Of a DNA stretch of 33,595 bases, positions 1 to 33,595 are shown piece after piece. The notes below the pieces were generated by a model. That model saw only the letters and a program-made list of their open reading frames with translations, had not been told where the DNA came from and ran no database searches. Origin of the DNA: Candidatus Zhuqueibacterota bacterium (GTDB taxonomy: Bacteria; Zhuqueibacterota; Zhuqueibacteria; Oceanimicrobiales; Oceanimicrobiaceae); assembly GCA_029262035.1 (NCBI GenBank), contig JAJDAE010000061.1, positions 1-33,595 on the forward strand. The letters are read 5' to 3'. The stretch's first letter is position 1, and every line of letters begins with the position of its first letter. The position numbers were made by a program, and so were the translations under genes.

Positions 1-664
1 TCGTGCTGCTGCCCGGACCTCTCCCCATTCCGGAACTGGTGTTAAGTGTGTCGGTAATTACCGTTGTCATGGTTTGCGATTTATAATCTTTCAGTCCATA
101 TCTGGAATAGAGAATAACGGATGTTTTGGTCGGAAGAAAGAAACTCGCCCTGCCGTACAGCCTGTGTTCAAAATGCGTGAATTCCGCCAGATTCTCATAA
201 TCACGATATTTTACAATGTAGCCGACCTGAAATGCAACGGACTGTGCAGGCCGGATTTTTGCATTTATATAGCCCGACGACTGAACATAATTTGTGTAAT
301 CATAAAGTTCCTTATACCTGTTGACAGCAACATTACCGCCTAAATTGAGTACGGCTCCACTTTCGCCCAAAGCCTTTGAAGAGGCCATTCCAAATTTGTG
401 GTATTGTGAAAAACGATCTGTGTATTCGGTGAAGAAATTCAAATTACCGGTATAATAAAAACGTGTTGACCAATCAGTTTTACGGAAATCTTTGGCCAAA
501 TAAATATTTAATTGGGTGATGTAATCTGTTACTGCCTGATAGTTGTGAAAAGCATTGTCGTCGTACGCCATTTGCACGGTGACACTTTTGGTGGTCTGAC
601 CAAACCCGGAAGTCGTCAATAGAATCCCCAAAATAAGCATACTGAAAATCGTTTTAATTTGCAT
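1..664 (-). CDS. Outer-membrane beta-barrel-like protein, partial (3' end outside window)
   Basis: The reading frame is open from an ATG at 664 to the window edge, about 221 residues, and lacks its C-terminus. It begins with a signal peptide (MQIKTIFSMLILGILLTTSGFG, cut near FGQ). The rest is alternating aromatic and polar residues with many Tyr, Phe and Asn, as in an outer-membrane beta-barrel; I recognise no specific family. A GAGGTG Shine-Dalgarno at 670-675 lies 5 nt from the ATG at 664, so I prefer this over the adjacent in-frame ATG at 667. It follows the acidic-repeat gene at 792-1424 on the same strand with a 127-bp gap holding an inverted repeat. It could be the last known gene of the transcript starting near 2161, but the inverted repeat may end that transcript first. 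Function unknown. Confidence 0.65.
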   Translation of the reverse strand, partial: MQIKTIFSMLILGILLTTSGFGQTTKSVTVQMAYDDNAFHNYQAVTDYITQLNIYLAKDFRKTDWSTRFYYTGNLNFFTEYTDRFSQYHKFGMASSKALGESGAVLNLGGNVAVNRYKELYDYTNYVQSSGYINAKIRPAQSVAFQVGYIVKYRDYENLAEFTHFEHRLYGRASFFLPTKTSVILYSRYGLKDYKSQTMTTVITDTLNTSSGMGRGPGSST

Positions 665-722
665 CATCTCACCTCAAAATTATACTTTTAAATTGTAACT
701 ATTCAGCCCCTTAATCAAGTTC

Positions 723-776
723 GTAGTCAGAGCTTGCACTGCCTGTCTGTGCCTTTTCAGAGCAAACTCTGACTAC
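723..776. repeat. Intergenic inverted repeat, 15-bp arms
   Basis: The arms GTAGTCAGAGCTTGC (723-737) and GCAAACTCTGACTAC (762-776) are inverted copies with one mismatch, separated by 24 bp. A smaller hairpin, TCAGAG-CAAA-CTCTGA, is nested in the right arm. There is no run of T on either side that would make a classical terminator. It may be a REP-like palindromic intergenic element or a processing or termination hairpin between the two flanking minus-strand genes. No second copy was noticed in this window. Confidence 0.55.
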
Positions 777-791
777 AAACCCTAACTTATA

Positions 792-1424
792 TTAACGTTT
801 ACCTCGTCGCTGTCGAGAGCCACCCCTGCCATGTCTTCTTAATGAATCCCCCCTTCCATCACAAATACCGTCTCCATCTTCATCTACAAAAACGTCTTGT
901 TGCGCACGGCGATTTTTATTGAAACTTTCATCCATGCGATCATCAATGCCGTTACCGTCTTCATCCATAAATCTGCCTTGCACCTTACCCGTTTTTTCAT
1001 CAATAAATCCAAACTTCCGTCCCTTAAAATCATCATGAGTGAATTTCTCATCGGTGATGTCATTTTTGCCATCTTTATTTACATCTAAAATTTTGCTTTC
1101 AATTGGCCGTTGTTTTGTTTGAGCTAATTGTGCTCCGAGGTCATTGACACCATCGCCGTCACGGTCAAGCCAAACATCATTGTAACCGTCTTTATTTTTA
1201 TCGATAAATTGAAATTGGTGGGCATAGGTTTTACCGTCGACATCATTCTTGCCGTCTCCATTTGCATCACGGAATTTATCATTGATCCCATCTTTGTTCT
1301 TGTCGATAAATCCAATTGTTGGCTTTTTCGCCTGGTCTTGTTCTTTTTCAAATGCCGTTAAATTTGAAAGTGCCGGAACCAGCATGATGAAAGAGACCAA
1401 AGTCATGTTTATCAATTTTTTCAT
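792..1424 (-). CDS. Secreted DxDGDG-repeat (EF-hand/TSP3-like) protein
   Basis: This 210-residue protein starts with a signal peptide (about residues 1-24). It contains seven calcium-loop-like motifs of the type DxNxDGxxD: near residues 41, 53, 75, 87, 114, 154 and 181 (for example DKNKDGIND, DRDGDGVND, DEDGDGICD). Such loops bind Ca2+ in EF-hand and thrombospondin type 3 families, so an exported calcium-binding role is likely. Paired loops (41/53 and 75/87) resemble dockerin or TSP3 spacing. The last 20 residues are very basic (RRHGRGGSRQRRGKR), unlike the acidic body. It is more divergent than the two paralogues at 1490-2107 and 3831-4619, with Lys and Asn replacing many Asp. It lies 65 bp downstream of the 1490-2107 gene and has no sigma-54 promoter of its own, so co-transcription is likely. 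It is not enzymatic by any visible motif. Confidence 0.8.
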   Translation of the reverse strand: MKKLINMTLVSFIMLVPALSNLTAFEKEQDQAKKPTIGFIDKNKDGINDKFRDANGDGKNDVDGKTYAHQFQFIDKNKDGYNDVWLDRDGDGVNDLGAQLAQTKQRPIESKILDVNKDGKNDITDEKFTHDDFKGRKFGFIDEKTGKVQGRFMDEDGNGIDDRMDESFNKNRRAQQDVFVDEDGDGICDGRGDSLRRHGRGGSRQRRGKR

Positions 1425-1447
1425 AACTACTCTCCAATTATTTAACC

Positions 1448-1471
1448 CTCCCGAAAGTCTCCTTCCGGGAG
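1448..1471 (-). terminator. Hairpin between two acidic-repeat genes
   Basis: CTCCCG (1448-1453) pairs with CGGGAG (1466-1471) around a 12-nt loop. It lies just after the stop of the 1490-2107 gene on the minus strand. The downstream side is AT-rich but has no clear U-run, so it may attenuate or stabilise rather than fully terminate the transcript. Confidence 0.35.
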
Positions 1472-1489
1472 AGTTCTTTAAGTGAGACG

Positions 1490-2107
1490 TTAATTACTAC
1501 CGCCTCGTCCGCCCTCAGGATTTGTCTTTTGGCAACCACCGCTTCTGTTGCAGTTTTTGCCTCTGCGGCCATTTTCTGACCCACTGCCATCTTCTGTTTT
1601 CACGTAGTCTTCGTCTTTGCAGTTCGGGATACCGTCGCCGTCAGCATCTAAAGCATTATCGTTAATTCCGTCTCCATCCTTATCCGTGAACCCCTTACCA
1701 GCTTTACCTTTTCTGGATTTCTGGCCGTCGAAATCGGGATCCTGGCCATTCGGAATACCGTCACCATCAGCGTCTTTCGCATTGTCATTCAGACCATCGC
1801 CATTTGTATCGACAAATCCTTTGGCTTTTACTTTGTTTTTGCAGCAATTCATTTTATTTTTGCCCTTACCCTGTTTTCCCATGGTCTTTTTATTACAATT
1901 TTTGGAGCTTTTGTAATCAGAATCTTTTCCGTTGGGTATTCCATCGCCATCATCATCTTTTGCATTGTCGTTGATACCGTCACCATCAGCATCCACAAAT
2001 CCTTTTTCAGAGGTTTTGCCTTTTTGCTGGGCCAAAATATTTTGCGCCTGAAATCCAAAAAATAATGCCAATGCTACCACCAGGATAAAACTCATTAATC
2101 GTTTCAT
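1490..2107 (-). CDS. Secreted acidic-repeat (TSP3-like) protein with three repeats and six cysteines
   Basis: The 205-residue product has a signal peptide (residues 1-26, cut near LAQQ). Three near-identical 30-residue units follow at about 36-65, 97-126 and 139-168. Each reads GFxDxDGDGxNDNAxDxDGDGIPNxxDxD, with two DxDGDG calcium-type loops per unit. Linkers are rich in Lys, Gly and Ser. Six Cys (71, 88, 89, 163, 186, 192) are absent from most of the paralogue at 3831-4619 and suggest disulfides or metal binding after export. The mature start QQKGK...KGFVDADGDG is shared with that paralogue, so the two look like a duplication. AAGGAA upstream of the ATG serves as ribosome binding site. A sigma-54 promoter and two activator sites lie upstream, so it is probably induced by an NtrC-type regulator. 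The molecular role is unknown; Ca2+ binding is inferred from the motifs. Confidence 0.85.
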   Translation of the reverse strand: MKRLMSFILVVALALFFGFQAQNILAQQKGKTSEKGFVDADGDGINDNAKDDDGDGIPNGKDSDYKSSKNCNKKTMGKQGKGKNKMNCCKNKVKAKGFVDTNGDGLNDNAKDADGDGIPNGQDPDFDGQKSRKGKAGKGFTDKDGDGINDNALDADGDGIPNCKDEDYVKTEDGSGSENGRRGKNCNRSGGCQKTNPEGGRGGSN

Positions 2108-2171
2108 GACTCAATTCCTTTCGTTTATAAAGTTGGTTATTAAAATTCATTTTGTTTTCGTTAGTTGATTA

Positions 2172-2188
2172 GGCAACTGGCGTGCCAA
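2172..2188 (-). promoter_or_regulatory. Sigma-54 promoter P1 (-24/-12)
   Basis: The minus strand reads TTGGCACGCCAGTTGCC, close to the RpoN consensus TTGGCACNNNNNTTGCW, with GG at 2186/2185 and GC at 2174/2173 exactly 12 nt apart. The predicted start of transcription is near 2161, giving a leader of about 55 nt before the ATG at 2107. Confidence 0.85.
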
Positions 2189-2283
2189 CATTACTTAATC
2201 ATGCGAACACCTATTCAAATTATTAATTTTATTGGAATTACAAACCTTTCCATTTATAGTTCCCAAACCAGAAATTACTAACA

Positions 2284-2322
2284 TTCGACGAATTGGTCGA
2301 TTTTTTTCGACCATTTAGGCGA
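2284..2322 (-). promoter_or_regulatory. Tandem activator sites upstream of P1
   Basis: Two 17-bp copies on the plus strand, TTCGACGAATTGGTCGA (2284-2300) and TTCGACCATTTAGGCGA (2306-2322), are 22 bp apart, about two helical turns. The first is a perfect dyad TCGAC-N6-GTCGA. The near edge is 98 bp upstream of the -24 GG of P1. The same motif pair precedes three other sigma-54 promoters at the same distance. Confidence 0.8.
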
Positions 2323-2405
2323 AACCTGCAACAAGAGTTCAAGGCCTTTTGCATGATCAAATTTTTCACGGGTAAGATTTGCCGGTAATCGTGGTTATAA
2401 TGCGG

Positions 2406-2442
2406 CAAAGCCATGCACCTTTTTTAGAAGCGCATGGCTTTG
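2406..2442 (-). terminator. Strong hairpin after the HisKA-only gene
   Basis: CAAAGCCATGC (2406-2416) and GCATGGCTTTG (2432-2442) form a perfect 11-bp stem with a 15-nt loop, 24 bp past the stop of the 2466-2807 gene. No U-run follows, so termination is likely but not certain. A similar hairpin follows the cytochrome gene at 4966. Confidence 0.5.
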
Positions 2443-2465
2443 TTCGAGGAGGGTATTAAGGAGAT

Positions 2466-2807
2466 TTAGGCTGCTTTTGCGGTGTTTTTAGAGGCATAAG
2501 TTGCCATAGTGCTTTTCTCTATATCGAGCATACGTATGTCATCCACATAGGTCGTGCTTACCGGCTCTGTCACCATATTCAGGCGATTGAGTACATGTTC
2601 GATTTGTCGGCCGGATTCTGCAATAATTTCAAAATATTCTTTCAATCTTGGTTCGCATTCTTTGTTATCCGTTTGGACTTGGGCGATTGCGAGTGATAGC
2701 GCTCCTAATGGATTTCTGATTTCATGATTTAGGGTTACAACCAGCTCTTTAACTGCATTTAATCTTGCGCGCTTTGTACAATCTGTTGTTCTTAAATCGG
2801 TTCTCAT
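2466..2807 (-). CDS. Stand-alone histidine-kinase phosphoacceptor (HisKA-only) protein
   Basis: This 113-residue cytoplasmic protein has a HisKA dimerisation/phosphotransfer helix with the H-box NHEIRNPLGALSLAIAQV; the phosphoacceptor is His28. The helical hairpin spans about residues 14-80. There is no signal peptide, no membrane segment and no HATPase_c domain: the N, G1 and G2 boxes are all missing. The gene ends cleanly with a poor-complexity tail (about 81-113), and no HATPase remnant is visible downstream, where a hairpin follows. It lies 54 bp after the WxxGxW gene, separated by another hairpin, so it probably shares the sigma-54 promoter P2. By family logic it could accept phosphate from, or heterodimerise with, a full kinase such as the one at 22677-24698, but cannot phosphorylate itself. 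The alternative is a degraded kinase gene. Confidence 0.75.
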   Translation of the reverse strand: MRTDLRTTDCTKRARLNAVKELVVTLNHEIRNPLGALSLAIAQVQTDNKECEPRLKEYFEIIAESGRQIEHVLNRLNMVTEPVSTTYVDDIRMLDIEKSTMATYASKNTAKAA

Positions 2808-2823
2808 TATTAACTCCGGTTTA

Positions 2824-2849
2824 TGCGGGGAGAAAAATTTCTCCCCGCA
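2824..2849 (-). terminator. 12-bp hairpin between the WxxGxW and HisKA-only genes
   Basis: TGCGGGGAGAAA (2824-2835) pairs perfectly with TTTCTCCCCGCA (2838-2849). It starts 12 nt past the stop of the 2862-3329 gene and ends 16 nt before the HisKA-only start, with its 5-base T run inside the stem-loop on the minus strand rather than after it. It may partly terminate transcription and lower expression of the downstream gene. Confidence 0.5.
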
Positions 2850-2861
2850 ACCTGTGTATAT

Positions 2862-3329
2862 TTATAAAACCCAATAACCTGAAATCCAAATTGAGATGCC
2901 ATCGTTGTAAGTCCAGTAACCTGGCAACCAAATCGATCCCGCCGGATAGAGGTCCCAGTAGCCGCTAACCCATACCCATTTGACGAGTTGGTAATCCCAG
3001 ATCCAGCGACCGGTAATCCAAATTGAATTTGCTGCGGGCCGGACAGGAATAATTTGTTTTTTAATTGCCGGTGCTTTTTGCCGTATTACAATCTTATTGC
3101 TCGAGGTACTTTGTTTGCGAACAACTGACTTTGCTGTGGCAGATTTACTCCGGTCATTGGATTTTGGTGTTTGGTACTTTCTGGTCGATTCCACTTTAGC
3201 CTTTGACTTGCTTCGTGTTGTACTTTTCCGGCTTTTCGAACCAGCCCAGGCTTCGGGGTTTAAACCCACAATCATAACTGCTATCATCGTGGTTAAAAAG
3301 ATTCTTTTTATTGATTTCATGATAATCAC
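2862..3329 (-). CDS. Exported WxxGxW-repeat protein
   Basis: The 155-residue product begins with a hydrophobic signal peptide (about 6-29, cut near AWA). A Ser/Lys/Arg/Thr-rich, basic, low-complexity stretch follows (about 30-95). The C-terminal 55 residues carry four WxxGxW motifs: WITGRW, WVSGYW, WLPGYW and WISGYW. These match the WxxGxW repeat family (PF12779 type), often found in secreted or surface-associated bacterial proteins of unknown function; I expect a small beta-rich aromatic repeat. It is the first gene downstream of the sigma-54 promoter P2, with an estimated leader of about 44 nt, and is followed by the HisKA-only gene. The pairing of an envelope protein with a signalling fragment in one transcript is unusual. 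No catalytic residues are apparent. Confidence 0.8.
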   Translation of the reverse strand: MIIMKSIKRIFLTTMIAVMIVGLNPEAWAGSKSRKSTTRSKSKAKVESTRKYQTPKSNDRSKSATAKSVVRKQSTSSNKIVIRQKAPAIKKQIIPVRPAANSIWITGRWIWDYQLVKWVWVSGYWDLYPAGSIWLPGYWTYNDGISIWISGYWVL

Positions 3330-3383
3330 CTCATTTGGTTAATTATTATTCAACTCTATTATTGAATCTTCATTATCTGAATA

Positions 3384-3400
3384 TGCAAGGTGTGTGCCAA
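3384..3400 (-). promoter_or_regulatory. Sigma-54 promoter P2 (-24/-12)
   Basis: The minus strand reads TTGGCACACACCTTGCA, a perfect match to the RpoN consensus, with GG at 3398/3397 and GC at 3386/3385. The predicted transcription start is near 3373, 44 nt before the WxxGxW start codon. Confidence 0.9.
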
Positions 3401-3496
3401 CTTTTTTAAGAGCTCACGCATAGCAACCTTTGCCACTGTAATTAAAGCACTTACATCAACTTTACTCTTGAGACTTTTTAGCTTTCCGACAGAAAT

Positions 3497-3535
3497 GGCG
3501 ACCATTTGGTCTATGGTATTCGACGATTTGGGCTA
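3497..3535 (-). promoter_or_regulatory. Tandem activator sites upstream of P2
   Basis: The plus-strand copies are GGCGACCATTTGGTCTA (3497-3513) and TTCGACGATTTGGGCTA (3519-3535), 22 bp apart. The near edge is 99 bp upstream of the -24 GG. Motif, spacing and distance match the pairs at the other three sigma-54 promoters. Confidence 0.75.
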
Positions 3536-3540
3536 ATATT

Positions 3541-3770
3541 TTTCTTCCCAGCTTTTTGGATTTTTCGTGAACAAAAAAAATAGCCCACGGAAATTAATTC
3601 AACCTAAACTGAACTGTTCCGGATTCAGGATTTTGAGACTCAAAGGTAAAAACAGCTTGCAAATACTTTCTATGATAAGCCGTAAGCACAGCTTCTTGCC
3701 TTCACCAACTGGGCAAAATCTTCGGACCATCTTTGAATTTATATGTTTTAATGAAGCAGGTTTTGATTAG
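3541..3770. other. Intergenic stretch without a supported gene
   Basis: Between the P2 activator sites and the terminator of the 3831-4619 gene I see no gene I can support. A 67-codon plus-strand frame (3567-3770) lacks a ribosome binding site, uses low-complexity basic residues and opposes every gene in the window, so I do not annotate it. No RNA gene was recognised. Confidence 0.5.
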
Positions 3771-3772
3771 GC

Positions 3773-3804
3773 AAAAAAAAACCTCCCGCTGTTACACGGG
3801 AGGT
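3773..3804 (-). terminator. Rho-independent terminator of the four-repeat acidic protein gene
   Basis: On the minus strand ACCTCCCG pairs perfectly with CGGGAGGT (8-bp stem, 8-nt loop, 3781-3804) and is followed by eight T (3773-3780). It sits 26 nt past the stop at 3831. This is the clearest intrinsic terminator in the window and makes the 3831-4619 gene a single-gene transcript. Confidence 0.9.
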
Positions 3805-3830
3805 CTGCGGAGGTGAAAATTACTTAAGTT

Positions 3831-4619
3831 TTAGTTTTTGCCACCACGATTGTTCTTGCCTTTTGGGCCGCTATCGTCACAATCACCGGAGCCACTGCCG
3901 CTACCGTTGTTGCCACTACCACTGCCGCCGTTTCCTCTGCTACCGGAGTTTGCTTTTCTGCCTGAACCATCTTCAGGTCTGACGAAGTCTTCGTCACGTC
4001 CGTTTGGGATTCCGTCGCCGTCATCGTCCATTGCGTTGTCGTTGATACCATCGCCATCCTCGTCGATAAAACCCATCTTGCCTTTTCCATTCATGGGATT
4101 CTGGCGAACGTAGTCCTCATCCTGACCGTTAGGAATTCCATCACCGTCGTCGTCTTTGGCATTGTCGTTGATGCCGTCACCGTCTTCATCTACAAAGCCT
4201 TTGCTGCCACTACGATTGCTGTTACCTTTTTGGCTTTGACCATTTCCTTTATTACCGTTGTTCATCTTTTGCCCGCTACCATCTTGTGCAGGTACAAAGT
4301 CGGGATCTTGACCGTTAGGGATTCCATCACCGTCGTCATCTTTAGCGTTGTCATTGATGCCGTCGCCATCTTCATCCACAAAACCATTACCTTTGCTATT
4401 ATCAGGTCTGATGTAGTCAGAGTCTTTTCCGTTCGGGATTCCATCGCCATCATCGTCTTTTGCATTATCATTTACGCCATCACCATCTGCATCTACAAAG
4501 CCTTTATCCGCTTTCTTGCCTTTTTGTTGTGCATAGGCATCTGTAGATGTGGTGGCAAATAGCAGCATCAATGAAAACAACAGAGCCGCCGCAACAGTAA
4601 GATTCATGATTCTTTTCAT
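3831..4619 (-). CDS. Secreted acidic-repeat (TSP3-like) protein with four repeats
   Basis: This 262-residue protein has a signal peptide (residues 1-30, cut near AYAQQ) and four 30-residue repeats at about 40-69, 79-108, 141-170 and 183-212. Each repeat is GFVDEDGDGINDNAKDDDGDGIPNGxDxD or nearly so, with two DxDGDG loops typical of calcium-binding TSP3 or EF-hand-like repeats. Linkers and the 50-residue C-terminal tail are rich in Gly, Ser and Asn, with one Cys at 247. The repeats are more uniform than in the paralogue at 1490-2107, which suggests recent unit duplication or homogenisation. It is a single-gene unit with its own sigma-54 promoter P3 and a strong terminator, so it can be strongly induced alone. 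By motif it binds Ca2+ outside the cytoplasm; a structural or matrix role is a guess. Confidence 0.85.
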   Translation of the reverse strand: MKRIMNLTVAAALLFSLMLLFATTSTDAYAQQKGKKADKGFVDADGDGVNDNAKDDDGDGIPNGKDSDYIRPDNSKGNGFVDEDGDGINDNAKDDDGDGIPNGQDPDFVPAQDGSGQKMNNGNKGNGQSQKGNSNRSGSKGFVDEDGDGINDNAKDDDGDGIPNGQDEDYVRQNPMNGKGKMGFIDEDGDGINDNAMDDDGDGIPNGRDEDFVRPEDGSGRKANSGSRGNGGSGSGNNGSGSGSGDCDDSGPKGKNNRGGKN

Positions 4620-4688
4620 AACTAAACTCCTTTGTTTAGATAGTTAGTAATTAATTCGCGATTTCAATTCGCTTTCGGGTCGGGTTAA

Positions 4689-4705
4689 GGCAACAGCTAT
4701 GCCAG
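4689..4705 (-). promoter_or_regulatory. Sigma-54 promoter P3 (-24/-12)
   Basis: The minus strand reads CTGGCATAGCTGTTGCC, with GG at 4703/4702 and GC at 4691/4690, 12 nt apart. The predicted transcription start near 4678 gives a leader of about 58 nt to the ATG at 4619. Confidence 0.8.
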
Positions 4706-4801
4706 AAAATTTTGCATCAAATAAAAAATAATATAAACTACATACAATTAACAACTTAAGCTTAATTATTATTAAACCTAAAATGAAAACAAAACGGGAT
4801 T

Positions 4802-4840
4802 CTCGACCATTTAGTCGATTAAATTTCGACGGTTTGGACG
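4802..4840 (-). promoter_or_regulatory. Tandem activator sites upstream of P3
   Basis: The plus-strand copies are CTCGACCATTTAGTCGA (4802-4818) and TTCGACGGTTTGGACGA (4824-4840), 22 bp apart. The near edge is 99 bp upstream of the -24 GG. The same arrangement is found at P1, P2 and P4. Confidence 0.8.
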
Positions 4841-4910
4841 ATATATTTTTGGAAGATAACGGGAGGCGAAGGGTCGACAAGAATAGATTTTTTAGAGACC
4901 TCAACCAAAG

Positions 4911-4943
4911 AAGGCTATGGCCAACTAACGCGACCATAGCCTT
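4911..4943 (-). terminator. Hairpin after the cytochrome c'-like gene
   Basis: AAGGCTATGG (4911-4920) and CCATAGCCTT (4934-4943) form a perfect 10-bp stem with a 13-nt loop, 23 bp past the stop at 4966. The downstream minus-strand bases are moderately T-rich. It probably ends the transcript before the P3 activator sites. Confidence 0.6.
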
Positions 4944-4965
4944 TCCAGAGAAAATAAAGAGGCAT

Positions 4966-5502
4966 TTATTTTTTACTTTGTGTAACCAGACCAGGGAATT
5001 TATCCTGAGCATATTGCTGGTGACAACTTACACAGGCTTGCACCATGTCACCATAGATTTTGATGCTGGTTGTAAAATCATTTTGCGCTACGGCTTCAGA
5101 CAATTTCTTGGCCTGCCCGTGAAACGCACGGTCCATGTGGATGAATCCGGTCGGCAAAAGACTCACCAGTTGTTGCAACTGTTCTTTCGAGAGTGATTGC
5201 TTCAGAATAAAACTGTTATGAATCTGCATGGAAATATCTGCTGCATTTTTGGCATCGCCCCGGGATAGATAGTTCAGCAGAAGCTGCATGCCGGATTCGA
5301 TTTGCTGCATCTCCTGTTGTAAAAGTTGAAGCAAGTTCTCCGGCAGCTTCAATTCATCTGGCCGATTCTCATTCCCTGATGCGCCATGTTCATCGTGGCC
5401 TGCTGCAACTGTCGATTCTGATGCTTTGTGTGGTTCGCCGTTATCTTTGGAGCATCCATTTGTTAAGATGGCCATAAAAATAATCAAGATAAATGTTTTC
5501 AT
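4966..5502 (-). CDS. Cytochrome c'-like monoheme lipoprotein
   Basis: The start is placed at the ATG at 5502 because AAAGGAG lies just before it and because it opens a lipoprotein signal peptide (MKTFILIIFMAILTNGC, lipid-anchored Cys17). A longer frame to 5679 exists but its extra residues look non-coding. The mature 160 residues are mostly helical. A single heme motif CVSCH at 157-161, followed by QQY near the C-terminus, resembles the four-helix cytochrome c' family, where the heme sits on the last helix. A His-rich linker (GHDEHG) follows the anchor. Cytochromes c' bind gases such as NO or transfer electrons; which applies here is not shown. It lies 173 bp downstream of the phosphatase gene, and a hairpin follows. 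Confidence 0.75.
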   Translation of the reverse strand: MKTFILIIFMAILTNGCSKDNGEPHKASESTVAAGHDEHGASGNENRPDELKLPENLLQLLQQEMQQIESGMQLLLNYLSRGDAKNAADISMQIHNSFILKQSLSKEQLQQLVSLLPTGFIHMDRAFHGQAKKLSEAVAQNDFTTSIKIYGDMVQACVSCHQQYAQDKFPGLVTQSKK

Positions 5503-5675
5503 TGTGTCTCCTTTAATTAATTGGGGTTCGAGCATACCAAATTTTTGCTCATGTAAATTTTCATGCCTGTTGGGCTCACTTCGGGGTTGGTTATGTAGCT
5601 TTGAGCCTCTTGAGTAGTTTTCTTCATTTATAATTTCTAATACCCTTGCCCTTTTTAGATCTTGGAATCTGTGCC

Positions 5676-8102
5676 TCACCGATGCTTGATAAAAAAGGCT
5701 GTTATATCATCGGAAAGTTTGTCGTCGCTAAAGCGAAGCACTTCGCCTTCTAACTGTTTTATAAAATCATGCTCAAGGCCATTATCCTTTAAAAAATCAC
5801 GCAACCTCTGCTCACCAAACTCCTGATTTTCACTGTTCATCGCTTCGGTGATGCCGTCGGTGTAAATAAGCAGCGACTCGCCAGGGTACAACCTTTTCAT
5901 TACTTTTTCATATTTCTTATCAGGTGCGGCGCCTAAAAGTATACCGGTTCCTGTTAATTGTTCTATTTGTCTTTCTTTTCGCATAAGAAATGCCGGATTG
6001 TGTCCGGCCGACGCATAGGTAAAGTGTCCGTTGGCATCTCCGATCAACAGAAACATAGTCGCAAAAAGATAATTTGGCGTTTCGTAATACATATATTCAT
6101 TCAACTCAGCAAGTAAGACTTCGGGCACTTGCTCATATCTTAGCATTACCCGTATTTGGGCTTGCAGGTGTGAAGCGATCAACGCTGCGGCCACACCGTG
6201 ACCTGAAACATCCAGGACGACTGCGGCATAGCTTCCGTTAGCCAGGGGAATAAAGTCGAAGGCATCGCCCCCCACTTCCTGGCATGGGACAAAAAGCGAA
6301 GAAAACCTGAGACTGTCGACAGGCGCAACTTCCCGGGGCTGTAGCGTATGTTGAATTTCCCGGGCAATTTCCATCTCCTTTTTCAGTTTGGCTTCTTCAG
6401 AAATTCGCCGTAAATAGACTGGTACGTAATGTTTTTTGTTTACGATTGCATCTCTTTTGCGCCACACTGCCAGAAATGCCAAAGACAACAGAAATCCCAA
6501 AATCAGTAGTGCAAGCAAACCCGACAGCAAAAACTCCGGTACACTTGCGGATAAAAGTGGCGGCAAACGCAATGCAATGAAAACCACAGCAACCGCAACA
6601 TCTACGGCAAGCAGTCCTTCAGTCAGAAACAACCGCGTGATCACCATTCCCGTCACAAAAGCGAATAGAAATTGAAACCAGATCGGATGAAAGTCAAAAA
6701 GCGGGAACCAGGCGGCGGCATAAACGAGCGCTGACAAAAAAACAATCCGCCACGGACGATCTTTTCGAATGGTCAGATAGGCAGGCACAAACATAAAGAA
6801 AACCAGAATCAACATCGGCACACGCCAGAACAACCCGCGCAGCAAAGCAAGAAAAGGCGGCTTAACGTTGAGTATTTTGGACAAATCGTGAATGTGCAAG
6901 ACCAATGGAAATGAGAAAAACTCGGCAAGCAGCAGGGTGGCCGATACCAGTCCCAGCAATCCTAAACCGACCGCAAAACCAATCAGAATTGAACGGCCTA
7001 CCTGACGGTGAAATAAAACTCCGGAAAGCACCAGGTCAATAGAACGTAGCTTTTCCAGACAGCGGCTGCGTACCATAGGTTCTGCCGCTAAATAAATCAT
7101 GGCAATGCTCAGGCCGATGACAATCGCAAGTAAATACCGTAAAGGTTCGAATGCGGATGGATTGCCAGAGAGCAGTTGATGCAGCACTTCACTCACCATG
7201 AGGCCGGTGGTGATCAACAATCCGAGCCAGAAAGCACGGTGAAAATCAGCGTGACCGTACCGGATGTGTCGGTATAAATTCCATAAAATCAAAAAGAGCA
7301 AAACCAGTGGTACGGAGTACTTGATATACTGAAACCCGGGCCGCAATTCCGGTAATTGCATGGTCTCTTGCTCTGGGAAAAGCAGCGTTTCTTTAAACCC
7401 CACCACGCGTTGGGCAAGCACGTCAACGACGACGCGCTTCTCCAAAGACGAATTAGCCACAGGCAGCGTCCAGATTACTTGCCTACGTTCCACCGGGCGT
7501 CCCTGATGCCCCTCGATGACGGGCTTGACCGAATCCGGAATCACGTAACCAGTGAACTGTCCCAGAAAATCCCGCGCCAAGCGTTCGGCGCCATCATCGC
7601 CCCCGGATTCCTGAAACCTCATACCTTGTCCACGAAACACACGTCCGGAAACAAAGAACTCCCTCAAACTTCCGGAGTTATCCAGAGCGAGCAAATACTC
7701 CTGTGGTTGTGCTGCTGATATTAATTGTCCGGTCTGAAATGGACGTTCAAAACCAGGTGCCGGTGGCCCCAGCGCCCAGGAAATCTTCCAGAAAAAAACA
7801 GGAGTTTCCACCGTCCTCAAATCTCCGGCCAGCGACGAGCCAAGAAGCTGGTTTAACTGACCGGCGGTTTCTTCGTCGCAGTGAATGGTCACGGTTGGTT
7901 GCCCTTGCGGCGTGGGATACCCCATCTCCTTGAGCAGCGTTTCTGCCCGAACCAACGCCTGATCTTTCGACATTTGAATGGAAATGGACCCGGCGCAAAA
8001 ATAGCGGGGATAGGCCCAAAGAAACAGAATTGTCCCAATGATCGCGGTGGCGCCCAAAATTATGTAGGCATTCTTTTTAATTTTTTCTCTAACGTCTTTC
8101 AT
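5676..8102 (-). CDS. Membrane PP2C-type phosphatase (RsbU/SpoIIE family)
   Basis: This 808-residue protein has an N-terminal membrane helix (about 13-32), an extracytoplasmic region to about 260, and a cluster of roughly ten membrane helices to about 550. A cytoplasmic linker (EMEIAREIQHTLQP) leads into a SpoIIE/PP2C domain over the last 220 residues. Metal-binding motifs are visible: VGGDAFDF, DVSGHG, YTDGITEA and the final DDITAF. Such phosphatases dephosphorylate anti-anti-sigma (STAS) proteins. The membrane segment around AEPMVRSRCLEKLRS resembles a module I know from acidobacterial membrane-linked kinases and phosphatases; that is recollection, not a search. No anti-sigma or STAS partner is encoded in this window. 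It is 75 bp downstream of the chalcone-isomerase-like gene. Confidence 0.85.
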   Translation of the reverse strand: MKDVREKIKKNAYIILGATAIIGTILFLWAYPRYFCAGSISIQMSKDQALVRAETLLKEMGYPTPQGQPTVTIHCDEETAGQLNQLLGSSLAGDLRTVETPVFFWKISWALGPPAPGFERPFQTGQLISAAQPQEYLLALDNSGSLREFFVSGRVFRGQGMRFQESGGDDGAERLARDFLGQFTGYVIPDSVKPVIEGHQGRPVERRQVIWTLPVANSSLEKRVVVDVLAQRVVGFKETLLFPEQETMQLPELRPGFQYIKYSVPLVLLFLILWNLYRHIRYGHADFHRAFWLGLLITTGLMVSEVLHQLLSGNPSAFEPLRYLLAIVIGLSIAMIYLAAEPMVRSRCLEKLRSIDLVLSGVLFHRQVGRSILIGFAVGLGLLGLVSATLLLAEFFSFPLVLHIHDLSKILNVKPPFLALLRGLFWRVPMLILVFFMFVPAYLTIRKDRPWRIVFLSALVYAAAWFPLFDFHPIWFQFLFAFVTGMVITRLFLTEGLLAVDVAVAVVFIALRLPPLLSASVPEFLLSGLLALLILGFLLSLAFLAVWRKRDAIVNKKHYVPVYLRRISEEAKLKKEMEIAREIQHTLQPREVAPVDSLRFSSLFVPCQEVGGDAFDFIPLANGSYAAVVLDVSGHGVAAALIASHLQAQIRVMLRYEQVPEVLLAELNEYMYYETPNYLFATMFLLIGDANGHFTYASAGHNPAFLMRKERQIEQLTGTGILLGAAPDKKYEKVMKRLYPGESLLIYTDGITEAMNSENQEFGEQRLRDFLKDNGLEHDFIKQLEGEVLRFSDDKLSDDITAFFIKHR

Positions 8103-8177
8103 TATCTTGCTGTTATTTCAAAGTACCTGAAGGTTTATTTCAGCGGAAACTTAGTAAAGAGTTTTTTGCCGATTCCT

Positions 8178-8834
8178 TTATTCGGTTATAATAATGCGTT
8201 CTACTAATTTTTCCCGGTCAACTGTAGACTTTTCTCCAAACCATATTGACCAGAGCGTCCGGACAAAGATAACATTTGAATGCTTGTTTAACGATAGATG
8301 CAAGTGCTTCGCAGTGGCTTCTGCATTATTTTCATCGTCCGACAAAACAAGCACGCCGCCGCCCGGTAAATAGCGTATGACAATCCGCTCATTCTTTTTT
8401 ATACCATCTTTAAAGACCGTAAGAAATTGATCGATTAACGGCTGGATTTGTTTGATCTCCTCAGGGGAACCATTTTTTTTGAAGTCATTCCTGAACCCGC
8501 CTTGAATTTTATTAGCGCTGATATTTCGGCAAAACTCGATGGTAATCTGCCTGGCAATACTATCCGCCAAGGCGGTTCGATAAGCCTCTTTATAGCTTCT
8601 CGTCACGGTTTTCTCCATATAATGGGCAATAGCATACCCTTTAAACATAAGCTTTTTCCGCACTGTCAACCCGGTCAGGGCTAGTGAACATTCTGTCCCT
8701 TCAAATTGGAAAGTTAACTCATCCTGAAATTTCATTCCGGTAGAAGGTTCGGTTACAGTAGATTTTTCCGACGATAAGAGTGTCCCAAAAATCAAGATTA
8801 TAGCAACTATTACATAGATAGACTGTATTTTCAC
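8178..8834 (-). CDS. Chalcone-isomerase-like domain protein
   Basis: The 218-residue product starts at GTG (8834), with GGAGAA upstream as ribosome binding site. A hydrophobic N-terminus (about 5-20) suggests export or a membrane anchor. The body matches the bacterial chalcone isomerase-like family (PF16036 type): the strand LTVRKKLMFKGYAIAHYM, the central RQITIEFCRNISANKI segment with a GFRNDFKKN helix, and the closing LWSIWFGEKSTVDREKL. Members in bacteria are exported proteins of unsettled function, some thought to bind fatty acids; the flavonoid-cyclising residues are not expected. It lies between the RND operon's small membrane protein (69-bp gap) and the phosphatase gene (75-bp gap), so it may or may not be part of the TetR-controlled transcript. 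Confidence 0.75.
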   Translation of the reverse strand: MKIQSIYVIVAIILIFGTLLSSEKSTVTEPSTGMKFQDELTFQFEGTECSLALTGLTVRKKLMFKGYAIAHYMEKTVTRSYKEAYRTALADSIARQITIEFCRNISANKIQGGFRNDFKKNGSPEEIKQIQPLIDQFLTVFKDGIKKNERIVIRYLPGGGVLVLSDDENNAEATAKHLHLSLNKHSNVIFVRTLWSIWFGEKSTVDREKLVERIIITE

Positions 8835-8903
8835 AAGTTTTTCTCCGGCTTTCTTCTTTTATCTGCTCATAGCATTTTTGAATTTTGTGGTTCTTTCCTC
8901 AAG

Positions 8904-9272
8904 CTACTTATTTTTCCACACTGTCAAAGTTATACCAACCCAGATGATGGAACGGAATGTCATTGCACCAATGCTTTGTACTGCAACTGTGGACGTTCCA
9001 ACATACATGCTGACCAGGATGAGAAGAACGACGACATGGGCGGTTGTGATATAACTCGCCAGTTTGGCAGCCAGCATCTGCACAGACCATATCCAGACCC
9101 CGACAGCAATTGAAATCAGTCCCATGCCCACGTTGTATATTACAAGCCAATTTAAGATTATGTAATCAGGCTGCTTCAGTCCAAGGAGTACTGCCGAACC
9201 GGAAATAACCGAGAGTAAGCCTACCAGAAATCCCGTAATTCCTGCAAGTCGATTTTTGGTTTTAGATATCAT
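8904..9272 (-). CDS. Small four-helix membrane protein, unknown function
   Basis: The 122 residues contain four hydrophobic segments (about 10-30, 41-64, 72-92 and 100-118) and no charged pairs or motifs that I recognise. It follows the RND pump gene by 24 bp and is probably its last co-transcribed partner. It could assist the pump or be independent. An overlapping frame is ignored as a shadow. Confidence 0.7.
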   Translation of the reverse strand: MISKTKNRLAGITGFLVGLLSVISGSAVLLGLKQPDYIILNWLVIYNVGMGLISIAVGVWIWSVQMLAAKLASYITTAHVVVLLILVSMYVGTSTVAVQSIGAMTFRSIIWVGITLTVWKNK

Positions 9273-9296
9273 TGAGTTTTGCGGCGTTACAATTTC

Positions 9297-12200
9297 TTAC
9301 GCCTCTCCTTTTTTTAATTTTGTGAATTTTTGTCCCAAGTCATCAAATGCATCGAATAGTACCGGGATGACTATCATTGTCAAAAAAGTCGAAGCGGCCA
9401 TACCACCGATAACCGCAATCGCCAGCGGTGAAAAACGCTCAGCGCCAAGAGCCCATTCCAATGCAAGCGGGATCATCCCTACGATGGTGGAAAACGACGT
9501 CATCATAATTGGACGAAAACGTGTCCGGACTGAGTCGATAATCGCCTCTCGCCGCTTCTGGCCTTCCGAACGTCTTTGACGGATGAAATCGATCAAGATA
9601 ATCGCGTTGTTGACCACAATTCCTACCAGCAGAATCAAGCCAATCATCACGGGCATGGATGCAGGTTTCCCGGCAACCCACAAAGCTGTGGCAACACCAA
9701 TCATGCTCAAAGGCACCGACATGAGCACGGTGATTGGATGCAGAAATGACTTGAACTGGGCAACTAATAAAAGGTAAATAGCCACAAACGCAATGGCGAG
9801 AGCCCGCACTAATTCACCTCTGGACTCTGCCAGATCTTTATCCTCACCCGCTAGCGAAATCGTATACCCTCTGGGTACAGTTATGTTTGCCAGCACCTTT
9901 CTAACATCCGCCGTCACAAAGCTCAAAGGGCGGCCTTGATGCAAAGCCAGTATTTTCAGAGTGGATTCGAGATTCTCACGAGTAACCAAACCCTGAACAA
10001 GAATTTCACGGCTTTCAGCTACGGCGCTTAACGGCACAACCTGGCCATCTTGCATCGAAATTGTCCGCACCGCTAAGGCATCGGTTTCCTGTTTGCGGAA
10101 GGAGTTGGCGTATCGAACCCGAATGGGTGTGTCCTCACCCAATTGACCGCGATAAATTCCGGCAATGGCGCCATCCAGAGACTGCACCAATTCACGGGCC
10201 GCTACAGCCGGGGAAAGTCCTAATTCTCGTGCCCGTTCTTTATCGATAGAGAGTATCGTGTTGCGCTGGTCTAATCGCCAACTGCGGTAAGGATTCGTAA
10301 CTCCCGCAACTGAGCGGACCAGGGGAAGTGTCTGCTCAACAAGTTTGTCCAGTACCAGCGGGTCAGGCCCCTTAATGATGACCTCTACTGACGCGGCGGT
10401 TGTTGCTTTGGCCGTACCTCCGGATTCTCGCACCACCAGAGTCTGAATACCCGGGACTTTGGCGAGATTATCACGAAGGCGATCTTGTATCTCCCAGATG
10501 GTTTCGTCCCGTGCGGTTCTAGGTGTGAAAGTCAAAGCAAGATGTCCCTGGGTCGGCCCTTGCACGCCACCGCCACCGAAAGAATGCATACCCGGCTCAA
10601 ACCCCATCTGAGTCGAAATAAGTTTGACTTCAGGTTCAGCCAGAATCACCGTTTCAACATCTTGTATTACTTTTTCGGTTTCGTCTAATGAGGAGCCTGA
10701 CGGGGTTTCAACCGTGACGAAGCTGGAACCGGTGTCCAGTTTTGGCAACAGCTCCATGCCCTGAAATCGCATGAGAATTAATCCGGCAACAAAAAGAACA
10801 GTGGCCAGAACAAACACCAGCCAGCGCGTTTGTAAAGCTTTTTGCAATAACCACAGATAGCCGTTGCGTAAATAATTCATTGTCCAGTTCCAGGGGTTAC
10901 TAATTTTCACAGCCCAATCTTCCAGCTTGCCGCCCTGGCGGGTAACCATCGTGGTTAAAATTGGGACCAGCCCCAATGCAACAATCAGAGAGGAAAGGAA
11001 GGCGATAATTAAAGTGCCTGCCAGTGGGCCGAAAATTTTACCCACAAAGCCGTAAAGAAATAACAATGGAATCAGAACCACAAGGGTCGTGGCATTTCCT
11101 GCGATAACAGCAAATTGAATCTCGGAAGCTCCGGCCATCGCAGCCTCTGCAGGGGTTAAGTTACCTTCCTTGTAATGGCGTGTAATATTTTCCAAAACGA
11201 CAACCGAAGCATCGACGACCATGCCTACTGCCAAAATGATGGCAGTTAAGGTCACCAGGTTTAGCTCAATACCCAATAGTTGCATTCCCGCGAACGTAAG
11301 TACAAATGAGATAGGCATGGAGATAGCCACAACAATCCCCCGACTGACACTGCTCAAAAACAAAAATATTACAACAGATGCTAACAACAGAGCCTGACCG
11401 ACGCTTCCCAACATATTGCCGACGACTTGTTCGGTAAAGGAGGCGCCTTCCTCGGCTTCTGTGATTTCAATTTCAGGGTAACGTTTTGATAGTTCTTTAA
11501 ACTTATTTCGAGCCCGCTCAACTACCTGCACGGTGTTGGCGCCGTCTTGTTTAAGAATTTGCATGCCTATGGCCGACTGCCCATTTACCCGGAAACGTGA
11601 GAGATCCTCGCCACCACTTTCACTGATTTCGGCGACGTCGCCAATGAGGATTCTGCTGCCTGCCGGTGTGGTTATTGGGATTTCAGCAATTTCTTGCAGC
11701 GTGCGACTCTGTTCATCAACGCGAAACGTATATTGGCGTCCGGAGCTGCGAATTTGCCCTGCGGGCAGACTGACATTGTGGTTTCGGATCGCCTCTAATA
11801 CCACCCCTAAACGGAGTCGGTGCGCTTCCAGACGGTTCCTGTCTACATGCACGGAAATCTCCGGTTCATGGCCACCAAAAACATCTACCAGGGCCACACC
11901 GTTTACCCGCTGGACTTCCGGCGCCAACACATCTTCGGCCAGACGCCTTACGGCCACCAGGTCTTCTCCTTTCAGCCCAACAGTAAGTACAGGTCGGTCG
12001 CTGGTAGAGAATTTTAAAACCTGCGGTTCACCAATTTCCCGTGGCAACTGAGAGCGAGTTCGAGAAATAGCATTCTGAGCGTCCACTACGGCCAAATCCA
12101 CATCCATATCGTAATTGAATTCCACCGAGACCAATGACAAACCATCCTGCGAAGTTGAACTCACTTTATAGACGCCTTCCAACGCAGCACTTTCATCCTC

Positions 12201-12401
12201 AATAGGCTCAGAGATGAGATCCGCCACATCCTGCGCGGCAGCCCCCGGATAAGGGGTCAGAATATTGACTAACGGTGGCGCTGTTTCAGGAAAGAGATCA
12301 ATAGGTAGCGTGAAATATGCCAGCGTTCCGAATATAACCGCAGCGATGGAGAGTGCCCCAACTGTGTGCCGGTTTAACAGAGCAAAGCGGGAAAGCGTCA
12401 T
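9297..12401 (-). CDS. RND-family efflux pump, inner-membrane subunit
   Basis: The 1034-residue protein has the usual RND length and layout: TM1 (about 12-30), a porter loop, TM2-6 from about 335, a second TM7 and porter loop, and TM8-12 near the C-terminus. TM4 carries GMVVDASVVVLEN with a single proton-relay Asp where AcrB has two. The second half has the repeated GIVVNNAIILIDF segment and RTRFRPIMMTSF. It would drive proton-coupled export through the neighbouring adaptor and TolC-like channel. Substrates are not evident; the sequence style is that of the broad HAE1/CzcA-like group without metal-specific motifs. The start overlaps the adaptor's stop (ATGA), showing tight translational coupling. 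The TetR at 14916-15500 is the likely regulator. Confidence 0.93.
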   Translation of the reverse strand: MTLSRFALLNRHTVGALSIAAVIFGTLAYFTLPIDLFPETAPPLVNILTPYPGAAAQDVADLISEPIEDESAALEGVYKVSSTSQDGLSLVSVEFNYDMDVDLAVVDAQNAISRTRSQLPREIGEPQVLKFSTSDRPVLTVGLKGEDLVAVRRLAEDVLAPEVQRVNGVALVDVFGGHEPEISVHVDRNRLEAHRLRLGVVLEAIRNHNVSLPAGQIRSSGRQYTFRVDEQSRTLQEIAEIPITTPAGSRILIGDVAEISESGGEDLSRFRVNGQSAIGMQILKQDGANTVQVVERARNKFKELSKRYPEIEITEAEEGASFTEQVVGNMLGSVGQALLLASVVIFLFLSSVSRGIVVAISMPISFVLTFAGMQLLGIELNLVTLTAIILAVGMVVDASVVVLENITRHYKEGNLTPAEAAMAGASEIQFAVIAGNATTLVVLIPLLFLYGFVGKIFGPLAGTLIIAFLSSLIVALGLVPILTTMVTRQGGKLEDWAVKISNPWNWTMNYLRNGYLWLLQKALQTRWLVFVLATVLFVAGLILMRFQGMELLPKLDTGSSFVTVETPSGSSLDETEKVIQDVETVILAEPEVKLISTQMGFEPGMHSFGGGGVQGPTQGHLALTFTPRTARDETIWEIQDRLRDNLAKVPGIQTLVVRESGGTAKATTAASVEVIIKGPDPLVLDKLVEQTLPLVRSVAGVTNPYRSWRLDQRNTILSIDKERARELGLSPAVAARELVQSLDGAIAGIYRGQLGEDTPIRVRYANSFRKQETDALAVRTISMQDGQVVPLSAVAESREILVQGLVTRENLESTLKILALHQGRPLSFVTADVRKVLANITVPRGYTISLAGEDKDLAESRGELVRALAIAFVAIYLLLVAQFKSFLHPITVLMSVPLSMIGVATALWVAGKPASMPVMIGLILLVGIVVNNAIILIDFIRQRRSEGQKRREAIIDSVRTRFRPIMMTSFSTIVGMIPLALEWALGAERFSPLAIAVIGGMAASTFLTMIVIPVLFDAFDDLGQKFTKLKKGEA

Positions 12402-13462
12402 GGGGTCACCTCTTTAGTCTCAACAGCAAAGACCGGCGTCCCTTCTTCCAAGCTTCTGAGGTTAGAAATGGCCACGCGGTCTTTTCCATTCCAGAGGAAC
12501 ACAACTTCAACCCAGCCATCTTGTTCAATGCCGATGGTTACCGGCTGCTTTTTAGCACGGTTTTCCTGAATCAAAAAGATGTTCGAATTGCCGGCCTGAC
12601 TGGAAATCGCGGCCACCGGAACGGCTATGCCGTCGCTGCTGGATTCAAGGATGAAATTCACCTGCATTGAGCTACCAACGCGCAATTCTTCACCGCTATT
12701 TTTCAATGCCGGCACCGGCAGCTTAACTGTAAACGTGCGGGCACGTCCGCTGGCAACCGGGGCAGCTTCTGAAACTTTAGATTGAAATTTATGTCCCTGC
12801 CAGTCCTGCACATAGACAGGAACGCCAACCCTAATCCCTCTTCTCAAATCTTCTTCTACCACCTCCACATGAATTTCAAGTTCATCGTTGCCGAGTAGTA
12901 AAATAGGTTGACCGGGCATGACGTGCTGTCCGGGCTCAACCAGCCAAGAGAGCACCTTGCCATTAATCGATGAAAATTCATTAGCCTTATCAAGCTTAGC
13001 TTCGACTTCGGCCATTGCGGCTTTGGCGCTGCGGTAAGCTCGCAAACTGACTTCCATCTGTTCTGACGGTAGCGCTTCGGCCTCAACTAATCTTTGATCT
13101 GCTTCATATCGACGCCGCCAGTAATCCAGGTCCGCTTGCAGCCGCTCGGCGATTGCACGAATATCCGGTACATCGATCTCCGCAACTTGCTCGGCTTTGC
13201 TAACAGGTACGCCTTCAGCTTTCGGCAAAGAGACCACCGTCCCTTGCACTTGGGCGATGACCTTGACTTCGCGATTGGCACGCACCGTACCCATGTAAGA
13301 CACACGGCTTTGCAGGTCCATGCGCATGGGTTGCGTGACACGCACAGCTATTGGAGTTACGGTTACCTCGTCGGCGCGGTTATCGCTGCAACCGGAAAGA
13401 GAAAAACCGGCTGTAATGATTAAAAACGCCGATATACTAAAGGAAAATATTTTATGCGTCAT
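12398..13462 (-). CDS. RND efflux adaptor (periplasmic membrane-fusion lipoprotein)
   Basis: The 354-residue adaptor carries a lipoprotein signal peptide with Cys25 in SLSGC. It then shows the usual HlyD/AcrA order: a lipoyl half (YMGTVRANREVKVIAQVQGTV), a helical hairpin (about 100-165), the second lipoyl half (NGKVLSWLVEPGQHVMPGQPIL), and beta-barrel and membrane-proximal domains. It links the RND pump to the TolC-like channel. It overlaps both neighbours by 4 nt (ATGA at 13459-13462 and at 12398-12401), so the three subunits are translationally coupled. Confidence 0.93.
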   Translation of the reverse strand: MTHKIFSFSISAFLIITAGFSLSGCSDNRADEVTVTPIAVRVTQPMRMDLQSRVSYMGTVRANREVKVIAQVQGTVVSLPKAEGVPVSKAEQVAEIDVPDIRAIAERLQADLDYWRRRYEADQRLVEAEALPSEQMEVSLRAYRSAKAAMAEVEAKLDKANEFSSINGKVLSWLVEPGQHVMPGQPILLLGNDELEIHVEVVEEDLRRGIRVGVPVYVQDWQGHKFQSKVSEAAPVASGRARTFTVKLPVPALKNSGEELRVGSSMQVNFILESSSDGIAVPVAAISSQAGNSNIFLIQENRAKKQPVTIGIEQDGWVEVVFLWNGKDRVAISNLRSLEEGTPVFAVETKEVTP

Positions 13463-14808
13463 GGTACACTCCTTACGATTGTTTCAGCCAGACTTGCTGT
13501 TAAAGTGCCTGATGTGGCATGGTAATTCGTCAATGCCAGCTGTCCGGCATATACCACCCCTCTTTCTGTTATTTGCAATTGCAGTAGTTCGGTTTCCTGG
13601 GTCAGTAACTCGCTGAGAGAGATGCGGCCTGCTTCATATCTCTGCCGTTGGGCGATTACCGACTGTGATTTGGAACCCACAGCCTGAGCAAGATGTTGTT
13701 GGCGAATGTCAAAAATTCGCCATTGTTCAAAGGCAATCCGCAAAGCAGCATTTTGGGTTTGCAGGACCGCCTGATGGCCTTGCTCCGCCGCTCTCACCGA
13801 GGCTTTTGCAGCCCTCACGTTTGCGATACGCCGTCCGCCGTCAAAGATAGGCAGGCTGATGTTGAGGCCGATCGCCCATTCACCAGTCATGTCCAAGTCG
13901 CCGCCGGAGCGTGCGAAGTAAGAAGCAAAACCACTGATTTCAGGCCAAAAACTTCTTGAGGCCTGAGCCCGTAAAGCTTGCGTCCGTTCCAATTGTGCTT
14001 GCGCTATGCGTACCTCGGGGCCGGCAACCTGGGAAACGGCTGTCAGTGAATCCGGCAATAATACTTTTTCTACTAAGCCATCTTGTGTTGGAACCAAGGG
14101 TTTAATCGGACTATTCGTTCCAACCAATTGCCCAAGACGAATGGTTAGTTGATAAAACCCTGATTCAATCTCCAGGCTGTCAGAACGGGTCAATTCTATG
14201 GATGAAGTCACAAGTCCCAGATCAGCCGGTGAAACTCTACCTTCGTTTAACAGCAAACCAAGTTCGCGGTAACGCTGCTGCAGTATTTGCAACCGTGCGA
14301 TAATCAGACCTTTCTTATCCTGCAATTCCTGGGATTGGATATAGATTTGTACGATGCCTTCGATAAGGCGCTTTTCAGTCAAGTCTTCTTGCACGGCAGA
14401 TTCTGTGGCCGATGCTCTGGCCGCACGAGTCCCGGCCAGGGTGCGTCCACCGCTGAACAGGGGAACCTTAACCTGGGTAATGGCTTCATAAATCTCGTTG
14501 TCCAAAGGGGGGAATACGCCCACCTTGTGAATTGGAACGATGATATTAGGTTCCTTAAAATGGGTGTATCCAGAAGAAACGAGAATCTGTGGGAAAAAAT
14601 CACTCTTCGCTGCTCCAATTCCGGCCTCGGTCGCATCTCGCTGCGCTCTTACGGACTTCATAATTGGATTTTTCTTTAAAGCTGTCTCTAACGCTTCGGT
14701 TATCCCAATACCCGGCAGGCCGTTATTCGCATGGAGAGTTGACGCGAATGATGCGATTAAGAAAACCGCACTTAGAAACTGTATTACTTTATTCTTTTTA
14801 AATTTCAT
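13459..14808 (-). CDS. TolC-like outer-membrane efflux channel
   Basis: The 449-residue product has a signal peptide (about 1-28, cut near LHA) and two repeats of the outer-membrane efflux protein family: GITEALETALKKNP...ATEAGIGAAKSDFFPQI in the first half and IAQAQLERTQALRAQASRSFWPEISGF in the second. The long alternating helices fit the periplasmic tunnel. It is the first gene after tetR in the efflux operon and overlaps the adaptor gene by 4 nt. A palindromic operator lies 77 bp upstream of its start, so it probably has its own repressed promoter besides read-through from tetR. Confidence 0.92.
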   Translation of the reverse strand: MKFKKNKVIQFLSAVFLIASFASTLHANNGLPGIGITEALETALKKNPIMKSVRAQRDATEAGIGAAKSDFFPQILVSSGYTHFKEPNIIVPIHKVGVFPPLDNEIYEAITQVKVPLFSGGRTLAGTRAARASATESAVQEDLTEKRLIEGIVQIYIQSQELQDKKGLIIARLQILQQRYRELGLLLNEGRVSPADLGLVTSSIELTRSDSLEIESGFYQLTIRLGQLVGTNSPIKPLVPTQDGLVEKVLLPDSLTAVSQVAGPEVRIAQAQLERTQALRAQASRSFWPEISGFASYFARSGGDLDMTGEWAIGLNISLPIFDGGRRIANVRAAKASVRAAEQGHQAVLQTQNAALRIAFEQWRIFDIRQQHLAQAVGSKSQSVIAQRQRYEAGRISLSELLTQETELLQLQITERGVVYAGQLALTNYHATSGTLTASLAETIVRSVP

Positions 14809-14884
14809 CTTGTTCTACTTCCCTTTATTATTCTTTGCCTTTCTTTGGAGTTTGATGCAGAAACCAAAAGAAAGACGCAAAGTT

Positions 14885-14902
14885 TGTTAGCGCAAACTAA
14901 CA
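14885..14902 (-). promoter_or_regulatory. TetR-type operator upstream of the TolC-like gene
   Basis: TGTTAGCGCAAACTAACA (plus strand) has the dyad TGTTAG-N6-CTAACA. It matches the site upstream of tetR (15519-15536) at 15 of 18 positions. It lies in the 107-bp gap between tetR and the efflux genes and is the best candidate for repressor binding. Confidence 0.75.
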
Positions 14903-14915
14903 AGCAAAAGAAAAA

Positions 14916-15500
14916 TTAATTCACACTTTCAGCAAACGCTCTCCACAACGCCGGAGCCCGGTCACTGATGGAAAACTCAAACCCACTCAATGACCAGATA
15001 AATGCGGTTGCCTGCACCAAACCTAAAAAAGCAATGGCTGTGGCTTCAATATTGATATCTGGTTTCACCTGACCGTTATCTTTTGCTCTTAGCAGAATGC
15101 CGCGAATGAGGTCAAGATAATGGTTGACCATCTTCAACACCGCCTTGCGCAAAACGGGATCATTTTGATGCACTTCTTCAGAGAAAATTAACCTCGGGAT
15201 ACCTTTGTTTTGTTCAAGATAGCCCAAATGGATATGCAGGATTTCTTTTAGCTTATCCACCGGGTTTTCGATATTGGAAACAGCGCTACTGATATTGACA
15301 GTTAAGTTTCGTCCTACTGTTTCGATCATGGCCAGCACGATCTCTTGTTTGTTCGTAAAATGCCTGTACAGTGCTGCATCCGAAATACCGATTCTGTTAC
15401 CTATATTTTTCATAGTTAAATTCTTAAACCCCTCTTCTGAAATAATTTGCAGGGCGTTAAAAACGATTTGTTCTTTGCGGTTGCTCGAAGGTTCGTTCAC
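14916..15500 (-). CDS. TetR/AcrR-family repressor of the RND operon
   Basis: The 194-residue protein has an N-terminal TetR helix-turn-helix (about residues 8-55: IVFNALQIISEEGFKNLTMKN and ISDAALYRHFTNKQEI) and a C-terminal all-helical ligand domain. It lies directly upstream of the efflux operon in the same direction. Two near-identical palindromes, one in front of its own gene and one in front of the TolC-like gene, fit autoregulation plus control of the pump. The ligand is unknown; by family it is likely to be a small hydrophobic pump substrate. Confidence 0.9.
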   Translation of the reverse strand: MNEPSSNRKEQIVFNALQIISEEGFKNLTMKNIGNRIGISDAALYRHFTNKQEIVLAMIETVGRNLTVNISSAVSNIENPVDKLKEILHIHLGYLEQNKGIPRLIFSEEVHQNDPVLRKAVLKMVNHYLDLIRGILLRAKDNGQVKPDINIEATAIAFLGLVQATAFIWSLSGFEFSISDRAPALWRAFAESVN

Positions 15501-15518
15501 GGCAATATCCTAAAAGTT

Positions 15519-15561
15519 GATTAGCGCTAACTAACATAATAATTTCGAACCTCTAAGTCAA
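15519..15561 (-). promoter_or_regulatory. Sigma-70-type promoter of tetR with overlapping operator
   Basis: The minus strand has TTGACT (15556-15561) and, 17 bp on, TATGTT (15533-15538), a fair -35/-10 pair. The operator copy GATTAGCGCTAACTAACA (15519-15536, plus strand) overlaps the -10 and start region, as expected for autorepression. Confidence 0.6.
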
Positions 15562-15637
15562 GATTTTTTATAAAAATTTGAATTTGAGGGAAAGCAAAGG
15601 AGCGCAGAGAGTTGTGCTTGGATTTGTATGGAATTGT

Positions 15638-16921
15638 TTAAAAGAAGAAGCGTAGCCAGGTCTCGACCTTTGTTTCAAATTGTTTACTGCCATATTCAGA
15701 GTTGCCATCTCCCCAAAATAGCGTTGGCCACAACAGAAACTCAAAATTGGTAAAAGGCTTGTAACCCAGTTGAGCAGAAAGAGTAAAACTGTTGTCATTC
15801 AGATTGTAAATGGTGAAGGCGCCAATAGAAGAATAAAGCCAGCTAAACGGTTCGGGTTGACTAACTTTAATGTAAAGATAATCCCGCATGAAGGTACGGG
15901 TCTGAAACCGGCTGGTGAAATCGAGCCGGGTTTGGGAAACGATTTCCGGATCGCCGCTGTCCATCGCATTACCAAGAAAATTTAGTACATCGGTGAATTC
16001 AGTCTCGTTTAAGCCGCGATTGTTACGATAGTATTCAGCAATAATGGTCGTGTTCAAGTTGGTCAGATATCGTAATCCAAAAAGATAAGATGTGCCGCTG
16101 ATTTTCTTTTGCAGAATTTCATTATTTTGTACAAATGCTTTGGGGTCATCTTTGTCGTAACTAACCTCTCCATGGATTTCCAGGTTAGTTCGAATATTCG
16201 TGGAAAAATCGAAGCCGTACCGTTGCGGTTCATCCTGGCGCTGGAACATCATAAAATCGATATCAATGTTGCGTAGCAGAAAGTACAGTTTCAAGGCGAT
16301 TCCTGTATGATCTGCCTGCGAAAACTTATCATTAAATTCCGCTTCCTGTGGCATAACAATACCGGAAAAAGACATATTCTGTAACCACTCAGACTCGTAG
16401 CTTTTGTTGTAATTGAAATAGCCCGAGACAATACCTGCCAAGGCAAGATCGGGATTTTCAGGATCCTTTTCTGTGTTGACGTAGCCAACCGGATTAAATG
16501 CGTAGCCCTTTCCCCAAAAATAGCGCCGTTTCCCTACCCCGGCTGAAAGCCTTGGCGTTAGATTTAAGCTACCATACAATTCAAAAAAGGTCGGGTCAAT
16601 AGGACCTTCTTTGGTGTATTGATAGAAAGTTTTCATCAAGAATCCGACTTGCTTATGGCGGTATTCGCCGTTAAAATAAAAATCCAGCCGATTTTGGGAA
16701 AGATAAGAATCATCATTACCGGTATTAAAAAAGTTCATTCTGTAAAGCGGCGATTCCTTCCGGGCTCTTAAAATGCCCCATTTCGCATCGAGATTACCGT
16801 TAAACTCGATGCTCGCCTCTTCCTCTTCTTCCGGAATATCAAAGTCGTAATCCTGAGAAATGGCTATACCGCTGAACAGAATATTCAGAAAAAAAACAAT
16901 CGGGAGACAAACCCTCATCAA
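15638..16921 (-). CDS. Outer-membrane protein of the Lol-like operon
   Basis: The 427-residue protein has a signal peptide (about 1-21) and then an acidic patch (DIPEEEEEASIEF). The rest looks like a beta-barrel: alternating aromatic residues (LDFYFNGEYRH, FLMKTFYQYTK) and a terminal WLRFFF, the aromatic end that BAM substrates need. I do not recognise a named family. It overlaps the LolA-like gene by 4 nt (ATGA) and is the last gene of the run that starts at 20135. By context it could be the outer-membrane partner or the cargo of the ABC/LolA-like system; neither can be shown from the sequence. No terminator with a U-run was found in the 100 bp after it. Confidence 0.75.
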   Translation of the reverse strand: MMRVCLPIVFFLNILFSGIAISQDYDFDIPEEEEEASIEFNGNLDAKWGILRARKESPLYRMNFFNTGNDDSYLSQNRLDFYFNGEYRHKQVGFLMKTFYQYTKEGPIDPTFFELYGSLNLTPRLSAGVGKRRYFWGKGYAFNPVGYVNTEKDPENPDLALAGIVSGYFNYNKSYESEWLQNMSFSGIVMPQEAEFNDKFSQADHTGIALKLYFLLRNIDIDFMMFQRQDEPQRYGFDFSTNIRTNLEIHGEVSYDKDDPKAFVQNNEILQKKISGTSYLFGLRYLTNLNTTIIAEYYRNNRGLNETEFTDVLNFLGNAMDSGDPEIVSQTRLDFTSRFQTRTFMRDYLYIKVSQPEPFSWLYSSIGAFTIYNLNDNSFTLSAQLGYKPFTNFEFLLWPTLFWGDGNSEYGSKQFETKVETWLRFFF

Positions 16922-17652
16922 CGCAACTCCCCCAATCTGGGGATATAATCAAGCGTAAAAACTTCATTGGGAAACTTGCGCAATTTAAGTTTTGAATAAA
17001 TAAGCACGGACCGAAATCCTTTGTAAAGCGGACTGGTGGTTTCAATTACTGCCGGGCGAACCAGGCCATTGCCAAAATCTTTTATTTCCTTAAATTCCAG
17101 GGTCTTAATCAAAGTACCTGAGGCGGCGTAACACTCAACTTTCTCGACCAGCAGTGATTTTTTATCAACCCACATTTTTAATTTGTCATACGCCACGCTG
17201 GTGGTCTTGGCTTTCAAGTCAAGGATATATTGTGAGTCCGTTTTCTCATTAAAGGTCGCATTATACTCCACAGAATAATCCAAACGCATAATGTCGGAAT
17301 TGTTGAACACACCCCCCACCACGGACTGCAAGCTGGTGATGCGAATTGGCCGACCGACGTTCGGAATATACAACCACATATTATCACCTTTGCGCAGGGT
17401 TGCCCTGCCCTTATCGCTGGCCGGGGATAAATAGAGCATGGCCACATTGTCCTTACCTTTTTTCACGCTGTAGAAGATGAACTCCTTTTTACTGCCATCA
17501 GGCTCTTCGTTTATGAGTTTGCGGTAAGACTCGAACGATTCCGGCAGCAGTTTCTCGTCGGCTTGTTTCAAAATCTCATTAGCATTCTGGGAAAAGCCTG
17601 AAGAAAAAAGAGCAAGGCTCAATACTGAGAATAACCATTTATATCTTATCAT
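16918..17652 (-). CDS. LolA-like outer-membrane lipoprotein-sorting protein
   Basis: The 244-residue product has a signal peptide (about 1-21, cut near GFSQ). It matches the LolA-like family often named outer membrane lipoprotein-sorting protein (PF17131 type): repeated strands such as KGRATLRKGDNMWLYIPNVGRPIRI, then MLYLSPASDKG, then LKMWVDKKSLLVEKVECY. Members form a half-barrel that carries lipids or lipoproteins across the periplasm. It sits between an ABC permease and an outer-membrane protein in the same transcript, which supports a trans-envelope transport route. AAGGAG lies upstream of the ATG at 17652. Confidence 0.85.
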   Translation of the reverse strand: MIRYKWLFSVLSLALFSSGFSQNANEILKQADEKLLPESFESYRKLINEEPDGSKKEFIFYSVKKGKDNVAMLYLSPASDKGRATLRKGDNMWLYIPNVGRPIRITSLQSVVGGVFNNSDIMRLDYSVEYNATFNEKTDSQYILDLKAKTTSVAYDKLKMWVDKKSLLVEKVECYAASGTLIKTLEFKEIKDFGNGLVRPAVIETTSPLYKGFRSVLIYSKLKLRKFPNEVFTLDYIPRLGELR

Positions 17653-17695
17653 TTAAAAACTCCTTGATTTCGTAAAAACGCTATTTATCATTCAC

Positions 17696-18946
17696 TCAAA
17701 CATGTCTCAGCGCTTCGACCGGTTGCATCTTTGATGCCTTGAGAGCCGGCTGAAAACTCGAAAGGACAGTAATTAAGAGGACGATGACGGAGATTGTCAG
17801 CAACTCGGAGGAGGAAACTGAGGTTACAAGCTGGATGTCTTTCATTCTCCCAAAAGAAAAATGGAAATTGGAAATATTAATAACATATAAAACTGCAACT
17901 CCCAGAATATTGCCGATGATGGTGCTAATCAAGCCAAGGCTAAAGCCCTCAGCCAGAAATAACCCCAGAATTCTGGAAGGCAAAGTACCGATTGCAGAAA
18001 TGGTTCCGATCTCACTGACCCGTTCATAAACCGACATCATCATAACATTGAGAATACTGACGAGAACAATGGCTATCAAAACAATTTTAACGGTAATGAT
18101 TAACAGGTCTACAATTGTAGCGATGGTCGCAAATGGTGACAGTTCCGCCCATGTGTGAGATTCAAACGCCGGTTGGTCTTGTTTGTTTATGAATTGCTGT
18201 AATTCAGCGCCTAACTGTTTTTTCACCTCTTTTAAGTCATCTAATTCATTGAGTCGAATGGCTATTTCATTAATCTCATCTCCGGTAATTCGCAGCAATG
18301 TTTTTGCATCATCAATATGAATATAGCCGTCTCTTCCCGATGGCCCGAGCAGTCCTTCCACGATTCCGGCTACCTTCAGCCCGATGGCATTTACCGAACC
18401 GTCCTTATTTGTCGCAACCAGAACGATGTCATCACCCTTTTTTAATTTTAAGCCCTTTGCCAGATTTTTAGGAAGAATCAATTCACCCTCTTGCATAAAC
18501 TGTCCGTCTTCCGCAGAATTTCCTTCTATGCGATCTGTAAGGGCGGGACAGGTCTGACTTTCCATTTCCGGGTCAACTGCTGTTAAGCGGATGTTAGTCG
18601 TTTGCTCAAAATTACTCAACATGGCGCCGAGCTTAATACGAAAAGTGTAAGCCTTGATCATCTCGTTGTCATCTAAAACCTTACGTAGATTTGAAATTTC
18701 TTTACTAGTGAGATTTAAATGCAGCGGCAAATTATCGATGGAGCTGACATACCCTTTTTTATGAATCTGCAAATGTCCCATCATGGAATCTGTAATCGTA
18801 CCGATCATCATACCTTTGAAAGAGGTTGAAATACCTGAAAACACGATGACCAAAATCATCCCAAAAACAATGAGTAGACTGGTAAGCAAAGTCCGTCTTT
18901 TATAACGGAACAAATTCCGAAACGCTATTTTGAATATATTTTTCAT
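17696..18946 (-). CDS. ABC transporter permease, LolE/FtsX-like
   Basis: The 416-residue protein has the MacB/LolCE topology: one N-terminal membrane helix (about 18-40), a large periplasmic domain (about 45-265) and three C-terminal helices in an FtsX domain (ILNVMMMSVYERVSEIGTISAIG; final KASKMQPVEALRHV). It pairs with the ATPase gene 15 bp upstream. Such permeases do not move substrates through the membrane but extract or deliver molecules on the periplasmic side, which fits the LolA-like gene that follows after 43 bp. Confidence 0.9.
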   Translation of the reverse strand: MKNIFKIAFRNLFRYKRRTLLTSLLIVFGMILVIVFSGISTSFKGMMIGTITDSMMGHLQIHKKGYVSSIDNLPLHLNLTSKEISNLRKVLDDNEMIKAYTFRIKLGAMLSNFEQTTNIRLTAVDPEMESQTCPALTDRIEGNSAEDGQFMQEGELILPKNLAKGLKLKKGDDIVLVATNKDGSVNAIGLKVAGIVEGLLGPSGRDGYIHIDDAKTLLRITGDEINEIAIRLNELDDLKEVKKQLGAELQQFINKQDQPAFESHTWAELSPFATIATIVDLLIITVKIVLIAIVLVSILNVMMMSVYERVSEIGTISAIGTLPSRILGLFLAEGFSLGLISTIIGNILGVAVLYVINISNFHFSFGRMKDIQLVTSVSSSELLTISVIVLLITVLSSFQPALKASKMQPVEALRHV

Positions 18947-18961
18947 CTCTCTGCTTCTCCC

Positions 18962-19666
18962 TCAATTAGAACTTTTCAGATTCATGATTTCTTTGTTCGT
19001 CATCTGTCCGTCTTCCAGTGTAAAAACAATTTCTGCTTCCTTCATAATTTTAGGATCATGTGTGGAAAAAACAAAAGTCGTTTTCAAATCACGTTGCATT
19101 TGCCGCATTAATTCGATGACTTTAAAAGCGCTGGTATGATCGAGATTTGCCGTAGGTTCATCTGCAAGCACCAATTTAGGATTCGTTACCAGCGCTCGAG
19201 CCACGGCAACGCGCTGCTTTTGCCCTCCTGATATTTGCCCCGGGTATTTGTCTTTTTGATCCAGCATGCTCACTGCTTCGAGATAATGTAAAATTCTTTC
19301 CCGGCGTTCTTTTGGTGCTATATTCTGCACCATAATTAATGGGTACTCCACATTTTCATAGACTGTAAGAACAGGGATAAGGTTGAAATTTTGAAAAATA
19401 AATCCCAGGTGGTTGCCTCTGAATCGTGCAGCTTCCCGGGTTTCCAAATCATTAACGTGGGTGCCGTTCACGTAAACATTTCCCGTTGAAGGTTTATCCA
19501 GACAACCGATCAGGTTCAGGAGTGTGGTTTTACCACTCCCTGACGGCCCGACAAATGAAACAAACGATTGCTCTTCAATTTGTAAAGAAACACTCTTTAG
19601 CGCGTCGACTCGTGTTTCGCTCATATCGTAAAACTTGGACACACCTTTAAGTTCTATTAATGCCAT
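18962..19666 (-). CDS. ABC transporter ATPase, LolD/MacB-like
   Basis: The 234-residue ATPase has all the expected motifs: Walker A GPSGSGKT (40-47), Q-loop FQNFNLIPVLTVYENVEYPL, signature SGGQKQRVAVARAL, Walker B LVLADEPTANLD and the switch His in STHD. The length fits LolD. It is 16 bp downstream of the ferritin-like lipoprotein gene and 15 bp upstream of the permease, so all are in one transcript from P4. It powers the envelope transporter. There is only one permease gene, so the complex would be a homodimer as in MacB rather than the LolCE heterodimer. Confidence 0.93.
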   Translation of the reverse strand: MALIELKGVSKFYDMSETRVDALKSVSLQIEEQSFVSFVGPSGSGKTTLLNLIGCLDKPSTGNVYVNGTHVNDLETREAARFRGNHLGFIFQNFNLIPVLTVYENVEYPLIMVQNIAPKERRERILHYLEAVSMLDQKDKYPGQISGGQKQRVAVARALVTNPKLVLADEPTANLDHTSAFKVIELMRQMQRDLKTTFVFSTHDPKIMKEAEIVFTLEDGQMTNKEIMNLKSSN

Positions 19667-19682
19667 TAGCCTTATTCCTTCA

Positions 19683-20135
19683 CTAAATAATCAAATTATT
19701 CTCAAATACCAACCGGACATCTGCAGGCAATTCCAACTTGAGAAATTCATCGTACAGCTCAATATTCTCGATTTCAGCTATAACACCGGCTGCGCAAGCT
19801 TCCACTACTGAAGCAAATGCCGGAACATTGTAAAGGTTCCATTCGCTTTCAGGTACCTCAAACCCACCATTACTAAAAACTCGTCCAATGGACAAAAAAT
19901 GCCGCACTTCAGCGTTGACGATACTACTAAAAGGCTGCACAGCGCCAAAATCTGCCAAAACTCTGAGGTAAATATTTTCAGCACGATATTCATCCTGAAT
20001 TGCTGAATTCAGTATGATTATAACTTCCGGGGTCAAAGGTTCCGAAGGGGTTACCGAGTCACTTAAATTACTACAAGATATTAGAACGGCCAAAAGCATA
20101 CTGAGTGCTGCGACTTTTATGATCACAGTTTTCAT
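19683..20135 (-). CDS. Ferritin-like (DUF2202-type) lipoprotein, C-terminally short
   Basis: The start at 20135 is chosen over in-frame codons up to 20252: AAAGGAG precedes it, it begins a lipoprotein signal peptide (lipobox LISC, Cys21), and the upstream extension overlaps promoter P4. The 150 residues include a ferritin-like four-helix domain of DUF2202 type, with likely metal ligands in QDEYRAEN (Glu49, Glu53), NAEVRHF (Glu76, His79) and IAEIENIELYD (about Glu121). The protein stops after VFENNLII, where relatives normally continue with a short Asn/His motif; the following frame holds another stop at once, so a late truncation is likely. Iron or manganese binding at the envelope is inferred. 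It is the first gene of the P4 transcript, ahead of the ABC genes. Confidence 0.75.
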   Translation of the reverse strand: MKTVIIKVAALSMLLAVLISCSNLSDSVTPSEPLTPEVIIILNSAIQDEYRAENIYLRVLADFGAVQPFSSIVNAEVRHFLSIGRVFSNGGFEVPESEWNLYNVPAFASVVEACAAGVIAEIENIELYDEFLKLELPADVRLVFENNLII

Positions 20136-20233
20136 TTTTGTTCTCCTTTTCATAAAGTTAGATGATGCATATTTCAAAAAGATACAAAAAAAGTCTATTT
20201 GCTTGCATTTTCTTTTCATTTCGGACAGGCTAA

Positions 20234-20250
20234 GGCAACCCGTGTACCAC
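20234..20250 (-). promoter_or_regulatory. Sigma-54 promoter P4 (-24/-12)
   Basis: The minus strand reads GTGGTACACGGGTTGCC, with GG at 20248/20247 and GC at 20236/20235, 12 nt apart. The predicted transcription start near 20223 gives a leader of about 88 nt. It would drive the ferritin-like lipoprotein and the Lol-like genes. Confidence 0.75.
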
Positions 20251-20345
20251 AACCTGAACCTTGAAACAATAGGAATATAAGTGCTTGAATTTACAACAAT
20301 AATGGAGACGTAATGTCTGAGTCTTAGAATTATTTCATTCGAATT

Positions 20346-20385
20346 TTCGACGATTTGGACGAGATAAATTCAACGGTTTGGAGGA
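20346..20385 (-). promoter_or_regulatory. Tandem activator sites upstream of P4
   Basis: The plus-strand copies are TTCGACGATTTGGACGA (20346-20362) and TTCAACGGTTTGGAGGA (20369-20385), 23 bp apart. The near edge is 98 bp upstream of the -24 GG. They begin 55 bp past the stop of the metal-transporter gene, which is in the response-regulator operon. Confidence 0.8.
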
Positions 20386-20440
20386 GAAACTTGGTTGTGT
20401 GTTAGATCTGGTATTGAATAAGCCTCAAACTGGAAAATTT

Positions 20441-21247
20441 CTAAGCGAGACCTTTTAACAGATACCCGATTAAATAGGCCACTAATGCGGTGGCACCACC
20501 AATCAAAAGCATTTCAAACCCTGATTTCCACCACCGTTTGCCGGTAACCAATACACTTAGTGAGCCAACGGCGAATATGGTTATGAAAGTAAGGCCAATT
20601 GCAACCGGATAAGAGTTTGCAAAAAAGAATGGACTAACATATGCCAAAATGTAGGACAAAAGTGGAACAAAGCCCGCGACTAAAAAGGAGATGAACGTCA
20701 CGAACCCGGCCTTTATGGGAGATTTTTGTTCGGGAATAATATGAAGCTCTTCCAGAAGCATAGTGTCCACCCACTGCTTTTTATCCTTGGTGATCACATC
20801 CACTATTTTTTCCAAAAGCTGCCCCGTAAATCCCTTTCGTTTGTAAATCTGTCGAACTTCTTCCTTTTCTTCCTCAGGCATGTTTTCAATTTCCCACTCT
20901 TCCCGATGCCTTTCTCTGGCTTTGTATTCAACTTCCGACTTGGTGCCCAGATAGTTGCCAACAGCCATGGACAACCCGTCTGCAAAAAGATTAGCAAATC
21001 CCAGAATCAAAACAATTCCCGACGAAAGAGAAGCACCGGCAACTCCCGACACCACTGCAAATGTCGTGACAATGCCATCGATGGCGCCGTAAACCATATC
21101 GCCGATGTACTGCCCCTTTTCAACATCATGAATTGCGGGTTCTTCTAAAGATTCTTTGATGAACTGCTCTTTGTGCGCTTTTTTAGCCGCTTCCAAATCT
21201 AACTCGGAATGAGCCCGCCTTGCATCTTGCAGCCGGTCTTTTGACAT
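20441..21247 (-). CDS. VIT1/CCC1-family iron/manganese transporter
   Basis: The 268-residue protein has five likely membrane helices and the family signature YGAIDGIVTTFAVVSGVAGASL, followed by GFANLFADGLSMAVGNYLGTKSE. The cytoplasmic metal-binding loop (about residues 95-160) is rich in Glu (EEWEIENMPEEEKEEVRQIY), as in Fe2+/Mn2+ transporters of this family. It would export or sequester divalent iron or manganese from the cytosol. It is 13 bp downstream of the sigma-54 response regulator and likely in its operon; a ferritin-like lipoprotein gene lies just beyond P4, so both neighbours point to metal handling. Confidence 0.88.
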   Translation of the reverse strand: MSKDRLQDARRAHSELDLEAAKKAHKEQFIKESLEEPAIHDVEKGQYIGDMVYGAIDGIVTTFAVVSGVAGASLSSGIVLILGFANLFADGLSMAVGNYLGTKSEVEYKARERHREEWEIENMPEEEKEEVRQIYKRKGFTGQLLEKIVDVITKDKKQWVDTMLLEELHIIPEQKSPIKAGFVTFISFLVAGFVPLLSYILAYVSPFFFANSYPVAIGLTFITIFAVGSLSVLVTGKRWWKSGFEMLLIGGATALVAYLIGYLLKGLA

Positions 21248-21260
21248 AAATTCAACTCCC

Positions 21261-22625
21261 TCACTTCATTCCATATTTTTGAAGTTTATACCTCAAATGC
21301 CGCTCAGTCATACCCAATATATCAGCAGCTTTAGTTTGCACTCCCTTTGATTCTGCCAGAGCAGTCTGTATAAGCTGTTTTTCAAAATTTCCAACCCTTT
21401 CGTCAAACGTGCCTGTTGTTAAATCCATGGATTTTTTGTTTTCGTTTTTTAGCCCCTGGACATTCATGGGTAGGTCGCGTGAGTTGATAATTTCTCCCCG
21501 CGCTAAGACAACTGCCTGCTCAATGATATTTTCCAATTCCCGTATATTGCCGGGATAGCCATACTTGAGCAGCAAATCCATAGCCTCTTTTGAGATACCG
21601 CCGACCTGTTTCTTATTCAGAGTTGAAAACTTTCTGAGAAAATGGTCAATCAGGGGATGAATATCGCTCTTATGTTCACGAAGAGGGGGAACCGAAATGG
21701 AGATGACATTTATACGATAGTAAAGATCGTCTCGAAATGTTCTTTCTTCAAGCATGGCTTCCAGATCGCGATTCGTAGCGGCGATAAGCCGTACATCTAC
21801 CTTAATGGTTTCGCTGCCTCCCACCCGTTCGAAAGATTTTTCCTGCAGGACTCTTAGCAGTTTAACTTGGGTTGACAGAGGGATTTCACCAATTTCATCT
21901 AAAAACAGAGTGCCACCATGGGCCATTTCAAAACGGCCTTTGCGCTGACGGTCGGCTCCGGTGAAGGCACCTTTCTCATGCCCAAAAAGCTCGCTTTCTA
22001 AAAGATTTTCTGCTAAGGCAGCGCAGTTCACCGCTATGAAAGACTTATCTTTGCGTGTGCTGGCATAATGAATAGCTTTGGCGATCAACTCTTTTCCCGT
22101 ACCACTCTCGCCTCGAATGAGAGCGGTAGCCTGACTGGGCGCCACTCTTGCTGCTGTGTTGAGTACTGCCTCCATCTCCCGGCTGCTTGAAATAATTTCT
22201 GCAAACTTAAACTTTTCTTCAAGTTGTATTTTCAGTTCCCGGTTTTCAGAAACTAATTGTTTACGTTCCAGAGCATTTTCAACAATCAATTCAAGATGAT
22301 CTAAGTCGATAGGTTTCGTAAGATAATCAAAAGCGCCAGCTTTCATCGCCTCTGTGGCCGATTCCACGCTGCCGAAAGCCGTCATCACAATAACATCGAT
22401 TTCAGGATTAATTTGTTTGGCTTCATTCAAAACAGTTAAGCCATCTTTTTCAGGCATTTTAAAATCAGTGAGAATCAAATCAATCGTTGTGGACTTCACC
22501 ATTTCAAGACCTGCATTTCCTGAACCGGCCTTTTCAACCCGGTAGCCTTTTTTCTTGAGAAATCCGGCTAAAGTTTCCAATTGAGCTTTTTCATCGTCTA
22601 TAACTAAAATTGTAGAGTCCGGCAT
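21261..22625 (-). CDS. Sigma-54-dependent response regulator (NtrC/ZraR type)
   Basis: The 454 residues form three domains. The receiver (about 1-120) has the phospho-acceptor Asp54 in LILTDFKMPEKDG plus the acidic pair DDE at 10-12 and Lys104. The AAA+ domain (about 145-375) has Walker A GESGTGKE (172-179), Walker B LFLDEIG and the GAFTGAD loop (219-225) that contacts sigma-54. A Fis-type HTH closes the protein (about 412-452: TKAADILGMTERHLRYKLQKYG). All activity motifs are intact. It is 51 bp after the sensor kinase. It is the best candidate to bind the tandem TCGAC dyads in front of P1 to P4, because those sites lie in the same window and one pair flanks its own operon; other NtrC-type proteins elsewhere are not excluded. 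Confidence 0.95.
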   Translation of the reverse strand: MPDSTILVIDDEKAQLETLAGFLKKKGYRVEKAGSGNAGLEMVKSTTIDLILTDFKMPEKDGLTVLNEAKQINPEIDVIVMTAFGSVESATEAMKAGAFDYLTKPIDLDHLELIVENALERKQLVSENRELKIQLEEKFKFAEIISSSREMEAVLNTAARVAPSQATALIRGESGTGKELIAKAIHYASTRKDKSFIAVNCAALAENLLESELFGHEKGAFTGADRQRKGRFEMAHGGTLFLDEIGEIPLSTQVKLLRVLQEKSFERVGGSETIKVDVRLIAATNRDLEAMLEERTFRDDLYYRINVISISVPPLREHKSDIHPLIDHFLRKFSTLNKKQVGGISKEAMDLLLKYGYPGNIRELENIIEQAVVLARGEIINSRDLPMNVQGLKNENKKSMDLTTGTFDERVGNFEKQLIQTALAESKGVQTKAADILGMTERHLRYKLQKYGMK

Positions 22626-22676
22626 AAATATATTCCTTCAATATCGATTCGCAGTAGTGATTAAAGTTCTCTAAAT

Positions 22677-24698
22677 TTAGGCTTGACTGTTCGGCAAAAT
22701 AATCCGAAAAATTGTTCCGACATCCACCCGGCTCTCAACTTCGATACTGCCATGATGCGCTGCAACAATTTGATTGGCAATACTCAATCCCATGCCCGTA
22801 CCATCCTCTTTCGTGGTGAAATATAAATCAAAAATTTTGTCCAGGCTTTCTTTTGCGATGCCATAACCCGTGTCCTCGATTTCCACAACTACGTTATTAT
22901 CCAACGCCCTCATTTTAACAAAAACACTTCCATCTTTGGAAATCGCCTGCAAGCTGTTTTGGAGCAAATTCAAAAAAACCTGTTTGAGCTGATTTGGATC
23001 TATAAATATTTTCTCTAAGGTTTGATATTTTTTTACTACTTTGGTCCCTTTACTATCGGCCTCCGGCAAAACTAATTCTATTACTTCGTCCATTAAATTA
23101 TTTAAGTCTGACCTCTGAAGATCCAATTTGGGCGGGCGCGCAAATTTCAGGAATCGCTGGATCAGAACATTGATACGAAACACCTCATTTACCACCGTCC
23201 TCGACAGGGTCTTATATTCATCTACATCCGCCTTTGGTTCGAACTCTTTACTCAACCTCTGAGCAATCATGCCAATGGCGTTTAAAGGATTTCGCACTTC
23301 ATGGGCAACACCGGAAGCCAACTCACCCATCGCTGTCAACTTTTCTTTGCGACGGAGATTTTCTTCCATAATCCGACGGTCGGTCAAATCTTTAATCACG
23401 GCAACAGCCGAATCAACTTCGCCACTCTTGGTTTTCAAAGCAAAGGCATTAACAGAGAGAATGGCCTTTTTCCCGGGAATCTTGTATTCGGTTTCAAAAT
23501 CCTGTATGCTTTTGCCAGTCCGAAGTGTTTCTTCCAGCACAGTCTCGGCGTAAACCAGTTCCGAGCACTTTTTACCGAATGCGGCTCTTTCCTCAATATT
23601 AAATAATTTCTCGGCAGCACGGTTAAAAAGTGTGATCTTTTCATCCGGATCGATGGCAACAACTGCATCGGTCATGTTGGCTAAAATGCTACCGGTGTAT
23701 GTTTTGGCTCTTAAGTAAGCTTCGTCCAGGAGCGTATAATTCTGGTTCACAATGACAAAATTGAATACGAGAACGCCTCCGACCAACAGGATTAGAGAGA
23801 TGAACAAAAGTCTTCTTTTGGTGCGGGTATCGGCCTCCGCAATGTGATCTGTTTTTAAACCAATTCGAATTAGCCCTAGAGAAGCACTATCTATAAAAAA
23901 AGGGGTCACGGCTTCAAAAATTTGATTGTCATTTAATTCGGTTAAACGGGTCGATGGGGTAGATTTTTTCTGAGCTTCACGTAAAAACGGATCGCTGCTT
24001 ATCTTCGACATGCTGCTTATTTCCTTCGATGCGGCGATTATGCCAAGGGTATCCTGAATCACGATATAGAAGATTCCGTCCTTCTCTGCCATATCATTTA
24101 TGAGGCGGCCAACGCCAATCTCCTTGCGGAGACGCAGCATTTCTTTGGCATCGATATTAACGACCACAACGCCGCCTTTGGTGCGCCGGACAGCCACAGC
24201 GTATCGCTTGCCCAGCCCAAAGCGTGACTCTTTAAAACCAATAACAATCTCATCTTCACGCCCTTCTAAAATGGGGAGAAGAAATTGGCGCGGTTCGTGC
24301 AGTGGTTCCAGGTCTTCATGAATTGCGGTGTGACTACTAACAACTTTGTTGCCTTTTCCATTAAAAATATTGATTCGAAGCAAATTGTTTTGTGCGGCAA
24401 TTTCAGTCAACTCTTTTTGTGAAAGTGTATTCGTCTTGTCGAACCTTTCGATCATTTTCGCATTATTTAAGAGTCTTTCGGCGACTTGGGTTTCAAGTTC
24501 ACTATAGGCCAAGGTCGCATTATCACTACTAACCGTAATGGATTCAATCAGGGAAGCTGCTTGCTCAGACATAATGTGCAATATTTCTTTCTTCACTTGA
24601 GAAAGCTCAATAACTGCGGATACCACCAATATCACAGCCAATGACAATGTGATAATGATCATGAACTTTGGTTTTAGAAGTAATCTCTTTTTAGCCAT
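22677..24698 (-). CDS. Membrane sensor histidine kinase, partner of the sigma-54 regulator
   Basis: The 673-residue kinase has TM1 (about 12-30), a large extracytoplasmic sensor region (about 31-295), TM2 (297-317), a PAS domain (about 333-440), a HisKA domain with His466 in GVAHEVRNPLN, and a HATPase_c domain with N-box NLLQNSLQAI and G-boxes DTGYGIA and GTGMGLS. It resembles ZraS/NtrB-type kinases. The sensor region has no Cys pairs or heme motif, so its signal cannot be told. It is transcribed with the response regulator that follows and 10 bp after an outer-membrane protein gene. The H-box is similar to that of the HisKA-only protein at 2466-2807. Confidence 0.93.
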   Translation of the reverse strand: MAKKRLLLKPKFMIIITLSLAVILVVSAVIELSQVKKEILHIMSEQAASLIESITVSSDNATLAYSELETQVAERLLNNAKMIERFDKTNTLSQKELTEIAAQNNLLRINIFNGKGNKVVSSHTAIHEDLEPLHEPRQFLLPILEGREDEIVIGFKESRFGLGKRYAVAVRRTKGGVVVVNIDAKEMLRLRKEIGVGRLINDMAEKDGIFYIVIQDTLGIIAASKEISSMSKISSDPFLREAQKKSTPSTRLTELNDNQIFEAVTPFFIDSASLGLIRIGLKTDHIAEADTRTKRRLLFISLILLVGGVLVFNFVIVNQNYTLLDEAYLRAKTYTGSILANMTDAVVAIDPDEKITLFNRAAEKLFNIEERAAFGKKCSELVYAETVLEETLRTGKSIQDFETEYKIPGKKAILSVNAFALKTKSGEVDSAVAVIKDLTDRRIMEENLRRKEKLTAMGELASGVAHEVRNPLNAIGMIAQRLSKEFEPKADVDEYKTLSRTVVNEVFRINVLIQRFLKFARPPKLDLQRSDLNNLMDEVIELVLPEADSKGTKVVKKYQTLEKIFIDPNQLKQVFLNLLQNSLQAISKDGSVFVKMRALDNNVVVEIEDTGYGIAKESLDKIFDLYFTTKEDGTGMGLSIANQIVAAHHGSIEVESRVDVGTIFRIILPNSQA

Positions 24699-24708
24699 AA
24701 GTAGTCGT

Positions 24709-25596
24709 TTATCTTAAATTGTATGCAAAGGCTAATGAATAAACTGGATTTCGTCCAATATTTTTGGCATATCCTCCTCCGATAGACAACCATAATCCCC
24801 AATAATCAGAAAGTTTGTACCCAAATTTAAAAGCACCTGCATAATATGTTCGTTCATTTTGATACAGGGAAGTAAATGCAGAAGTCCCATTCAAACTTAG
24901 ATTCGCTTCGTTTGAAGCATTACCCAAAGCAGTGCTTGTTGAAATAACAAAAACCCCAATAAGTCGTCTATTTTTTGTTAACTCTTTTCCTATTTGTGCA
25001 TTGAAGATGAAACGATTCAAATAGCCTCCGGATAAAATATTTATTCCGGTTTCTGCACTCGCAAAAAAAACGTCAGAACCGATTCCGGCAAGCAGGGTCG
25101 GTGAAATTCCAAATGCATCATAACCGGTTCTTAGGCCGGTAGCAGCATCGTAATCCGAAGTATTCATACTTGATGCCAACTTAGAGGACAGAACGAAATT
25201 ATTTTTTGTATAAATTCGATAGGTGAGTGCCAGGTTAAAATTTCCAAAAGAAGTAAGGTTACCCTCCTCAGGTGCAAATCCCGACCATTTTGAATTTAGT
25301 TCACCACTTGATACAAAATGAAGCGGTAGAACAGCTGTGCCTGTTAATTTGTTTGTGAACCCATATTCCGCATATAAAGAGAGAATCACTTCAGTTATTG
25401 ATCGAGCCTGGTCAAATGATTTATAATCATCATCAGCAGCAGTTGAATAATTAAAAAGTGATGACCCCATTTGAAAATACCCTTCTCCCTTTTTTTGTGT
25501 CCAAGCTTGCTGTGCCGATACACTTGAATTAATAAGAAGAATAGTAACTATTGTAATGATACCGTAATAAAACTTCATAAATCTCATTTTCTCCAT
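24709..25596 (-). CDS. Outer-membrane beta-barrel-like protein upstream of the kinase
   Basis: This 295-residue protein has a signal peptide (about 5-28, cut near VSAQ) followed by a beta-strand-rich body (KKGEGYFQMGSSLFNYS, YAEYGFTNKLTGTAVLPLHF, SLAFAYNLR at the end). It looks like a small outer-membrane barrel of the type annotated as transporter or hypothetical; I do not recognise a named family. Three Met codons near the start (1, 4, 7) leave the exact start open. It lies 17 bp after the YeeE-rhodanese gene and 10 bp before the kinase gene, so it may be part of the sensed or controlled envelope function. Confidence 0.75.
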   Translation of the reverse strand: MEKMRFMKFYYGIITIVTILLINSSVSAQQAWTQKKGEGYFQMGSSLFNYSTAADDDYKSFDQARSITEVILSLYAEYGFTNKLTGTAVLPLHFVSSGELNSKWSGFAPEEGNLTSFGNFNLALTYRIYTKNNFVLSSKLASSMNTSDYDAATGLRTGYDAFGISPTLLAGIGSDVFFASAETGINILSGGYLNRFIFNAQIGKELTKNRRLIGVFVISTSTALGNASNEANLSLNGTSAFTSLYQNERTYYAGAFKFGYKLSDYWGLWLSIGGGYAKNIGRNPVYSLAFAYNLR

Positions 25597-25613
25597 TCTA
25601 ACCTACCTGTAAA

Positions 25614-26816
25614 TTAATCTATTGCACAGCCCCCCTGGATTTTCTTCGCACGTACTTCCACAAACTTCGGTTGATCCCTTTCCCGGATGAGAGTAGCAAG
25701 CTGTGGTGAGGCCTTGAGACGAAACCGGTATGTATCCGCTTCACCGCGCGTCAATTCACGCAGTGGGAGTTCAGCATTCAGGATGGTCTGCGTGAATCCT
25801 TCAAACCCACCTTGCAAAACCCTGACATTCTTATACCCGAGTACCCCTGCGAGTGTTGCAGCTCTGACTGCATCTGCTTCGTTGTTGGCGAAAAACACTT
25901 TCTTCTTTCTTGGCTGAGCAAGCAGGCCGCGCCATTCTTTGCCAAACATACTCTGCAAAGAAATGTTCACTGCACCGGGCAGACTCATTTTCGAAAATTC
26001 AACTGCATCCCGCACATCAATGATCTGCAACGATGGGTCACGGTCGAGAATTCGGAACGCTAACTCGTCAGCAGTCATCAGTTTCACCGGATTTTCTTTC
26101 TGAAAAATCTCGTCTGATGCATTAGCCAAAAGTCTGGTTTCACGATCGGGAAGTACAGCCAGGACCAGCCCCAGTAAAAGCACACCGAGAGCTGCAAATC
26201 TATGATAATGCAGCGGGAAATTCCTGGTCGGCGATGAAGCATTAAACTTCTGTTCGATTTTCGTTGTCACGATAAACGCCCCCACTGCAATAACGATTAG
26301 CAGCAACGCAGATTGTCCCTTAGAAATACCAAGTACCGAATCAACTGTAAGGTAGCCTAAGAAACCTGACTGATAAAAATTCTCAACTAATGAAAACATT
26401 TCGCTGAACAGCAGAACACCCAGTAAGCCCCCAAACACGAAAACCATCGCATCGATCTTGCCGACGGCAGCCGCACAAAAACTTGTTCCAGGGCAATATC
26501 CACCCAGAATAAAACCTACCCCCATAATCGTTCCACCCACTAGTGCGGGGTAGAGATACGTGGGGTTAACATAGATGATATTCATGTCCAGCATTCCAAA
26601 GTTGGCGAGCAGAAGAACGCCACTCGCTGCCGTCACTCCGGCGGAAAAAAACACACGCAGCACCGTAAAATCGGTGCCGTAAAATAAACCGGTGAGTTTC
26701 CTCGACGAGGAGAAACCGGCCTGTTCGAGGATATAGCCGAAGCCGATACCGATGAAAAAAGCGACGATCAGATTTAGCTCGTTAGTAATAATATCCGGCA
26801 CCAGTGGTCCCATCAT
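25614..26816 (-). CDS. YeeE/YedE-family sulfur transporter fused to a rhodanese-like domain
   Basis: The 400-residue protein has an N-terminal YeeE/YedE (PF04143 type) membrane part, about residues 10-185, with the motif GGYCPGTSFCAAAVGKIDA (Cys108, Cys114), the cysteines that handle thiosulfate in this family. A further membrane segment (about 205-222) leads to a rhodanese-like domain (about 240-350: IIDVRDAVEFSKMSLPGAVNI ... GYKNVRVLQGGFEGF). At the catalytic loop the expected Cys is absent (VFFANNEADA), so the domain should be catalytically dead or bind only. One Cys remains at 397 near the C-terminus (GGCAID). The ATG at 26816 follows GGAGAG. It is 12 bp after a second YeeE gene; together they would make a two-part transporter for thiosulfate or another sulfur species. 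Confidence 0.88.
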   Translation of the reverse strand: MMGPLVPDIITNELNLIVAFFIGIGFGYILEQAGFSSSRKLTGLFYGTDFTVLRVFFSAGVTAASGVLLLANFGMLDMNIIYVNPTYLYPALVGGTIMGVGFILGGYCPGTSFCAAAVGKIDAMVFVFGGLLGVLLFSEMFSLVENFYQSGFLGYLTVDSVLGISKGQSALLLIVIAVGAFIVTTKIEQKFNASSPTRNFPLHYHRFAALGVLLLGLVLAVLPDRETRLLANASDEIFQKENPVKLMTADELAFRILDRDPSLQIIDVRDAVEFSKMSLPGAVNISLQSMFGKEWRGLLAQPRKKKVFFANNEADAVRAATLAGVLGYKNVRVLQGGFEGFTQTILNAELPLRELTRGEADTYRFRLKASPQLATLIRERDQPKFVEVRAKKIQGGCAID

Positions 26817-26828
26817 GTCTCTCCTGAT

Positions 26829-27338
26829 TTAAATCCATAATTTTCTAAAAAAGTAAGCGCTGGCGTATGCTGCACCAAATATCACAAGCATCGTCAGGAA
26901 GCCACCCGCTGAGAATACCGCCATACCGCTGAGCGCTGCACCGCTGGTACACCCACGTGCAAACTGCGACCCAAGTCCGAATAAAACACCGCCAAGTAAG
27001 GCCATGCCCAATCGTAATCTGCTCTTTACATGCGGCGGATGTTCAGTTTTAAGAGTGAGCCGGTTGGCGACTACGCCCGAAAGAAAAGCACCGAGAATTA
27101 CGCCAAGTACTTCAAACACGAGCCACGCCTTAAACGGACTGGTGCCTTTCGGAGCGGCGCGTTGGTAAAATTCTCCTTCTGCAGCATGCTCCGGCGCTAC
27201 GGCTGTGACCGATGCAACTACGACGCTTCTAAGCACGCCGCTGGCACCTAGACCTCTGCCTGTGACAAAGACGGCCACAAGCAGGATCAGGCCAAGTAGA
27301 AATCCGGCAAGATAAGGGTTCATGTATTTCGTTTCCAT
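26829..27338 (-). CDS. YeeE/YedE-family sulfur transporter, small subunit
   Basis: The start is set at the ATG at 27338 because AAAGGAG sits 6 nt upstream; an in-frame ATG at 27353 would place the ribosome site inside the gene. The 169-residue protein has four hydrophobic segments and the conserved FARGCTSGAALSGMAVFS motif with Cys130 of the YeeE/YedE family. It is the half-size subunit that pairs with the larger protein 12 bp downstream. It opens the six-gene run down to the metal transporter. Confidence 0.85.
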   Translation of the reverse strand: METKYMNPYLAGFLLGLILLVAVFVTGRGLGASGVLRSVVVASVTAVAPEHAAEGEFYQRAAPKGTSPFKAWLVFEVLGVILGAFLSGVVANRLTLKTEHPPHVKSRLRLGMALLGGVLFGLGSQFARGCTSGAALSGMAVFSAGGFLTMLVIFGAAYASAYFFRKLWI

Positions 27339-27404
27339 TGATGCTCCTTTCATACCTTAAAAAGAAAAGTCAAAACAATTTGAACCAAAATGATTAAGAA
27401 AACT

Positions 27405-28208
27405 TCAGCGTAAAACAGTTTTGAATTCAATTCGATCATGATTAAAGTTTATCCATTGTATTGCTCTTAACTCAGTGTACTGAAGAAACCGAAAAAGATG
27501 CTGTTCATAATATTTCACCTCTTTCGTCATGGATGAAATCTTTAGCGCAGTTCCTCGATTTAATAGATGGACTTTTTGTCTACCCAATAGGCGGGAGCCA
27601 TTCATCACATTTGTTTCCTTGACAACATGCTCCTCGCCTCCCCGAAAATGATAGATGGCATCATAGAACAAACCTGTATCAAGAAATGCTCCCCACTCTG
27701 TCAATAGATTGAACATAAGTTGTTTCAACCACAAGCTATCTTCATCAAGTTCTTGCCAATCTCGTTCATCAATTGTGAAATCAAAACGTTTCTCAATGGT
27801 TAACTTTGTTGAAACAAATCGATGTTCAACTGAATGCGGACGCATATTAACCAGCTTACCATGCTGCATTCCCAGAAGAAAAAGATAATGAAGAGCTTGT
27901 TGTTGATGTATTCCTGTTAAGGTTCGTACGGCTTTCAACTCATATATTACAGAATCATTGAGCACCAAGTCAACATAGTAGTCTTTTTGAAAATCATTGT
28001 ATGAAATATTTATGGGTAGCTCGGTATCAACTTTCTCGAAACCAGCATTTCGGCAACGATCAGCCAATTCATTTCGATAGATATTCTCATTCCATAATTT
28101 ACCCATATCGCGCTGAATCGAAAAGGCTAACTCCATCACTTTATAATCAATTGTATGAAATTCATCCTCGGTAATGACTTTGGTTTCAAAACCGTGTTTA
28201 ATGGGCAT
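27405..28208 (-). CDS. GxxExxY-type protein with C-terminal extension
   Basis: The 267-residue protein matches the GxxExxY family (PF13366 type) in its first 135 residues: the N-terminal helix with G36, E41 and Y44 (GKLWNENIY), and the PD-(D/E)xK-like core D80 (YYVDLVLND) and E90-L-K92 (VIYELKAV). A stretch KLVNMRPHSVEHRFV follows. Family members are typically about 120-140 residues; here about 130 further residues follow (for example FDFTIDERDWQELDEDSLWLKQL) with no motif I recognise. The bases are AT-rich compared with its neighbours. Family function is unsettled; a nuclease-like fold is known, activity is not. It stands between the sulfur-transport run and the cytochrome genes, with 66 and 93 bp gaps. 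Confidence 0.75.
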   Translation of the reverse strand: MPIKHGFETKVITEDEFHTIDYKVMELAFSIQRDMGKLWNENIYRNELADRCRNAGFEKVDTELPINISYNDFQKDYYVDLVLNDSVIYELKAVRTLTGIHQQQALHYLFLLGMQHGKLVNMRPHSVEHRFVSTKLTIEKRFDFTIDERDWQELDEDSLWLKQLMFNLLTEWGAFLDTGLFYDAIYHFRGGEEHVVKETNVMNGSRLLGRQKVHLLNRGTALKISSMTKEVKYYEQHLFRFLQYTELRAIQWINFNHDRIEFKTVLR

Positions 28209-28301
28209 GACTTTGTTTTATCCAGCTCGTTTAAGTTATTAATAGTTCTATTAGCTTTAAAATTATTTTGATTTCAATCATTTTGACTGTAAGTCGCATC
28301 A

Positions 28302-28946
28302 TCATGTTGTTTCTTTAATTTCTAACCCAGATGGTTCCTCTTCTAACTCCTCATAACCGGTTATCATCGCCTTCAAATTTGAAGTAGGTGTGTGGCCCGT
28401 GGTCGTAAGGTACACGTGCGCGATCACAAAAGCTATCAGTAAAAATGCGCCGGCGGTATGAATAATAGCAATGATTTCCAGACCTTCGATATTCAGCGCT
28501 TCGATGCCGCGACCCTGGGGATAGCGGTAAAACATATAGAGCAGCCCGGACACCACCATCACCGGGATATGTAAAACTTTCAGAAATAAATAATCGAGTT
28601 TCTGGAGTGGATTGAGTTTGCTCAGCACTGTTTTCTTGGTCGGATGCGGCGCTCCGCGAAACATGCCGAAGATGTAGTATTCCGCCTGCGCCCGCAAAAA
28701 TTTCCGGGTTGGCAAATACTGTCGCCACTCACCTGTCGTTAAATGCCAGAAAATTGAAAAGGCTATCAGCACAAGCAGTGCGATCGCCGAAATGTTGTGA
28801 AACCGTACCGCCTGCTCGAAACCAAAGAACTGGAATGAACCGTGAATTTCATAGCCCGTCAGCGCAAGGAACAGGATTAAAACAGCCTGCATCCAGTGCC
28901 AAAAACGCTCGAAACCTTTGTACACATATACTTGCTTTAAATTCAT
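28302..28946 (-). CDS. Membrane cytochrome b subunit
   Basis: The 214-residue protein belongs to the cytochrome b561/hydrogenase-type b subunit group, with four membrane helices. Candidate heme ligands are His17 (RFWHWMQ), His50, His68, His126, His163 and His177, four of which would bind two hemes. It overlaps the octaheme cytochrome gene by 4 nt (ATGA at 28943-28946). By context it passes electrons between the quinone pool and the octaheme protein. Confidence 0.85.
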   Translation of the reverse strand: MNLKQVYVYKGFERFWHWMQAVLILFLALTGYEIHGSFQFFGFEQAVRFHNISAIALLVLIAFSIFWHLTTGEWRQYLPTRKFLRAQAEYYIFGMFRGAPHPTKKTVLSKLNPLQKLDYLFLKVLHIPVMVVSGLLYMFYRYPQGRGIEALNIEGLEIIAIIHTAGAFLLIAFVIAHVYLTTTGHTPTSNLKAMITGYEELEEEPSGLEIKETT

Positions 28947-30511
28947 GCCTGCTCCTTTCTATTTCTGATGCGTACGGTAACACGCGCAGCACTGTGCAAC
29001 ATAACGAGGAAAATCACAATAACAATCGCTGCTTTTCCCAGAATTTCTACTATGAAATTAGAATCGCGTCCCGGCATGTAAAATCCGCTCAGATTAGCCA
29101 AACGCGAATTGGTGCGAGTATGGCATTCCACACATTGGACGGTCTTTTCTTTTGGTGCAACCATGTGGTTAATTGGCCAGGTCATGACCGTTTCCTCAAA
29201 TGTATGCTCCCCGCTGTACGGCAACCCGAGGGACTTCATACCTTCCTCTGCCGCGTGATTCCAATCGAAATCTTTCCAGAACGCGCCTTCACCCTTTTTC
29301 GCAGCTACCAATTTTGGCTGAATCAGCATCTTGGTAACGGGATCATAAATTTGTTTCGCCCGGTGAATTTTGACCGGGATGATCTTCGCTTCCGGATCAT
29401 CGTAACTACCGTGCAGGGTGTTGACCTGAATCGGTTGTTCAGCTGAGACGGTATCACCTAAAAAATAATGACCGGCAGTGCCGTTGAACCAAATGTATTC
29501 CGGCTTGAGATTACGCCCCCAGCTAAACGTGCCTTTTTTAGACATGTAAGTCGGATTACCCAGAGAATCCGATTCATTAACCTGCTGACCTGCACTTAAC
29601 GTCCCTGCCGTTGACCAATCCCATGCGGTCTTTGTTGCATTTACTTTAGCATAGGTTGGGATGTGGCAGGTCTGGCATGCAACCTTGAGCGTATGTTCGT
29701 TGAGGGTGTTATCCTCGTGCGGGATGGCAGTGTGGCACTGCTCGCAGGTTGAGCGGTCACGGTTCATTGAAGAGACGGAATAGAGTTTGCCCAGCATTTT
29801 GTGATTCTCAGCGGTGTGGCAATCGACACACTGCAAGTTAGAGCCTTCGCTCGCCATATGCACGTCTACTTCACGGTTCGGATTGAAAAGGGACTTATCG
29901 AGATCACCATGTTTCACATTATTACCCCCGCCACTAAAAAAATGACAAGTGCCGCAGTTCTCCCTCTGGGGATTGCCGACATGTTGGGCCACATAGTTTA
30001 AATCCACTGATGCCGCCGGCATTCCTTTGCCGGTTTTTACATACGTGCTGCTGTTATCATGGCAGCTCAGGCAGTCGATGTTTTTTTCCTCCTGAAAATC
30101 AAACTCTGTATCGACAAAACCGTAACCCACGTGGCATTTGTCGCACGCGTCAAGGTTGCCCGAGACGCCAATGCAGAAGTTGTTCAGGATATTTTTCTTA
30201 CCGATGGAACGGATACCGTGGCCTTCTATGTATTCCTCCCGCTCCCAATTCCAGTGCGAAGATCCTAAGACCTCTTTACCGCGTTCCGTATGGCAGGAAA
30301 TACAGGTCGTTGTGACTTCCTGTGGCGAAGAAAATTTTTTCTGTAAGATAGCCAGCTTGGAGTGGTCAACAGATGGGATAGCTTTTTTTGCATAGCGTTC
30401 TTTGAGTTGCTGCAGCGGGTCAGGGCCAACGCTCTTGTTCCGGAGCATGCCCACAGCCAGGGTTGCCGCAATTCCAAGTGCTATCAGGATTAAGGGTATT
30501 TTGTGTTTCAT
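28943..30511 (-). CDS. Membrane-anchored octaheme cytochrome c (tetrathionate reductase family)
   Basis: The ATG at 30511 is preferred because GGGAGGATTG precedes it; the frame extends upstream to 30568 without a site. The 522 residues have an N-terminal membrane helix (about 4-22), eight CxxCH heme motifs at about 70, 123, 147, 186, 228, 256, 279 and 460, and a C-terminal membrane helix (about 487-507). The count, the long gap before the eighth motif and the layout match the octaheme tetrathionate reductase family, which reduces tetrathionate or nitrite and hydroxylamine in test systems. The gene pairs with a cytochrome b gene, giving a quinol-linked periplasmic reductase or oxidase. The physiological substrate is open; nearby sulfur transporters make a sulfur compound plausible. 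Confidence 0.88.
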   Translation of the reverse strand: MKHKIPLILIALGIAATLAVGMLRNKSVGPDPLQQLKERYAKKAIPSVDHSKLAILQKKFSSPQEVTTTCISCHTERGKEVLGSSHWNWEREEYIEGHGIRSIGKKNILNNFCIGVSGNLDACDKCHVGYGFVDTEFDFQEEKNIDCLSCHDNSSTYVKTGKGMPAASVDLNYVAQHVGNPQRENCGTCHFFSGGGNNVKHGDLDKSLFNPNREVDVHMASEGSNLQCVDCHTAENHKMLGKLYSVSSMNRDRSTCEQCHTAIPHEDNTLNEHTLKVACQTCHIPTYAKVNATKTAWDWSTAGTLSAGQQVNESDSLGNPTYMSKKGTFSWGRNLKPEYIWFNGTAGHYFLGDTVSAEQPIQVNTLHGSYDDPEAKIIPVKIHRAKQIYDPVTKMLIQPKLVAAKKGEGAFWKDFDWNHAAEEGMKSLGLPYSGEHTFEETVMTWPINHMVAPKEKTVQCVECHTRTNSRLANLSGFYMPGRDSNFIVEILGKAAIVIVIFLVMLHSAARVTVRIRNRKEQA

Positions 30512-30810
30512 CAATCCTCCCGGTTCATTTATCTTGTTAAAACCAGATTGTCTAACAAGTCTTTTCAACTACTTTGATGCAGGAATTTTCTAAAGGATGC
30601 AGGAAATTATTTTAAAAAACAATTTAAATCTTTTAATTTCAGAGTAAGCGGAAAGAGGCATGCAAGGGTTGACGAAATACCATTTCCGTAAAGAAGTGGT
30701 TGATGGAAAAATGGTGTTTGATTATTAGATGTGGTCAGTGCAGTTTTGTAGCGACTGTCCTAAGTAAAGCACTCCCAAAGGTGAATCTTACTCAAAAATT
30801 AAAACCGAGC
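30512..30810. other. Intergenic region between the octaheme gene and the FtsX-type permease gene
   Basis: I find no gene here. CTTGTTA (30533-30539) and TAACAAG (30553-30559) form a 7-bp inverted repeat about 20 bp upstream of the octaheme start; it could be an operator or a weak hairpin. No sigma-54 site, terminator with U-run or RNA gene was recognised. Confidence 0.4.
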
Positions 30811-33192
30811 TTATTCATGACGTAGAGATTCTACAGGATTCATTGATGCAGCCTTTATTGCCTGATAACCTACCGCTAATAAAGAAATAAAAATTGAAAG
30901 TAGTCCAGAAATCAAAAAAGTCGAAGCGCCCAGATTAATGCGATAAGGAAAGTTAACCAGCCAATAATCTGTCATAACAAAATATGCGACAGGCCAGGCT
31001 ACAATATTTGAAATAATAACTAAAATTGCAAATTCATTGGATATTAGAGTCAGTATTTTGGTAACGGAAGCACCGAGTACTTTTCTGACGCCAATTTCTT
31101 TGACCCGCCGATCAACCATAAATGAAGCCAGGCCAAACAGCCCCAAAGCCGCGATGAGGATTCCTACTATAGCAAAGATACCAATTATATTGGCCACTTT
31201 CTCATCAGCACTATACCGGGCGGCAAAGTCTTCATCAACGAAATAGTAATTCAATGGTCTCCCTGGCTCAAAATCTCTCCATTTCTGTTTGATATAGTCA
31301 ATTGTATCAGAAACATTGTTTGAATTAAGTTTTAAGGAAAGAAATAAGCCAGGGTGGTTAGCAACCATGAATACAACAGGCTCGATTTTCTGACTTACTG
31401 ATTTAAAATGGTAGTCCTTGATAACCCCAATTATATTGCCCTTCCGAGCTGTTAAGTGTTCAAATCCCTTATTTACCGCACTTTCCGCCCAACCAAGCTT
31501 TTGAGCTGCGGTTTCATTTATTATGAAAGCTGAAGTGGAATCAGTTGCAAAGCCAGGCGAAAAATCTCTTCCCTGGGAGATTCGTATATTGTAAGTCGAC
31601 AAATAATCATAATCTATTCTGACCAGATTCATCGCATGGGTATCCGAAACATCATTTCCTTCAGGTAAAAATAGTCGCAACTCACCTGTTTTACCTGGTA
31701 CACCTGATGAAAATGACGCATTTAGGATATTTGAATTCATCAACATTTCATTTCTTAATGATTCAAATCGGTCAGATTGATTATCGGTTCGCATCCTTAT
31801 AACCAGCATCTGTTCTTTATCAAAACCAAGATGTTTGTTCTTCATAAAATTTACTTGATTTACGACAATAATGGTACAAACGATCAAAATAATTGAAATT
31901 GAGAATTGCACTATAACCAGAAATTTGCGAAGACCTGCGTTTTTTGTAGAACTGAATTTTCCGCTGAGAATGCTAACAGGGTGAAAAGAAGATATAACGA
32001 AAGCAGGATAAGCGCCAGCTACAATTCCAGTGAATATATTTAAACAAAATATTCCTACAAGAACAACGCCATTAAAAATATCCCTAAATTCCATTTGTTT
32101 CTCGGCCAAGGTATTAAATTCTGGCAAGACCAATAATACAATTCCAATAGCGAGAAGTAGACCACAACTAGACATAAAAACCGATTCGCTAAGAAACTGG
32201 AGAATGATATTCTTTTTATAAGCACCTAAGACTTTTCGTATTCCTACATCTTTGGCCCTCATAGTGGATCTTGCTGTTGATAAATTCATGAAATTTATAC
32301 ATGCGATGATCAGAATAAAAATAGCAACGCATGAAAAGGTATAGACATAAATTATATCATTGGTTGGTTCAATTTCTGCTCGTAAATGAGATCGTAGGTG
32401 TATATCTGTTAATTTTTGTAGAAAATACTCCATTTTCACACCGGTTCCTCTTGCTATCGGCCCAGCATGTTTTTCCACTATACGTATAAATTTGCTTTGT
32501 AATGCGACAATATCCACATCTTCATCAAGAAGCAAATATGACCAACCTCTAAGGCTTAACCAGTGAGAAAAAATTCGCTGGTCTCCTTGGAATGTTGCCA
32601 TAGAAATAATATAATTAAAGCGAAAATGTGAGTTTTTAGACGTTGTTCTGACAACCCCAGCAATGTACAGATTTTCAAATTGATTTATTTTGAAACCTTT
32701 GCCTAGTGGATTTTCGGTTCCAAATACTTTTGATGCGATTTCCTCGGTTATAACAACAGCACCGGGTCTATCCAAGGCTGTTTCTGGATTCCCGTAGACA
32801 AAGTCATGAGAAAAAAGGTCAAAGAATGTAGTATCTGCCAGGAATACTTTTTCTTCATCAAAACGTTTACCCTCATAAATTAAATGACCGTCATTTCTGA
32901 GAAGACGAGTAAACTTTTTGATTTCTGGCAATTCATTTGTAAAAACCTGCGCGGCAACAAATGGTGAAACAGCATATTGGTCAAATGAACCTTTGACCTC
33001 CAAATCTAAAACAAGACGATATATTTGCTTTGCTTTTTCATGATGCTTATCATAACTTAATTCATCCCGTACAAATAATAAAATGAGGATACAACAAGCC
33101 ATACCAAGCGCCAGACCACCCACATTAATAAACGAAAATGTCAATTGTCTTTTTAGATTCCTCAGAGTCATTTTTATGAAATTTGAAAACAT
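30811..33192 (-). CDS. FtsX/MacB-type ABC permease-like protein
   Basis: The 793-residue protein has two FtsX permease halves: TM1 (about 19-41), a periplasmic MacB-like domain, three helices around 285-400, a short linker with TM (about 428-447), a second periplasmic domain, and three C-terminal helices ending in KAASMNPVESLRHE. The start MFSNFIKMTLRNLKRQLTFS follows AGGAG. The arrangement is the large FtsX-like family common in Bacteroidota and relatives, often as stand-alone genes regulated with antibiotic or envelope stress. No ATPase gene is adjacent; the nearest is the LolD-like gene at 18962-19666, which has its own permease, so a partner elsewhere is expected. Confidence 0.9.
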   Translation of the reverse strand: MFSNFIKMTLRNLKRQLTFSFINVGGLALGMACCILILLFVRDELSYDKHHEKAKQIYRLVLDLEVKGSFDQYAVSPFVAAQVFTNELPEIKKFTRLLRNDGHLIYEGKRFDEEKVFLADTTFFDLFSHDFVYGNPETALDRPGAVVITEEIASKVFGTENPLGKGFKINQFENLYIAGVVRTTSKNSHFRFNYIISMATFQGDQRIFSHWLSLRGWSYLLLDEDVDIVALQSKFIRIVEKHAGPIARGTGVKMEYFLQKLTDIHLRSHLRAEIEPTNDIIYVYTFSCVAIFILIIACINFMNLSTARSTMRAKDVGIRKVLGAYKKNIILQFLSESVFMSSCGLLLAIGIVLLVLPEFNTLAEKQMEFRDIFNGVVLVGIFCLNIFTGIVAGAYPAFVISSFHPVSILSGKFSSTKNAGLRKFLVIVQFSISIILIVCTIIVVNQVNFMKNKHLGFDKEQMLVIRMRTDNQSDRFESLRNEMLMNSNILNASFSSGVPGKTGELRLFLPEGNDVSDTHAMNLVRIDYDYLSTYNIRISQGRDFSPGFATDSTSAFIINETAAQKLGWAESAVNKGFEHLTARKGNIIGVIKDYHFKSVSQKIEPVVFMVANHPGLFLSLKLNSNNVSDTIDYIKQKWRDFEPGRPLNYYFVDEDFAARYSADEKVANIIGIFAIVGILIAALGLFGLASFMVDRRVKEIGVRKVLGASVTKILTLISNEFAILVIISNIVAWPVAYFVMTDYWLVNFPYRINLGASTFLISGLLSIFISLLAVGYQAIKAASMNPVESLRHE

Positions 33193-33306
33193 ATCGAGTC
33201 TCCTGTTGTCATCTTGTTACCATTTTTATAGAACCCATCTACGGCCAGCATGTTGGAAGTGCCCAGCACCATTCTCTTTGTAATCATTATAAAAACAATC
33301 TCTGTT

Positions 33307-33595
33307 TTACCCTTGTGCAACCTGTTGTTGAGAAACACTCAGCTTTTCTACTTCATCAAGATTTAGTCTTTTCTTTGCATGCCAAAGATTATAATTATTT
33401 TGCATAATTAACCAACTTTCCGGTGAACGTCCGAGTGTTTTTGAAAGACGTAATGCCATTTAGGAAGAAATATTACTTTGTCCCTTAATGAGCTAAAGGT
33501 AGAGGGGCGCCACATTAAGCTTTGCGGATACGGCTCTGTAACTTATACCCAAAGGCTCAAGATATACTTCCCGTATAAATTCGCCGGGATGGGGT
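33307..33595 (-). pseudogene. Broken HigA-family antitoxin gene, cut by the window edge
   Basis: Reading the minus strand from the edge gives PHPGEFIREVYLEPLGISYR, then AVSAKLNVAP, which is the conserved start of HigA-type XRE antitoxins. The frame then breaks: an extra C and a loss of about 4 nt near 33490-33510 produce a TAG (33493-33495), and a TAA (33460-33462) stands where a Glu codon is expected before MALRLSKTLGRSPESWLIMQ. The rest, to the TAA at 33307, is normal for the family (NNYNLWHAKKRL). A 50-residue remnant could start at the Met at 33459. A HigB toxin gene, if present, would lie beyond the window. Confidence 0.75.

Follow-up and report, generated by a model that had tools for sequence, protein, structure and literature searches.

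The window, the whole 33,595-nucleotide stretch of DNA analysed here, comes from a member of the candidate phylum KSB1 (Zhuqueibacterota). We propose, with a probability of a little under nine in ten, that it is one locus of a phylum-wide KSB1 sigma-54 regulon controlled by the histidine kinase at 22677-24698 and the response regulator at 21261-22625, with exported repeat proteins as its core. The four minus-strand -24/-12 promoters reported in an earlier note on this DNA are present, each preceded by a pair of dyads, and three of the four carry an IHF-like site with one mismatch between enhancer and promoter:

2172..2188, minus strand, P1 -24/-12 (sigma-54) promoter, TTGGCACGCCAGTTGCC
2216..2228, minus strand, P1 IHF-like site, AATTAATAATTTG, one mismatch to WATCAANNNNTTR
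2285..2300, minus strand, P1 near dyad, TCGACCAATTCGTCGA, 98 bp before the -24 GG
2307..2322, minus strand, P1 far dyad, TCGCCTAAATGGTCGA, 22 bp from the near copy
3384..3400, minus strand, P2 -24/-12 promoter, TTGGCACACACCTTGCA
3498..3513, minus strand, P2 near dyad, TAGACCAAATGGTCGC, 99 bp before the -24 GG
3520..3535, minus strand, P2 far dyad, TAGCCCAAATCGTCGA, 22 bp from the near copy
4689..4705, minus strand, P3 -24/-12 promoter, CTGGCATAGCTGTTGCC
4746..4758, opposite orientation, P3 IHF-like site, one mismatch
4803..4818, minus strand, P3 near dyad, TCGACTAAATGGTCGA, 99 bp before the -24 GG
4826..4841, minus strand, P3 far dyad, TCGTCCAAACCGTCGA, 23 bp from the near copy
20234..20250, minus strand, P4 -24/-12 promoter, GTGGTACACGGGTTGCC
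20278..20290, minus strand, P4 IHF-like site, ATTCAAGCACTTA, one mismatch
20347..20362, minus strand, P4 near dyad, TCGTCCAAATCGTCGA, 98 bp before the -24 GG
20370..20385, minus strand, P4 far dyad, TCCTCCAAACCGTTGA, 23 bp from the near copy

All four promoters contain the GG-N10-GC core of the sigma-54 consensus TGGCACR-N4-TTGCW. The dyads share the 16-bp form TCGAC-N6-GTCGA, a near-perfect inverted repeat with the transcription-sense consensus TCGACCAAATSGTCGA; the consensus given previously describes the same, real motif in reverse complement. Distances from the near dyad to the -24 GG agree with those first claimed, while the spacings within the pairs had been read as 22, 22, 22 and 23 bp and are wrong for the third pair only. 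The host genome encodes RpoN (PF04552, 204.8 bits) and carries two HU/IHF-type genes.

The assertion that this constancy exceeds chance is borne out. The dyad 17-mer occurs six times in the window at up to three mismatches, against 0.09 expected, and a relaxed pair pattern finds four matches in the 5.31-Mb genome, every one in the window, against none for the reversed pattern. All four genomic copies of the pair precede a -24/-12 site, so the paired motif is not scattered away from such sites. Single dyad copies elsewhere in the genome look like background (14 matches genome-wide, including those in the window, versus 11 and 10 for reversed controls). The earlier description of four unrelated sites is right for the spacers and wrong for the genes, since those behind P1 and P3 are paralogues. 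This paralogy would fit a recent duplication of a promoter cassette, in which case the constancy would reflect copying rather than functional constraint. Pairwise comparison of the P1-P4 enhancer-promoter spacers, however, detects no similarity beyond chance (z -1.3 to 2.1), which argues against a recently copied cassette, largely refutes that explanation and indicates that the geometry is constrained. Moreover, the sites are kept over many families while the rest has diverged, with distances shifting by helical steps. We consider such a duplication very improbable.

The genes behind the four promoters are as follows:

1490..2107, minus strand, P1 target, exported DGDG-repeat protein, 205 aa
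792..1424, minus strand, probable downstream partner of the P1 target, related exported D-rich protein, 210 aa
2862..3320, minus strand, P2 target, exported protein with WxxGxW-like repeats, 152 aa, ATG start at 3320
2466..2807, minus strand, second ORF behind P2, HisKA (DHp) domain without an ATPase domain
3831..4619, minus strand, P3 target, exported DGDG-repeat protein, 262 aa, paralogue of 1490-2107
19683..20135, minus strand, P4 target, lipoprotein, 150 aa, probable distant DUF2202/ferritin-like relative
18962..19666, minus strand, P4 operon, ABC transporter ATPase, with a homologue in the G026 operon
17696..18946, minus strand, P4 operon, FtsX/MacB-like permease
16918..17652, minus strand, P4 operon, LolA-like lipoprotein-sorting protein
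15638..16921, minus strand, P4 operon, exported protein, 427 aa, beta-barrel-like from sequence

The targets had been described as nearly all exported or envelope proteins, which applies apart from the HisKA-only ORF behind P2 and the ABC ATPase behind P4. A homologue of the 792..1424 protein also stands behind the promoter gene in the related genome G024. The P2 gene has a homologue in G026 without the sites, indicating that peripheral membership of the regulon varies. The P4 lipoprotein is probably a distant relative of DUF2202: profile comparison gives a modest match to PF09968 (E=0.0017, probability 15%, 115 columns), a Pfam scan did not match PF09968, and the predicted fold is of low confidence and uninformative alone. 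The ABC/FtsX/LolA operon behind P4 has a homologous operon in G026, and there too a paired-dyad sigma-54 site lies upstream, ahead of the gene that precedes it. The G026 operon continues into kinase and regulator genes, which suggests autoregulation in G026.

In the window, the proposed activator and its partner lie next to each other:

21261..22625, minus strand, NtrC-family response regulator, proposed activator (receiver, AAA+ domain with GAFTGA, Fis-type HTH)
22677..24698, minus strand, membrane sensor histidine kinase, proposed partner (sCache-like, PAS, HisKA and HATPase domains)

The regulator has the full architecture of an NtrC-type activator, with a receiver, a Sigma54_activat domain with an intact GAFTGA and a Fis-type HTH, and the cognate kinase is adjacent to it in nearly all orthologous loci as well. 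Conservation is high in its recognition helix, where ERHLRYKLxKYG predominates and certain families have ERHLRSRL or ERNLRYK instead. The sensor part of the kinase has orthologues in 47 of the 82 KSB1 genomes that make up our phylum set; a search for a relative of the sensor domain among solved structures found none.

Scanning the genome collection with the strict family motif returned three KSB1 genomes and five others. In G024 and G026 of the same family, and in G052, a -24/-12 site again stands 90-100 bp beyond the strict dyad pair. Among the genomes compared for the strict motif, (near) full-length kinase orthologues occur in exactly G024, G026 and G052, each with the motif nearby, whereas the motif-less relatives G025 and G027 yield kinase-core matches only. 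The narrow distribution suggested by this family-level motif was rejected on inspection of orthologous kinase neighbourhoods (up to 20 kb around forty orthologues), which show a broader motif of two TCGAC-N6-GTCGA dyads 20-23 bp apart before strong sigma-54 sites. A census of pair plus promoter gives 49 matches in 32 of the 82 KSB1 genomes, compared to seven for the reversed pattern. The kinase is present in 30 of the 32 census-positive and 17 of the 50 census-negative genomes (Fisher p=2.8e-8). Kinase, motif and repeat proteins are all absent together from the same-family genomes G025, G027, G028 and G029. Three genomes (G013, G062 and G067) have the motif and a repeat gene without a detected kinase, and two of these are incomplete MAGs. 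The predicted regulon thus extends far beyond the window, and the sensor kinase and a putative IHF-like bend site belong to it. Relatives matched in public records belong to candidate division KSB1 (OFTM356 and CS3-K085), and UBA2214 falls within that class as well.

The response regulator at 21261-22625 had been singled out as the candidate activator, and the tracking of the motif by orthologues of its adjacent kinase favours that choice. Its relation to the dyads is one of co-occurrence and linkage. The sigma-54 regulon could be real and its activator another NtrC-type protein, such as the paralogue on G000:C225, with the neighbouring pair linked in some other way. Kinases of this class number in the dozens in the host genome, NtrC-type regulators are probably numerous as well, and behind the paralogous kinase/regulator pair on G000:C225 lies a repeat-protein gene of that pair's own. 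That arrangement ties this type of pair and the repeat proteins together once more, and the abundance of such proteins makes cross-talk possible. The dyad pair beside the G000:C225 paralogue is nevertheless different (TCGACCTCAAGGTCGA), and no good -24/-12 site was found near it. Motif presence follows the family of the 22677-24698 kinase across genera, is absent together with it from the four same-family genomes, and recurs beside the orthologous pair in G024, G026, G052 and many others. We therefore regard a different activator as unlikely and retain the adjacent regulator.

A uniform catalogue of the architecture holds 65 rows in 39 genomes, trimmed to 63 promoters in 38 genomes by removing one antisense case within a coding region and one weak case. 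A promoter-like pair at G000:C234, which falls below threshold and has a different dyad, was left out. Position 6 of the -24 element, which was not used in promoter selection, is a purine in all 63 promoters, as in TGGCACR. The dyads of a pair are 21 or 22 bp apart in 53 of the 63. Distances from the near dyad to the GG cluster at 63, 75-79, 84-89, 93-102 and 109-111 bp, and a period of 11.0-11.2 bp fits them best (R=0.65, p=5e-5 against a jitter null). Of 62 spacers, 35 contain an IHF-like site with no more than one mismatch, against 14.7+-3.1 under a dinucleotide null (maximum 22 in 200) and 9 of 62 in the control stretch upstream of the dyads; eight sites are exact, against 0.94 under the null for the 62 spacers. 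The sites, too, are placed in steps of about 11 bp.

Most of the catalogued promoters are followed first by a gene for an exported protein built of tandem FVDENGDGxNDNAPDADGDGIPNGQDPDY repeats. The architecture lies within 420 bp upstream of 42 of 47 repeat-protein genes, which were collected from protein similarity and not from promoters, compared to 9 of 527 other ORFs in the kinase neighbourhoods, and some of these nine are alternative reading frames of the repeat-protein genes themselves. Of the five misses, three (G016, G030 and G032) reflect wrong start choices and have promoters in the catalogue, and one is a gene fragment. The expectation that relatives keep the sites before homologous genes therefore holds across dozens of KSB1 genomes for the repeat-protein genes. 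The family occurs in 42 of the 82 genomes, namely 38 of 47 with the kinase and 4 of 35 without it (p=1.8e-10); at the cut-off applied, the other nine kinase-bearing genomes give no clear match to the repeat protein. Taken together, sequence comparisons establish the cis architecture, its conservation and its association with both the kinase/regulator pair and the repeat genes.

The thresholds for the motif scans were chosen after the sites of the window had been seen, which would allow the matches to be chance or an artefact of selection. Such an artefact is refuted by a blind test, in which the promoter architecture stands before all ten repeat-protein genes that had been retrieved solely by protein match. 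Reversed controls give 0-7 matches against 45-49 real ones, and unselected features agree with one another (the purine at position 6, the IHF-like sites, the helical phasing and the identity of the targets). Each of the five matches of the strict motif outside KSB1 falls within a long open frame, where chance hits are expected, and they were taken as such. Selection or chance is, to our minds, a negligible prospect.

Other recurring targets are DUF2202 ferritin-like proteins (PF09968) in G003, G055 and G030, multihaem cytochromes in G026 and G052, and a secreted family of roughly 495 aa in G055, G063, G064 and G066, the one member tested giving no Pfam match. The repeat-protein family is the predicted core target, and side targets differ by lineage. 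The repeat proteins probably bind metal or calcium through EF-hand-like D-x-[DN]-G-D-G loops. They resemble TSP3 and bacterial TSP3 repeats in their tandem short, Asp-rich DxDxDG loops, but score about 9 bits against the 25 of the TSP3_bac gathering threshold in Pfam, and a comparison of the DGDG-repeat proteins with PDB sequences found no match.

NtrC-type activators assemble on tandem sites when phosphorylated and use ATP to open RpoN closed complexes through a DNA loop. In the KSB1 system, the histidine kinase at 22677-24698 would sense a signal, presumably from the envelope, and phosphorylate the regulator at 21261-22625. Regulator dimers would occupy the two helically phased TCGAC-N6-GTCGA dyads, and the dyad-bound protein would assemble into an AAA+ hexamer. 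A DNA loop, bent with help of the IHF/HU type, may then bring the regulator to RpoN polymerase at the -24/-12 site. The products would be the exported acidic repeat proteins together with lineage-specific ferritin-like, cytochrome and other envelope proteins, which may act at the envelope. We infer binding of the dyads by the regulator, dependence on RpoN, looping, and the binding of metal or calcium by the repeat proteins.

The closest analogue is the PrsK/PrsR system of Proteobacteria, in which the phylogenetic profile of the cis-site before PEP-CTERM genes matches that of the regulator pair (Haft et al. 2006, PMC1569441). Both systems pair a dedicated membrane histidine kinase with an NtrC-type regulator, place a motif upstream of the -24/-12 site before a family of exported proteins, and have a cis-site profile that fits the regulator pair. 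They differ in phylum and target family; the KSB1 regulator scores 435.6 bits against a cut-off of 502.6 for PrsR (TIGR02915), the translations of the window targets contain no PEP-CTERM tails, and the domain is absent from the Pfam scans made. In Desulfovibrio, NtrC-type regulators are also numerous, mostly control between one and four operons each, and act through a binding motif plus a -24/-12 site (Kazakov 2015, PMC4641369; Rajeev 2011, PMC3333781); these regulons belong to another phylum, and the main texts of both papers lack TCGAC/GTCGA strings.

The regulator matches the AtoC, ZraR, NtrC and PrsR models, each below its cut-off. AtoS and AtoC are the best NCBIfam models for the KSB1 pair, at 332/646 bits for AtoS and 537/714 for AtoC, and short-chain fatty-acid genes were not seen in the window. 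In E. coli and Salmonella, the sigma-54-dependent ZraS/ZraR system has few targets beside the regulator, including ZraP, a small periplasmic metal-binding protein. The AtoC/ZraR-like KSB1 regulator is similar in its association with sigma-54 and in having few targets beside it. It differs in its scores (ZraR 464/760, ZraS 216/479 bits) and in its targets, among which no ZraP homologue was seen. Accessory proteins of the ZraP/CpxP kind feed back on their own sensor. By analogy, we entertain the tentative and rather doubtful idea of a phylum-specific circuit dedicated to a KSB1 surface-protein programme, in which the DGDG-repeat protein, as the universal product, might represent a new class of exported proteins that bind metal or calcium and feed back on their own sensor.

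The regulon and its enhancer motif are new, the target family is undescribed, and the mechanism is standard. In agreement with the earlier view that the regulon was undescribed, the open-licence literature yielded no published description of it and no report of sigma-54 or RpoN in KSB1, on which the phylum papers are silent; a literature search for DUF2202 gave nothing. This is one of the first concretely defined regulons for an uncultured phylum, with a named regulator and an uncharacterised protein family attached, and its cis-code is precise enough for target prediction in other genomes. The roughly 11-bp distance steps, with IHF-like sites between, amount to a natural experiment on the helical-phase rules of enhancer looping across dozens of genomes. 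The function of the DGDG-repeat proteins becomes testable, as the kinase signal, once found, should reveal their role.

The neighbourhood also encodes RND efflux, a VIT-type transporter, an octaheme cytochrome and YeeE-like proteins. This gene content hints at metal or redox stress, without showing it.

The second ORF behind the sigma-54 promoter at 3384-3400 (minus strand) encodes a HisKA-only protein:

2466-2807, minus strand: stand-alone HisKA (DHp) domain, 113 aa

This protein carries a good H-box (NHEIRNPL) and lacks an ATPase domain; it is possibly a modulator of the circuit, through phosphotransfer or phosphatase activity, or else a remnant.

Two further loci lie on other contigs of the same genome (G000):

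G000:C225:16274-20154 (stretch L045, 6275-10154): paralogous kinase/regulator pair, then its own DGDG-repeat gene
G000:C234:9305-9442 (stretch L158): promoter-like arrangement of CGACA-N4-TGTCG-form dyads, then a -24/-12-like site

The dyad pair upstream of the paralogous kinase differs in sequence (TCGACCTCAAGGTCGA / TCGCCTGAGGTGTCGA), and no -24/-12 site was recognised near it. The C234 arrangement precedes a 164-aa ORF, and its dyads are perhaps the site of a different enhancer-binding protein, or a chance occurrence.

Paired-dyad sigma-54 promoters also precede other genes in further KSB1 genomes:

L086 (483), L084, L095 and L092 (5436): secreted family, ~495 aa, AWPDSLxxVTLxGTVIIDTTH...
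L170 (G049) and L146 (G048): GHL6-like putative glycosyl hydrolase

The secreted family, found behind this promoter type in four genomes, ends in a sorting-type C-terminus (NYPNPFNP), and the single member checked (from G055) had no Pfam match. G049 and G048 are related genomes.

The window also holds two further gene groups:

25614-30568, minus strand: octaheme cytochrome, cytochrome b561-like protein, two YeeE/YedE-type proteins with rhodanese domain
8904-15500, minus strand: TetR regulator, outer-membrane factor, membrane-fusion protein, RND pump, small membrane protein

The octaheme cytochrome belongs to the tetrathionate-reductase family (TIGR04315, score above cut-off). In G026, a genome of the same family, a homologous cytochrome and YeeE/YedE-type set also adjoins the kinase/regulator genes, and the order of the TetR/RND efflux genes is shared with the window.

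Follow-up and report, generated by a model that had tools for sequence, protein, structure and literature searches.

The window analysed here (the whole stretch of 33,595 bp, from a Candidatus Zhuqueibacterota bacterium) carries an intact gene for a HisKA/DHp-only protein of 113 residues, together with the promoters, enhancers and regulatory genes collected in Table 1. The open reading frame has an ATG start with a GGAG Shine-Dalgarno sequence 7 nt 5′ of it, and of the six frames only the annotated one has a positive codon-usage score (0.09; the remaining five range from −0.2 to −0.55). In a Pfam scan of the protein, HisKA (PF00512, 2.3e-9, residues 20–77) was the sole match; neither HATPase nor Hpt (PF01627) was matched, the open frame stops after the tail, and the gene is not among the Hpt genes of this genome. 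The H-box reads NHEIRNP and includes His28, in agreement with the preliminary description of a HisKA-only protein with an intact H-box and no ATPase domain. Compared with the family pattern NH-x-[IL]-N-N-P, the His, the Pro and the Asn at position +4 (Asn32, a response-regulator phosphatase feature) are retained, whereas +3 is Arg, a residue found once at this position across the 116 proteins of the family, in which 111 have Asn. Arg31, together with Leu39 and Ala40, deviates from near-invariant family positions. Only about 10 residues precede the profile-matched region, and there is no N-terminal PAS, GAF or other sensor domain.

Table 1. Features of the window, with positions counted from its first base
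Feature	Position	Strand	Basis or remark
Promoter P1: sigma-54 element (2187–2173) and paired UAS (2286–2320)	2173–2320	−	Upstream of TSP3-repeat gene 1490–2107
HisKA/DHp-only protein gene, 113 aa	2466–2807	−	His28, Glu29 (+1), Asn32 (+4)
Conserved family tail, residues 82–100 (PVSTTYVDDIRMLDIEKST)	2508–2564	−	Alignments and AlphaFold; predicted β-hairpin 84–86/92–94
Stem-loop between the two P2 genes	2824–2849	−	−25 kcal/mol, z −5.0 against shuffles, no T-run
Exported WXXGXW-repeat protein, 152 aa, first gene of P2 unit	2862–3320	−	PF12779, 0.0029
Promoter P2: sigma-54 −24/−12 element TGGCACACACCTTGC	3385–3399	−	0 mismatches
Promoter P2: paired enhancer dyads (UAS)	3499–3533	−	100 bp upstream of −24 element
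Intrinsic terminator ending P3 unit ahead of P2	3779–3806	−	Strong
Promoter P3: sigma-54 element (4704–4690) and paired UAS (4804–4839)	4690–4839	−	Upstream of TSP3-repeat gene 3831–4619
Promoter P4: sigma-54 element (20249–20235, 1 mismatch) and UAS (20348–20360)	20235–20360	−	Upstream of gene 19683–20252
NtrC/ZraR-class response regulator: REC, sigma-54 activator, Fis-type HTH	21261–22625	−	Pfam
Membrane sensor histidine kinase, sCache-PAS-HisKA-HATPase	22677–24698	−	Pfam; inferred partner of the regulator

The AlphaFold model of the protein (single chain, 36 sequences, pLDDT 87.6) comprises two long helices (residues 3–47 and 53–77), the short β-hairpin and a C-terminal helix. The predicted fold is a soluble helical hairpin and, as had been stated in the preliminary description, contains no membrane segments. 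No degenerate CA-like domain follows the DHp in the model, where the hairpin and helix alone are found. The top PDB matches in Foldseek were mostly the DHp parts of kinases, with E-values that are weak, as expected of a two-helix fold, and the RetS–GacS DHp complex (7n0e) was among the closest solved folds. The best curated match was NtrB, the partner of NtrC. Within the tail, P82, Y87, M93, L94 and D95 fit the pattern P..(4)..Y..(5)..M[LI]D. A direct pattern scan gave no near copies of the gene, nor did a plasmid search.

The HisKA gene is the second in the P2 unit, 54 bp after the WXXGXW gene, and no terminator was found between the two. A stem-loop with 12-bp arms lies there, which may reduce expression of the HisKA gene or tune the ratio of the two P2 products. 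Placement of the gene in the P2 transcript, claimed previously, is favoured by the perfect −24/−12 site, the terminator that closes the P3 unit ahead of P2, and the lack of a terminator between the two P2 genes; we infer, with good support, that the two genes are co-transcribed from P2. That its promoter is the regulon's own was borne out; P2 shares its UAS with the other promoters of the window. The alternative that the open frame is the frameshifted start of a longer gene was rejected, since the 54 bp upstream hold the hairpin and adjoin the end of the WXXGXW gene.

Four promoters (P1–P4) in the window possess a sigma-54 −24/−12 element, three of them perfect and that of P4 with a single mismatch. 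At each, an enhancer-like dyad with the consensus CGACSRWTTRGNC is placed so that its inner edge lies 99, 100, 100 and 99 bp, respectively, from the −24 element. Two perfect UAS copies, 22–23 bp apart, are present at P1–P3, while the second copy at P4 is degenerate. Across the 5.3-Mb genome, the single-site pattern has 14 matches, a number equal to that of the reversed-pattern control (14), and seven of these fall in the window, at P1–P4. Outside the window the genome contains no UAS pairs and only seven single matches, which we take as chance level because the reversed pattern gives as many in all. A symmetrised weight matrix for the UAS was too unspecific, and the consensus with its spacing was used instead. 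P1 and P3 drive thrombospondin-type-3-like (TSP3) Ca-binding-repeat proteins and P4 drives a further gene. The sensor kinase and response regulator form a pair of the ZraSR/NtrBC type, and the regulator is likely to be the activator that binds at P1–P4. P2 is probably switched on by the bacterium's own sensor–regulator pair. With dyads at a constant 99–100 bp, the four promoters (2173–2320, 3385–3533, 4690–4839 and 20235–20383) define a compact regulon, located next to the NtrC-class pair and comprising genes for TSP3-repeat, WXXGXW and other envelope proteins.

The assignment of the regulator to these promoters draws on related genomes. Another genus of the same family (G004) has an orthologous regulator, 75% identical, and immediately after it a pair of UAS with a sigma-54 promoter 100 bp away and TSP3 genes. 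In a further genus (G003) the region is syntenic: genes for WXXGXW, TSP3, efflux and regulator proteins are all found there, along with sigma-54-like sites and UAS-like dyads, and the WXXGXW homologue has the same promoter arrangement. In a member of the same class (G040), a TSP3 gene located close to the orthologous regulator has a promoter and a single degenerate UAS in front of it. Because the orthologues adjoin the same UAS and promoters in these genomes, the window's regulator likely activates P1–P4, and the regulator–enhancer linkage is evident, at the level of sequence, in three genera. The sigma-54/enhancer regulon is conserved in at least two further genera. Over the stretches read, the HisKA gene is missing from the G004 and G040 regulons and from the syntenic one of G003, and the search of the other phylum genomes did not recover it. 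The idea that it is a conserved part of the regulon was rejected on the grounds of G003 and G004; it is therefore a lineage-specific addition, and the regulon works without it.

The 113-residue protein belongs to a family of DHp proteins that share the conserved tail (PV..Y..MLD..S), collected by a profile search of 82 phylum genomes and by scanning contigs of public genomes. As the best 80 of 244 confirmed contig matches were retained, the resulting set of 116 distinct proteins is a partial census. Loci were found in KSB1/Calditrichota, Zixibacteria, Latescibacteria, Krumholzibacteria, Neomarinimicrobia, Gemmatimonadetes, Armatimonadetes, Nitrospinae, deltaproteobacterial genomes and others, and none of the NCBIfam models scanned covers the family to its end. 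Scored with a tail-family profile built without it, the window protein reached 87 bits, against 45 with a profile of full-kinase DHp domains (54 against 47 for the DHp alone). In a DHp-only tree it sits on a long branch, within a clade (support 0.84) that comprises 113 family members and a single kinase.

Family proteins usually end within 20 residues of the tail, and the open frame is free of HATPase in 115 of the 116 tail-bearing proteins, as judged by a local profile and by how soon the stop codon follows. In the single HATPase-bearing relative the module is appended to a complete kinase–REC protein, in the place of an HPt domain; this order is seen at locus L213 (reverse strand, 595-residue open frame), where a GAF-HisKA-HATPase-REC kinase carries the DHp–tail module at its C-terminus. 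The window protein's relatives are thus not full-length kinases, and a degraded kinase was rejected as an explanation of the gene. Most family proteins have N-terminal REC-PAS, REC, PAS or GAF domains. Among those collected, the intact free-standing form is rare, comprising the window protein and one of 111 residues from a Nitrospinae bacterium (L122, 801–1136); a 'stand-alone' KSB1 match (G040/L077) was left out of this count, being a frameshifted REC-PAS-DHp gene.

Conservation of the catalytic positions in the family differs from that in kinases. The phospho-acceptor His is present in 116/116 proteins, so His28 is conserved among relatives although the short form itself is rare. The +4 Asn is likewise found in 116/116; the family was gathered partly with the pattern NH[EAK]INNPL, which favours a +4 Asn in that part, whereas the phylum profile search did not impose it. 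The acidic +1 residue is replaced by A, Q or K in 14 of the 116 proteins; NHA, NHK and NHQ forms occur among the flagellar REC-PAS-DHp proteins. Among 58 full kinases of these loci, +1 is acidic without exception, while Asn, Thr and Ser all occur at +4. HisKA domains need the acidic +1 residue for the kinase reaction only and the +4 Thr/Asn for the phosphatase reaction only, with a +4 mutant still able to transfer phosphate (PMC3510030). The same source reports that the DHp domains of NtrB and EnvZ, when isolated, are enough for phosphatase activity, and that in vivo they produce a constitutive phosphatase phenotype. Judged from these alignments, an invariant +4 Asn with a variable +1 residue is what would be expected if the module had been retained to dephosphorylate receivers. 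The window protein has Glu29, so this copy has kept the kinase residue. The invariant His is unexplained by phosphatase chemistry alone and fits phosphotransfer equally.

The explanation we favour, to which we give just under an even chance (0.48), is that the 113-residue protein is an induced phosphatase of the NtrC-class regulator and closes a negative feedback loop. The kinase–regulator pair would switch on P1–P4, and activation of P2 would yield the protein together with the WXXGXW envelope protein. Dimerised as a putative four-helix bundle, it would dock via helix 1 on the phosphorylated receiver of the regulator, where Asn32 would position the attacking water for hydrolysis of the phospho-aspartate, and the self-induced phosphatase would limit or end the response. 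This proposal builds on what is observed of the gene, its domain, family membership and residue conservation, and of the promoters and enhancers; promoter linkage is what suggests the regulator as the target. A response-regulator phosphatase is placed first because the +4 Asn is invariant, +1 is free to vary, and the isolated NtrB and EnvZ domains are phosphatases. A further point in its favour is the company that family genes keep with receivers, kinases and sigma-54 regulators: of 80 named loci, REC lies in the same open frame in 16 and in an adjacent gene in 19, and an adjacent HATPase gene is present in 15; flagellar members, that of this genome among them, are often found behind a sigma-54 regulator. 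A role in negative feedback had been proposed before and is plausible, but the chemistry then preferred (draining of phosphate, formation of inactive heterodimers or a step in a relay) gives way here to dephosphorylation of the regulator.

The invariant His would also suit a histidine phosphotransfer protein resembling Spo0B, ChpT or HPt, in which His28 takes phosphate from a receiver and passes it on or back, as a relay or buffer. In family proteins the module often follows a REC domain in the same chain or has one encoded in a gene next to it, and the module of L213 occupies the place that HPt has in unorthodox kinases. P2CS files HisKA proteins without HATPase as phosphotransfer proteins (PMC2716373), and PhyT was initially taken for a phosphatase and later shown to be a phosphotransferase (PMC5898713). 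Phosphotransfer does not, however, require the +4 Asn that the family keeps invariant, and a relay needs a second receiver, yet no receiver-only gene lies near the HisKA gene; we consider this role unlikely. Somewhat less probable again is direct inhibition of the sensor kinase, through mixed DHp dimers, as the preliminary description envisaged, or an occupied CA domain. DHp domains do dimerise, and RetS–GacS offers a complex of this kind among the nearest solved folds, but the kinase's own DHp scores only 27–28 bits with the family profile and did not come up in the own-genome search, so the 113-residue protein shows no special similarity to it.

We see only a slim chance that the protein is regulated at this locus and acts on another regulator, such as the flagellar sigma-54 regulator elsewhere in the genome, so that it would couple the regulon to a second pathway. 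The sole other family member in this genome, a REC-PAS-DHp protein in a flagellar locus (contig C106), sits behind that sigma-54 regulator and FliA, which lends the idea some appeal; the two DHp domains are only 27% identical and no direct link was seen. We rate lowest the possibility that a larger family protein has decayed here to a remnant without function. The divergent sequence of the protein and its absence from all other phylum genomes searched would agree with decay, but the start, ribosome site and frame are intact with the codon usage of the genome, all catalytic positions are retained, the conserved tail is complete to its end, nothing in the 54-bp gap points to N-terminal domains that were lost, and Nitrospinae have an independent homologue that is likewise intact and free-standing.

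Several described systems resemble the window protein in part. The archaeal 'nonenzymatic HK-like proteins' have HisKA with a conserved His and no HATPase, as here; phosphoacceptor or phosphatase roles were suggested for them, and REC-PAS/GAF-HisKA versions were described (Galperin et al. 2018, PMC5847659). Those proteins bear sensor or receiver domains, whereas the window protein is a DHp and tail only. The earlier remark that free-standing HisKA proteins are rarely described accordingly applies to the stripped form; ATPase-less HisKA proteins in general are common and previously noted. The isolated DHp domains of NtrB and EnvZ (Zhu et al. 2000, as cited in PMC3510030) likewise have no CA domain, and NtrB acts on a sigma-54 activator of the NtrC class; unlike such laboratory truncations, the window gene is natural, separately encoded and probably induced, and its product has an extra C-terminal tail. 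Spo0B, ChpT and PhyT are also kinase-derived DHp dimers without a working ATPase that use a conserved His for phosphate handling (PMC3433190, PMC5898713). They differ in keeping a degenerate CA-like domain (PMC5898713), and none of them is a DHp with a β-hairpin tail. FixT and other induced anti-kinases are comparable as small proteins that feed back on a two-component system, but FixT has a receiver fold (PMC7078487). In RetS–GacS, contact between DHp domains controls the kinase, and the complex is a structural neighbour of the window protein; RetS, in contrast, is a full-length hybrid kinase. In the open-licence literature we found neither the bacterial family with this tail described nor a naturally occurring gene for a DHp alone within a sigma-54 regulon.

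DHp domains cut from kinases act as phosphatases in the laboratory. If the feedback phosphatase proposed here is real, a natural, separately encoded and induced DHp would mean that cells deliberately switch off sigma-54 regulators in this way. The family is large and spans many phyla, with the phosphatase residue kept and the kinase residue free to go. More tentatively, the tail-bearing DHp may constitute a separate and widespread two-component output module, a receiver phosphatase or phosphotransferase in which the β-hairpin replaces the ATPase domain, with the window gene as its minimal form, serving as induced feedback phosphatase of an NtrC-class regulator.

The gene order around family members elsewhere falls into several arrangements. 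In seven loci from Krumholzibacteria, Latescibacteria and others (L137, L141, L152, L102, L118, L138 and L156), an operon encodes a large HATPase protein, a REC-only protein and a PAS-DHp-tail protein. In a further seven, mostly from Zixibacteria (L097, L123, L125, L126, L136, L140 and L155), a GAF-DHp-tail gene is immediately followed by a full kinase and then by REC genes. Two relatives extend past the tail (L142, and L190/L100, which are the same gene), and neither extension matches the local HATPase profile; in L100 (3728–4880), the DHp–tail module is followed by approximately 190 residues that, by eye, resemble an HD-GYP domain. Flagellar loci of the phylum, including that of this genome, often have the order sigma-54 regulator, GAF, REC-PAS-DHp, FlgA. 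Six such loci (L214, L215, L217, L221, L223 and L225) encode a sigma-54 regulator, a GAF or REC protein and a REC-PAS-DHp-tail protein, with FlgA next in several, and the ATPase-less protein occupies the position where a FlgS/FlrB kinase might be expected.
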